A DNA stretch of 64,000 bases from Powellomyces hirtus. Lineage: Eukaryota > Chytridiomycota > Chytridiomycetes > Spizellomycetales > Powellomycetaceae. Both the position numbers and the translations under genes were made by a program. Below are positions 1 through 64,000 of the stretch, in pieces; the stretch's first letter is position 1; each line of letters starts with the position of its first letter. The stretch is taken from assembly GCA_025526995.1 (NCBI GenBank), contig JAHLKG010000021.1, positions 496,001 through 560,000 on the forward strand, given 5' to 3'. Below the pieces are notes generated by a model. The model was given only the letters and a program-made list of their open reading frames with translations, made no database searches and was not told where the DNA came from.

Positions 1-247
1 GCCTAGACACGCGTCGGGAAGGGTCCCGCACGAGATGGATGCTAGCGTCAGCATCCCGAAGAGTACTAGACCTCAGGGATGGCCACGGATGGCCATCACG
101 TGACCAGGGCCGCTCCGCGGCCTAGAAGAAAAGTAGGAATGCTCCGACGAGGGTGCATTCAAGACTTAGAGATCTTACAGTAGAATTAGACATAGGGAAT
201 TCCCAAATAGAAGACTAGACTCTGGCAACGGACCTAGTATTATTACA
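1..247 (+). repeat. Gypsy-1 LTR, cut by window edge
   Basis: This matches, in opposite orientation, the two Gypsy-1 LTRs at 28267-28541 and 41094-41368, and ends with the same TATTATTACA terminus. About 27 bases of the 5' end lie outside the window. The next bases are not the TGGTAGCACCAC primer-binding site that follows the 41094-41368 LTR, so this is a 3' LTR or a solo LTR rather than a 5' LTR. Confidence 0.85.
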
Positions 248-640
248 ACTGTAGTTGATCGTTCTGTGATCATCCGTACTGCTTGATAGGGGACGGGTAT
301 CGACCTTGCCATCGCGTCGGTCGACGTTTTGGGTACGCCCTTCCAATGCGTCGTCGCCCTCGTTGGCGTTGACACTCAAAGGCGTTGGCTCTGCCAGTGT
401 ATCGTTACCGGCAGATTTCCCTCCATTGTCTGGTGATGTCCATTCACCAGACACTCGTGCGCTTTTCTTTGCTGCACGTTCTACGGCTCATTGTAGCGTA
501 CTGGACCCTGGTATCTGCCGACCCGTTAGGCGTCTTAACATACTACGAGTGTACCGGGGGCTCGTTTCGTTGCCTACCATTTCAGGGCTCATAACCTGTT
601 GGTCTGAGAGTATCTGGGTAGATAGTTGAGGAAGCTTTAG
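248..640 (-). mobile_element. Copia-5 fragment: leader, start of gag and LTR edge
   Basis: A half-tRNA primer-binding site, read on the minus strand as GGTTATGAGCCCTG, lies at 583-596. It directly abuts an LTR-like terminus (TGTTGG read on the plus strand from 597). The minus frame around 250-480 is open and rich in Asp, Asn, Gly and Thr, as in the N-terminal gag of copia elements, and is cut by the Gypsy-1 LTR at 247. The LTR grades into the Gypsy-2 LTR and its outer end cannot be placed. No gag homology was recognised, so the call rests on the primer site and layout. Confidence 0.5.
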
Positions 641-1010
641 GGTAGTCGACTGAGCAGAACAACGAAGTAACTTAATCCCGCTCTATTGGAGAAAAAGAGA
701 AAAGTCCCGCCGATATATTAAGTATGGAAGGAAAACTACTTATATCGGAGTTGATCACGTGGGTTCACGTGATTGCGTGATACGCCCTGCGATGGCGCAG
801 TTATGACTCGATGACAGAGTCTGTACGTGCTAACAGAAAAGATCCCCCCTTTCTCGAAGAGAGACAGTCCACACACGCGATCGTCCTTCCCCTTAAGAAA
901 TTTAAGACTTCTACATCTTCACTCTTCTAAATTGGCACTTCCTCTCGTCAATCTCGCTTGAATCGAATTTCTAGTCCACTTCTCCCGCCTGAAAACTCAG
1001 GCACCTCACA
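640..1010 (+). repeat. Gypsy-2 5' LTR (copy a)
   Basis: The right end, CACCTCACA at 1002-1010, is fixed by the adjacent primer-binding site and by the inverted match at 13998-14060. The interior shares a CT-rich stretch and a run near 845-935 with the copy-b LTR. The U3 part differs strongly from copy b, so the left boundary is a guess. It contains CACGTG motifs near 757-770, as Copia-1 LTRs do. Confidence 0.6.
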
Positions 1011-1022
1011 TGGTAGCACCAC
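1011..1022 (+). other. Primer-binding site, tRNA 3'-end type
   Basis: TGGTAGCACCAC follows the LTR directly and is complementary to a tRNA ending GTGGTGCTACCA. The same 12-mer is found, inverted, next to gypsy LTRs at 10178-10189, 41082-41093 and 41725-41736. Yeast initiator tRNA-Met ends in GCUACCA, so that tRNA is a candidate; the match is only partial from memory. Confidence 0.8.
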
Positions 1023-1100
1023 TCCCGTTCTTTCCTAACAGTACTCACTTCCTCTTCGCTTTCGCTTCTTCCTTTCTAGTAATCTTTAGTTACATTTGCA

Positions 1101-2339
1101 ATGGCCGCACCCGCTCCCGCCACTTGGACTATCGCAGCTCCTATTGGTCCAGTCCTTCAGAACAATGAACGACTCGGCGAATTGACCCTTTGAACTACTC
1201 TTGCCGCCAATACTAAAACCATTCCTTACTATTCCGGCGAACATGATATGGAGTTGATCAACCTTTTTGTTACGACTAATGTCCGAGCATGCAACCACCT
1301 TGTTGCGGCCCATACCAGCATTGCTTATAACGAGTTTACGTACTTCGACAAGTATGCCGTTACCAACATGGATCCTTCGGTTATTCTCTGGCATATGGGC
1401 ATCATGAATGTTCTCCGTGTTATGCCAGTGGCCCCCGTTGAAGGCGTCACTGCTTGGTGGTCTAATCAGTTCTACCAACGCTGGATGCCTTGAAATGTCA
1501 CCACTCGCTTACATCGGGAAATGGCAGCTCTTTCTCTCGGTACCTCCTTGGAAGATTATATTTGTGAATTGGAACGCTATCGCCATCTCGAAACGATCGC
1601 CATACAAGCCAACGGCACGATTACTGAGCGACTCTTGAATGAGGGCGAGATGATTGATCTCTTTCGAGCCGGCCTTCTTCAAAATACGACGTATGGCCTT
1701 TATCTTGTTCAAGCCCTCCAGAATTTTATGACCCTACGTTTGACTATGGGTCAAGCCATGACTTGGCCCCTTGCCGTCATCTGCGTTCGAAATGCAGCAG
1801 CTTCTCGTAATCTGGTTGATGGTCAACTTACCGCACCTAAATCCCAAAATCGAATGCCAACCCGCTTTCATCCATACTCGGGTATTGAACAAGGTCCCTC
1901 TCATCCCTATCGTCGTGGGTTTCAATCAACGTGAACGACTACGGGTGCTCCACAGAGACCCGCAAATGAGAACCCTCGACGAGCAGCTCCGCAAACCCCT
2001 GCGAGGAGACCTATCTTACCGGCTCCTAATACTGCTCAGCAGAGAACGCCAGCAAGATGACCGGCATTCCCTAATACCACGACAACACAAAGGGCTCCTA
2101 ACCCTCGACGTGGGAACGTGATGTTATGTAAACGTTGTGGCCGAACTAATCATTTGATGCAAGATTGTTTTGCCAAACGAGATGTCAATGGTGATAGCCT
2201 TGGGGACGAGCCTCCCAGTACATACCGCAATGCGCGAATCGCTCGAATGGAATCCAGGCAAGAAGATCATTTGGACACATATATTGAAGAAGATCAATCG
2301 GGTAAAGATTCTACGGATTTTCTGGACGGCTGGGAATAG
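1101..2339 (+). pseudogene. Gypsy-2 gag (copy a), four in-frame TGA stops
   Basis: One reading frame runs from ATG 1101 to TAG 2337-2339 without an indel. It is interrupted at 1191, 1491, 1932 and 2057, each time by TGA. The N-terminal half is a Ty3-type capsid region. The C-terminal part carries a CCHC knuckle (C-x2-C-x4-H-x4-C) near 2124-2170, beginning CKRCGRTNH. The homologous start is found on the minus strand at 41369-41658 (Gypsy-2 copy c). Stops limited to TGA, with no frameshift, point to C-to-T decay rather than long neutral drift. Confidence 0.8.
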
Positions 2340-2401
2340 AGATCGGTTCCTCCCAGCCTAAGGGGGGTCATATAGTCCTCCCTGAATCCAACATCCCTTG
2401 G

Positions 2402-4437
2402 ATGACTTGTAATCAACCACCTGAGCGTCCTACGGGCAATCCTACTGCGATTTGCCAAGCTAATCTTGAGGCCAACCTCATACCAGGCAAAGCTTCGAGC
2501 GCACCTAGTTGGGTATTCCGTATCAAAATTGGCAATGCACCAATTATAGCCATTCTGGATATTGGCTGTAATACCATGGTGGTCCAAGATCGAATTGCGG
2601 AAGAACGACAACTTCAAAGGAAACCCCTCGAACATCCTTATAGTATCGACACTGCTGGCGCAGGACAGCCTATTCGAATTACGTCCCTTACAACTCAACC
2701 GATAGCAATCTTCAACAATATTTCGCAGAGTTATGCTCCGATTGCATCGTTCAATTTCGAGATTGCACCGATCGGGATTCCGGTCATTCTAGGATTACCA
2801 TTCTTTGAAGCAATAGGAACTTTTACATGTGTTACTCTCAAATGACCGCATCGCATTATGTTTACGTTGAACGATCAACCCTTTGATTGTTCTTCGCTAC
2901 GATCTCCTTGACATGCTGAAGACCCGGATTCCTTTGTCCGTAAGACTGGAACATTCACCATCCGAGGAGCTGCTAGAAGCGTGAAGCGAGAAAGACAAAG
3001 ACCTTATCAAGGCATTGCTGCTGTATCAACTCACAATTACGACACAGCCAGTATCGTGAAGCTTTCGCAATCCACGTACGGCCTGCAGTAGATAAGGGCA
3101 CATCCGAATCCGATCATAAATCGTGGCCTGTATTCTTGGATTCAGTACTCCAAAGGTTTGAAGAAACGCTCTTCAAAGAAAGTGATGACTTACCTCCCGA
3201 TCGAGGCGACAACAATTTTCATATCGATCTAGTCCCTGGATCAAAACCAGTATTTCAAACTCTACGCCCACTATCGCACGATCAATTAACTGAGCTTCGA
3301 AAACAACTTGATCATCTACTTTCTAAAGGATGGATACAACATTCTAAGTCTCCTTGGGGCGCCTCCGTGGTTTTCGCTGTTAAGAAGACCGGCGGGATCC
3401 GCGTCTGTTGGGATTATCGCGGATTGAATGCCGTGACGATTAAGGACCGTACTCCGCTTCCAAATTTGAAGGAAATGAGGAACCAACTATTGGGTGCCCA
3501 CTTCTATACTCTTATCAATCTAAAAGATGCCTACTATCGATTGCTTATCGCCCCGGAAGACCACAAGAAAACAGCTATTTGCACAAGATTCGGACTCTTC
3601 GAATATGTCGTCATGCCCTTCGGCCTATGTAATGCACCCGGCGCTTTTCAACGGCTTATGAATCAAGTCCTCGGCGATCTTTATGATCTTTGTGTCATTT
3701 GTTACCTGGACGATATTCTCATCTTCTCGTCTAATCCTGCAAAACATTGGGAAGATGTAGCCGCGGTGCTCCAACGATTAGAAGACCATTCCCTTTATGT
3801 CAATGCAGCAAAGTGCCAATGGGGACAACCGGAAGTCGAATTCTGTGGACACCTTTTCAGTGTTAAAGGCATGCGTATTGCAGACAGCAAGATTGCGGCT
3901 GTCCAAGATTGGCCGATTCCGCGAACTACGAGACGCATTCGTCAATTTCTTGGACTGACCAATTACTTCCTGGATTACATCGAACGATATGCCCGAAATT
4001 GCGTCTCCACTCTCGGCATTACAAGGCGCTAAAGCCGCGTTCGAATGGACACCAAAGGAACAAGAAGCTTTTGATGCCCTTAAAGCTGCCGTAACAACGG
4101 CTCCAGTTCTGGTTACCTTCAACCGAGATAATCCAATCTACGTTCATATGGATTCATCAGGATATGCTATTTCAGGATGGCCAGGGGATCCTCGCAATGG
4201 GAAGCCACTTCCGATGCCACTACTGGCTCATTGTGTGCGAGCCATTGAACAACTTCCCAAGCTTTGTCCAGTTTTGTTCTTTTCACAAAAAATGAATGGA
4301 GCGGAGACTCGATATCCAGTGCATGAGCAAGAGCTCTTAGCCCTTGTCAGATTCCTTCAGACCAATCGAGTTTTATCTCATTAATAGGCCCTTCATTGCG
4401 TTCATCGATCACCGATCGCTGGAACATCTACAAACTC
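2402..4437 (+). pseudogene. Gypsy-2 pol (copy a): protease, RT, partial RNase H
   Basis: The aspartic protease region spans about 2500-2845. Its active site reads Asp-Ile-Gly instead of Asp-Thr/Ser-Gly, which should inactivate it. A TGA at 2843-2845 stands where copy b has CGA (Arg). The reverse transcriptase runs openly from 3136 to 4032 and contains MPFGLCNAP and the catalytic YLDD near 3700-3712. A frameshift near 4000 shifts reading into the RNase H region, which continues to about 4437 and is cut by the Copia-4 LTR. Ty3/gypsy order (RT before integrase) is supported by copy b, where integrase follows. Confidence 0.85.
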
Positions 4438-4660
4438 TGTTGAGTTTGGACTTGTGAGACAAACCTGTCAAATCGACAGCACCCCAAGACTTCACGCCAC
4501 CGATAGCTTGCACAGCCACTTTTTCTTCTTCTTAGCATAGATCTTCTTTCTCCCACCGATCAGACTTAATAATAACACAATACAAAGTACCCTTGTCATA
4601 GAGAGCATCGAGCTAGCTTCCTTCTGTTGTACTACACCTTAACCGGACCTCCGCACAACA
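4438..4660 (+). repeat. Copia-4 5' LTR (copy a)
   Basis: It starts TGTTGAGTTTGG and ends CACAACA, matching 9861-10123 and 43697-43961. It is 223 bp against 263 and 265 bp because of an internal deletion near 4492. A T/C-rich run sits about 135 bases before its right end. Confidence 0.9.
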
Positions 4661-4674
4661 GGTTATGAGCCCTG
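4661..4674 (+). other. Half-tRNA primer-binding site (Copia-4)
   Basis: GGTTATGAGCCCTG directly follows the LTR. It is the complement of the anticodon stem-loop of fungal initiator tRNA-Met (CAGGGCUCAUAACC), not of a tRNA 3' end. Drosophila copia and yeast Ty5 are known to prime from such half-tRNAs. Confidence 0.8.
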
Positions 4675-4741
4675 ATAGCCTGCTCAACGCTTAAAAGGAC
4701 AAGCATCTTGTATCCTTCTTCTTGTTGTTCAATACTCAATC

Positions 4742-6481
4742 ATGTCATTGCCCCGTAGCCCCATTCGGACCAGGTCCGGAACAAACGCTGCCCTTCCGCC
4801 AACGCAGGCTTCTGCAGATGAGGATCCTCACAGCAAGGATGACAAGGGTCAAGCCGCTTGACCTGACAACGAGATCGTCACGAAGGAGTATTTGGAGAAG
4901 GCGCTGTTGGAATCCTGATGCATTATCACCAAAATGCAGGAACGCATGCTGCTGGAATCCCAGCGACTCGCTGCCGAGTCACAAAGGGAGTCTCAGCACC
5001 TTGCTGAATCCCAACAAGAGATGATGGAAAATATGATTTCCACCTTTGCAGAAATGCAAATGCAGACGGCCGCCGCTGCAAACTCTCAGGCCTTCCCGGA
5101 AGACCGCCACCCTCTCGTTCGTCAGAGAATTCCTCTCCCGCTTCGTCCTCAATGAATCCCGTCGCAAAGGAGCTTCTTAAGCAGGTTCCTAACATCAACG
5201 GTGATATGAGCAGTCCACAACTGCTTCTTGAATTCATTGCAAAATTGGACGACTTCTTTGAGGTTGCATACCTTCCGCCGCTTCTCGAAACAAAGATGGC
5301 GGTGAGCAAACTCACATCCACTGCTCACATCTGGTGGAGGACTCAGGCAAGCCAGGGAACCTCCCCAAACGTGAAATCTTCTCAAAACAACACTACGCCT
5401 GAGGTTCACACCACCAGCATTCAGTTCAATGATCCGTGATAAGCTGGATGATCTCTTGCAACCCACGTCGGTTATTGCATACAACAATGCGTTTAACAAG
5501 CTTGTCATGCAGATCCCCGACATGAACAAAGGAGAGATCGAGCTAATGGAGATATCGGCGTTTCCAGTACTTTATCGGAAATGCAGAGGATTGGACAAAT
5601 TTGAGGCAGCCTGCTTGTATTGCCTTCGTAGGGGGTTTACAGAGCTCTTCTGTGATGCAGATGATGGTGTAGCGTTGTCAGATGCACGGAGATGTAATGT
5701 ATGTGAGTGTATTTTATGTCTCAAGTCTTATCGGTAATGTCTCGCTTGTCGAGCGCTCTAATCTACTTTTTCTCCAATCACGTGATCACACGTGATCCAA
5801 TTCAGCTCTTAGCATTACCTGTATGACCGTCACGCGTTCTAGCCAGAGATTCCAAGTTAGGATCTAATGTAAGGACTAACGTTGAGTATGTGAGGCTCAA
5901 CATTCCAATACGAGCACCGCTATCTCAAGGGACTCAAACGTCCTATCTACTCGGCCATCATCTCAAAGGATCTCTTGGATCTGGATGTCATGCAGGAAGC
6001 TGCAATTTGTCAGGAACAGCTTACCTCAGAACGGGGTGCCCGTGCGCCCAAAACCAAGTCTCATGTTGAGGCTCATGTGATGCACGGCAACCCGGATGTC
6101 AACGCCAATGAACACGCACATCGAAAATTGTGGAAAAAACAACATCGTCGCTCAGTTCCAGGGTCTCTCTGTCACCTCTGTGAACAAACTGGTCATTGGA
6201 TAAAGGACTGCCCAAAAATGAAGAATGCGCGTGAGCTCCTCAAACAACATTTGCAAGAACCCGCTGCTGAAGCAAACCTTGTTTTGGCAACTAACCACAG
6301 ATCCTTGCACTCAATTGCTCTTCACTCTTGCACATCGCATCACATCATCAAGGACGCCATCCTTCTCACCGACCTGCGACCCATCCCGGCAGTTGGAATC
6401 AGCGTCGCAAACGGCGAAAACCTCATCGCTTGTCAAGCAGGCACACTCACCTCAGCAATAACAACATGGACAAAGCTATAG
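4742..6481 (+). pseudogene. Copia-4 gag (copy a), split by a solo LTR
   Basis: The frame from ATG 4742 has TGA stops after about 40 and 58 codons. It then continues through a Gln/Glu-rich helical stretch near 4934-5100 and a capsid-like region (5152-5540). A Copia-1 solo LTR interrupts at 5544-5910, and the capsid frame resumes cleanly after the duplicated CGAGC. A CCHC knuckle lies at about 6165-6215 (begins CHLCEQTGH). The protease motif near 6310-6340, expected Asp-Ser-Gly, reads His-Ser-Cys, so the catalytic aspartate is lost. Confidence 0.75.
5544..5910 (-). repeat. Copia-1 solo LTR with target duplication
   Basis: It is 367 bp, the same length as the LTRs at 34890-35256 and 40290-40656, in minus orientation, ending CATTCCAATA. 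It is flanked by the 5-bp direct repeat CGAGC (5539-5543 and 5911-5915). Removing LTR plus one repeat restores the Copia-4 gag frame. This is a clean insertion followed by LTR-LTR recombination, and is younger than Copia-4 copy a. Confidence 0.93.
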
Positions 6482-9350
6482 TCTGCGTCGACGCCCTCTA
6501 CACACCTGAAGCGAGCCGCAACTTGGTTTCCACATTGCCCTTGAACCAGGAGGGTTATGAAATCACATTCTCAACTAACGGTTCCTCTATTTCAAAGGAC
6601 AGCTGCGTCATCCTGCCGCTCTGCCACAACGGAAACCTGCCATTTATTGATGGCTAGGTTGAAACCACCGCCGCTACTTGCGTGACGGAAGCTGCAAAAC
6701 AAAGGACCGCAATGTCTATAAACAATGGCATCAAGACTTTGGGCACATCGGACAACGAGCACTTCAAGCTGCAAATCTGATCGATTCTCTTGATCTGCCA
6801 AACAACATTGAACCGGAGCACGCGCTGTGCTACGGCTGCTCTCTCGGTAAATCCACCCGGCTGCTTTTCAATGGGCAAAACCTTCGACCTGCGACCAAAC
6901 CTCTTGATCGCATACATTCAGACATCCTCGACATGGGCGCCAGTCTTCTCTCTCTCTCTGACGTCCGCTACATCCTCACATTCATCGATGAATACACACA
7001 GTATTCCGCCATCTACCTCCTCAAGACCAAAGATCAAACCATCGATTATTGGCAAAACTGTCGCAGGCACGCTGAATGTCATCTCGAGTCCAAGATCAAG
7101 GAGCTGCACTGCGATAATGGTGGCGAATACTATCCCCTGCAGGCTGAGCTGCTCGCCTACTCACCCGTACTCCTCTCAGCAAAATGGCATCGCTGAACGG
7201 TTCAACTGTATGTCATGGACCAGGTCCGAGCGATTCTTCATGACAGCCACGCTCCTTTCAAACTTTGGGGAGAGCTCGCTATGGCTGTCAACTATCTGCG
7301 TCAACGGACGCCGTCAACGTCTCTCAACGGAGAGACCCCATACCAACGTTGGTTTGGGACCCCTGCCAATGTATCGAACCTCCGCCCTATCTGGAGCGAG
7401 GTCTATATGCATCAGCCTGTGTGCCGTCGCACACACTGCAAGCTCGGAGCTTGCGCTGTCGGACCGTTCCAACTAGTGGGATACCACTCTACTAAACAAG
7501 GCAACTATTGTCTTTACGATGCATCGACGGATTCGATCATTGAAGCACGAGACGTCACAATAAACGAGGCTGCTTACATCAGCCCTGTCGCTCAGAGCGA
7601 CACCATCCCCGAATACGTGGTTGAGCGCATTTTACTCTCTCGCAACGGTGAGGGTGGAGAGGAATTCCTGCTTAAGTGGCTTGGCTACGACAAACCAACA
7701 TGAGAACCTCTCGACAATGTCAAGGATTCAGAGGCCCTGACGCAATTCACCGGATTCAAAGATGACGGCACTCCCGTGAGTGCCAAATTCCATGCTGCAT
7801 GTGACACTGACATCGACGTGCCCGTCACTGACCAGGAGGCGGTCAACTAGCCGTACGCAAAAGAGTGGAAACAGGCAATCAATGCCAAACTCTCATCTGA
7901 CAGCACCAACAAGACGTGGGACACGGATACCATGCAAACACCGCCCGGCGTTCATCTTGTTGATTCTAAATGGGTCTTCAAAGTTAAACACAATGCCGAT
8001 GGTTCAATCAAGAAGTTCAAAGCCCGCCTTGTTGCCCGAGGTTTCACACAGCATGAAGGCATTGACTTCAACATGACGTACGTGCCCGTCGTCACGTTTA
8101 ACACCTTGCGGGTGCTACTCGCGCTTGCCGCCAAGCTCGATCTTCATGTCCATCAGATGGATGTGATCACCACATTCCTTAACGGAGATCTCAACAGAGA
8201 GATCCGGATGCGGCTCCCGGCCGGCGTCGCCGACAATGTTGTCAAACTATGCCGTTCCCTTTATGGCCTTAAACAATCACCGCGCCTATGGAACAAGGTT
8301 CTTGATTCCTTCCTTCAACAGCTCGGCTTTTCAGTATCAGAGTTCGACACCACGCTCTACATCAAGTGGACTGACAACACAAAGATTCTGATTGTCGCCG
8401 TCTAAGTGGATGATCTCACAATTTTTGCATCAGACCTCGACGACCTGCTGGCTCTCAAGTCCGCGCTTGTCGAACGCTTCAAGATGGAGGACATGGGGGA
8501 GATCTCTTTCCTTCTTGGTCTTCAGATTATGCGCGACCGGTCAAAGCGCCACATCACTGTCGGTCAACAGAAGTACCTCAAAGACATGATTGACAAGTTT
8601 AACCTCAACGGCATGCGACCGCATCACATCCCGATGAATCCGAACTTACATCTAAATGCAAACGATGGAGCTGACGCTCTCGACGTGTCAGGAGTCAAGG
8701 AATATCAGTTGACCATCAGAAAGCTAATGTATCTGATGTTAGGGACTCGCCCCGACCTTGTCTACTCCGTTTCTTGCTTATCTCAGTTTCTGACGGCACC
8801 GACGGCTGCACATATGAGGGCCGCAAAGAAGGTTTGCGCGTACGCAAACACAACCAGTGATCTCTCTCTTGTCTTCAAAGATGAGGGAGACATCGTCAGA
8901 TATTCGGATGCCGACTATGCACGCTGCACGGACACGCACCGCTCAACTTCTGGCTATGTCTTCATGCTCAACGGAGCTGCCATTTCATGGAAATCGCAAC
9001 ATCAAAAATCAACGGCATTATCCAGGGCAGAAGCTGAATACATTTCGCTCGCGGAATGCACAAAAGAAACACTCTGGATCCGGGGTCTCATATCTGAACT
9101 GTCTGCACCGGAGCAGACAGCAGTTCTCATTTACGAGGACAATCAGGCCGCCATCAAGCTTGCGGCCAACCCGATGCTCATCAACGGACCAAACACATCG
9201 ACGTCCGTTATCACTTTCTGCGAGAGCTTGTCAGCAACGAGCGCATTCACCTACAGTACATTGAATCCAACCTCATGCGTGCTGATGCTTTGATGAAACC
9301 ACTCCCTTGCCCATTGCTTGACAATCTGAGACACCGCACTGGACTTTGAA
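6482..9350 (+). pseudogene. Copia-4 pol (copy a): integrase, chromodomain, RT, RNase H
   Basis: The integrase zinc motif (WHQDFGHIG then CYGC) lies near 6725-6840. The catalytic core has Asp near 6920, Asp in CDNGGEY near 7110 and Glu in QNGIAERFN near 7185, but a frameshift near 7160 splits it. A chromodomain-like segment at about 7609-7735 (FLLKWLGY) has TGA where the conserved TWEP tryptophan is expected. RT follows at about 7930-8700. Its YVDD box has TAA in place of Tyr (8403-8405), giving stop-V-D-D. RNase H runs to about 9293. Integrase-before-RT order identifies Ty1/copia. Confidence 0.85.
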
Positions 9351-9397
9351 CAAAATCAGATTACGCCAAATTTAATTGATATACACCCGCCGTAAAT

Positions 9398-9835
9398 CTA
9401 ATTGAAATACACCTGCAGCATCCACCATCTCAATTGACGATCTGACCGGTTGCATGACGGGCAGCGTATCTCTCCACTCTGATGCACCAGACCCTGTGAA
9501 CAGTTCTCACACAGAAAACAGGGGTCATCACGCCCACAGGCGTGCAGCGTCCAACAGTCCCGCACCGTGTGACACCTTGAACACCGCCTTCTCGTTTTTT
9601 CCCCTTCAAAGAGGTTAACCCACAGCTTTCTGTGCAATACAAAACATCAGTACCCTGAAACCAGCACAACAGAGCTCCTCCCTCACCTGCAGATAACACA
9701 TCTGCGTGCACTGTCGTCAACTGACACCAAAACGTTCTTCAAACATCGGTGTCACAGTAGGTGCCCGCGGTCCCCACAAAAGTTGGCATCTCGGTCAAGA
9801 CAAACAGGACACTTTGGAGCGTGACCGTTTTGCAT
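9398..9835 (-). pseudogene. Antisense RING-finger gene of Copia-4, damaged copy
   Basis: Exons are 9835-9687 and 9629-9398 on the minus strand, with a 57-nt intron (GTGAGG donor, GCACAG acceptor). Both exons have exactly the lengths of the intact copy at 43232-43671 (149 and 232 nt), with no indels. The copy is broken in exon 1: one RING cysteine is Arg (GDRGHLL), and the next conserved Cys codon is TGA. In exon 2 every Cys and His of the second zinc cluster is kept, although many other residues differ. It lies between pol and the 3' LTR, convergent with pol. Confidence 0.75.
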
Positions 9836-9860
9836 GTTCTGGTCTCCAAAGTCAGGGGAG

Positions 9861-10123
9861 TGTTGAGTTTGGACTTGTGAGACAAACCTGTCAACTTGAT
9901 AGTGCCCAAGACTCCACGCTACCTCTGCTGCGCACTCCACAATCCATCTAACCTCGTATGCATAGATAGCTTGCACAGCCACTTTTTCTTCTTCTTCGCG
10001 TGGATCTTCTTTCACCCACCGTTCAGACTTAACAATAACGCAATACAAAGTACCCTTGTCATAGAGAGCATCGAGTTAGCTTCCTTTTGTTGTACTACAC
10101 CTTAACCGGACCTACGCATAACA
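9861..10123 (+). repeat. Copia-4 3' LTR (copy a)
   Basis: TGTTGAG...CATAACA, preceded by a short purine-rich stretch (AGGGGAG) that would serve as the polypurine tract. It is 263 bp and matches 43697-43961 along its length. An antisense reading extends from the RING gene into this LTR. Confidence 0.9.
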
Positions 10124-10550
10124 GATCTGTGCGGTCGACATAGTATAGTGTGTAGTGAGGATAGTCGAGATCTAGCAGTGGTGCTACCATGTAATATGCA
10201 TGTATTGAATTGGAATAAGGGAATGAAGGTAGTTTGCACTAAGTTGGGAGTCTGAAGTGTGTATATCTTATTGGCAGGAGCGTGAAGTACTCTACTATTT
10301 ATACTTTGCGCCTATCTCCTCTTATTGCAACAACTATCCAGCCGCTTTCTTATTGTGGATACAGCAGCAAGTTTGCTGGATACAAGGATATGCCTTATCC
10401 TAGTTGTAGGAGGCATATGATAAAATAAGGCTTACTTCAGCCACTCCATAGCTAACTCTGACCCGCGCATGTTGGGAATCAGAGCAGTGGCTTAGGAAGA
10501 TTGTCCTCATTGCTTACGACAGCGGTGCTTTGGACGCGGGGCATATGACA
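10124..10550 (-). mobile_element. Gypsy-3 5' end: LTR, primer site and leader
   Basis: On the minus strand, an LTR of about 361 bp (10550 to 10190) begins TGTCATATGCC and ends ATATTACA. It is followed by TGGTAGCACCAC (10189-10178) and 54 bases of leader, cut by the Copia-4 LTR at 10123. Nothing of gag or pol is left. The LTR differs from those of Gypsy-1 and Gypsy-2 although the primer site is the same. It sits in a Copia-1 gag. Confidence 0.65.
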
Positions 10551-11490
10551 TAATTTTTGTGAACGAGGTGTTGTACTGTGCAATGGTATGACTTCCTTGT
10601 TGTAGTCTTTCAAGCTGAGTGGGTAGGGTCTCCTCGTGATCGGTCAGTTGGTAACGCCAGAGGAAAGGTCGCTTGAAAGTTTGCCAATTTGTGATGGGAG
10701 TATGTTTCCCTTCTTTGGCCTTCTTGCAGTAGTTTCGGTACCATTGCTTTGCATCACCAGAGAGCTTGCTGAATATGAAGGCGAGTTGTTCTTCTCCAGG
10801 TACAGATTTGAGGCGAAAGACCACATCAGCTTGATCAACAAAATCGACAAGTTTTGAGAGATTTTCGGTTCCGTCGAAAGTCATAACTGCATTGATCACT
10901 GATTCAAAGAATTTGAATAATGTGCGCTGGACTTCACGGTCTTTGCTCTTTTGGCTGCTCGTAGTTGTAGTGCTCTCCGTTGGGGAAAGCAAACGAAAGT
11001 GAGGGGCAACTGGGGCTTCAACCTTGCCATGAGTAATGTGTTGTTGTGCGAAAAGAAACTCATGGCCTGCTTTTGGGCTTCTCATTGGTGAAGCGGGTAG
11101 AGTGTAACTGCCGATGTGAGTATTTCCATTTTTGAACTTTTCGCATTGATGGGAAGGTGATGTAGCGAGAGGATTTGACTTAGTCAAGAGAGTCTTCTCC
11201 AACTTCTCCATCCGATGGTTGAGCTTTTTGTTGATTTCCATCTTAAACCTCTGCAGGATTTGCACGACTGAGTCAGTCTGCACTCCTGACAATTGGGTCG
11301 CCAGTTATGCATGAATATCTCCAGGATTCATCTCATCCACATTGGCATCTGCGTTCTGAGAATTGTGGTAGATTGAGGCATCATTGTTAACGTCTCTTTC
11401 AACATCAGAACCCCGTTCGGCTTCTTGTATCGCTTGACGGGCTTGTTGGCGGGTCTGCACCCCTTGAATGGGAGATCTAGCAGTAGGCAT
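10551..11490 (-). pseudogene. Copia-1 gag fragment
   Basis: The minus frame from ATG 11488-11490 (MPTARSPIQGVQTRQQ) matches the gag start of the full Copia-1 at 35371. It has a TAA at 11305-11307 and then continues in the same frame through the capsid region to about 10551, where the Gypsy-3 LTR begins. The rest of the element is absent. Confidence 0.85.
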
Positions 11491-11596
11491 CTTGACAGTG
11501 TGCACGATACTTTCTTGGCACTTGAATTCAACGAGGAAGACTGGTAGTTTTCAGGTTTTTACGAAGGGAGAATGATTCGCATTTGGCCAGTGTTCT

Positions 11597-11610
11597 CAGG
11601 GCTCATAACC
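11597..11610 (-). other. Half-tRNA primer-binding site (Copia-1 fragment)
   Basis: Read on the minus strand this is GGTTATGAGCCCTG, directly inside the 11611-11973 LTR, as in the full copy at 35257-35270. Confidence 0.8.
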
Positions 11611-11973
11611 TATTGGAGATATCGGTGTTTCCAGTACTTTATCGAAAATGCAGGGGATTGGTGAATTCGGTGCACTCTTTGGTGTACTTTGTTGGGGGTT
11701 ACAGAGCTCTTCTGTGATGCAGATGACGGTGTAGCGTTGTCAGATGCATGGAGATGTAATGTATGTGAAAGTATTATTATGTCTTAAGTCTTTTCGGTAA
11801 TGTTTTGCTTGTCAAGCGTTCTTGTATACTTTTTCTTCAGTCACGTGATTCCACGTGATCCAATTCAGCTCTTAGCGTCACCGGTCTCACGGTCACGCAT
11901 TCTTGTCAGAGAATCCAAGTTAGGATCTAATATAAGGACTAACGTTGAGTATGCAATCCTCAACATTCCAATA
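11611..11973 (-). repeat. Copia-1 5' LTR (fragment)
   Basis: About 363 bp, colinear with the 367-bp LTRs of the full Copia-1, ending CATTCCAATA at 11973. It contains the CACGTGATC block typical of the family. Its outer edge abuts the AT-rich array. Confidence 0.9.
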
Positions 11974-13997
11974 AATATTTCTCACTTAACTACAATTTCT
12001 TGAACATGAGCATATTAAGAGAAGGGATTAACACAAACATTTTGTTGGGGTGTCAGGCAAAAAGTAACAGTCTGACATGCATCAGCTGTGACGTAGCAAA
12101 GGTTGCGTTGCATAAACCTGCTTAAGCGTTAGACTGCGCGCTAAAAAACAATTGACAACATTGCTCACGCTATCGTCCTTTCTTTTTTTTCCTCCAGAAA
12201 TGTTGACATTTTCATCAAACTGATATCATGACAAGCAAACATTCATTTCCACAACGTTAGGTCAAAAACTTTGCCATCAAGACCTTTTTATTGGAATGTT
12301 GAAGAATGTGCAGCACATGATAGTTTTTAGTTGATCAATTAAAGTGTCTTTTCAACCACATATTTTATTAAAATATTCAAAAAAAAAATTCCCTCAATTT
12401 GTTACTCTGTAACATATTTTTTCAACCATAAAATTTCTATATTTTTAGTAATTTTGTGCAAACTTCATATATGTTTGTTTATTGAGTGAAGTAAAAAAAA
12501 ATAAAATGTGTGTTAGAAAGTGACAATGAAAAGACTGATAATTGTGAAAAGCTTAAAAAGCGTCTATAAACACCAGATTTATGAGAAGTTGGTAAAAGTT
12601 GAATTAAAATTGATAAATTCAAATTTAACAGATATTCAGATTTTATTTAAGACTCACGTAACAAGATAACTATTTTAATTACATTTTTAGCTGTTCCTTT
12701 TTGACATCTGCTTTTTTCTGTGTTAAGAAAATGTTTTTGTACATAAGTTCTATTATAGCCATCATATAGAAAGTTTTTTTTTGGGTTTACTTACACATAC
12801 AGTTACAGAATATTTCTCAATTAACTACAATTCCTTAAACATGATCATATCAAGAAAAGGCATTAACGCAAACTTTTTGTTGGGGTGTCAGGCAAAAAGT
12901 AACAGTCTGACATGCATCAGCTGTGACGTAGCAAAGGTTGCGTTGCATAAACCTGCTTAAGCGTTAGACTGCGCGCTAAAAAACAATTGACAACATTGCT
13001 CACGCTATCGTCCTTTCTTTTTTTTCCTCCAGAAATGTTGACATTTTCATCAAACTGATATCATGACAAGCAAACATTCATTTCCACAACGTTAGGTCAA
13101 AAACTTTGCCATCAAGACCTTTTTATTGGAATGTTGAAGAATGTGCAGCACATGATAGTTTTTAGTTGATCAATTAAAGTGTCTTTTCAACCACATATTT
13201 TATTAAAATATTCAAAAAAAAAATTCCCTCAATTTGTTACTCTGTAACATATTTTTTCAACCATAAAATTTCTATATTTTTAGTAATTTTGTGCAAACTT
13301 CATATATGTTTGTTTATTGAGTGAAGTAAAAAAAAATAAAATGTGTGTTAGAAAGTGACAATGAAAAGACTGATAATTGTGAAAAGCTTAAAAAGCGTCT
13401 ATAAACACCAGATTTATGAGAAGTTGGTAAAAGTTGAATTAAAATTGATAAATTCAAATTTAACAGATATTCAGATTTTATTTAAGACTCACGTAACAAG
13501 ATAACTATTTTAATTACATTTTTAGCTGTTCCTTTTTGACATCTGCTTTTTTCTGTGTTAAGAAAATGTTTTTGTACATAAGTTCTATTATAGCCATCAT
13601 ATAGAAAGTTTTTTTTTGGGTTTACTTACACATACAGTTACAGAATATTTCTCAATTAACTACAATTCCTTAAACATGATCATATCAAGAAAAGGCATTA
13701 ACGCAAACTTTTTGCTGAGGTGTCAGACAAAAAGTAACAGTCGGACATGCATTGACTGTGGCATAGCAAAAGCTGCAGTGTATAAACCTGCATGAGCTTT
13801 AGACTGCACTCTAAGATGCAGCCGACGGTCAACATTGCTAATGCTATCGTCCTTTCTTTTTTTCCTCCAGAAATGTTGGCATTCTCATAGAACTGATTTC
13901 ATGACAAGCAAACATTCCTTCCCACAACGTTAGCTTGAATACTTTGCAATCAAGATCTTTTTATTGGAATGTTGAGGATTGCGTACTCAATGATGAT
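11974..13997. repeat. AT-rich tandem array, 835-bp unit
   Basis: The same start (AATATTTCTCA) recurs at 11974, 12809 and 13644, an exact 835-base period twice. The stretch from about 12042 to 12876 is repeated essentially base for base one period on, while the first about 65 bases of unit 1 and most of the partial third unit (about 354 bp) are diverged. Base composition is far more AT-rich than either neighbour, with runs of T and A. No ORF of note is present. The arrangement resembles repeat-spacer-repeat-spacer-repeat. No function recognised. Confidence 0.9.
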
Positions 13998-14381
13998 TGT
14001 GAGGTGCCTGAGTTTTCAGGTGAGAGAAGTGGACTAGAAATTCGATTCAAGCGAGATTGACGAGAGGAAGTGCCAATTTAGAAGAGTGAAGATGTAGAAG
14101 TCTTAAATTTCTTAAGGGGAAGGACGATCGCGTGTGTGGACTGTCTCTCTTCAAGAAAGGGGGGATCTTTTCCCTTCCCTTTATATAGAGAAATGGGTTT
14201 CTAACTATAGTAACGTGGAGATGATCTCTTGGCAATCATGAAACTGCGGGGTAGTTTCGGGGGTCGCTTATGAGCGACTTATGGTAATCGCTTATGAGGC
14301 GCGTCTGCCTTGATGTAGGTTATGGCTTTTTACTAGCCAAAAAAGATATGTATGTATATATGCCTTTATGGCCATCTCACA
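13998..14381 (-). repeat. Gypsy-2 3' LTR (copy b)
   Basis: It is 384 bp, TGTGAG...CTCACA when read on the minus strand, with the polypurine tract directly before its start. The R/U5-side half matches 840-1010. A TATATA motif lies at 14182-14187. Confidence 0.85.
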
Positions 14382-14664
14382 CCCCCCTTTGCCTCTTGGG
14401 CTTTAGAGCAGGAGGCATGAGGTTTCTGAGTCGCAGGACGAGCTCCCATGCGGCTTCAGTTGCTGGCTTGCCATAGGACGAGCTCCCATATGGTGTCAGC
14501 TCCTGGTGCAGCGCTTAGGCTTACACTGGCTTCAATCTCTCCGTCGAGTAGATTGGTACTCGAAACCCCGTCGGGCTCGGTATGAAGTTCGGCTCATAGC
14601 CTGGATAGGGAGCAGCTCCTGAGCGGCTTTGTCCATTTGAACAGGGAGCTCAAGCTTTGTTCAT
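14382..14664 (-). other. Gypsy-2 3' non-coding region
   Basis: This is between the pol stop and the 3' LTR. It holds the polypurine tract and a roughly 20-base sequence containing AGGACGAGCTCCCAT that occurs twice (about 14436 and 14475). Unlike Gypsy-1, no antisense gene is visible here. Confidence 0.6.
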
Positions 14665-17600
14665 CTATCTAAATCTCAGCGGAGGGTTGTTAACCCTCCA
14701 TATTTCAAATGCTTCGGTATCCTTAACGTTGGCTTCTGGTTGCCATGAAGGTTCTGGCCAGCCGACGTATTTTGTCAAGAACATTTGGCGGCGGTTACGG
14801 TGTTGGCCGGTTATTTGTTCGTTGAGTATGGCTTCGACAGGATATTCAAGCTCTCCTTCGATTAAGACGGGTTCTGGAGGAGGCGGCGTCTTATCGCAGA
14901 GTGGGTGCGTAGATGGTACGTGCTTTCGCAGGATGTTAACGTGGAAGTAGGGCCAAATTGCTTTGAGGACCGTATGGGACAGGTCTAGGTGATACGTATC
15001 TGGGTGAGGTCCTTTAGCCGAAATGGTGAATGGCCCGATCCATTTAGGCGTGAGATTGAGCGGTTTGACTTGGTCAAAGTTGATAGTGAGCTGTTCGCAA
15101 TTGAGATCAACAAGGTCGCCGACTTCAAAGGCGATGGGGATTCGCCCCTGATTGAAGTATTGTTCATAACGATCTTGTTCATTGTGAAGCGCCTGTTGCA
15201 CCGTGAGGTGAATGTCCGCAGCACGTTTTTGATATAATTGGACGAGTGCTTGGTCTGGCGGTGCCATTCGGGCGAGTTGTTCAGGATCGATATTCCAACC
15301 GGGTGGACGTGGCATTCGATTTAGCTCAATTTCAAACGGGGCCAGACCATTGAGGTGACGTCGTGGCATGGAATTCAGGCAGAATTCCACGAGAGGAAGG
15401 AACTCGCGCCAATTTGTTCTGCTATAATCCAGGTATTTACGAGTAATGAACTTAGCAACTTGGATCATTCTTTCTACTCGGCCATCTGTTTGTTGATGTC
15501 GGGCCGTGGAAAATTCATGTCGGAAGCCAGTTAATTTGGCGAAGGCAGAGAAAAGATCTGCCAGTAATCGTGGCTCTCGATCGAAGATGATCAGGACAGG
15601 TATACCGGTATGTTTCCAGACTTGGCTCAAGATGAGAGTCATCAATTCACGTGTAGATAGTGTGCTTTCCGCAGGGATTAGATGTGTTCGACTGGATAGA
15701 TAATCCACGATGCAGATGATAAAAGGGCGCTCAGAACTTCCTCGGGGTCGAGGCAATTCGAAGAGGTCGAACCCATGAGTATGATTGACTGTGGATGGTA
15801 TGGGGAGTGGCCGAAGAAGGCCATTGCGTTGTGGGCGCGAAAAGGAGCGGCATTTGGCGCAAGTACAAACAAAAGAACAAATGTCCTGTTGCATCTTAGG
15901 CCAAAAGTAACAGCGTAGCATTTTGGCATAGGTAGCCAGTGGGCCTTGGTGTCCTCCGTTAGGTAGCTCGTCATTGAATTCTCGAAGTACATGGGGTCTT
16001 ATCGAGTATGGGACATAGAGACGTTCGTCTTCATACGTGATGATCCCATCCGGTCGTATCGCAAATCGTCGATATCGACCTGGTCGCTCGTGCTCAGGTT
16101 TCCGTAGTAATTCAAGAATATGATTCGCATAGTCATCTTGTCGTAGCTTGCGTTTCCACTCTTCAAATCCAAATGTAGTCGGAAATGGATGTTCATTGGC
16201 ATTCATATAGGCAGTGATCATTAGCCGTTTTTGACATTCAACGCATCGTGGTGCATAAGTAGGACTTCGAGAAAGTAAGTCGGCAATGGTGTTGAATCGA
16301 CCGGGGAGATATTGAATAGAGAAATCAAACTCCTGTAGGGTTTCGACCCAGCCGGCTTGCCGTTTGCTCAAGTGTGGTTGAGTTTGTAAATGTTCTAGCC
16401 ATTGGTGATCGACGAATGCAATGAAGGTCCGATTGATGAGATAAAATCGATTGGTTTTCAGGAATCTGACGAGGGCTAGGAGCTCTTGCTTGTGTACTGG
16501 ATATCGAGTTTCGGCTCCATTCATTTTTCGCGAAAAGAATAAGACAGGACGAAGTTTGGGAAGTTGCTCCATGACTCGCACACGATGAATCGGTAGTGGC
16601 ATCGGGAGCGGCTTCCCGTCAGGAGGTTGTCCTAGCCATCCTGAAATAGCATATCCCGAAGAATCCGTGTGGACATAAATTGGACTATCTGGATTGAAGG
16701 TAACTAAGACTGAAGCCGTTGTTACGGCGGTTTTGAGGGCGTCAAAAGCTTCTTGCTCCTTTGATGTCCATTCGAATGCGGCATTGACACCTTGTATTGC
16801 TGAAAGCGGAGCAGCAATTTTGGCATATTGTTTGATATAATCCAGGAAGTAATTGGTCAGTCCAAGAAACTGTCGAATATGTCTCATCGTTTGCGGGATT
16901 GGCCAATCTCGGACAGCTGCGATCTTGCTATCTGCAATACGCATGCCATTGATACTGAAGAGATGTCCGCAGAATTCAACTCCTGGTTGGCCCCATTGGC
17001 ATTTTGCAGCATTAACATAAAGGGAATGGCCTTCTAATCGTTGAAGCACTCTGGCTACATCTTCCCAATGTTTTGTAGGAGTAGGCGAGAAGATAAGGAT
17101 ATCGTCCAGGTAACAGATGACACAGAGTTCGTAATGGTTGCCAAGGACTTGATTCATAGGTCATTGAAAAGTGCCGGGTGAGTTGCATAGACCGAAGGGC
17201 ATAACAACATATTCGAAAAGCCCAAATCTTGTGCAGATAGCTGTTTTCTCGCAATCTTCTGCGGCAATAAGCAACCGATGGTATGCATCTTTCAAATCGA
17301 TAAGTGTGTAGAAGCGGGCGCCTAATAGCTGGTTTCACATCTCCTTTAGGTTACGAAGCGCAGTGCGATCCTTGACTGTGACTGCATTCAAGCCGCAATA
17401 ATCCCAACAAACACAGATTCTGCCAGTCTTCTTGACAGCGAAAACCACGGAGGCGCCCCAAGGAGACTTAGAATGTTGTATCCATCCTTTAGAGAGCAGA
17501 TGATCGAGTTGCTTTTGAAGTTCAGTCAATTGGTCTTGCGATAGTGGACGCAAGGTTTGAAACACTGGTTTCGGCCCAGAAATTAGATCAATGTGAAAAT

Positions 17601-18445
17601 TGTTATCCCCTTGATCGGGAGGTAAGTTGTCACTTTCTTTGAAGAGTGTCTTCTCAAATTTCCGAAGTACTGCATCCAAGAATGTAGGCCACAATTTATG
17701 AGCCGATTCGACTGTGTCCTTCTCTACTGCAGGCCGTACCTGGATTGCAAAAGCTTCCCGGTACTGATTATGTTGTAGTTGTTTATTGAACCGCTTAGTG
17801 GATACAGCAGTGATGCCTCAAAAAGGTCTTTGTCTTTCTCGCTTCACGCTTTTAGCGGCTCCTCGGACGTTAAATGTTCCAGTCTTACAGACAAAGGAAT
17901 CCGGGTCCTCAGCATGTCACGGAGGTCATAGCGAAGAACATTTAAAGGGTTGATCATTCATCATAAACATGATACGATGTGGTCGTTTGAGGGTAACACA
18001 AGTACAGGTTCCTATCGCTTCAAAAAATGGTAATCCCAGAATAACCGGGATCCCGATTGGTGCTATCTCGAAATTAAACAATGCAATTGGAACATAGCCT
18101 TGCGAAATATTGTTGAAAATAGCTATCAATTGAGTTGTGAGAGACGTAATTCAGATAGTCTGTCCGGCGCTGGCAGTATCAATACTACCGGGATGCTCAA
18201 GGGGTTTCCTTTCGAGTTGGCATTCCTCTGCAACTTGATCTTGGATCACCATCATATTACAGCTGGTGTCTAAAGGGGCTATGATGCCAATTGTCATCCG
18301 GAATACCCAACTTGGTGTTGGAGCTGTATCTCTGCCTGTAGGCGCCCGGTCCCCAGACTGTGGGCGGCGTTGAATAGCCCGAGCCTTGTTTGAGTTAGAT
18401 AGAGCCACAGCTGTTCGAGTTGTGGCAGGTTACATCCTGAGGCTG
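14665..18445 (-). pseudogene. Gypsy-2 pol (copy b) with TGA stops only
   Basis: A single frame runs from about 18408 to the stop at 14665. Protease: active site reads Asp-Thr-Ser near 18270. RT: VVMPFGLCN near 17200 and YLDD near 17105. RNase H follows. Integrase has an H2C2 zinc motif near 15850-15960 and a catalytic core. A C-terminal chromodomain-like region (FLTKYVGW) lies near 14750. In-frame TGA occurs at 18151, 17926, 17335 and 17158; at 18151 copy a has CGA. One or two further TGA lie in the RT leader. A 830-residue stretch (17157-14665) is uninterrupted. Confidence 0.85.
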
Positions 18446-18448
18446 TGT

Positions 18449-18716
18449 TGTTGGAGCTGAGCCTCTGCCAAGGATCTTGGCAATGCTCAGAACAGCCTCA
18501 AAGCGCCAGCAGAGAACACAGCATTGCTTGACACTGCTCAGCCAGGGTCTGCCAAGACCAGGTACAGCCATGCCAAGGGACTTGGCATCCTTGGAGGTGT
18601 ACAGACAGTCCCCTATAAAAGACCAGTGATCCCTGGCCCCTCCCCATAATAATAACAAGACAGTTTCCATACAAAGTCAACACATTGCAGAGCTTCCTGA
18701 TCATACCCATTCAACA
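18449..18716 (+). repeat. Copia-3 5' LTR
   Basis: TGTTGGAGCTGAG...CATTCAACA, 268 bp, with a TATAAAAG box at 18614-18621. No second copy is in the window; boundaries rest on TG...CA ends, the primer site and the change from Gypsy-2 sequence. Confidence 0.7.
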
Positions 18717-18841
18717 AGTTATGAGCCTTGCATCTGCAACACATTGATCAATCGAGAAAATCAACATCAACCTCAACCACCCTTTCCCTTTACTGTTATT
18801 CCCCCCTTTTTCCACCTCCAACCACCTCCAACGAACTCAAC

Positions 18842-20409
18842 ATGTCCTCTGACCATGACACTGGCCACCTCACCATCAACAAGTTCACTGGTAAAAACTT
18901 CCACCTCTGGAAGTTCAAGATGCAGGCCATGCTGGAAGCCAAGAGCCTGTGGAGTGCCATCTCCCCCTGGACACCGCCAACCAGAATGCTTGCAGGAAGG
19001 AGGAGAAGGCTATGGCTGCCTTGGTGTGGTCATTGGGAGATATGCAACTCATGCATGTGCAGAACGGTGCAACTGCTGCGGAGGTCTGGAAGATGCTGAA
19101 GGAGGTGCATGAGAGAAAGGGGATTGCGAACAAGCTCTATCTGGGATGCAAATTCCTGACAGTGGTGATGGAGGATGGAGATGGGATGCTGGAACACATG
19201 AACAAGGTCAAGATGATGGCTCAACAGCTGGAGGCCATTGGGGCAAAAGTGGACAATGAGGACATCATTACCACACTGCTCTACAGCCTGCCGGAGAGCT
19301 TTGAGTCACTCATCGCTCTGAAGGACAGGATGGCAGTGGAAAGGACGGCAGGGCCTTCTATGGCAGGAGCTGAATCAGCAACACCACTATGAAGAAGGGA
19401 GGACGGCCTTGCTTCTATTGTGGAAAGGAAGGGCACTTCAAGAAGGAGTGCAGGAAGAGGCTGGCAGCAGAGCAGCAGACTGGGCACGCCAGATCCTGCT
19501 GCCTAGGCTTCCCCTGACATGGCAGATGAGCTGTCAGATGCTGAAGATGACTCTTCTCAGCAAGGGGAGGCACAGGAGGATGCCCTTGAACAGGGAGACA
19601 AGCTGGATGGTGGCTCGGAGCAAGGGGAGGACTTTGAGGATGCTCCGGAGCACCAGCCCAGCCCTGTGGGAGCGATTCCATCTGCTCCCAGGAAGCCTAA
19701 GGCCTCCAAAGTGCCTGAACGGAGCTCAACCCGCATCCAACAGCCCCCTCGAGAATACTGGAAGTCAGGGACTGGTCTGCTGGCTGAGGCAACTGGCCTG
19801 CTGGCTGACGCTATTGCACCTGGAGAGGACGAACCTGCCTCATTCCAGGCTGCCCTCAAAGCCCTTGATGCAAGGCAGTGGGAGCAAGCAGCTCAAACCG
19901 AACTTGACAGCCTGCATGCCAACCACACCTGGGATCTCGTTCGCTTGCCTGCAGGCCGGCAGCCCATCAAGTGCAAGTGGGTCTTCAAGATCAAGAGAGC
20001 AGCAGACGGCTCGCTCCAGCGCTACAAGGCCCGTCTGGTTGCCAAAGGCTTCTCTCAGTGAGAGGGAGTTGATTATGGTGAGACCTTGGCGCCTGTGACC
20101 AAGTTCGGCTCTGTCAGGACGGTTCTGGCTATTGCAGCCATTGAGGACATGGAACTGGAGCAGATGGATGCTGTGACAGCATTCCTTAACCCCGACATTG
20201 AGGAAGACATCCATATGGAGCAGCCTGAGGGCTTTGCCATTGCTGGGCAGGAGGATCTGGTTTGCAGACTTCGTCGCAGCCTCTACGGTCTCAAGCAGTC
20301 ATCTCGCAACTGGAATCAGCTTCTTGATGCCCGCCTCAAGCAGCTGGGCTTTGTGCAGAGCAAAGCTGACAGTTGCACTACACCCTGCATGCTCAAGACC
20401 TCAAGAGCA
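18842..20409 (+). pseudogene. Copia-3 gag-RT remnant lacking protease and integrase
   Basis: Gag starts at ATG 18842 and has the copia gag opening FTGKNFHLWKFKM. A frameshift near 18960 moves it to the frame used until 19392, and another shift brings in the CCHC knuckle FYCGKEGHFKKEC near 19410-19445. From 19519 an acidic linker leads into RT (KCKWVFKIKR near 19970). A TGA at 20059 interrupts GFSQ-EGVDY, where Copia-2 has AGA. RT ends abruptly at 20409. The deletion removes about 1.7 kb relative to Copia-2, its closest relative here. Confidence 0.8.
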
Positions 20410-20908
20410 TGTTGGAATCTACCTGTGGGCGCCTCTGGGAGGACTTAGAGTACACGGGACATGTGGGAGGACATCCACTTGTGTCTAGAATGGTCTGGAA
20501 TGGTCCAGAATGGTCTAGAACGATCCAGAATAGTTGGAGAGGGCCTGGGAAGGCCTAGAACACGTCTGGAGCGCTGATAGAAGCGCCAAGAAAAGGCAAA
20601 AAGACACCCTGTGATTGGGAACAATACTAGGCCAGGCCAGGGCCGTCTTGGCCAAGCTAGGGCACAGTTAGATTGTCACTACACATGTACTATGATCCAA
20701 ATTGTTATAAAAGGACGCCCTCTGGGCATCCCCAACCAATATAATAACAGTCCAACACACTCTACTTGTCTAGTACACTCTGCCAAACACTACAGGCGAC
20801 CTTCCCTACCTTGGGAAGCACCTTCAGACCTCTGCAAGTCTTGACAACAACCTAGCAACCTATCTGGTATGCTGAGTTCCTGTTTGTAGATGTCGAGACG
20901 TCTCAACA
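20410..20908 (+). repeat. Copia-2 5' LTR
   Basis: TGTTGGAATCTACC...GTCTCAACA, 499 bp. A TATAAAAGG box lies at 20706-20714 and would direct transcription start shortly downstream. It has repeated GGTCTAGAATGG-like motifs near 20488-20520. Confidence 0.92.
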
Positions 20909-20922
20909 GGTTATGAGCCCTG
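20909..20922 (+). other. Half-tRNA primer-binding site (Copia-2)
   Basis: GGTTATGAGCCCTG, immediately after the LTR; identical to the sites of Copia-1 and Copia-4. Confidence 0.85.
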
Positions 20923-21187
20923 ACACAGCTGTCTGAACATTACTGACTCCACCTCTATCCCTATCTGGGAAACACGTCACTGTGCCTATCACTGGTACTG
21001 CTGAGGACTTGGAGAACTGTTTGAGCACTCGAGAAGCCTAGATAGCAGGCATAGGACACCTGCGTCTGACCATCGAACGAGCTATTGTCTGGACTGGACT
21101 GGACTGGAGTGGATTTTCTGGAGCAGGTTCTGACCACTTGCGGTTGAACACCGGGACTATCCCATTTTGCCACACTCTTTGCACAAG

Positions 21188-24100
21188 ATGGCTGGCGACT
21201 CTGACATCCGAGTGTCCATTGAGAGGTTCACTGGGGAGAACTTTCACCTTTGGAAGTTGAAAATGAAGATGCTGTTGATTGAGAAGGGACTTTGGGATGC
21301 CATTGACATCAAGGACGGCTCTGGAACTGCCAAGGCCACCAACACAGCATCAGACGACTGGATACGTCGAGATGAGAGAGCTCTGGCTCTGCTGATCATG
21401 TCTTTGAATGATGAGCAATTGATGCATGTTCATGAGGCCGAATCCGCCCTTGAAGCATGGGAAAAGCTGAGGGAGGTGCATGAGAAGAAGGGGGTTGCCA
21501 ACAGACACTTCCTGAGACGTCGGTTCCTCACTGTGACAATGGACCTAACTGATTCCATGACCATCCACATCAACAAGATCAAGAGGATGACCCAGGAACT
21601 TGCAGCCATCGGAGCTCCCGTTTCTGAGGAGGACCATGTGTTCTCCTTGCTCTCTTCCCTTCCAGAAGCCTTTGACACCCTTGTGATGACTCTGGAGTCG
21701 ACCAGTGAGAAGCTGGACTTGGCTTTTGTGACATCCAGGCTGTTGCAGGAGGAAATGAGGCGTGCAGATGGAAAGAAGAACTCTGGAAAGGCAGCAAAAG
21801 CCTTCTTCACACAAGCTGACACCAAAGGGAATGCTCAGAAGACCAACAAGGCTGGGGGAAAGCCAGATTGGAAGAAGGAGGCAGTCCGTCACTACTGCAA
21901 CAAGAAGGGCCACATCAAGAAGGAATGCCACAAGAGGGCAGCAGACGAGAAGAAGGGCCTAAACCAGGCCAACTCGACTCAACAGATGCCTGGAGGCTTT
22001 GCTTTCACCACCATTGGAACTCAGATGCCATCCCTGACATCCGACACTTGGATTTTGGACTCAGGAGCCTCTCAGCACATGACTGGCCGCAGAGAGCTGT
22101 TTGGGGACTATGAGAAGATGTCTCCTGTCGCCATTGAGATGGCAGACAATCACACATTGGAAGCTGTGGGGCATGGAACGCTTCACACATGGGTGATCAA
22201 CACAGAGGGGAAGACAGTGCCCCTGCAAATCCAGAACTGCTGGCACGTCCCCAAGATGACCAAGAACCTCCTATCACTGGCTCGCCTTGCCAAAGCTGGA
22301 GCTTGTTTTGAAGTGGGACCACAGGCTGCTCGGATCATTGCAAAGGATGGGACGGCTTTCCTTGCCAAAGAGAACCAATTTGTCTACACATTCGAGACAA
22401 CACATGGGCAGGCAAATGCTGGGATTGCCCACAATGTTGGAAGGGACACAACAAGTCAGGACTTGTCCCTATGGCATCAGAGACTCGGCCATTTGAACGT
22501 TGCAGACATTGGAAGGCTCACCAAGCTTGCCAAGGGCGTTCAAACCAGTGGGAGCTTGAGCATTTGTGACACTTGTGCACTCAGCAAAGCAAGCAGAGCG
22601 CCATTCCCCAAGGCACAGGCCTCCAGAGCATCAGAGAAGCTGGGATTGATCCACACAGATGCCTGGGGACCAGTTGAACCACCCACAATCACTGGATATC
22701 GCTATTTCGTCACATTCATTGATGACAAGACGAGATATTTCCATGTTTGCCTTATGAAGACCAAGGGAGAAGTTGCTAGGCACTATCAGGAGCTGGAAGC
22801 AGCACTCGTCCCCCTACATGGAAAGCAGATCAAAGCTATCAGATCCGACCCAGGAGGCGAGTACATGAGCAACTTGCTAAGGGACCACTTCAAGGAGAAG
22901 GGCACACAGCATCAGAGGAGTTCAGTAAATACTCCACAGCAAAATGGTGTTGCTGAACGAGCCAACCGTACCCTTGTGGAGATGGGGAGATGTTTGTTGA
23001 AGCAGTCAGGCTTGGACAAGCGTTTCTGGGGAGAAGCAATCATGACAGCAGTCTATCTGAGGAACAGATCTCCCACTGTTGCATGCCCCAAGATGCCTTA
23101 TGAGATGTTCCATGGTATCCCACCATCTCTGGGATATTTGAGGACGTTTGGATGCATTGCCTATGCCTACATTCAACCCAACAAGCGCCAGAAGCTGGAT
23201 GATGCTGCCGTCAAGTGCATCATGCTGGGGTATAGCTCCCACAGCAAGGAATACCGGCTTATGGACATACAGACTAAGAAGATCCTGTTCTCCAGAAGTG
23301 TCAAATTCGATGAGAAGAGCTTCATTCCATCCCTCCAGTCTGCTCAGACGCCCCAAGTGCCTGCTGAGAGCCTGGAAGTGGGAATTGGGCCTGAAATGAA
23401 GCTGCAGGATGTCAGTGACGAGCTGCAGGATGTCAGTGACGAGCTGCAGGAGGTCAGTGACGACTCTGAGGACACAGCCATGTCAGAGGGAGAGGAGAAC
23501 ATGAGGGAACGGACCCCTGAGCCGTCCTCTGACTATGAGAGTGCTGCAGAGCCTTCTCCAACCCCCAAAAGACTCAGGAAGCCGCCAGGAGAGTGGTGGA
23601 AGGCTTCAAGCAACGCTGCAAACGTTGCTGCAGTTGCCTATGCTGTCTCCTTTGTCTCAAACAAGCCCACAAGCTACAAGGAGAGCCAGACCATGCCAGA
23701 TGCTTCACAATGGCGTCAGGCTGCTCAGGAAGAGATGGATGCTCTTGCCAAGAATGGGACATGGCAACTTGTGGATCTGCCAACGGGCAGAAAAGCTATT
23801 GGATGCAAGTGGGTCTTCAAACGAAAGCTGAAGGACACAGGAGAGCTTGACAGATACAAGGCAAGACTTGTTGCCAAGGGATTCTCTCAGAGAGAGGGAT
23901 TGGACTATCAGGAGACGTTTGCTCCTGTTGCCAAGTTTGGTCCCATGAGACTGCTGTTCTCCATTATTGCCACAGACGACTTGGAAGCACATCAGATGGA
24001 CGTGAAGACAGCATTCTTGCAAGGGGATCTGGACTATGTGATCTACATGCGCCAACCGGAGGGCTTTGAGGATTCCAAGCATCCTGGACGGGTCTGCAAG

Positions 24101-25240
24101 CTTGGGAGACCCCTGTACGGCCTCAAGCAATCAGCAAGGCGCTTCAACCACAAGATAGACCACAAACTGAAGTCTATGGGCTTTGTGCAGTCGACTGCAG
24201 AGCCTTGCATGTACTACAGGAGTCAGAATGGGACAACAGAGTACATTCTGATCTATGTGGACGACCTCATTGTGGCCTCATCAAGCAAGGAACAGCTGGG
24301 GGATGTCAAGAAGGAGCTGAGGCGAGCTTTTGAGATGACAGACCTTGGAGAGCTGAATTACTTCCTTGGGATTCACATCAGACGGAGCAGAAGCACCCGC
24401 ACCATCTGGTTGTCTCAGAAGAAGTATGTTGAAGAGGTCGTTTCGAAATTCAACATGGGAGATCCCAAGGTTCATGCCACGCCTATGGAACATGGACTGC
24501 ACCTCAGAAACAACATGGCACCTCAGAATGAGACGGATGAGCTGGAGATGAACTCTGTGCCATACAGGAATGCAGTGGGCAGTTTGATCTATGCCATGCT
24601 AGGAACACGCCCTGACATTGCTGCTGCAGTTGGAATTGTGTCCAAGTACCTTGCAAAGCCTGGAAAGGAGCATTGGAATGCTGCCAAGCGGATCATCAGA
24701 TACCTGAAGGGCACAAGCGAACTTGGAATCCTTCTGGGAGGCAAAGAGAATGTCTCTGAGCCTAGGAAGCTGGTTGGATACTCGGATTCCGACTATGCTG
24801 GATGTTTGGACACAAGGAGATCAACCACTGGATTCATCTTCATGTTCAACGGGCCTATCACCTGGCAATCCAAGCGGCAGACCACTGTCGCTCTTTCAAG
24901 CACGGAAGCAGAGTACATGGCACTAGCCCAGTGCACCAAGGAAGCTGTTTGGCTTCGTCTGCTTGCAGGGGAGCTCGGATTCAAGCAGGATGGACCCACA
25001 ATGCTCTTTGAGGACAACCAGGGTGCCATTGCTCTTGCTAAGAACCCGACATTGCATGCCAGCACCAAACACATTGAAGCGAGGTACCACTTTATCAGAG
25101 AAGCACTAGGACGCTTGGAGATTGCATTAGAGTATCTCTCGACTCAGGACATGGTTGCAGACATCTTGACAAAACCACTGGCTAGGGATCAGTTCTTGAA
25201 ACTGAGGGACGCCTGTTGGATCACAAAACATGTTTCGTGA
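21188..25240 (+). CDS. Copia-2 gag-pol polyprotein, intact
   Basis: A single frame of about 1350 residues from ATG 21188 (an upstream in-frame ATG at 21167 is possible) to TGA 25238-25240. Order: gag with FTGENFHLWKLKM; zinc knuckle near 21890-21930 in which the first Cys is Arg (RHYCNKKGH); protease with LDSGASQHM near 22057; integrase zinc motif (WHQRLGHLN, CDTC) near 22470-22580; catalytic Asp in HTDAWGP (about 22657), Asp in RSDPGGEY (about 22850) and Glu in NGVAERAN (about 22950); RT with YVDD near 24255; RNase H with SSTEAEYMAL and EDNQGAI. A ten-residue VSDELQ-type motif is repeated three times near 23400-23465. No chromodomain. All catalytic residues seen are present, so activity is plausible. 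Confidence 0.95.
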   Translation: MAGDSDIRVSIERFTGENFHLWKLKMKMLLIEKGLWDAIDIKDGSGTAKATNTASDDWIRRDERALALLIMSLNDEQLMHVHEAESALEAWEKLREVHEKKGVANRHFLRRRFLTVTMDLTDSMTIHINKIKRMTQELAAIGAPVSEEDHVFSLLSSLPEAFDTLVMTLESTSEKLDLAFVTSRLLQEEMRRADGKKNSGKAAKAFFTQADTKGNAQKTNKAGGKPDWKKEAVRHYCNKKGHIKKECHKRAADEKKGLNQANSTQQMPGGFAFTTIGTQMPSLTSDTWILDSGASQHMTGRRELFGDYEKMSPVAIEMADNHTLEAVGHGTLHTWVINTEGKTVPLQIQNCWHVPKMTKNLLSLARLAKAGACFEVGPQAARIIAKDGTAFLAKENQFVYTFETTHGQANAGIAHNVGRDTTSQDLSLWHQRLGHLNVADIGRLTKLAKGVQTSGSLSICDTCALSKASRAPFPKAQASRASEKLGLIHTDAWGPVEPPTITGYRYFVTFIDDKTRYFHVCLMKTKGEVARHYQELEAALVPLHGKQIKAIRSDPGGEYMSNLLRDHFKEKGTQHQRSSVNTPQQNGVAERANRTLVEMGRCLLKQSGLDKRFWGEAIMTAVYLRNRSPTVACPKMPYEMFHGIPPSLGYLRTFGCIAYAYIQPNKRQKLDDAAVKCIMLGYSSHSKEYRLMDIQTKKILFSRSVKFDEKSFIPSLQSAQTPQVPAESLEVGIGPEMKLQDVSDELQDVSDELQEVSDDSEDTAMSEGEENMRERTPEPSSDYESAAEPSPTPKRLRKPPGEWWKASSNAANVAAVAYAVSFVSNKPTSYKESQTMPDASQWRQAAQEEMDALAKNGTWQLVDLPTGRKAIGCKWVFKRKLKDTGELDRYKARLVAKGFSQREGLDYQETFAPVAKFGPMRLLFSIIATDDLEAHQMDVKTAFLQGDLDYVIYMRQPEGFEDSKHPGRVCKLGRPLYGLKQSARRFNHKIDHKLKSMGFVQSTAEPCMYYRSQNGTTEYILIYVDDLIVASSSKEQLGDVKKELRRAFEMTDLGELNYFLGIHIRRSRSTRTIWLSQKKYVEEVVSKFNMGDPKVHATPMEHGLHLRNNMAPQNETDELEMNSVPYRNAVGSLIYAMLGTRPDIAAAVGIVSKYLAKPGKEHWNAAKRIIRYLKGTSELGILLGGKENVSEPRKLVGYSDSDYAGCLDTRRSTTGFIFMFNGPITWQSKRQTTVALSSTEAEYMALAQCTKEAVWLRLLAGELGFKQDGPTMLFEDNQGAIALAKNPTLHASTKHIEARYHFIREALGRLEIALEYLSTQDMVADILTKPLARDQFLKLRDACWITKHVS

Positions 25241-25247
25241 GTGGGAG

Positions 25248-25746
25248 TGTTGGAATCTACCTGTGGGCGCCTCTGGGAGGACTTAGAGCACACGGGACAT
25301 GTGGGAGGACATCCACTTGTGTCTAGAATGGTCTGGAATGGCCCAGAATGGTCTAGAACGATCCAGAATAGCTGGAGAGGGCCTTGGAAGGCCTAGAACA
25401 CGTCTGGAGCGCTGATAGAAGCGCCAAGAAAAGGCAAAAAGACACCCTGTGATTGGGAACAAACTAGGCCAGGGCAGGGCCGTCTTGGCCAAGCTAGGGC
25501 ACAGTTAGATTGTCACTACACATGTACTATGATCCAAATTGTTATAAAAGGACGCCCTCTGGGCATCCCCAACCAATATAATAACAGTCCAACACACTCT
25601 ACTTGTCTAGTACACTCTGCCAAACACTAAAGGCGACCTTCCCTACCTTGGGAAGCACCTTCAGACCCTCTGCAAGTCTTGACAACAACCTAGCAACCTA
25701 TCTGGTATGCTGAGTTCCTGTTTGTAGATGTCAAGACGTCTCAACA
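25248..25746 (+). repeat. Copia-2 3' LTR
   Basis: 499 bp, about 98% identical to 20410-20908; two compensating single-base indels keep the length equal. Confidence 0.93.
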
Positions 25747-28266
25747 GTTTCCACCGATGCAGAGGCTGGAATTTGATGTTCCCCGTAGCAAAGAACGCGC
25801 TTTGCAGCTTGCAGATGTTGAGGCAAAGGGTTGCTTGCGAGGCAAGAAAGCATACTGACCGCGACAGCGATGTCAGGGCGCGTGCATATCATCAGGTACA
25901 TGAGAGAACCAACAATTTCGCAATATTCTCCTTCTTGCGGGTTAGGTGAAGTCTTTGTATTTTCGACTTTGTAGGGTTTGAGCTTGGTCTGGTCCATCGG
26001 AGTATTGACGGGTTTGCAGTCTTGCATACCAAAATGCTCAAGGATGTCATTTACATATGACTCTTGATCGAGGTAGATGACGTGCCATGAGTAATTTTGT
26101 CGAACTCTCATTCCAAGGTAGTGGTTGAACTCGCCTAGGTCTGTCATGTTGAACTTGTTGTGCAGGGATGCCTTGATTGACGAGATTTCCAATTCGTTCT
26201 TTGCGAAAATGAGGCGATCGTTGACATAGATAGAGATGTAAGGTGATGAGTCACTTTCAGGTAGAGTTCTGATGTAAACGGCATTGTCATTTGCCAGGCG
26301 CTTGAATCCCAAGGAGGTCAGCTCCTTGTGAAGTAGGGAGTACCATTCGCACGGGGCTTGTTTCAGATTGTAAAGGGCTTTTCGGAGTCAAAGGATGGTC
26401 CCGGGCGGAAAGCCAGAGCCTTCAGGGGCATAGATTAGGATGGTCTCAGTAACAATCCCATTCAGGAATGTGGTTACTACATCCATTTGATGGCATTTCA
26501 AGCCTAGACTGGCGGCGAGAGCAAGGAGGACGCGTTGGGTAGCTATCTTGGCAACCGGAGCGTAGGTTTCGTTATAGTCGATACCGTAGCGTTGTTCGAA
26601 GCCTTTCACTACAAGCCGCGCCTTGTATCGTTGGGGTTGACCATTCAGGTCTCGCTTAATCTTGAATACCCATTTGGTGCGGATGGGCCGTTGATTGTGC
26701 GGTAAGGATTTGGGGTTGATGACTTCCCATGTTTCATTGGTATGAAGGGACTTCAATTCTGCATTTATGGCCTCGGTCCACTTCGGTGCATCATCTGATG
26801 AGAGCGCTTGTTTGTAGGTTTGGGGTTCTTCGGTACTTGCACCCAAAAGAGCGATCGCTGTCTTCTTGTTAATGTAGTCAGCAAATACCGTCAAATGATT
26901 GACATTTTTGGTCGGTTCCCATGTATTATCTTTGTCTTCGAATCCCAGCCATTTGCAGAGGAATTCAGGGCCTTCCGGGCCATCATGTGAGTCGAGAGTC
27001 TCTTTGACTTCATAGAGTTCTTCAGGCGGGATGTAGTGTTTTGCGAGTTCGAGTACTGAAGTTTTGTCAAACGTTACATCGCAAGAAATGACTATTTCTT
27101 GACGGTTGTCATCCCAACAGCGGTAAGCGCCGTCAAATTCGTAACCGATGAGCTTGAGACGTGTGGCGCGCGGTGCCCACTTCGAGGCTTGTTTTCTCTT
27201 GACAAGATGCACAAAGGCATCGGCCCAAATCACACGAAGGTGAGAAAGTGAGGGCTCTTCGCCGTAAAGCCTTTCGTACGGTGAGATGTTGTTATTGGAC
27301 TTGTGGGGGAGGCAATTCCGTAAGTAGACTGATGTAGTCGCTAACTCGGTCCAGAGTTGTTTTGGGATGCCGTATGAGTGTTCCAATGAACAAATGGTGT
27401 CGAACAGGGTGAGGTTGAACCTTTCAGCTACACTGTTGGACTGTGGGGAATCTGCAGCGGTGAGTTCGTGCAGGATGCCCTTTTTCGAAATGAATTCTTT
27501 CAGATCGTGATTGACAAACTCCCCCCCTCGATCGGAATGAAGTCGTCTGACCCTTTCGTTGGTCTGTTTTTCGATGAAATTGATGAATTCAATCAATTTT
27601 GCAGTAGATTCGCTCTTCGCCTTCAAGAAGAAGATCCATGTGAAGTGTGAATAGTCATCAATCACAACGAGGGCATATTTCTCATTGCCAACCGCGGGTA
27701 TGTGCGGGCCGTTAAGGTCAAAATGTAGGCAATCGAGTGGCGTCTTAGACCGTGTCATCGTACCATTGAATGGTGAGCGCTTGTGCTTACCAAACTGGCC
27801 ACCCTTGCAGACTTTGTTGGTCATAGGGAGCTTGAGTTTCTTCATGATATGGGCGCCAGGATGGCCCAAACAGTGATGCCAGAGGGTTCCTTCATTGACA
27901 AGGGAAGAGGGACCAGAACAAGCCCCAGAAGAGGCCAACGAAGCGGCAGGGGGTCCGGCCGCCCCATCAGGGGCAGCCAGACCCCCAGGCGGCGCCACAA
28001 CGGAAACCGTCACTAAAGCCGGGGGCCCGGCCTCCACAGCCGGAGATGGCCCCCCCCCCCCCCCCCCGCACGCCACCGATGTGGCTGGGGCTGACGGTCC
28101 CGGATGAGGGGCAGTCAGCCCCAAAACTGAAGCGGACGGGTGTGATAGGGCCGTGGCTGTGGCTTGAATCGATGTTCCGGACATGTTTGTCATTACATTG
28201 GACACGTTTGTCCATTTCTTCAATTCGGTAGATGTATTTTCCGACGCGTGTGTCGGTGAGCTCGAC
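25747..28266 (-). pseudogene. Copia-1 fragment: integrase, chromodomain, RT, part of RNase H
   Basis: This is colinear with about 37110-39700 of the full Copia-1 on the opposite strand. It starts inside the protease-integrase spacer (cut by the Gypsy-1 LTR at 28267), continues through integrase (WHHCLGHPG), chromodomain (FLCKWLGF, near 26940) and RT, and ends in RNase H at the Copia-2 LTR. A TGA at 26390-26388 replaces CGA of the full copy. The RT box reads YVND rather than YVDD. The spacer here has a run of about 16 C (28050-28068). Confidence 0.9.
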
Positions 28267-28541
28267 TGTAATAATACTAGGTCCGCTGCCAGAGTCTAGT
28301 CTTCTATTCGGGAATTCCCTATGTTTAATTCTACTGTAAGATCCCCAAGTCCTTCCTACGCCCGCGTCGGAGTATTCCTACATTTCTTCTGGGCCGCGGA
28401 GCGGTCCCAGTCACGTGATGGCCATCCGTGGCCATCCCTAAGGTCTAGTACCCTTTGGGGTGCTGACGCTAGCGTCCCTCTCGCGCGGGGCTCTTCTTGA
28501 CGCGTGTCTAGGCTTAGGCTGGCGAGCCACGCCTTATTACA
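28267..28541 (-). repeat. Gypsy-1 3' LTR
   Basis: 275 bp, read on the minus strand TGTAATAAGG...TATTATTACA, with AAGGGGGG immediately before its start. It matches 41094-41368 and 1-247. Confidence 0.92.
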
Positions 28542-28957
28542 CCCCCCTTAGATTTGCGACTATCTCATAGGCTTGAATCTCTTCAGCGAGGCGAGGCTTG
28601 CCTAAGCCGGACGGCTGCAGGGTAATGAAGGTTGACGTGGTCGTGGGAATATAGGGCCAGTGAAGCAACCCTGGTGCAAGTCACGTCACGGTAGCCTCCA
28701 CCGGGTAGTCTCCGCCCTCCGTAGGGCGCGAATTCGTCAAAAAGCCTGTTTTCTCTTTGCAGGGGCCCTAAATGACTCACGACTAGTTTCCTCCATGCAA
28801 AATCTGATAAGTAACATCTGCTGCGCTTTGTAGGGAATGAAACACTGACACCTGAAATGCTGAGCATTCCCAGCCAGGACGAGCCTTCAAAAGGCGCTGC
28901 TTGCTAAGTTCCCCATCGCTTTCTTTCTTCCTTCCGTAACGGACAACAGAAACAACA
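28542..28957 (+). promoter_or_regulatory. Polypurine tract and upstream region of the antisense zinc-finger gene
   Basis: The first eight bases are the polypurine tract of Gypsy-1. The rest, between the LTR and the ATG at 28958, has no ORF of note. A pyrimidine-rich stretch (about 28917-28937) followed by an A/C-rich leader (ACAACAATGG) precedes the start, a layout usual for fungal promoters. Promoter role is inference. Confidence 0.4.
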
Positions 28958-29689
28958 ATGGACGTCGACCACAACAACTCTCCGTCCCCAAACACCACCA
29001 CCACCACCACCACGGCAAAACGCCGTAACACTCAACAGCTGCAGAAAGCAGCCGCGAAGAGGGTCCAGCTCGCCGGGGTGAGTGAAGTTTTGACTGTTCC
29101 CGTTGGTCACGGTAATCCCCTTACGCCGTCTCACAGGAGCCGACCGTCCACTACAATTCGACCCCGGAGGTCGAGGCCGCCGCCAGCACCTGCTGGAAAT
29201 GTGGCCTGCACAAGGGTGGCAAGATGTTCCTTGGGGAATGCCACCACATGATCTGTCGGCCATGTATCGTGGCCCTGGCCGACGCCACAGTACGTTCCCC
29301 ATTGTTATGAGGCTTCCCGGTGTCGTTTGGTACTCACTTCCTCTCTGTTCTTCCCTTCTGTAGGACACTGGCCCTCTGGGCCAGTTTGTGTGTGGACTCG
29401 GGCAGTGCGGGAGGACGCTGCACTTCGGTGCAATCCCAGTCTGTTGCGTCCATGACGCCTGCCCCTCTGCTGTGGCGGACCTCCGTTGGCTCCCCTGCAC
29501 CCATGTCAACTGCGTGGCACTAATTTGCGTGTAAGTCATCTCTTCTCGTCGATTGTACGCTTACCTTACCGGCTGGTCCATTTCTTCCGTAGCAAAATGA
29601 ACACTGCGAATTTTACGCCGCTACGATGCGGCATGGGGGAGCGCTGCCTTGGGGCAAAATGCCTCTTCTCCTTCACCTGCACCAACTAG
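28958..29689 (+). CDS. Antisense RING-like zinc-finger gene inside Gypsy-1
   Basis: Four exons give 178 residues: 28958-29077, 29137-29289, 29364-29530 and 29593-29689. Introns of 59, 74 and 62 nt have donors GTGAGT, GTACGT and GTAAGT and acceptors CACAG, TGTAG and CGTAG, and the frame is kept. The N-terminus is polar with a run of seven Thr and a basic stretch (AKRRN). Then comes a RING pattern C-x2-C-x12-C-x-H-x2-C-x2-C-x17-C-x4-C (CWKC, CHHMICRPC), followed by further Cys clusters (VCCVHDAC, PCTHVNC) to the C-terminus. RING domains usually bind E2 enzymes in ubiquitin transfer, but no function is shown here. It lies between pol and the 3' LTR, opposite to pol. The last exon frame is the least certain. 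Confidence 0.65.
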
Positions 29690-30145
29690 TTAGCTCCCCC
29701 CCCCTTTTTCCACTTTTCTTGTACATAATTTCGCCCTTTTGCTGCCTTCGGGCCGTGAAATCAAATTCAGTACCAAAATCTCATCGCTGTACTTTCCTTC
29801 TCATTGCTGTGCTCTCTTGAGTTTTGTGGCATTTCCTATGCGCCAATATCACTCGGCTTCCTACCGGCTATGGGGCTCATGGTCGATGCCCGGCATTACC
29901 CTTCCCCGCAGGGGAAGACCGCCCGGCGGTCCCTTGGCCACCGTCCAACAATGCCGGCATCTCACCTAGTGAGGTCTACTGCCTTGCAGTCTTCGGCTCC
30001 TCGCCCAGGGATCCCGGCATCTCACCCAGTGAGGTATGCTGCCCAGCAGCCTTCGGCCATTGTCCAACGATGCCGGGACCTCGCACTATAATGTCCTCTA
30101 CCTCAAGTAGCATATCTCTTGTTAATTTACGGTACAGCTTGCTAT
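29690..30145 (-). other. Gypsy-1 3' non-coding region with short repeats
   Basis: No gene seen. Two to three imperfect copies of a unit of roughly 55-65 bases containing CCGGCATCTCACC and AGTGAGGT lie at about 29890-30075. The region separates the pol stop from the end of the antisense gene. Confidence 0.55.
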
Positions 30146-33100
30146 CTAGGTTCTCTTACGTTGCCTGGCTGCTAGCCGTTGGCCGCGGTCCTCTCTGGGA
30201 TGCTCCCTGAGCCATTCTTCCATTGCGGTCGTTCCCTTCACGTGTGCGTAGGGCTCCCACGTGTTCTGGGTGTTGTCGTAACCTGTCCATTTGACTAAGA
30301 ACTGCTCGATGTTCCTGTGCCATCTTGCATTTAGGATCTTGTCCACTCGGTAGGTTTCCTGACCGTCCTCGTCCTTCTCGGGCTCCGGCGGAGCGGTGAC
30401 CTGTCTGTACGGGGTACCACCCGGGTCGTGGTAACGTCTCAGAATGCTGACATGAAAGACTGGGTGCAACCCGGTGAACTCCCTGGGTAGTTCGAGCTCG
30501 TAGGTGTCAGGATGCAGGCCCTTGCCGCGTACTGTGAATGGTCCAATCCATTGCTCAGCCAGCTTTTTGTTCCTTGTGGTGACGCTGGTAATGGCGATAC
30601 CCTCACGATGGAGTAAGACCTTGTCACCCTCTCGGTATGCCTCCGTGTGCTTTTTGCAATCATAGTACTTTGCCTGCTGGTCCTGTGCATCCCAGAGCCG
30701 TTGCTGCACGATGCAGCTCACGTCGGCAAATTCCTTAATCCGTCTCTCCACCGCGGTTCGTGCTGATTGCCTTATCATCTCTCCGGGGTTAGGTCCTACC
30801 CATTGGTTCGGTACCCGAGGAACACGGCCTAGGTCAATCTCGAAAGGAGATAGTCCCGTTGATGTCTGCGGCGCTTGGTTGTAGTTGTACTCGAGTGTGA
30901 GGAGTAAACTCTTCCAGTTGGAACCAGCGTAGTCAAGAAAGGGGCCCATGATTCCCTAGATTGTCTTGATGGCGTTCTCCGCCTTGCCGTCGGTCTGTTG
31001 GAGTTGTGCCAACAAGAGTTCCTGCCTGAGGTCGAGTGCCCGCATGAGGTACCGCCAGAATTTTGAGAGCCACTTGGGGTTCCGATCGCTCACGATGGTG
31101 TGGGGTAACCCCGTATGGCGAAATGCCTGTTCCAGAAAGAGTTGAGCCGTCTCCTGAGCTGTAGCGCATGTGTTAGTAGATAGGAGTATCATGCGGCATG
31201 AAAGGTAGTCAACAATGAGGAGTACAGTGTCCGCCATCTTGGTCAGTCTCTCGCCGGTGTCTTGCAAAGGGTTCTTTGTCACGTTGGGCTCTACCCAAGG
31301 TTCCCCCCCCTTAGAGTCTGACGAGAGGAAGAAAATATCCATGCCGATTTGTTGCCAACAAGCGTCGGGAATTCTTAAACTGCAGAGGAAACCGATCGGC
31401 GCGGCTCGCTTGTGACGTTGGCAGGTAGGGCAGGTGCAGATATATTGGTACACATCACGCTCCATGTGGGGCCAATAGTACGACTCCAGAAGTTTGGCGA
31501 GCGTCCGTTGGACACCGGAGTGACCACTGTTCGCAAGGGAGTCGTGATGAATCTGAAGGGGTGGCCCCTGCAAGCTGTTGGGGACGTACCGACGGTTGTG
31601 GTACATCAAGAATCGGTGCGGGGGGGAATTCAGCATCCAGAATCGGCGCGCATGGCCGGATAACTTCTCCTGTGGACCGTTGATAGTTAGTAAGATGTTT
31701 TGGCTGAAATCATCGGATGCAAGCGCTCGGGTCCAGTCCGCATCGGTCGGTATGTGCATTGTGACAATCTTCTCCGTGTACACAATGGCGGTGACCACGT
31801 CAATCTTGGCCTGGCAGGTCGCACACTTGGGGGCGTAAGTCGGGTCGCGACTGAGGAAGTCGGCAATCGAATTCCATGTGCCGGGGAGGTATTCCACTGA
31901 GAAATTGAACTGTTGGAGGAACTCGACCCAGCCTGCTTGGCGACGTGACAGGTGGGGTTGTTCCTGGAGATAGATCAGGGATTTGTGGTCAACAAAAGTG
32001 CGGAATGGGCGGCCGATGAGGTAATGGCGGTTAGCGCGTATGGATTTGACTAGTCCCAGCAGTTCTTGTTCATGCACGGGGTATCGGGTCTTGGCTGGTT
32101 GCATCTTGCGGGAGTAGTATGTCACCGGGCAAAGTTGCGAAAGGTTAGCTAAGCCTGATTTGGTTGTAGGTAGTGGATGAGGGTATGGGAAATCCCCTGC
32201 AGCCGGCTGTGCCAGCCATCCGCCATAGGCGTAGCCCGATGCATCTGTAAACAAGTAGGTGTCGAGCGCCGGGTTGAAATACGCTTGGGTAGGTGCCGAA
32301 GAGCATTATTCCTTTAAGCGATTGAACGCCTTGTCCTCCTCGTCGCCCCATTGCCATGGGCGATTGCTGGATCGTAGGTTCGTTAACGGTAAGGTGATCT
32401 GTGCATACTCAGGGATGTATTCTTTGACGTAGTTGACAAGGCCCATGAAACTGAGGAGTTCCAGGGAGTTGGTCGGGCGAGGTCGTTCCCGGACCGCGGT
32501 CACCTTGGAGGGGGCAATACTCAGGCCATCCTTGCCGACTCGGTGGCTGCAGAACTCGACTTTGTCAACCGCCCATTGACATTTGCTGGGTTTGATGTGA
32601 AGGCGATGTTCCGCCAGGGTCTTGAGGACCTTGTCGACGTGCTGAATGTGCGAACTCATGTTGGTGCTGAGAATGAGAATATCGTCGAGGTATGAGATCA
32701 CATAGGCATCTTACTTGTCGCCCAAGAGTTTGTTGGTTAGTTGCTGGAATGTAGCAGGTGCATTAGTTAAGCTGAAAGGTAGAACATTGTATTTGAAATA
32801 ACCAAAACGTGTTCGGAACGCTGTTTCTCCCTATCTTCCGGTCGAATCATGATGCAGTGGTATGCGTCGCGGATGTCAATCACGGTGAATACCCGCATGT
32901 TGACAAGCCTGTCACGCAGCTCTGAGAGGTTCGGAAGCAGCGTGGCATCCTTGTGGGTCATCTTGTTCAGTGCCCGGTAGTCAATGCAGCAGCGTAAGCC
33001 GCCGTCCTTCTTCAGGGCAAATAGGACGGGCGCGCCCCACGGGCTGCGAGAATGTGAGATCCAACCTGTGTCCATTAAACGCTGCGTCTGCTGGCTGAGC

Positions 33101-34889
33101 TTGTCCAATTCGTCAGGGCTCAAATGCCAGAGTGGCTGCATCACGGGCTTCGAGCCGGGTTTGAGCCGAATGGTGAAATTGTCCTCGCCTCAATCTGGAG
33201 GCATGCCTGACTGCTCGGTGAATAGCGCTGTGACGTATTTCTCTAGGGTCGGTCGGAGTGGATGGTCGGCCGCCAGCGCCTCTAGCGGGTCCTCTTGATC
33301 TGCCGTCTTGGCTTTGGCGTTGGTGTGGCGTCGTCCCTCCAAGATTGCCCTTTTCTTGGCGTCGACCGTCCGTACGAATTGAGCCTCTACGACTGGAATT
33401 GCATCTACGATGTGTACCTCGAAGACTCCAGTGATCTCGCCCTTCTTCATCAAGCGTTTCCATTGCTTGGCCGTGTAGATTTCCTCTGCATTGAGTGCTG
33501 GCTTCGCCAGCTGGAATCTGCAGGGCCGTATCTCTCGTGGGGAGAGCAGGCGGGCGGCGCACGCGGACGGTGCTTCCCAATGGCAATTAGTCGATTTGGC
33601 TCAAAGGCTGAGGGTCTGGCTGTTGTGGTAGAATGTCATCGTTGGGAAGCCTTCTTGATCGAAAAGCCCTCGGACGTCCAGCCCCAATATGAATGGCAAG
33701 CCCAGTATGGCATCGACCCTGATCGGCGCGACCACGAACAGTACGGTATCCTCCCGGTAGATGATCTTCTCCTCGGTGAACACCGAGAGGTCCCCACAGG
33801 TCATCTTTGTTGCCCCGTAGTTTCCCGCTCTGTCGCCCCACCGGACCTCCAGCGGAGTTGGAGAGGTGTAGGTCCGGAGGCCGTTTTTGGCGGCCCAAGT
33901 GTCGCTGATGATCAGGGTGTTACATCCAGTATCGATTAGGATGCGGGCAAAGTGCCCTTGTACCTTCCCGTGGACCACAAATGTTTTCCTGTGAATGCGG
34001 GGTCCCGGTCTGTCCGTGGGGATCTTGTCTTGCATCCGGGGTTGGGGTACTGAGACGGTGCAAGCGTTCAGCACCTGGGGCGAAAATCCGAGCTGTTGAC
34101 TGAGCCCCCGTCGCTGGCCGCCTCATCTCCGGACCCTTCGGTGATCTCTACAGGGGCGGCGAACGTCCTATGCTCACCGGTCTTGCCTTACCTGCTGGGC
34201 ACTCACAGGCGTAATGCCCCTTGCCTCCGCAGTTGAAACATTTGTTGCGCTCACGGCGTTCGTTGTAGATGGTGCGCTCACGGTGTGAAATCCCTTGGTA
34301 GTTGTCCATACCGCATGTGGGGCGGCCTGAGCCGTAGGGTGTGTGGCGCCCCCGTTCTCGTGCTTGATAGTTCCCTCAGTGGACCTGGGCCGGCTGCACT
34401 GCAGCGTACTGACGTCTTCTCCCGTCGGAGGTCACCCGCGCGAGGTCATCCGCATAGCCTCGAATCTTGTAGCATAACAGGGCTTTGTTCTGTAGCTCAG
34501 TGATAGGGATCTTGGTGCCATTATTCCTCATGATCACGGCGTAGCAGTGGTCTCAAATGCGCTGGCCGACATGGTTGGTCGAGAATCCGGTCAAGAAGTA
34601 GTCACGCTCTTGCCTTGGGGTAAGTCGCTCCTTGTCGTCGAGCGTTGCAATCTGGGCCCAAAGGGTATTAAACTTGGCGATGTACTCTGATATGCTATTA
34701 GTGAAAACCAGCCGCTTCATCTTTGCCTCCGCGGTGTTTCGTAGGTTGGTGGGATAGAAGCGGGTGCGGAGGATCCTCGTGAACTCTTCCAATGTTGTGG
34801 GTAGGTCGTCGGCATCCCTGAGCATTTGCCACCACTCGTCGATGGTCTCCTTGAGGTACCCTGAGATGTGATCGACGTCCCAGTGGGCC
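30146..34889 (-). pseudogene. Gypsy-1 gag (C-terminal part) and pol
   Basis: From high to low coordinates: gag capsid region to about 34553; CCHC knuckle (CFNCGGKGHYACEC) near 34200-34250; protease with intact Asp-Thr-Gly near 33940 (34074-33601); RT 33144-32306, broken by frameshifts near 32830 and 32710, with YLDD near 32690; RNase H and integrase (H2C2 motif near 31410-31490) in 32254-30956; integrase end and chromodomain (YRVDKIL, FLVKWTGY, NTWEP) in 30949-30146. A TAG near 30951 stands where CAG is likely, in the same frame as its surroundings. The chromodomain marks it as a chromovirus. Confidence 0.87.
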
Positions 34890-35256
34890 TATTGGAATGT
34901 TGAGACTTGCGTACTCAACGTTTGGTCCTTACATTAGATCCTTACTTGGATTCTCCAACTAGAACGCGTGACCATCATACCGGTAACGCTAAGAGCTGAA
35001 TTGGATCACGTGTGATCACGTGATTGGAGAAAAAGTAGATTAGAACGCTCGAAGCGAGACATTACCGATAAGACTTTAAGACATAAAAATACATTCACAT
35101 ACATTACATCTCCGTGCATCTGACAACGCTACATCGTCATCTGCATCACAGAAGAGCTCTGTAAACCCCCTTTACGAAGTATACTGGAGGCCACATCGAA
35201 TTCGGCCAATCCTCTGCATTTCCGATAAAGTACTGGAAACGCCGATATCTCTAACA
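34890..35256 (+). repeat. Copia-1 5' LTR
   Basis: TATTGGAATG...CTCTAACA, 367 bp. The TA...CA ends are atypical for LTRs (usually TG...CA) but are fixed by the GGGCC duplication. It holds an inverted CACGTG/GATCACGTG block near 35008-35023. Confidence 0.95.
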
Positions 35257-35270
35257 GGTTATGAGCCCTG
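35257..35270 (+). other. Half-tRNA primer-binding site (Copia-1)
   Basis: GGTTATGAGCCCTG directly after the LTR; complement of the initiator tRNA-Met anticodon arm. Confidence 0.85.
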
Positions 35271-35370
35271 AGACCGGTCGAATTCGAATCATTCTCCCTT
35301 CGTAAAACCTGTAAACTACAAGTCTTCCGTCAAATTCAAGTGCCAAGAAAGTACCGAGCACACCGTCAAG

Positions 35371-38300
35371 ATGCCTACTGCAAGATCTCCCATTCAAGGA
35401 GTGCAGACCCGCCAACAAGCCCGTCAAGCCACACGAGTAGCCCAACGGGGTCCTGACGCTGAAGAAGACGTTAATATAGATGCCTCAATCTACCATGATT
35501 CCCACGACGCAGATGCCGATGTGGATGAGATGAATCATGGAGAAATTCATGCAGACTTGGCGATAGTACCGTCCGAAGTACCGACTGACATTGTCATGCA
35601 AATTCTGCAGAGGTTCAAGATGGAAATCGACGAAAAACTCGACCATCGGATGGACAGGTTGGAGAGGACTTTATTGACTAGTTCAAACCCTCTCGCTACA
35701 TCAACTTCCCATCAACAACCCGAGAAGTACGAAAAGCCTCATATCGGTGGTCATTCTATGGCCGTTTCACCGATGAGAAGCCCAAAAACGGGCCTTGAGT
35801 ACCCTTTTCTACATCAACACATTACTCACGGCGAAGTTGAAGCCCCAGTTGCCCCTCACTTTCGTCCGTCTTCCCCAACGGAGAGCACAACAACTACGAG
35901 CAGCAGAAAGAGTGATGATCGAGACGCACAACGTACATCATTTGCATACTTCAAATCTGCGATCGATGCAGTATCTACATTCGACGGGACGGGAAATCTC
36001 TCAAAACTCGCCGACTTCATTGATCAGCTTACTCTAGTCTTTCGCCTAAAACCTGTCTCTGAAGAAGAACAACTCTCATTCATCTTCACAAAGCTCTCTG
36101 GCGAGCAAAACAATGGTATCGTAATCACCAGAAAGATGCCGAACAAGGGATGGTGGAGCCCATCACGGATTGGGAATCCTTCAAGCCTCCTTTCCTCTCG
36201 CGTTACCAACCAAGTGATCATGAAGAAACTTTGCTCACTCAACTTGAAAGACTCCGACAAGGAAGTCATTCCATCTCGCAGTACAATACCTCATTCACGA
36301 AGATCACAAGTCAAATCCCCTTGAAGGTGCCGTTCGAAATCTACAAGTGGTTTTACCTTCGCGGAATGAATGAACATCATGCAGAGCTCGTCAGAACTCA
36401 AAGTTTCAAGGATCTCCATGGCCTCATGGCAGCTGCCAAGCGTCTGGATAACGGAAGTAACAAGAGTAACCAAAACAACCGTTTCGCCAAGAAGAGGGAA
36501 AACATCGCGCTCGAAGCCCAACCTTCAAAGAAAGACGGCTCAAGTCACAAGAAGACCGACGCGAAGAAGACCACAGACTCAAAGAAGAGACAGAACTTCC
36601 CCTGTTGGTTATGCAATTCGAATGAACATACCCCATTCAATTGTCCCCTCAAAGCCAAGGCAGTCGAAGCCTTAAAACCCGCTGCTAATGCCAACATTGC
36701 AGAAGCACATAACGCCACTACATTGGCTTACCTGGATTCGGGCTGCTCACAGCACATGACGAATGACATTTCCATTCTCGAATCCTACGAAGAGCACTCA
36801 ACGCGCGTCAGATTTGGAAACAACGCCTTTCTCGATGCCGAAGCGAAAGGGAACACTATCTTGAAGCTTCCAGATGGAGATGTACCTCTCACTGATGTTC
36901 TTTACGTTCCGAAGCTTGCCAAAACTCTCATCTCGGTCTCTGCACTCGCCAAAGATGGAAAGAGAGTCACTTTTGAAGATGAGAGCGCTATCATTCAAGA
37001 CTGCAATGGCACTACGAACGACATCACCATACCTCTCGTTCGAGGAATGTATCACATCTCGCCAACTCCGATGGCTTTCGCTACTCAAACTCGCTCAAGG
37101 ACACACGCATCCAATGTACCGACACACGCGTCGAAAAATACATCTACCGAATTGACAAAATGGACAAACGCGTCCAATGTACCGACACACGCGTCCGATA
37201 CATCGATTCAAGCACTCAACCTGTCGACAGACGCTACCGGTATGGCGGTCACGCGTTCTACCCCGCTCCAAGCCACGTCGGAGGGGCCAGCTGCCCCGAA
37301 TGGGGGGCCAGCCGGCCCGATACTCTCCAGTGAGGGGGCTGGCCAGCCCCAAATTGGGGCGGCCAGCCCCCCACTGGAGAGTGAGAGTTGTGGGTGCTGT
37401 GGTGGGGGGCCGGCCGCCCCAAAAGCATCGGATGATGCTGAGGATGGTGCCCCCTCGGGGGCACCATCCGCCGATGGCGCCGCCGCCGCCGCCGCCGCCG
37501 CTGCTTCGGCGGCTTCTTCTGGGGCTTGTTCTGGTCCCTTTTCTCCTGTCAACGAAGGAACCCTCTGGCATCACCGATTGGGCCATCCTGGCACTCACAT
37601 CTTGAAGCAACTCAAGCTCCCAATGACCAACGAAGTCTGCAAAGGTTGCGAGTTTGGTAAGCACAAGCGCTCACCATTCAACGGTACGATGACACGGTCC
37701 AAGACGCCACTCGATCGCCTACATTTCGACCTAAACGGTCCGCACATACCTGCGGTTGGCGATGAGAAATATGCCCTCGTTGTGATCGATGACTATTCCC
37801 GCTTCACATGGATCTTCTTCTTGAAGACGAAGAGCGAATCTACTGCAAAATTGATTGAATTCATCAATTTCATCGAAAAACAGACCAACGAAAGGGTCAG
37901 ACGACTTCATTCCGATCGAGGGGGGGAGTTTGTCAATCACGATCTGAAAGAATTCATTTCGAAAAAGGGCATCCTGCACGAACTCACCGCTGCAGATTCC
38001 CCACAGTCCAACAGTGTAGCTGAAAGGTTCAACCTCACCCTGTTCGACACCATTTGTTCATTGGAACACTCATACGGCATCCCAAAACAACTCTGGACCG
38101 AGTTAGCGACTACATCAGTCTACTTACGGAATTGCCTCCCCCACAAGTCCAATAACAACATCTCACCGTACGAAAGGCTTTACGGCGAAGAGCCCTCACT
38201 TTCTCACCTTCGTGTGATTTGGGCCGATGCCTTTGTGCATCTTGTCAAGAGAAAACAAGCCTCGAAGTGGGCACCGCGCGCCACACGTCTCAAGCTCATC

Positions 38301-40250
38301 GGTTACGAATTTGACGGCGCTTACCGCTGTTGGGATGACAACCGTCAAGAAATAGTCATTTCTTGCGATGTAACGTTTGACAAAACTTCAGTACTCGAAC
38401 TCGCAAAACACTACATCCCGCCTGAAGAACTCTATGAAGTCAAAGAGACTCTCGACTCACATGATGGCCCGGAAGGCCCTGAATTCCTCTGCAAATGGCT
38501 GGGATTCGAAGACAAAGATAATACATGGGAACCGACCAAAAATGTCAATCATTTGACGGTATTTGCTGACTACATTAACAAGAAGACAGCGATCGCTCTT
38601 TTGGGTGCAAGTACCGAAGAACCCCAAACCTACAAACAAGCGCTCTCATCAGATGATGCACCGAAGTGGACCGAGGCCATAAATGCAGAATTGAAGTCCC
38701 TTCATACCAATGAAACATGGGAAGTCATCAACCCCAAATCCTTACCGCACAATCAACGGCCCATCCGCACCAAATGGGTATTCAAGATTAAGCGAGACCT
38801 GAATGGTCAACCCCAACGATACAAGGCCCGGCTTGTAGTGAAAGGCTTCGAACAACGCTACGGTATCGACTATAACGAAACCTACGCTCCGGTTGCCAAG
38901 ATAGCTACCCAACGCGTCCTCCTTGCTCTCGCCGCCAGTCTAGGCTTGAAATGCCATCAAATGGATGTAGTAACCGCATTCCTGAATGGGATTGTTACCG
39001 AGACCATCCTAATCTATGCCCCTGAAGGCTCTGGCTTTCCGCCCGGGACCATCCTTCGACTCCGAAAGGCCCTTTACGGTCTGAAACAAGCCCCGCGCGA
39101 ATGGTACTCCCTACTTCACAAAGAACTGACTTCTTTGGGATTCAAGCGCCTGGCAAATGACAATGCCGTTTACATCAGAACTCTACCTGAAAGTGACTCA
39201 CTGCAGTACATCTCTGTCTACGTCAACGATCTTCTCATTTTCGCGAAGACCGAATCAGAAATCTCGTCAATCAAGACATCCCTGCACAACGAGTTCAACA
39301 TGACAGACCTAGACGAAGTCAGCCACTACCTAGGAATGAGAGTTCGACGCGACTACTCAAGGCACGTCATCTACCTCGATCAAGAGTCATATGTAAATGA
39401 CATCCTCGAGCGCTTTGGTATGCAAGATTGCAAGCCCGTCAACACTCCGATAGGCCAGACCAAGCACGAACCCTACGAAGTCGAAAATACAAAGACTTCA
39501 CCTAACCCGCAAGAAGGAGAATATCACGAAATCGTTGGTTCTCTCATGTACCTGATGATATGCACGCGTCCTGACATCGCTGTCGCAGTCAGTATGCTTT
39601 CTCGCTTCGCAAGCAACCCTTCGCCTCAACATCTGCAAGCTGCAAAGCGCGTTCTTCGCTACCTACGGGGAACATCAGATTACAGCCTCTGCATCGGCGG
39701 AAATAACGTCACCCTTCACGGCTACAGCGATGCCGATTGGGGAAACAACATCATTGATCGACGGTCAATCACTGGCTACCTTTTGTACATTGGAAATGCG
39801 CGCCCCGTTACTTGGGCTTCAAAGCGCCAACCCACCGTTGCTCTCTCATCTACCGAAGCTGAATACATGGCACTTTCCTTTGCCACTCAAGAAACAATCT
39901 GGCTTTGCTCACTTCTGCAAGAACTCCAAATCCCCGAATATCTCGATGAGAATGCTCGACCTACAACGATCTACGAAGACAATCAGTCATGCATCTCGTT
40001 GGCAATGAATCCTGTGCATCACGCTCGTACCAAGCCCATCGACATTTGACATCACTTCATTCGTGATCACATCAACAAAGAGATTCACCTGGAGTACTTA
40101 CCCACCGCTGAAATGGTAGCCGACTCACTTACGAAGCCTTTACCGGCCCCGGCATTCAAATACCATCGCGAAAGCATGTGCATCAAGCACTATGACAACA
40201 CCATCACGCCAATGACGAAAGCATCCATGACAGAGCTCCCGAATGAGTAA
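35371..40250 (+). pseudogene. Copia-1 gag-pol polyprotein with frameshift and TGA
   Basis: Starts at ATG 35371 (MPTARSPIQ). A one-base deletion near 36101 shifts the capsid frame, as the copy at 48905-49687 shows. From 36150 the frame is open to TGA 40047-40049, then continues in frame to TAA 40248-40250. Seen in order: CCHC-like knuckle (CWLCNSNEHTPFNC, about 36602); protease LDSGCSQHM (36736); GC-rich spacer (37110-37550); integrase zinc motif (WHHRLGHPG, CKGC) and core with Asp, Asp (HSDRGGEF) and Glu (NSVAERFN); chromodomain 38425-38585 (FLCKWLGF, NTWEP); RT with YVND instead of YVDD (39219-39230); RNase H. The TGA sits where an Arg CGA is expected. Confidence 0.9.
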
Positions 40251-40289
40251 AATCCCATCATCGCGGATCGATTGCTCGGACAGGGGGTG

Positions 40290-40656
40290 TATTGGAATGT
40301 TGAGACTTGCGTACTCAACGTTTGGTCCTTACATTAGATCCTTACTTGGATTCTCCGACTAGAACGCGTGACCATCATACCGGTAACGCTAAGAGCTGAA
40401 TTGGATCACGTGTGATCACGTGATTGGAGAAAAAGTAGATTAGAACCCTCGAAGCAAGACATTACCGATAAGACTTTAAGACATAAAAATACATTCACAT
40501 ACATTACATCTCCGTGCATCTGACAACGCTACATCGTCATCTGCATCACAGAAGAGCTCTGTAAACCCCCTTTACAAAGTATACTGGAGGCCACATCGAA
40601 TTCGGCCAATCCTCTGCATTTCCGATAAAGTACTGGAAACGCCGATATCTCTAACA
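40290..40656 (+). repeat. Copia-1 3' LTR
   Basis: 367 bp; differs from 34890-35256 at four visible sites, three of them transitions. Followed by the GGGCC duplication. Confidence 0.95.
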
Positions 40657-41065
40657 GGGCCGTCCTGAAGTCAGTTGCCTCAAGGTAGCGTGTATGGACC
40701 TTCAAGAACTTGTCAACCTTAGACACCATTTCTTTGCTGTTTCCTTTGCCGTCGAAGTGTGTCAGCTGCTTGCGAAGGTTCTCACGGCGTTCATCTTTGG
40801 CTTGCATTTGTGCTTGGTTTTCTTCCACCAGGATAATGTCGACGTGTGGTGTTGCAGCCGTCGGTTGGGCTTGAGCTGGGAACCTCGAAAGGAGAGCGGT
40901 GAAACGTGCTTCTCCCATTGCAATCTGCTCCTGCAGTAGCCGTTGGGTCTCCGCCAATTGTGCAGCCAACATTATGACGGGGTTGTCGGTCAGTGTGTCG
41001 ACTTCGGGTTCTCCTACTCCCTGGCTTTCTCCTGCCATTGTGCTGTTCCTGGTGCTACGTGCCAT
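40657..41065 (-). pseudogene. Gypsy-1 gag, N-terminal part
   Basis: Minus strand from ATG 41065: MARSTRNSTMAGESQ, a predicted coiled region rich in Gln/Glu and the start of a capsid domain, interrupted by Copia-1 after codon about 134. The frame continues across the insert at 34889 when one GGGCC copy is dropped. Confidence 0.85.
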
Positions 41066-41093
41066 TGTTGTCGTCTACGGGGTGGTGCTACCA

Positions 41094-41368
41094 TGTAATA
41101 ATACTAGGTCCGTTGCCAGAGTCCAGTCTTCTATTCAGGAATTCCCTATGTCTAATTCTACTGTAAGATCCCTAAGTCTTGAATACGCCCTCGTCGGAGT
41201 ATTCCTACTTTTTTTCTGGACCACGGGGCAGTCCCGGTTACGTGATGGCCATCCGTGGCCATCCCTAAGGTCTAGTACCCTTCAGGGTGCTGACGCTAGC
41301 ATCCCTCTCGTGCAGGGCTCTTCCCAACGCGTGTCTAGGCTTAGGCTGACAAGCCAAGCCTCATTACA
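41094..41368 (-). repeat. Gypsy-1 5' LTR
   Basis: 275 bp, read on the minus strand TGTAATGAGG...TATTATTACA, followed by primer site TGGTAGCACCAC at 41093-41082. Confidence 0.92.
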
Positions 41369-41790
41369 GGCTGTGTGCCACGTGACAACCGAGTGATTCA
41401 TGTTTGTTACAGCATATTCGTCGAAGTAGTTGAACTCATTGTAGGCAATGCCAATATAGGCTGTAATGAAGTAATTGCACGCTCTGACACTGGTGGTGAC
41501 AAAAACGTCGATCAACTCCATGTTGTGCTTGCCGGAGAAGTACAGGATCGTCTTCATATTGGCAACAAGGGTTGTCGATACTCGTTAGGTTGATCACCGT
41601 TTTGTGGAGCAGGACCAACGGCGGGCATGGTCCAGGCGGCAGGTCCGGGTGCAGCCATTGTAAATCACTATATTTCAATCAAAGAAAGAGCAAGAGGAAA
41701 TGAGTTTGACAGGAAAGAACGGGAGTGGTGCTACCATGTGAGGTGCCTATGTTTCAAGGCGGGAGAAGTATGTTTCAAACGTGGGTGCAA
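41369..41790 (-). mobile_element. Gypsy-2 copy c: LTR edge, primer site and gag start
   Basis: The minus strand reads a short LTR end (41790-41737, ending CACCTCACA), primer site (41736-41725), leader, and gag from ATG 41658 to the Gypsy-1 LTR. Gag matches 1101-1400 (MELID, FVTTSVRACN) but has a one-base frameshift near 41562. The right edge against Copia-4 copy b is approximate. Confidence 0.8.
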
Positions 41791-43155
41791 TGAGTGAGAA
41801 GTCACCGCCAGACGTTCATCTTGTTGACTCTAAAGGGGTCTTCAAAGTTAAACGCAACGCCGATGGTTCAATCAAGAAGTTCAAAGCCCGCCTTGTTGCC
41901 CAAGGTTTCATGCAGCGTGAAGGCATTGATTTCAACGAGACATATGCACCCGTTGTCAAGTTGCAGGGGCTACTCTCGCTTGCCGCCAAGCTCGATCTTC
42001 ATGTCCATCAGATGGATGTGATCACCGCATTCCTTAACGGAGATCTTGACATAGATCTGGATGCGGCTCCCAGCCGGCATCACTGACGACGTCATCAAAC
42101 TATGCCATTCTCTTTATGGCCTTAAACAATCGCCGCACCTACGGAACAAGGTTCTTGACTTCTTCCTTCAACGGCGCGGGTTTTCAGTATCAGAATCCGA
42201 CACCACGCTCTACATCAAGTGGACTGACAACACAAAGATTCTGATTGTCGCCGTCAATGTGGACGATCTCACGATTTCCGCATCAGATCTCGATGACCTG
42301 CTCGCTCTCAAGTCCGCGCTTGCTGAACGCTTCAAGATGGAGGACATGGCGGAGATCTCTTTCCTTCTTGGTCTTCAGATTACGCGCGACCGGTCGAAGA
42401 GCTGCATCACCGTCGGTCAACAGAGGTACATCAAAGACATGATCGACAAGTTTAACCTCAACGGCATACGGCTGCATCACACTCCAATGGATCCGAACTC
42501 ACATCTAAGTGCAAACGATGGAGCTGACGCTCTTGACGCATCAGGAATCAAGGAATATCAGTCAATCATTGGAACGCTAATGTATCTGATGTTAGGAACT
42601 CGCCCTGACCTTGCCTATTCCATCTCTCGCCTATCTCAGTTTCTAACGGCACTGACAGCTGCACATATGACGGCCGCAAAGAAAGTTTGCACGTGCGCAA
42701 ACACAACCAGTGATCTCTCTCTTGCCTTCAAAGATGGGGGAGACATTGTCGGATATTCGGATGCTGACTATGCACACTGTACGGACACGCGCCGCTCAAC
42801 TTCTGGCTATGTATTCATGCTCAATGGAGCTGCCATTTCATGGAAAGCTCAATGTCAAAAATCAACGGCATTATCCACGGCAGAAGCTGAATACATTGCA
42901 CTCGCGGAATGCGCGAAGGAAGCACTCTGGATCCAGGGTCTCCTATCTGAACTGTCAGCAACGGAGCAGACAGCGGTTCTCATTTACAAGGGCAATCAGG
43001 CCGCCATCAAGCTTGCGGCCAACCCGACGCATCATCAACAGCCCAAACATATTGATGTCTGTTATCACTTTCTGCGAGATCTTGTTGGCAACAAGCGCAT
43101 TCACCTACAGTACATTGAATCCAAGCTCATGCTTGCTGACGCTTTGACGAATTGA
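41791..43155 (+). pseudogene. Copia-4 RT and RNase H (copy b)
   Basis: RT begins at the VHLVDSK region. One frameshift near 42070 separates 41781-42086 from the frame 42061-43155. The active-site box reads NVDD (42257-42268), with both Asp kept but Tyr lost. RNase H carries STAEAEYIALAE near 42880. The end (LMLADALT) is close to the expected C-terminus. Confidence 0.85.
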
Positions 43156-43231
43156 CGATCTGTGACACCGGACTGGACTTCAAACAAAACCAGATTACGT
43201 CAAATTTAATTGCTATACACCCGCCGTAAAT

Positions 43232-43671
43232 CTAGTTGAAATACACCCGCCGCAACCACCATCTCAATTGGTGATCTGACTTGTTGCATTTCGGGCAGCG
43301 TATATCTCCACTCTGATGCACCAGATCCTGTGAACAGCTTTCACACAGAAGACAGGGGTCATCACGCCTACAGGCGTGCGGTGTTCGACAGTCTTTTATG
43401 TTGTGACACCCCTGACACCGCCTCCTTGCTTCTTCCCCTCCAAAGAGGTTAATCCACAGCTTTCTGTGCAATACGAAATATCAGTAACCTGAAAAACCAG
43501 CGCAACAAAGCTTGTCCCTCACCTGCACATAACACATCTGCGTGCGGCGTTGTCAGGTGTCACCAGAACATACTTCAAACACTGGAAGCACAGCAAGTGC
43601 CCGCAATCCCCGCAGAAGTTGGCATCTTGAAAAAGACAAACGGGACACTTTGGAGCTCGACCGTTTTGCAT
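43232..43671 (-). CDS. Antisense RING-finger gene of Copia-4, intact copy
   Basis: Minus strand, exons 43671-43523 and 43463-43232, joined across a 59-nt intron (donor GTGAGG, acceptor GCACAG) in frame; 126 residues from MQNGRAPKCPVC. An in-frame ATG inside the LTR at 43785 would give 164 residues. Exon 1 is a C3HC4 RING: C-x2-C-x10-C-x-H-x2-C-x2-C-x14-C-x2-C (CPVC, CGHLLCFQC, CVMC). Exon 2 holds a second cluster C-x2-C-x5-C-x3-H-x-C-x5-C-x2-C-x2-C-x5-H-x6-C-x2-C. Splice sites and exon lengths equal those of copy a, and all exon-2 Cys/His are shared. RING proteins commonly act as ubiquitin ligases; the role in the element is unknown. Confidence 0.75.
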
Positions 43672-43696
43672 GTTCTGGTCTCCAAAGTTGGGGGAG

Positions 43697-43961
43697 TATT
43701 GAGTTTTGGACTTGAGAGACAAACCTCTCAAATCAACAGCACCCCAAGACTCCACGCCACCACTGCTGCGCATCCTATAATCCATCTAACCGCGTATGCT
43801 CAGATAGCTTGCACAGCCACTTTTTCTTCTTCTTAGCGTAGATCTCCTTCCACCCATTTTTTAGACTTAACAACAACACAATACAAAGTACCATTATCAT
43901 TGGGAGTGTCGAGCTAGCTTCCCTCTGTTGTACTACACCTTGACCGGACCTATGCACAACA
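43697..43961 (+). repeat. Copia-4 3' LTR (copy b)
   Basis: 265 bp, TATTGAGTTTTGG...CACAACA, preceded by a purine run (GGGGGAG). Matches 9861-10123. Confidence 0.9.
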
Positions 43962-44493
43962 ATTACAGCTTGTGTAGATGCTCGTAGAGAGTGGGTAAAT
44001 GCTGAATGCTCCAGGTTGGAGGCGGGCCGCACCTGAATGCTGGATGGTGTATACGTTCCAGAGATGTCATTGGCTTCCTGCGTAAGACGTCTTCTCTTTA
44101 ACGTATGAGTCTGCACTTCTTCTCAGCTGAGCTCCCAAATGTGAAAAGATCCTAGTCGGTTGGGGTTATAGGCACAATATACGCTATATGGTGCCATGGT
44201 TACCGACGTGGCTTTTGGGTGAGGTCAGCTACGTGCTAGAGTGTGCGGTTGCGCCTAGTGCTAAGGGCAAGAGTAGAAGTGCTGCTCTGTATGAATACCT
44301 CTATCCTTAGTACTAGACTACACACCTTTGCATATAGACCTAGGAGATATGTCCTCCAGTGTACTGCAGTAATGGGGGTGTAGACAACTCTGTTCTTTCC
44401 TGGAAGGACCCTGGGGTTCACCCATTTGAACACTCGTACGTTGCCATAACAGAGAAGACGGCACGTGCCGTCCAGTCCCTGTACATCTGACAT
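43962..44493. other. Unassigned stretch between Copia-4 and Copia-1
   Basis: 532 bases without an ORF worth calling and without a match to the other elements in the window that I can see. It may be the old target DNA or a gypsy remnant. Confidence 0.4.
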
Positions 44494-44859
44494 TATTGCA
44501 GATATTGACGTTTCCAGTACTTTATCGGAAATGCAGAAAATTGGCCGAATTCGATGCAGACTCCAGTAGACTTCGTAAAGGGGGGCTTACAGAGCTCTTC
44601 TGTGATGCAGATGACAGTGTATAGTAGTCAGATGCACGGAGATGCAATGTATGTGAATGTATTTCTATGTCTTAAGTCTTATCGGTAATGTTTTGCTTCG
44701 AGCGTTCTAATCTACTTTTTCTGCAATCACGTGACTACACGTGATCCAATTCAGCTCTTAGCGTTACCGGTATGACGGTCACGCGTTCTAGCCGGAGATT
44801 CCAAATTAGGATCTAATGTAAGGACTAACGTTGAGTACACAAGGCTCAACATTCCAATA
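44494..44859 (-). repeat. Copia-1 3' LTR (second copy)
   Basis: 366 bp, ending CATTCCAATA at 44859; clearly diverged from the 49771-50138 LTR. Confidence 0.88.
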
Positions 44860-44881
44860 CACCCCCTGTCCGAGCAATCAA

Positions 44882-47800
44882 TCCGCGGTGAAGGGATTTT
44901 GCTCATTCGGGAGCTCCGTCATGGACGCTTTCGTCATTGGTGTGATGGTGTTATCGTAGTCCTTGATGCACATGTTTTCGCGATGGTGTTTGAATGCCGG
45001 GGCCGGTAAGGGCTTCGTAAGTGAGTCAGCGACCATCTCAGCGGTAGGCAAGTACTCCAGATGAATCTCCTTGTCGACGTGATCATGGATGAAGTGATGT
45101 CAAATGTCGATGGGCTTGGTACGAGCGTGATGCACAGGATTCATTGCCAGCGAGATGCATGACTGATTATCTTCGTAGATCGTTGTGGGTCGAGCATTTT
45201 CATCGAGATATTCGGGGATTTGGAGTTCTTGCAGAAGTGAGCAAAGCCAGATTGTTTCTTGAGTGGCAAAGGAAAGTGCCATGTATTCAGCTTCGGTAGA
45301 TGAGAGAGCAACGGTGGGTTGGCGCTTTGAAGCCCAAGTAACGGGGCGCGCATTTCCAATGTACAAAAGGTAGCCAGTGATTGACCGTCGATCAATGATG
45401 TTGTTTCCCCAATCGGCATCGCTGTAGCCGTGAAGGGTGACGTTATTTCCGCCGATGCAGAGGCTGTAATCTGATGTTCCCCGTAGGTAGCGAAGAACGC
45501 GCTTTGCAGCTTGCAGATGTTGAGGCGAAGGGTTGCTTGCGAAGCGAGAAAGCATACTGACTGCGACAGCGATGTCAGGACGCGTGCATATCATCAGGTA
45601 CATGAGAGAACCAACGATTTCGTGATATTCTCCTTCTTGCGGGTTAGGTGAAGTCTTTGTATTTTCGACTTCGTAGGGTTCGTGCTTGGTCTGGCCTATC
45701 GGAGTGTTGACGGGCTTGCAATCTTGCATACCAAAGCGCTCGAGGATGTCATTTACATATGACTCTTGATCGAGGTAGATGACGTGCCTTGAGTAGTCGC
45801 GTCGAACTCTCATTCCTAGGTAGTGGCTGACTTCGTCTAGGTCTGTCATGTTGAACTCGTTGTGCAGGGATGTCTTGATTGACGAGATTTCTGATTCGGT
45901 CTTTGCGAAAATGAGAAGATCGTCGACGTAGACAGAGATGTACTGCGGTGAGTCACTTTCAGGTAGAGTTCTGATGTAAACGGCCCTGTCATTTGCCAGG
46001 CGCTTGAATCCCAAGGAGGTCAGTTCCTTGTGAAGTAGGGAGTACCATTCGCGCGGGGCTTGTTTCAGACCGTATAGGGCCTTTCGGAGTCGAAGGATGG
46101 TCCCGGGCGGAAAGCCAGAGCCTTCAGGGGCATAGATTAGGATGGTCTCAGTAACAATCCCATTCAGGAATGTGGTTACTACATCCATTTGATGGCATTT
46201 CAAGCCTAGACTGGCGGCGAGAGCAAGGAGGACGCGTTGGGTAGCTATCTTGGCAACCGGAGCGTAGGTTTCGTTATAGTCGATACCGTAGCGTTGTTCG
46301 AAGCCTTTCACTACAAGCCGGGCCTTGTATCGTTGGGGTTGACCATTCAGGTCTCGCTTAATCTTGAATACCCATTTGGTGCGGATGGGCCGTTGATTGT
46401 GCGGTAAGGATTTGGGGTTGATGACTTCCCATGTTTCATTGGTATGAAGGGACTTCAATTCTGCATTTATGGCCTCGGTCCACTTCGGTGCATCATCTGA
46501 TGAGAGCGCTTGTTTGTAGGTTTGGGGTTCTTCGGTACTTGCACCCAAAAGAGCGATCGCTGTCTTCTTGTTAATGTAGTCAGCAAATACCGTCAAATGA
46601 TTGACATTTTTGGTCGGTTCCCATGTATTATCTTTGTCTTCGAATCCCAGCCATTTGCAGAGGAATTCAGGGCCTTCCGGGCCATCATGTGAGTCGAGAG
46701 TCTCTTTGACTTCATAGAGTTCTTCAGGCGGGATGTAGTGTTTCGCGAGTTCGAGTACTGAAGTTTTGTCAAACGTTACATCGCAAGAAATGACCATTTC
46801 TTGACGGTTGTCATCCCAACAGCGGTAAGCGCCGTCAAATTCGTAACCGATGAGCTTGAGACGTGTGGCACGCGGTGCCCACTTCGATGCTTGTTTTCTC
46901 TTGACAAGATGCACAAAGGCATCGGCCCAAATCACACGAAGGTGAGAAAGTGAGGGCTCTTCGCCGTAAAGCCTTTCGTACGGTGAGATGTTGTTATTGG
47001 ACTTGTGGGGGAGGCAATTCCGTAAGTAGACTGATGTAGCCGCTAACTCGGTCCAGAGTTGTTTCGAGATGCCGTATGAGTGTTCCAATGAATGAATGGT
47101 GTCGAACAGGGTGAGGTTGAACCTTTCAGCTACACTGTTGGACTGTGGGGAATCTGTAGCGGTGAGTTCGTGCAGGATGCCGAAATGAATTCTTTCAGAT
47201 TGTGATTGACAAACTCCCCCCCTCGATCGAATGAAGTATTCTGACCCATTTGTTGGTCTGATTTGCGATGAAGTTGATGAATTCAATCAACTTTGCAGTA
47301 GATTTGCTCTTCGCCTTCAAGAAGAAGATCCATGTGAAGCGTGAATAGTCATCGATCACAACAAGGGCATATTTCTCATTGCCAAACGCGGGTATGTGCG
47401 GATTGTTTAGGTCGAAATGTAGGCGATTCAGTGGCGTCTTGGACCGTGTCATTGTACCGTTGAATGGTGAGCGCTTGTGCTTACCAAACTTGCAACCTTT
47501 GCAGAATTCGTTGATCATTGGGAACTTGAGTTGCTTCATGATGTGTGTGCCAGGATGGCCCAAACGGTGATGCCAGAGGGTTCCTTCGTTGACAAGGGAA
47601 AAGGGACCAGAACCAGCCCCAGAGGAAGCCGTCAAAACGGCAGAGGCAGTGCTAAACCTGCCTGCCCCAGCCGGCGCTTGTGCCCTGCCCCCTCTGCAGG
47701 GGTGCGTGCCCCCCCCCATCTCCTTTCTGATAGCACCGAGGGGGGGGGGGGGCCCTTGGTGCTCTTGGAGGGGGGGGGCATCCTCAGTGAGGATGGGGCC

Positions 47801-49680
47801 GATGTTCCCCGATGGGGCTGACCAGCCCCGATTTGGGGCGGCCGGCCCCTCCGTCGTAGCTTGGATTGGAGTAGAATGCGTGACCGAGATACAGGTAGCG
47901 TCTGTCGACAGGTTGGGTGCATTTGTTCTTGAGCGAGTTTGAGTAGCAAAAGCCATCGGAGTTGGCGAGATGTGATACATTCCTCAAACGAGAGGTATGG
48001 TGATGTCATTCGTAGTGCCATTGCAGTCTTGAATGATAGCGCTCTCATCTTCAAAGGTGACTCTCTTTCCATCTTTGGCGAGTGCGGAGACCGAGATGAG
48101 AGTTTTGGTGAGTTTCGGAACGTAGAGAACATCAGTGAGAGGTACATCTCCATCTGGAAGCTTCAAGATAGCATTTCCTTTCGCTTCGGCATCGAGAAAG
48201 GCGTTGTTTCCAAATCTGACTCGCGTTGAGTGCTCTTCGTAGGATTCGAGAATGGAAATGTCATTTGTCATGTGCTGTGAGCAGCCTTAACCCAGGTAAG
48301 CCAATGTAGTGGTGTTGTGTGCTTCTGCAATGTTGGCATTAGCAGCGGGTTTTAAGGCTTTGACTGCCTTGGCTTTGAGGGGACAATTGAATGGGGTATG
48401 TTCATTCGAATTGCATAACCAACAGGGGAAGTTCTGTCTCTTCTTCAAGTCTGTGGTCTTCTTCGCGTCGGTCTTCTTGTGACTTGAGCCATCTTTCTTT
48501 GAAGGTTGGGCTTTGAGCGCAATGTTTTCGCTCTTCTTGGCGAAACGGTTATTTTGGTTACTCTTGTTACTTCCGTTGTCCAAACATTTGGCAGCTGCTT
48601 GTAGGCCTTTGAGATCATCGAAACTTTGGGTTCTGACGAGCTCCGCTTGATGTTCCTTCATGCCTCGAAGGTAGAACCATTTGTAGACTATAAACGGGAT
48701 GTCCGAGACAAGTTGACTGGTAATCTTCGTGAATGAGGTATTGTACCGCAAGATGGTATGGCTTCCTTGTCGCAATCTGTCTAGTTGAGTGAGTAGGACT
48801 TCTTTGTGATCGGTTGGTTGATAACGCTGGAGGAATGGTCGCTTGAAAGTTTGCCAATTTGTGATGGGGTCAGCATTCCCTTTTTTGGCCTCTTTGCAGT
48901 AATTTCAATACCATTGTTTTGCATCGCCAGAGAGTTTGGTGAAGATGAATGCAAGTTGTTCTTCTCCAGGTACTGATTTGAGATGAAAGACCCCTTCAAT
49001 TTGATCAACGAAGTCGACAAGTTTTGAGAGATTTCCCGTTCCGTCAAAAGTGAGGACTGCATTAATTGCTGATTGAAAGAATGTGAATGATGTGCGCTGG
49101 GCTTCACAGTCATTGCTCTTTCTGCTGCTTGTAGTTGTTGTGCTCTCCGTTGGAGAAGACGGACGAAAGTGAAGGGCAACAGGGGCTTCAACTTTGCCGT
49201 GAGTAATGTGTTGATGTAGGAAAGGGTACTCAAGGCCCGCTTTTGGGCTTCTCATCGGTGAAACGGCCATAGGATGACCACCAATATGAGGCTTTTCGTA
49301 CTTTTCGGGTTGTTGATGGGAAGTTGATGTAGCAAGAGGGTTTGAACTAGTCAATAAAGTCCTCTCCAACCTGTCCATCCGATGGTTGAGCTTTTTGTCG
49401 ATTTCCATCTTGAACCTCTGCAGAATGTCCATGACAATGTCAGTCGGTACTCCGGACGGTACTGTCACCGGGTCTGCATGAATTTCTCCATGATTCATCT
49501 CATCCACATCGGCATCTGCGTCGTGGGAATCATGGTAGATCAAGGCATTGATATTAACGTCTCCTTCAGCGTCAGGACCCCGTTTGGCTTCTCGTGTGGC
49601 TTGACGGGCTTGTTGGCGGGTCCGCACTTTTGAATGGGAGATCTTGCAGTAGGCATCTTGAAAGTGTGCTCGGTACTTTC
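44882..49680 (-). pseudogene. Copia-1 gag-pol (second copy), frameshifted
   Basis: Gag 49659-48287 with frameshifts near 49625 and 48775 and a stop after the QWY residues near 48905. The knuckle is near 48410. The protease is destroyed: the Asp-Ser codons of the active site read Gly-stop (TAA) near 48288. The spacer 47590-47940 is G/C-rich and unlike that of the other copies. Integrase is broken near 47195-47230. From about 47180 the frame is open through chromodomain (near 46660) and RT with intact YVDD (about 45935-45924) to TGA 45102-45100, the same stop as in the first copy. Confidence 0.9.
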
Positions 49681-49756
49681 TTGGCACTTGAATTTGACGG
49701 AAGACTAGTAGTTTTCAAGTTTTACGAAGGGAGAATGATTCAAATTTGACCGGTCT

Positions 49757-49770
49757 CAGGGCTCATAACC
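49757..49770 (-). other. Half-tRNA primer-binding site (second Copia-1)
   Basis: Reads GGTTATGAGCCCTG on the minus strand, next to the 5' LTR. Confidence 0.85.
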
Positions 49771-50138
49771 TATTGCTGATATCGACGTTTCCAGTGCTTT
49801 ATTGGAAATGCAGAGGATTGGCCGAATTTGATGCAGCCTCCAGTATACTTTGTAAGAGGGGGTTACAGAGCTCTTCTGTGATGCAGATGACGGTGTAGCG
49901 TTGTCAGATGTACGGAGATGTAATGTATGTGAATGTATTTTATGTCTTAAAGTCTTATTGGTAATGTCTCGCTTGTCAAGCGTTCTAATCTACTTTTTCT
50001 CCAGTCACGTGATCACACGTGATCCAATTCAGCTCTTAGCGTTATCGGTATGGCGGTCACGCGTTCTAGTCGGAGAATCCAAGTAAGGATCTAATGTAAG
50101 GACCAAACGTTGAGTACGCAAGTCTCAACATTCCAATA
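49771..50138 (-). repeat. Copia-1 5' LTR (second copy)
   Basis: 368 bp, colinear with 34890-35256; its outer end marks the end of the transposon block. Confidence 0.9.
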
Positions 50139-51267
50139 TCAGAAGCATTTATTTCTTTGCTTCTATTCTTCTACTTTGGACACTATTGTACTGTGCCATC
50201 CACGATTCTTTGGACGGTACATGGCTATTTTCATCACTTTGCTACCTACGAACTGTGCCACCTACATGTCTTAAGTGGCACACGGTTCTGTGATTAATCC
50301 TCTACCACCACGCGTCTTTGGTGGCACAGTCTCCACTTGGTTCCCATTGTTCTCCTTGCATTGTGACATTAGGCCCCTTGCGTTCCTTTCATTTGCACGG
50401 CTCTTTCATTTCCCATTGTTCTAGAGCCGCTGCTGTCTTCACCCATTTTACTCTTAAGCCCGGGGGCTCTTTACTCCCGCCCCTTGCTCTGAGAGAGATT
50501 TATGAGAGACTTGTTATACTATCGGCAATACACTACCTTGTGCTTTTTGCTACTTGCACCTTTAAGCTTGGCTGTCTAAGCAATTACCCTCCAGCGCACC
50601 GACTTGCAACTCTCCGTTAGGTCCTTTTTTGGTTTGAGTTTCAACCAATTATACTTAGATAGCAATTTGTCACCACTTTCCATCAAACTGATCAAAATCA
50701 TCATACTTACATCTGTTGCAATATAGTCAATCTTCTTCCTTCAGTTCTTTCAGCTGTATCCATGAGTGTGGAGAACCACAGGTCATCATTGACCTTCCTC
50801 TAATACATCTCGTCTGCTATGCACAGGAACGGCTATAATATCATCAGTCACTGGAAGTTCCCAATTCGTTTTATACTCTGGCATGTAAGGCTTGTATACT
50901 GGTGGGGTCAATGGTGCTACTAACAAGCAAGACAAGATAAGATGCTTTCCCTTTGAGCGATTTCTGCACTTTGTTCAGCAGCTTGCCGCAATTGATGCCT
51001 CCAAAGCAAACGTCCTAATAGTATCTTTACAAGTAAATATCTGGCATAAGATGGCATATTACATATGCACCGACGTTGCATAGCTGGAAAGTAGTCTTCA
51101 AGACAAGTTCCACACGCGCGAGAACTGCCTCCGCTACATCGAAATCTCCATCGGAACAATCACTGCCTGGTGAGAGTGCCGTAGCGAGAACCTTTCAAGG
51201 TGCCTTCACTGGAGTCTCTAAGGAAGTGAAGAATAAGGCCGCCTGTGCACTTTCAGTTTGCGATAGT
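50139..51267. other. Intergenic stretch at the transposon-gene border
   Basis: No gene supported. A plus frame at about 51080-51280 is Ser/Thr/Ala-rich and looks protein-like, ending at a possible GTGTGT donor near 51282, but no partner exon was found. The phrase GTGGCACA recurs near 50270 and 50320. Nothing matches the retroelements. Confidence 0.4.
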
Positions 51268-52361
51268 TCAGGAGGACAGGTGTGTCTCCTTCCTCTTCTT
51301 GCAGTCCCGCTTTGGTTGCACGTCATTGTCAGCGGCTGATTGCATATCTATTTCGGCGCTGCTACCATGATCGTCGTTGTCGAATTCATTTTCCTCAAGG
51401 GTTCGGTCATTCAAATTGACGCGTTTCGGACTTGGGAGTGCATTTTCGCCATTTTCAACACTCCTTCCTCTTTTAGGCGGTAATAGGAAGGATACGAGTT
51501 TTTGGTGAGCTAATGAGGTACGAGCCCCATACTCTCCCGCGAAACCTCGATGTGCGTCAAACATGCTTTGAAGGTTGTTCTAGTAGATCAAAACTGGTCA
51601 AAAATACGTCCAGAGAATGCTCAACATATTCATGAATTTACTGACCGCAATCCGCGTTTGGATCGCAACGAATTCCCGTTTGCGATGTTTCTTGAGAGAC
51701 AGATCCAGGAGAGGAACATGGAGAGAACGGTATTAGTTAAGCACATCAGGGTTGATTCCGACATATCCGGTAGATTTCATTTTATATTGACACTATGTAA
51801 GTAACCTGAGTCTTTTTCGAACCCCATCATGCGATTCGGGTCTCCAAGACGGACACGTGCACCCATACACAGTATAGGAACCCTTGCCAGGGATCGCTGT
51901 GCTGCAAAAGCTAGCATGTTGACCCCAGTCACCAGGTGGTAACTCGCGCCAGGCTACACCACTCTCTACCGCTTCTCGTAAGAGTCTTTTTCGAACCCGA
52001 TCATGCGATTCGGGTCTCCAAGACGGACACGTGCACCCATACACAGTATAGGAACCCTTGCCAGGGGTCACCTTGCTGCAAAACCGGTTGCCCAATTAAG
52101 CTAGCATGTGACTCCCAAACGTATGTCGAGTGTGGAGTGTCATCAACCGTACAGGTACATGCAACTTACCGTTGTTAGCTTACTCAAATCAGCCGTAAAG
52201 GCGTCGATCTCCTTCCTCTCGGATGCCAGTTTGTCGTCCTTGTTTGGTACTGACTGTCGTATCTTTCTTATTGAATCTTTCCAGAGATCCCATGTCCCAT
52301 ATGGATTTTTGAGCAAAAACTCCCCAGGGTCTGGAAGACCGGGTCTCTCAAAGTTGGGCAT
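51268..52361 (-). CDS. Possible two-exon gene, unknown function
   Basis: Exon 1 52361-52170 (ATG, 64 codons, starting MPNFERPGLPDPGEF) ends at a strong donor GTAAGT. Exon 2 51579-51268 follows an acceptor CTACTAG, in frame, and ends at TGA; total about 167 residues. Exon 1 is Lys/Asp-rich and likely helical. Exon 2 has two basic, nuclear-signal-like patches (PPKRGRS, KRDCKKRK) around an acidic stretch. The 590-nt intron would be unusually long and contains a 174-base duplication. Other introns or a plus-strand reading cannot be excluded. I do not recognise the protein. Confidence 0.4.
51550..51796 (+). pseudogene. NucA/NucB-type nuclease domain relic
   Basis: The plus frame is open from 51550 and ends at a GTAAGT donor at 51797. 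It resembles the NucA/NucB deoxyribonuclease family: a hydrophobic strand with VLVDQNW, a PENAQHI segment, the hallmark-like LDRNEFPFAMF near 51657-51690, then a strand resembling the post-active-site region. Between PENAQHI and LDRNEF the family normally has a longer segment, so about 25-30 residues seem deleted. No start or further exons found; it lies antisense in the proposed intron of the minus gene. Homology is from memory of the family pattern. Confidence 0.4.
51808..52085. repeat. 174-base duplication, two copies
   Basis: About 85 bases starting GAGTCTTTTTCGAACC occur at 51808 and again at 51982 with almost no difference, followed by partly shared sequence up to GCTAGCATGT. On the minus strand both copies read open in the same frame (module beginning GKGSYTVYGCTCPSW). 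Whether this is coding is unclear. Confidence 0.75.
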
Positions 52362-52708
52362 TGTCGAGTTAATGTATCTGAGTTATCTGAGTTATCTTTC
52401 GTTTGTTTTTGCTGTTAGATCCGGCATGGGAAGATGAGATGGAAAAAAGGAAGATGAGGACGCGTGGTTATCAAACATTCCTGTCAGAAAGACGCGGACC
52501 CCCCTAGATTTATTTTCTATGCGACTCAGAGACGACTGTATGGGTCGACTACATTGAGCACAAGCCGACACCAATCTGTTGGAAGACTTCCATCGCACGC
52601 ATTCGTTTAGGTTTGTAGTCCGAGTAGCTCACGTCAAGCCGTCATTCAACGCTCTCTTCATATTTGCTACAAGGTATCTATGCTCGGTCTATTCAACAGA
52701 TAAACGAG

Positions 52709-53338
52709 TAGAATCTATGTACAAGTCTGCAATTGAGCGTCAGCGGACATTGCAAGCGCAAAGGGAATGCCAGGAAAGACAGAAGTGTGTCCTCCTAGAT
52801 GAAGCGGGTACATATGTTTCCCGCGGTATCCCTAGGGCGGTTTCTAGCATTGCTTCGCACAGGCCTTCCCAAGGAAATTGTACTGCCCCTAAAGAATAAT
52901 ACATTACCACCGATCATCCGGAGGTCGCTGCTGTCATCTTGACCAATAATATCCTGGACGCTGCAACAAAGAACCGGACAACTTTAATCCAACACGATGC
53001 ATCGATCACCGCTCCCGACATGGCAATCTTGGCAAGGAGCATTGTGCTGGGGCCTCACGAGAGGCAGGCAGCTATTGAGCCGGTCATTAATGCCCTATGT
53101 GAAGCCTTTCGGGCTTGTAGCAGGTTCGCAGAAACAGTGAAACCCAACCTCTTCCAGCAGCGAGACTTCGTCTTTTTCTCCGAAGTTTACGACACTATAG
53201 CCAGGCTTTAAGTCTTTCTGATCACCATCTTTATGTTTCGGGAGAGTCCCTGCTGAACGTTATGCAGCGCAACTTAATGGGATTGGCGATGGTGATGCTG
53301 AGTTTCAAGCTCTCGCGGATATGTTCTTCCCCAAAATG
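52709..53338 (+). pseudogene. RNF213-like (mysterin) AAA+ gene relic
   Basis: Plus-strand pieces match one AAA+ module of RNF213/mysterin, a giant dynein-like AAA ATPase and RING ubiquitin ligase. Walker B is CVLLDEAG (about 52787-52808). A 55-nt intron (52808-52862, GTACAT to CACAG) leads to GLPKE. Then DHPEVAAVILTNNILDAA with the sensor asparagine (about 52915-52970) and LFQQRDFVFF (about 53152). The tail DAEFQALADMFF lies near 53300, followed by a GTAAGC donor at 53339. At least three one-base frameshifts (near 52895, 53210 and 53272) break it. A related reading may go on to about 53520. Most of the several-thousand-residue protein is absent. Confidence 0.6.
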
Positions 53339-53721
53339 GTAAGCAGACAGATGTGAGTCGCCTCACCGAAGATTGGTGAGTATTTCGCTAGTGAAAGTTG
53401 AAGTTGTGATCCAGAAGCAGAGTGGCATCAAACAATTGTTCAGAGGCGGAGTCGAAGCTGCACGGGTTACAAGATTGCCTACCATGCTCAATTTATTAAT
53501 GCCAACCACACTTGACATGGTGAGCACAGCAGCCCGTGTCTAGAGACATCATATTATTGCACCAACAACACATGCACACGCGCACAAACTCTTTTTTGGA
53601 ACAGCTAGCGAGCACCCCCCCCCCCCCCCCACGGCGGCAGCCCCAGAAAAGCTAAATATATAGTTCAAAAGATGATCGCCTATGAGTCTTTCCCATGCGA
53701 GGGAGTCCATCAGGCCATTTT
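53339..53721. other. Region between the AAA+ relic and DBP2
   Basis: A plus reading near 53390-53518 could be another exon of the relic, ending at a GTGAGC donor. A run of about 14 C lies at 53617-53630. The last part is probably the 3' UTR of DBP2. No other gene seen. Confidence 0.4.
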
Positions 53722-56456
<2,735 letters not shown>

Positions 56457-56778
56457 GAGTGTTTCCTTGTAATGTGCGTGTAATTGGGTAAAGGATTGTG
56501 CTTGCAGGCGATGTGAAATTGGCAGGAGTCTCAACGAGTGCATGTTCCCTTTCGCCGTTGCCACGACGCCGTTTAATTGATCAGCTCCTCCTGCTGGGCC
56601 ATGCCAGAAATATGCATCCTTATCTTGGGCTAAAGGGTGCGGCGTAGTTGCGCAAATCAAGTGGTGGCACAGCAGCGTTCCGGACGCGGGGGGCGGCAGT
56701 GCGACGGATTCATTGGCATCCGCTTTGACGACGGCCTTCAGCGAAATCACCCACTGCCAACGGCCTCGATCATAAACC
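56457..56778. promoter_or_regulatory. Shared divergent promoter region of DBP2 and RPL11
   Basis: 322 bases between the two start codons, with no ORF of its own. It must hold both promoters and 5' UTRs. GC-rich around 56685-56705; no clear TATA box. Co-regulation of the two translation/RNA genes is possible but only inference. Confidence 0.6.
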
Positions 56779-57803
56779 ATGGTAAGCCGGAGAACCAACA
56801 CATCACCAAAACGACCAGGACGGACGGAGAGGGAACGAACGACACAACGATGAATGAAGAAGATGCACGATTGACGGATGGATGGATGGATGGATGAATG
56901 GGGGATGGACGGGGACATGGCAAATGAATGACCAAAGTGGACCAAGGAAAAAAGATGCCTGTCGACAAATGTACGAATGACCGATTGCGAAACATTGACT
57001 CCACCAACGATCCACCGATATGCAGCGGATTGTGGGGCGTCGGGGTGTCTTGCGAAACGGTGGCATGATGAATGTTCCATTGAATGGACAGAGGAATTCT
57101 CACATGGAATTAGAGAGACGATTGCAACACACCCACGGATCATACGTTTTGGACTTTGTGTGCTGAACTCCTGTGTTTCTACTTGTAGACCGAAGAAGCC
57201 GGCTCGAACCCCATGAAGGCTCTCCGTCTGGAGAAGCTCTGCCTCAACATCTGCGTTGGCGAGTCTGGAGACAGACTGACCCGTGCCGCCAAGGTGCTTG
57301 AGCAGCTGACCGGACAGCAGCCCGTTTACTCCAAGGCTCGTTACACCGTCCGTACCTTCGGTATCCGTCGTAACGAAAAGATCTCCGTTCACTGCACCGT
57401 GCGCGGTCCCAAGGCCGAGGAAATTCTGGAGCGTGGCCTGAAGGTCCTCGAATACGAGCTGAGGGCTCGCAACTTCTCCGCCACCGGAAACTTTGGTTTT
57501 GGTATCCAAGAGCACATCGACTTGGGTATCAAGTACGACCCTTCCATCGGTATTTACGGTATGGACTTCTACGTTGTTATGGGCCGCCCTGGACACCGTA
57601 TCGCCCGTAAGAAGCACAAGGCCGGCCGTGTTGGCTCTCCTCACAAGGTCAACAAGGAGGAGACCGTCCAGTGGTTCAAGCGCCGTGTAAGTGTTTGCCA
57701 TTGAGAGGAAGTCGAGTACAACGTTTCCATTGCGCATTGCATTTGCTCACTCATTGCCTTTTGTTCTCATATTTAGTTCGATGGTATCGTCCTCAACAAG
57801 TAA
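56779..57803 (+). CDS. RPL11: 60S ribosomal protein uL5 (L11)
   Basis: Exons 56779-56781 (the ATG alone), 57189-57686 and 57777-57803; 175 residues, stop TAA. Intron 1 is 407 nt (GTAAGC to TTGTAG), intron 2 is 90 nt (GTAAGT to TTTAG). The sequence carries the uL5 core: [53 protein letters not shown] and ends with the short FDGIVLNK. The protein binds 5S rRNA with uL18 and joins the central protuberance of the large subunit. Length is typical. A start intron right after the ATG is common in fungal ribosomal protein genes. Exon 1 placement is the only inferred part: an in-frame ATG at 57213 alone would lose eight residues. Confidence 0.95.
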
Positions 57804-58312
57804 ATAGGCGTTTTGTCATACAATCTGTTGTAGGGTGCCTGGCGTGTGCATGGTCATCAAATAAACTGAAAAGCCCAGCCATGTTTGCGTGCCGTCGATT
57901 GTTCTGAGTTGCAATCATGTTTACGAACGTGCTGAACTCTACCTATTTCCAGGTCAAGTTGCATTGAAGGAAAGTGCGTGCTTTCATTGACAATCAGCTT
58001 GCCTCATCTCTGGTGCTTTGTAATTCGGTGGATATTGCCTCTAGACTAACAGCTTGGGAGGGCTGCAACTGGGCCGTGTTAAACTCACTTACCCGAAAGG
58101 CCTTGTGCCAAACACTTTTTCCAATTTGCCAAATTCCAGAGATGAGACGACACGCTAGTTCGACAGAATCAGAGAATGGAAACAGCAGCTAGATATGGGG
58201 TAAATTTGTCGTGGTGTACATCATTTCAGAACAAACAAAAAAACATGTATAGAAGGTTCCTAAATACAAATTACAATGCCCAGCCGCAGCACAATAGAGG
58301 AAAACCCAATGA
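57804..58312. other. Convergent 3' intergenic region of RPL11 and the Aquarius gene
   Basis: 509 bases with the 3' UTRs of both genes. AATAAA-like motifs (CAAATAAAC near 57858 on plus) could end RPL11 transcripts. No further gene seen. Confidence 0.6.
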
Positions 58313-61300
58313 TTATTGCTCTATTCCCTGCATAGCATTCTCATCCTCCTCGGCCGCCGCCTCGGCCGCTGCAGCCTTTGCTTTCTGCATCCTGAGAGAA
58401 TCAATCTGTTTCTGCATCAGGGTTTGGACGTAAACACCCATGCGCTCGACGCCGTCAATGGCCGTGACTTGGTTGGAGAGTTTCTTGTCAGCGGTCCAGA
58501 CGGGATCTTTGCCCTTCTTGCTGGTATGCACCACGCCGGGCTGGTCTACCGGTCGCTCATTGAACGCGGTGTAGGTTTCCTTGTGGCGCAGCCAAAGGGC
58601 ACCCCATGGTCGTTGGAGCAGGGTGGCAAAGACGGGTTTGAGTTCAGGGCAGCTGGCAAAGAGCGGCACGCGGCAGAAGACATAAAGACCAAGACGGGCA
58701 CGGGACATGGCAACGATGAGACGGCGGACGTCGCGTAGATGTCCGACCGTTTTTGATCGCACGAGAGATAGCAGGATGTAGTCGTTCTGCTGGCCCTGGT
58801 ATTTGTCGACGGTTGCGACGCGGTGCGGGTTGCCGAAGAGCGGGTTCCATGAGCACCGCTTTTCGAGCACGTCGTGGATCAGTTCTTTTTGACCGTTGTA
58901 GGTTGTCAGGATTGAGATCTTCTCCGCGGGATATCCGAGCAAACGCATGTACTGATAGGTCGCGACCACGTACTCGGCCTCACCAAGGTTCTGCACGAAA
59001 TGCGGTCGCGGTTCTGCCTCGCCGCGGCCCAGAAAGTCGGGCACGTTGACGGCCTGGTAGTCAAAGGCGAATCCGGGGTTCGCAAGCTGGTATTCTGGGC
59101 TGCACAGGACGTTGGGCAGGTTCTTGAGTCGGTTTTCGTACTTCCACTGGAAAAGTTGCGCCAGTGAGCTCCTCGCTCGGCCTTGGGCGTCCAGTTGGAT
59201 GGTCGGGACGCCGAGGCGCACGAACCGAGCAAACAAGCTCTGCTCCATGTTACCGTACCGCTGAAACGCCATGTTTTTCACGACGGGTGGCAGCTGGTTG
59301 TGGTCACCAATCATGACCACCCGCTTCAGACGGCTGGCGCCGGTGTCGGGATCCGGGTTTTGAAGCAGTAGCGGGATGAAAGTCTCGACTTCGAGAATTT
59401 GGCCGGATTCTTCCATGACGACGTTATCGTACTTGAATCCTAGGTGAACAAATTCGCGGCGTTTGAGGGCTGCGTGGGTGCAGGTCATGGCAATGATCTT
59501 GGCTTCTTTCACGAGCAGATAATTGGATCGGTCGTGTCCCGACCGAAGCAGTTCAAAGGCCCGAATTTCCTCCAGTTCATCGAACATGTTTTTGATGTGA
59601 CGCCAGCAGCCCTCAGCGATGTCAACTGCTTCTTCGAAGGTCGCTGTGTCGGGGAAGAGAGGTTGCGGCGCATCCGCAAAGTACACGTCAAATGGAAACA
59701 GGTTGACGACCACATCCACGGAGGCTGAAGCTTGAACCTTGTGAATATACGGTTCCCATCGGCTCAGGATGTGGTACAGGTAAAAGTAACCCGCCGTCTC
59801 ACACGTGTGCCCATGAGCTCCTGGTATCTCCAAACTCTGGGCCAGGCGGTCCACCTCACTGAGCAGCTGTATCCGTTTTTCCAAAAACGCGTTAACGCGC
59901 CCGTATTTGCCCCAGCTGCCAGCGTTGGCCAGGTCAAGTTCTTCCTGGCCGTGTCCCAATCGTAAAATGTGTCGCGGGTCAATGTCCAGAGCGGCAATCT
60001 TTTCGAACAACTGATTCAGAGCAGTGTTGCTGTGCGTGATAATCAATGTATGCTGCTCAGGGTAATTGTGGTACAGATTTGCGATGATTTGCACTGCGAC
60101 GTCGGTTTTTCCAGTTCCGGGTGGTCCAACCACCATGGTCAGGCCCAGGGATGTACCGGCATGTATAGCATCTACCTGCGTAGGCGTAAAGCGCACCATG
60201 TTCTTCTTCGGCGCATCTTCCAAATACGGTCCCGTGTTTTCCGGCTTATACGTCCGGACAATCATGACATCACCGTCTTCAGCATCGCCAATGTTCTCGC
60301 CCAACTTCCGCTTCACGCCGCTGGAGATCGAGTGGCCTGGCTTAGCTTCAACCTCACCAGATGAGTGACTCCCGCCGTCGTACATGGACTTGGGAAACGT
60401 GAGTACAAATGGTGGGGACAGTGGATCGTCATTTTGGCCCTCATGATTGAAAGATACCAATCGCTGCATGGCTAGTAAGCAAAGGCTGGACGGCCGATCG
60501 CAAAAAACATCAGCGAGACTTACCTTTCCAGGGAAAGACTCCACTAGGTGATTGTAGTCGAGGAACGTGTCACGGAAATCGATGGTGCGCACCGGATTTG
60601 GGATTTTTGTAAAGTGCGCACTTCCTCTGTCACCGTATCCGAGGAACACGTTGTGTAGCCACGCCGGTACAACCAGGTCGCTCTGCATGAGATCCCGAAT
60701 GGTGTCTAGAACAGCTTTGAAATTGTTCTCCTGAGGCTTGCGTCGGATGAGGATGTTGAACGTTGGGTACACGTCTTCTTCCTTGCGCTCGACACGATCC
60801 ATATCCATCTGGTACTGATTGGGATCCAAGTTGACTCTCAAAGAGCGTCTGAAGCCAGTGACCCGTGGTCTATCTTGAGTATCTGAAGCATATTTGGAGC
60901 TGGTGAAGTCATCGACAGGCCGCCCATCGTCTCCAAGCAGATCAGCCACTTCGCATCCTCGAATGTATTTCAGACCGAACTTTTTCCGGAACGCAGATCC
61001 CTCACTCTCATGCGCAGCCGGGCCATTTTCCTTCGCATCGAGCGCGGCCAGACCTGAACCCTCGGGTTCCATGCTGATGGTCAATAAGAAGAGAACATCG
61101 TGCGGACGCAGCGCATCCCATTCTTTGCGGATGGAATCGGTGTACTTTGAGATGTTCAGGGTGACATCTGCCTTTACGAAGCTTGGCTTAGTTTCCCCAA
61201 GCTTGGGTGTGTCAACGTCGACGACTTGGAACTATTCAAAACCATAGTGAGCAGAATGAAGCAGGAAAAAGCGCAACAGCCGTTCGCTTTACGTACCGAA

Positions 61301-63141
61301 TCGATCAAAGCACCCATCCTAGCCCATCCGCCGAAAGCTGTGCCATCCTCTCCAGTTCTGCGATCCATGTTGTACCGCGGAGCCAGACGTTTCACGACAT
61401 CTTCGACGTCCTGTCGGATTTCGTAGGTGCTTTCCAATCTGAACAATGTGAAGTTGCGCAGAAGATAGTCATGTATGGTCAGGAACTGCAGGTTCAGCTT
61501 GGGAATGGCCAGACAATGCGTGTTGGAGAACTCCTGGGTCGCGGGAACGGTGGTCTCATCAAACAGGAAGGCCTCATCTGGGTACAAGGGAAGCGCATTG
61601 ATGGCATCTTTTTGACTCCGTCGTCGCTCAAATGTGGATATAAGCAGCTCCACCAAGAAACCCTTCTCGAAAGCGCCATTGGACTGAATATCGGTGGTTC
61701 GAATTCCGACCTTTTCGCATAAAGAACGAAGAGTGGTTTCCTCGACTTTCTCGAAAATTGCCTTCAAATCTTTTCGCTTCTCAACGTTTCCAACATTGGC
61801 CAATGCAAAGTCCTCAAGCTCTTCACGTGCATTGACAAATGCAAGCTTTTGCAGCTGTCTCAACTGCTGGTAGTGAGCGCGGTCGGTGTCGGTGGAGTTC
61901 AGAGCAGCCCCGGTAAAGTCGTCAATCTCAAACCATGCGTAGTATTTCAGTCGATCCAGAAGTTGCACAAACAGAGCTCCGCTTTCGGATCCACGAGCGC
62001 CCCAGTCCGATGGGATTGTCAGGGATATGTCGCGATGTTGGCGTAGGAAAGTCCTGCCCCTTTTAGCGAGAGCACTGGAGTCGCAAATCGGAACCACCAG
62101 GTGATCGTGCATCAGGAGATTGAAATGCCGGCGGGTTGGCAGTTGCGCTTCCAGGTCGATCATCAGCTCCAGGAAACGCTCGCAATAGGTCACCGCATCG
62201 GATGGTGGGGCTCCCGATTCGGGGACAGAGTCCAATACCCGGAAGAAGGTTTTGATCAGACTGGATAGGAAATTTCTGTCAAAATCCATTTTCTCTTTTG
62301 TAGATTGTTTTGCAGGAGAATCGAATTTGGCCTGCGCACGCTCCCACAACGCCCGACGCTCTGGGTGTTGAGCAAACTCCCGTTCCCGTCTCACGTCCAC
62401 CAAGCACGACCACATCGATATGCTGACGAGTCGCATGCATTCATTCCGTACCAGAGCATTCTCGAGTGACTCGAACATCTGTATTAGGAAAATCAAGAGG
62501 AAACGCTGCAATTGAAGGCTGAGGACTGAGCCCTTTCCGTTGTCCCCCGAAACTAACAATCTCAGAATTCTGGACACTAGGCCGGAAAACTTTGTGGAAT
62601 CATTTTCAAAGATGTCCCAAACGTTGGTGACACGCTGTCGGACCTTTTCGTTAACCATTACCACAATGGAAAGAACGTGAGCTAGGGATGACTTGCTTTT
62701 GCCCTTTGCCGACTTTGGCACAAACGCGGGCCAGAGGTACTTTTCCAAATACTGACTGAACTCAAGCATCATAACCTTTCTCAACGAGAAGGATGTCTGA
62801 TCCAAGTGAACCTTCCACACTGTTTCCACGACCTCTTCATCGAACCCGAAGGTGTCCTTTGTCTCGTCCTTCCAGTACGAGTCTGCAAGCCGGGTAATTG
62901 AGTCCGATTCTATCTCCTGCACCGTCGGCGCATACTGTTCGGCATGTGACGACTGCTTTTTTGCTTTTACTGGCGGCGGTGGTGGTGGTGGTGGTTGCTG
63001 TTGCGGTGGTGGTATTGATTCGCTGGAGATGGCATTTTGCTCAACGTGGGAGTCGTCAGATGTGAACTGTTGTTGTTCTTCTGGAGTTTCATCAGGCTCT
63101 GCGACGTTGAAGAACCCCAGGTCGACGTTTGGCCGTGACAT
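58313..63141 (-). CDS. AQR: Aquarius/IBP160-like spliceosomal RNA helicase
   Basis: Three exons on the minus strand: 63141-61297, 61231-60524 and 60463-58313; introns of 65 nt (GTACGT, phase 0) and 60 nt (GTAAGT to GCAG, phase 0); 1567 residues, stop TAA. The N-terminus is proline-rich (a run of Pro near residues 48-60). A long helical armadillo-type region follows (starts [26 protein letters not shown]). Then come the FGGWARMG junction, the DPNQYQMDM segment and an SF1 helicase: Walker A GPPGTGKT near residue 964, EESGQ in the motif II position, GQGRARSS-type and [10 protein letters not shown] motifs, and MSRARLGLY. Aquarius binds introns in the intron-binding complex of the spliceosome. Slightly longer than human AQR (1485). 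Confidence 0.95.
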
Positions 63142-63863
63142 TGCAGTGAGAAGGACAGGGACTCGACAGAAGAGAGGCGAGACAAAGAGCAGTTGCGTTC
63201 AAGCCAGTATCCGACAAGCTTTCCAAACAACCTCTGTTGTTGTCCGTCGTTGGCTGCGTGGTTTGGGTTAATTTGGATGAGACAAAGGTTAGTAGATCAC
63301 CGACCGCCGACGGTGACCATTGCAGTAAGCACCAGCATGGAGGATGTTTCCATAGCAACAAGCTGAGATACCAGATTCAGCCCAACCCTATCCTGATTGC
63401 AACCGGCTGTTCTGGAGCGAATCAGTAAAGCCAATGTATCCACCGACTCCATTCCATCCGTTCATCCAATCCATCCAATCCATCCAATCACACGGCAGTC
63501 AATAATTCTGTTCCTTTTTTGCTTCAGTGACTGTCGCCAAGTGGCCATCCGCGCGACTCTCGGAATCTGCCTGTGCCGCCCAACCACTTCCCCCGCTCCT
63601 CACGTCGCTGAGCGTTCTTCCCGTTTTCCAACTAGGAATTTTTTTTTTCTTTTTTAGGAGGGCTTTCTCCAAGTCCATGTTGTGTTTTTCACGAGTAGTC
63701 AATTTCATATACATAGTCGCTATTTTAGTTTTGGGGAAATTCCGTCTGACGACTTCCAAGCGAGCACACCTCGCATTCTTCACGCGCAGCCACACACCCC
63801 CGTAGACTCCCAGAATAAACTGTCTCTGTCTCCTGAGCGCATGAAACTGCGCCCTGCGTCGCA
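63142..63863. promoter_or_regulatory. Divergent promoter region, Aquarius gene and next gene
   Basis: 722 bases. A CCATCCAAT-type tandem repeat lies at about 63455-63492. A T-rich run (63637-63657) precedes the downstream gene. Minus-strand open frames here are Lys/Arg- and His-rich and look like chance. No RNA gene recognised. Confidence 0.5.
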
Positions 63864-64000
63864 ATGTCAGCTGAAGACGCAACACAGGTTTCCCACAACC
63901 CGCTGGACAACGCTGGCCACGAACAGGACCTTGAACATGCACAGGACCAAACCCATAATCATGAGAATGACAATGACCCTGCAACCGACCTCGTCGCCCA
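63864..64000 (+). CDS. Start of an unknown gene, runs off the window
   Basis: The frame from ATG 63864 (MSAEDATQVSHNPLDNAG) is open to the window end, 45 codons, acidic and rich in His, Asp, Asn and Gln, typical of a disordered N-terminus. A second open frame starts at ATG 63841 but gives a basic, unlikely sequence. No function can be named. Confidence 0.45.
   Translation, partial: MSAEDATQVSHNPLDNAGHEQDLEHAQDQTHNHENDNDPATDLVA

Follow-up and report, generated by a model that had tools for sequence, protein, structure and literature searches.

Antisense, intron-containing RING-type genes between pol and the 3' LTR of copia and gypsy retrotransposons in the chytrid Powellomyces hirtus

A stretch of 64,000 nucleotides from Powellomyces hirtus (the window) raises the question of why retrotransposons of two superfamilies, Ty1/copia and Ty3/gypsy, should each carry an antisense RING-type gene with introns beside the 3' LTR. 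The initial annotation had read positions 9398 and 43671 as the ends of a copia/gypsy pair; both ends belong to copia copies, and the gypsy gene lies between them, at 28958-29689.

The copia-borne gene is intact in copy B (43232..43671, minus strand; ATG at 43671-43669), where it encodes 126 aa and contains a single 59-nt GT..AG phase-2 intron immediately 3' of the eighth zinc ligand; the product has a C3HC4 RING followed by a second cluster with eight Cys. The gene is convergent with the RT-RNase H of the element (42055..43155, plus strand; RVT_2 E 7.5e-27), and its ATG lies 25 nt from the inner edge of the 3' LTR (43697..43961, plus strand), with a polypurine stretch in between. Copy A (9398..9835, minus strand) is of the same family, shares 83% DNA identity with copy B, contains one in-frame stop and again starts 25 nt from the inner edge of its 3' LTR (9861..10123, plus strand). 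The 5' LTR of copy A (4438..4660, plus strand) is followed directly, at 4661, by GGTTATGAGCCC, which we take to be the primer binding site. The RVT_2 reverse transcriptase and the LTRs place this RING-carrying family in Ty1/copia. A location of the RING gene within the LTR was considered, because pairs of RING copies were found ∼5.1 kb apart on one strand, and was rejected at C3, where the pair belongs to two tandem elements with a common LTR.

The gypsy-borne gene of the window, allele g1 (28958..29689, plus strand), is intact, with four exons encoding 178 aa and introns of 59, 74 and 62 nt in phases 0, 0 and 2. Its product has a basic, Thr-rich N-terminus and two Cys/His clusters, and three more Cys are conserved close to the C-terminus of the RING-type protein. 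The gene is convergent with the integrase C-terminus (30146..30955, minus strand; Tf2-1-like SH3 and chromodomain), beyond which lie the RNase H and the integrase zinc/core region (30956..32305, minus strand). The 3' LTR (28267..28541, minus strand; TGTAATAA..TTATTACA) has a polypurine stretch at its inner edge, and the 5' LTR (41094..41368, minus strand) is 89% identical to it. An open frame at the 5' end (40529..41074, minus strand), which matched no Pfam family above cut-off and was taken as gag by position, is split from the remainder of the element by a nested copia element without cargo (∼34881-40580). The LTRs and chromodomain (Chromo E 5.8e-11) assign the element to the Ty3/gypsy chromoviruses, RVT_1 and rve scoring under threshold in what is a damaged copy.

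At least 43 copia-type and at least 92 gypsy-type RING places were found in the 29.3 Mb genome, and among the matches listed the convergent geometry beside pol was present at 36/43 and 77/92, respectively. Among the same matches, the RING gene was detected in 32 of the 33 carrier-family copia copies that reach the pol C-terminus, in none of the 73 such copies of a second copia family and in 76/88 carrier-family gypsy integrase copies. The family RT-RNase H lay on the opposite strand at all 30 copia-RING loci fetched (of the at least 43 places). The gypsy pairings among the matches listed included four on the 5' side and one on the same strand, and a partner was absent for 12/88 gypsy integrases and 15/92 gypsy-type RING places; two of these 12 RING-less integrases form a tandem deletion pair and one has another gypsy in its tail, the RING-deleted form being found only as one tandem pair among the RING-less copies inspected. 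Three of the 37 integrases listed from other gypsy families scored for RING, each adjoining a carrier copy. As a control, the 8 best of 50 zf-RING_2 matches were examined, and none of these pol proteins lay within 1.5 kb. Contigs C23/C39 and C16/C38, and a pair of C11 places, seem to be duplicates, which puts the number of independent RING copies somewhat below these counts. Chance or plain RING abundance is ruled out by the pol, strand and distance tallies and the cargo-free copia control, and host RING genes scattered without preference for LTR-element 3' regions, the alternative raised initially, fail on the same genome profile tallies. The proposed arrangement, with the cargo adjoining the 3' LTR in both superfamilies, was borne out: an antisense, intron-containing cargo gene in the slot between pol and the 3' LTR is a regular feature of both families beyond the window.

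The sequences of these genes have been preserved. The acceptor AG was present in all 52 distinct RING copies and the donor GT throughout, except at gypsy intron 3, where AT occurred in 4/17 and 1/8 copies. The pN/pS ratio was 0.35 for g1, 0.31 for a second gypsy allele, g2, and 0.55 for the copia gene (0.45 in the 16 copies free of stops and gaps), values between those of the pol yardsticks (0.24 and 0.22) and 1. Residues departed from the majority in 0.5-1.5% of cases at Cys/His columns and in 5.7-14% elsewhere in the proteins, and no stop or gap was found in the reference codon columns, insertions left out, of 12/17 g1 and 16/27 copia copies. Both cargo genes are under purifying selection; the copia ratio exceeds that of its pol, indicating weaker constraint or faster change. 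LTR elements carrying extra ORFs are known, and the RING-deleted tandem pair exists, as would be expected of host fragments captured once per family and carried unused. The intact copies, conserved splice sites and ligands and pN/pS of 0.31-0.55 make such neutral hitch-hiking highly improbable, as does the occurrence of RING genes beside integrases just 49-66% like that of the main gypsy family.

The description of both products as two-cluster RING proteins is solid for copia and weak for gypsy. The first copia cluster follows a regular C3HC4 pattern, with ligands invariant in 4/4 aligned rows, which places the gene among RING-type C3HC4 members. The copia family profile, which takes in a homologue linked to a gene for dynein light chain LC8, matches RINGs of the BRCA1, RNF4 and TRIM types (among chains with a single RING, BRCA1 scored best at E 0.0051; a chain with two RNF4 RINGs gave E 6e-5). 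In Pfam the window copia protein alone gave only E 0.054 and the LC8-linked homologue zf-C3HC4_3 at E 7.9e-5, and all copia-group Pfam scores shown with a cut-off fall below that cut-off. Arg follows the eighth zinc ligand in 27/27 copia copies, with Gln there in the LC8-linked gene; this Arg is the one feature that hints at RING E3 ligase function. The gypsy protein has the C3HC4-like spacing C-x2-C-x12-C-x-H-x2-C-x2-C-x17-C-x4-C, of which the last pair, C-x4-C, is unusual, and its RING matches were weak: the best Pfam match was E 0.011, in one of five intact copies, PCGF5 gave E 0.048, and values of 0.0025 and 0.013 came from a set in which one row was blended and two copies were decayed. 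AlphaFold modelled both proteins with low confidence (pLDDT averaging 30.5 and 48.1), the gypsy input including intron-coded residues and the copia input being the second cluster only. It is possible, though doubtful, that these are nucleic-acid binding or particle proteins, akin to zinc-knuckle accessory proteins and with no role in ubiquitination; the basic gypsy N-terminus, the unusual spacing, the weak matches and the three further conserved Cys would fit such proteins, but the regular copia C3HC4 with its constant Arg and its profile matches argues against them.

Proteins and intron positions had been said to differ between the two cargoes, and comparison of the gene structures and by hhalign agreed: intron positions are different, and no homology was detected between the copia and gypsy proteins beyond a ∼30-column RING core (probability 4.5% and 3.2%). 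Of the two origins first offered, captured genes or one ancient cargo exchanged and diverged, independent gains fit better and are likely, because the proteins lack detectable homology. A single cargo passed between copia and gypsy would account for the same slot, the same strand and two clusters in both, but is very unlikely given the alignment result, the differing introns and the fact that the copia intron is instead common to the LC8-linked gene. That gene, which adjoins one of five full-length LC8 genes, has its intron at the same position and phase as the copia cargo, and no match to copia pol was found in the 2 kb examined near it. The LC8-linked gene is a possible host progenitor of the copia cargo, although domestication of a copia gene stranded next to LC8 would give the same picture. 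No relatives of the copia and LC8-linked RINGs were found in the protein database, a result that says little about fungi. No host homologue of the gypsy gene was found, the two divergent matches examined adjoining gypsy integrase.

Such exchange as was seen lies inside the gypsy lineage. Alleles g1 and g2 share 50-56% protein identity in elements 80-99% identical elsewhere. A step scan between g1 and g2 carriers of one gypsy family delimited a divergent block that matches the gene (28860..29740, plus strand), with 52-72% identity within it (74-78% in the last step), against 80-97% on the LTR side and 92-99% on the integrase side. The tree of the RING genes disagrees with that of the integrases (AU p 5.6e-7), the clades having been named after viewing the first tree and the long branches L071 and L090 being decayed copies. 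Fast evolution of the gene was disfavoured as the source of this divergence, because divergence is as high in introns as in exons, the block has edges and the trees conflict. The gene-sized block and conflicting trees indicate exchange of the whole gypsy RING gene, which seems to have moved between element lineages in one piece. Monophyly of the g1 carriers is not rejected by the integrase data (AU p 0.09), so a single old exchange would suffice. No comparable block was found in 13 pairs of the copia family, which showed milder dips only and one copy without the 5' part.

The gypsy gene has a counterpart filed under another name. P0001 is catalogued among DNA-virus genes, under the name 'Oncoid' for Powellomyces chytrid fungus MELD virus 1, in a record that we assume was filed by the group behind the Oncoid preprint. 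In passages of that preprint, the Oncoid class is defined solely by short linear motifs (PMC11071296, preprint). P0001 is up to 96% identical to gypsy-borne g2 copies, and the match runs through introns 1 and 2; in some g2 copies these introns are in frame and free of stops, so that an unspliced reading is possible. The identity of the gypsy RING as a MELD virus gene was considered, but a gypsy copy in the P0001 record is likelier since P0001 matches gypsy-borne copies, and 77 of 92 gypsy-type RING places, among the matches listed, adjoin gypsy integrase; the label is probably that of a gypsy copy in that contig. PF03175 (type B polymerase) had no match in this genome, the control likewise matching nowhere, and no P0001 relatives were found in viral contigs, which says little about fungi.

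The organisation is Retand-like, most copies having an antisense accessory ORF in the interval from pol to the 3' LTR; the gypsy element stands outside the Retand lineage proper, having a chromodomain and no TRP28 match. In passages on the plant gypsy elements Retand, Grande and RIRE2, an antisense accessory gene with a suspected regulatory role is likewise regular in this interval (PMC11963269). Those elements carry TRP28 and other domains in plant, non-chromovirus gypsy lineages, whereas the genes here are RING-type and occur also in copia; none of the terms RING, ubiquitin, zinc finger or intron occurs in the main text, and the cassette swap found here in gypsy does not appear in those passages (PMC11963269). 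Bdelloid rotifer LTR elements, in the sections on their ORF3s, share the same types (env, GDSL, DEDDy and others) across retroelement classes in a modular way, in contrast to the two RING genes without detectable homology found here, and 'RING' and 'intron' are absent from that main text (PMC5408684). An orchid Ty3/gypsy with an m6A demethylase domain is described as having a fixed host-type extra domain, with the domain and the plant host being different (PMC9289625). Among literature titles and abstract openings, subscription papers excluded, no LTR element with an antisense RING gene was conspicuous. HBZ, an antisense product, is a spliced bZIP protein of the vertebrate retrovirus HTLV-1. 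Retroviral antisense genes are described as using negative-sense promoters in the 3' LTR (PMC10186651). Here we infer antisense expression.

With moderate confidence we propose that two LTR families independently gained an antisense two-cluster RING-type gene that acts in trans against a host factor limiting the elements. The gene would be a separate transcription unit with its promoter within or next to the 3' LTR, and its introns, being antisense, would not be removed when the genomic RNA is spliced and would persist through retrotransposition. The copia cargo may derive from a host RING gene resembling the LC8 neighbour, acquired as DNA together with its intron. The proteins would most likely act as ubiquitin-ligase-type RING factors, the copia protein through a C3HC4 RING with Arg after the last zinc ligand and the gypsy protein as a basic, probably nuclear, RING-like factor. 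Regulation of the element itself is an unlikely alternative purpose, in which the RING protein or the antisense RNA would dampen gag/pol or integrase as copy-number control or homotypic immunity. Ty1 copy-number control offers a parallel for it. Position antisense over the 3' end, retention in most copies among the matches listed and purifying selection are all compatible with self-regulation. A further parallel is the expression of retroviral antisense genes from promoters in the 3' LTR (PMC10186651). An RNA-only function, however, would not conserve codons and Cys/His, and if each allele acted on its own self target, that target should not be the same in carriers of g1 and of g2; in three pairs, compared outside gag and RT, the tail and integrase C-terminus were equally alike between carriers of different alleles and of one allele, and the LTR nearly so. 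A host target would explain the swap of the gypsy RING while LTR and integrase stayed unchanged. More tentatively, the gypsy RING may be an interchangeable allele cassette, passed whole between elements by recombination in an arms race with a host defence factor, copia having independently recruited a host RING for the same job.

Plants and retroviruses already provide examples of antisense accessory genes in LTR elements; the present fungal genome holds two probably independent, selected cases of one kind of protein in the same slot. The system comes with built-in comparisons, namely a cargo-free copia family, a candidate host progenitor that has the copia cargo's intron, RING-less copies and two alleles in similar backgrounds, which make the function and target of such genes directly testable. 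Host targets, if found, would be evidence that intracellular retrotransposons of fungi antagonise their host in the manner of viruses, and if the cassette reading is true, this would be an accessory-gene system comparable to the swapping of immunity and evasion regions in phages and retroviruses.

The window consists of nested LTR elements, in a genome of 29.3 Mb and 60 contigs. Copy A of the Ty1/copia family is bounded by LTRs at 4438-4660 (5') and 9861-10123 (3') and carries its RING gene on the minus strand at 9398-9835, with one in-frame stop. In copy B of the same family (41803-43961, matching another genomic copy across that span) RT-RNase H occupies 42055-43155, and the minus-strand RING gene at 43232-43671 is intact; in both copies the RING ATG and the 3' LTR's inner edge lie 25 nt apart. 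The Ty3/gypsy element, whose integrase ends C-terminally in a Tf2-1-like SH3 and chromodomain, lies between minus-strand LTRs at 41094-41368 (5') and 28267-28541 (3'), and a cargo-free copia element is nested inside it (~34881-40580). Its RING-type gene, on the plus strand at 28958-29689 and 416 nt from the 3' LTR, has three GT..AG introns and is intact, and the open frames of the pol region are broken into several pieces. Beside another gypsy element, an A+T-rich stretch (31% GC) at 11974-13943 contains a repeated unit of 835 nt.

The initial annotation had proposed that an antisense, intron-containing RING-type gene stands beside the 3' LTR in both superfamilies, and this was borne out genome-wide, all copia and gypsy copy tallies being lower bounds (of 639 candidates, for example, 112 were scored in one listing, and 143 out of 513 in another). 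Opposite-strand family RT-RNase H was present in all 30 copia-RING loci fetched, out of at least 43 places genome-wide, and 32 of the 33 listed family copies reaching the pol C-terminus had an antisense RING gene no more than 1.5 kb downstream, typically at 106 nt. Another copia family (RT 41% identical; window 21134-25240), with many pol frames exceeding 1300 aa and no RING cargo, served as negative control, and an antisense RING was found in 0/73 listed copies. A convergent RING gene was located 0.6-1.5 kb downstream in 76 of 88 listed gypsy integrase copies, on the 5' side in four and on the same strand in one. Among other gypsy families 3/37 listed integrases scored, each with a carrier-family copy between integrase and RING. 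Conversely, copia pol was present at 36/43 listed copia-RING places, with partial pol at L017 and L034, two of the seven scored without it, and the integrase adjoined 77/92 listed gypsy-type RING places (76/87 by an earlier tally from one listing). These proportions contradict the alternative set beforehand as the refuting outcome, that such genes are scattered without regard to LTR elements. Among 50 zf-RING_2 matches in the genome, no such pol protein lay within 1.5 kb of the best eight, and two of the 50, both on contig C32, were copia RINGs by position.

Near-identical places (C23/C39, C16/C38, and C11:379915 with C11:389175) point to duplicates in the assembly or to segmental duplications of recent date, and copy counts are slightly inflated because of them. 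On C3 (locus L077, C3:1782400-1790300) a tandem copia pair has one common LTR, its 1654-nt ends being 99.94% identical, and the RING pairs on C22 and C26, spaced 5.1-5.4 kb, may likewise be LTR-sharing tandem copia. The length of the RING-integrase interval varies because tail pieces recur several times in many gypsy copies (L069, L082 and others); the window gypsy copy has no tandem array in this tail. One gypsy locus, L088, keeps the family LTR but is missing almost all of the RING coding sequence. Its deletion junction has at least two full-length matches, in tandem and 7.76 kb apart (DNA search, 40 of 90 candidates scored), and since the RING-less form was not seen spread among the matches listed, this is weak evidence that the gypsy RING is useful in cis.

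The copia protein (126 aa) has a regular C3HC4 RING and, C-terminal to it, a second cluster whose eight Cys are invariant; Arg directly follows the eighth RING ligand in 27/27 copies. The family profile, with the LC8-linked homologue described below included, matched BRCA1 (E 0.0051), tandem RNF4 (E 6e-5) and TRIM RINGs. The gypsy protein (178 aa) has a Thr-rich basic N-terminus and two Cys/His clusters, the first of them RING-like but unusual in its last pair; real intact copies gave weak RING matches, with E 0.048 for PCGF5 and, in one of five copies, E 0.011 in Pfam. The two-cluster RING described initially thus stands for copia and is less secure for gypsy. The proteins do differ, as had been claimed: profile comparison recovered a RING core of ~30 columns alone, with probabilities of 4.5% and 3.2%. 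AlphaFold models (the input was the unspliced frame for gypsy and exon 2 for copia) were unusable. A ubiquitin-ligase function is therefore putative for both proteins, on better grounds for copia than for gypsy.

Two main gypsy RING alleles were distinguished, g1 (18 of the 87 places listed first, the window copy among them) and g2. Copies were scored from fetched loci after de-duplication at ≥85% of gene length (for gypsy also ≥75% identity to the reference). This left 17 g1, 8 g2 and 27 copia copies out of 37, 9 and 33 matches that passed. Intron acceptors were AG in all 52 copies at every intron, and donors were GT, save for AT at gypsy intron 3 in 4/17 g1 and 1/8 g2. Neither stop nor gap was present in 12/17 g1, 2/8 g2 and 16/27 copia copies, counting reference codon columns alone and insertions outside that count; five of the six other g2 copies were stop-free, with gaps of 3-4 nt. 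Pooled pN/pS was 0.35 (g1), 0.31 (g2) and 0.55 (copia), and, among copies free of stops and gaps, 0.33, 0.33 and 0.45, against a pol yardstick of 0.24 for gypsy integrase (11 copies) and 0.22 for copia RT-RNase H (28 copies). Departures from the majority residue affected 0.5-1.5% of copies at Cys/His columns and 5.7-14% at other columns. In four g2 copies (L073, L075, L084 and L085) neither intron 1 nor intron 2 has a stop or shifts the frame, which is open when unspliced, unlike that of the window g1 copy.

The g1 and g2 proteins were 50-56% identical in the pairs printed, whereas their carriers' integrases were 91-96% identical, except decayed L083 (85-89%). A scan of three g1-g2 pairs in 100-nt steps gave an identity of 80-97% between the LTR and ~28860, 52-72% across the RING gene including introns (last step 74-78%) and 92-99% over the stretch that begins at ~29760 and takes in the integrase. 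The tree of RING sequences joined g1 to L071 (integrase ~53% identical) and g2 to L090 (integrase ~64% identical), both decayed copies, and the RING data rejected g1 and g2 held together (AU p 5.6e-7), the clades having been named after the first tree. The integrase tree grouped g1 and g2 carriers with support 98/98.5; integrase data rejected g1 with L071 (p 0.024) and were compatible with g1 as its own clade (p 0.09). Fast evolution alone is disfavoured for the g1/g2 split because the introns have diverged as much as the exons. Replacement of the RING gene through recombination with another gypsy lineage is the best explanation of these sequence comparisons.

A genomic homologue of the copia cargo, of 119 aa, lies at C1:350941-351352, head to head with a gene that we take to be dynein light chain LC8, one of five full-length paralogues in the genome. 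Homology to the copia cargo was detected by tblastn (1.65e-15; 1.25e-18 with its C34 duplicate), and both genes have a phase 2 intron directly after the eighth zinc ligand. The LC8-linked gene has the best Pfam RING score in the copia group (E 7.9e-5), the group's scores being below cut-off wherever one is given. In the 2 kb around it copia pol had no match and gypsy matches were at chance level (E 0.16, 0.62); no listed RT-RNase H fell within 1.5 kb. The LC8-RING pair is duplicated between L086 (C1:350400-352400) and L087 (C34:35400-37200), with 93% DNA identity over 853 nt; homology stops close to the stop codon of the RING gene, and the C34 copy has a stop and adjoins an opposite-strand open frame. 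A copia RING may, in the reverse direction, have been domesticated beside LC8; capture of the copia cargo from the host as DNA would be the simpler reading.

PMC11963269 and PMC10186651 describe antisense accessory ORFs of plant Retand, Grande and RIRE2 elements, and antisense genes of retroviruses, in a slot like that of the copia and gypsy RING genes, and PMC5408684 describes bdelloid ORFs common to different retroelement classes. Among titles and the openings of abstracts no RING-bearing antisense LTR-element gene stood out, and the main text of a fungal LTR survey (PMC3248453) is without the words antisense, ubiquitin and zinc. For the gypsy RING the database yielded a single relative, P0001, filed as 'oncoid [Powellomyces chytrid fungus MELD virus 1]', a DNA virus. 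P0001 corresponds to the frame of a gypsy-type RING gene with its introns translated, and it shows up to 96% identity, over the retained introns as well, to genome copies such as L073:953-1540; the record may hold a retrotransposon. By this identity Powellomyces or a near relative is the probable source of the genome.

Slot, strand, selection and exchange are documented. The antisense transcription unit would be driven from the 3' LTR side, and its introns would persist because sense RNA does not splice antisense introns. Self-regulation of the element by its cargo is the main rival to the last step that we propose, in which the RING factor would act in trans against a host restriction factor.
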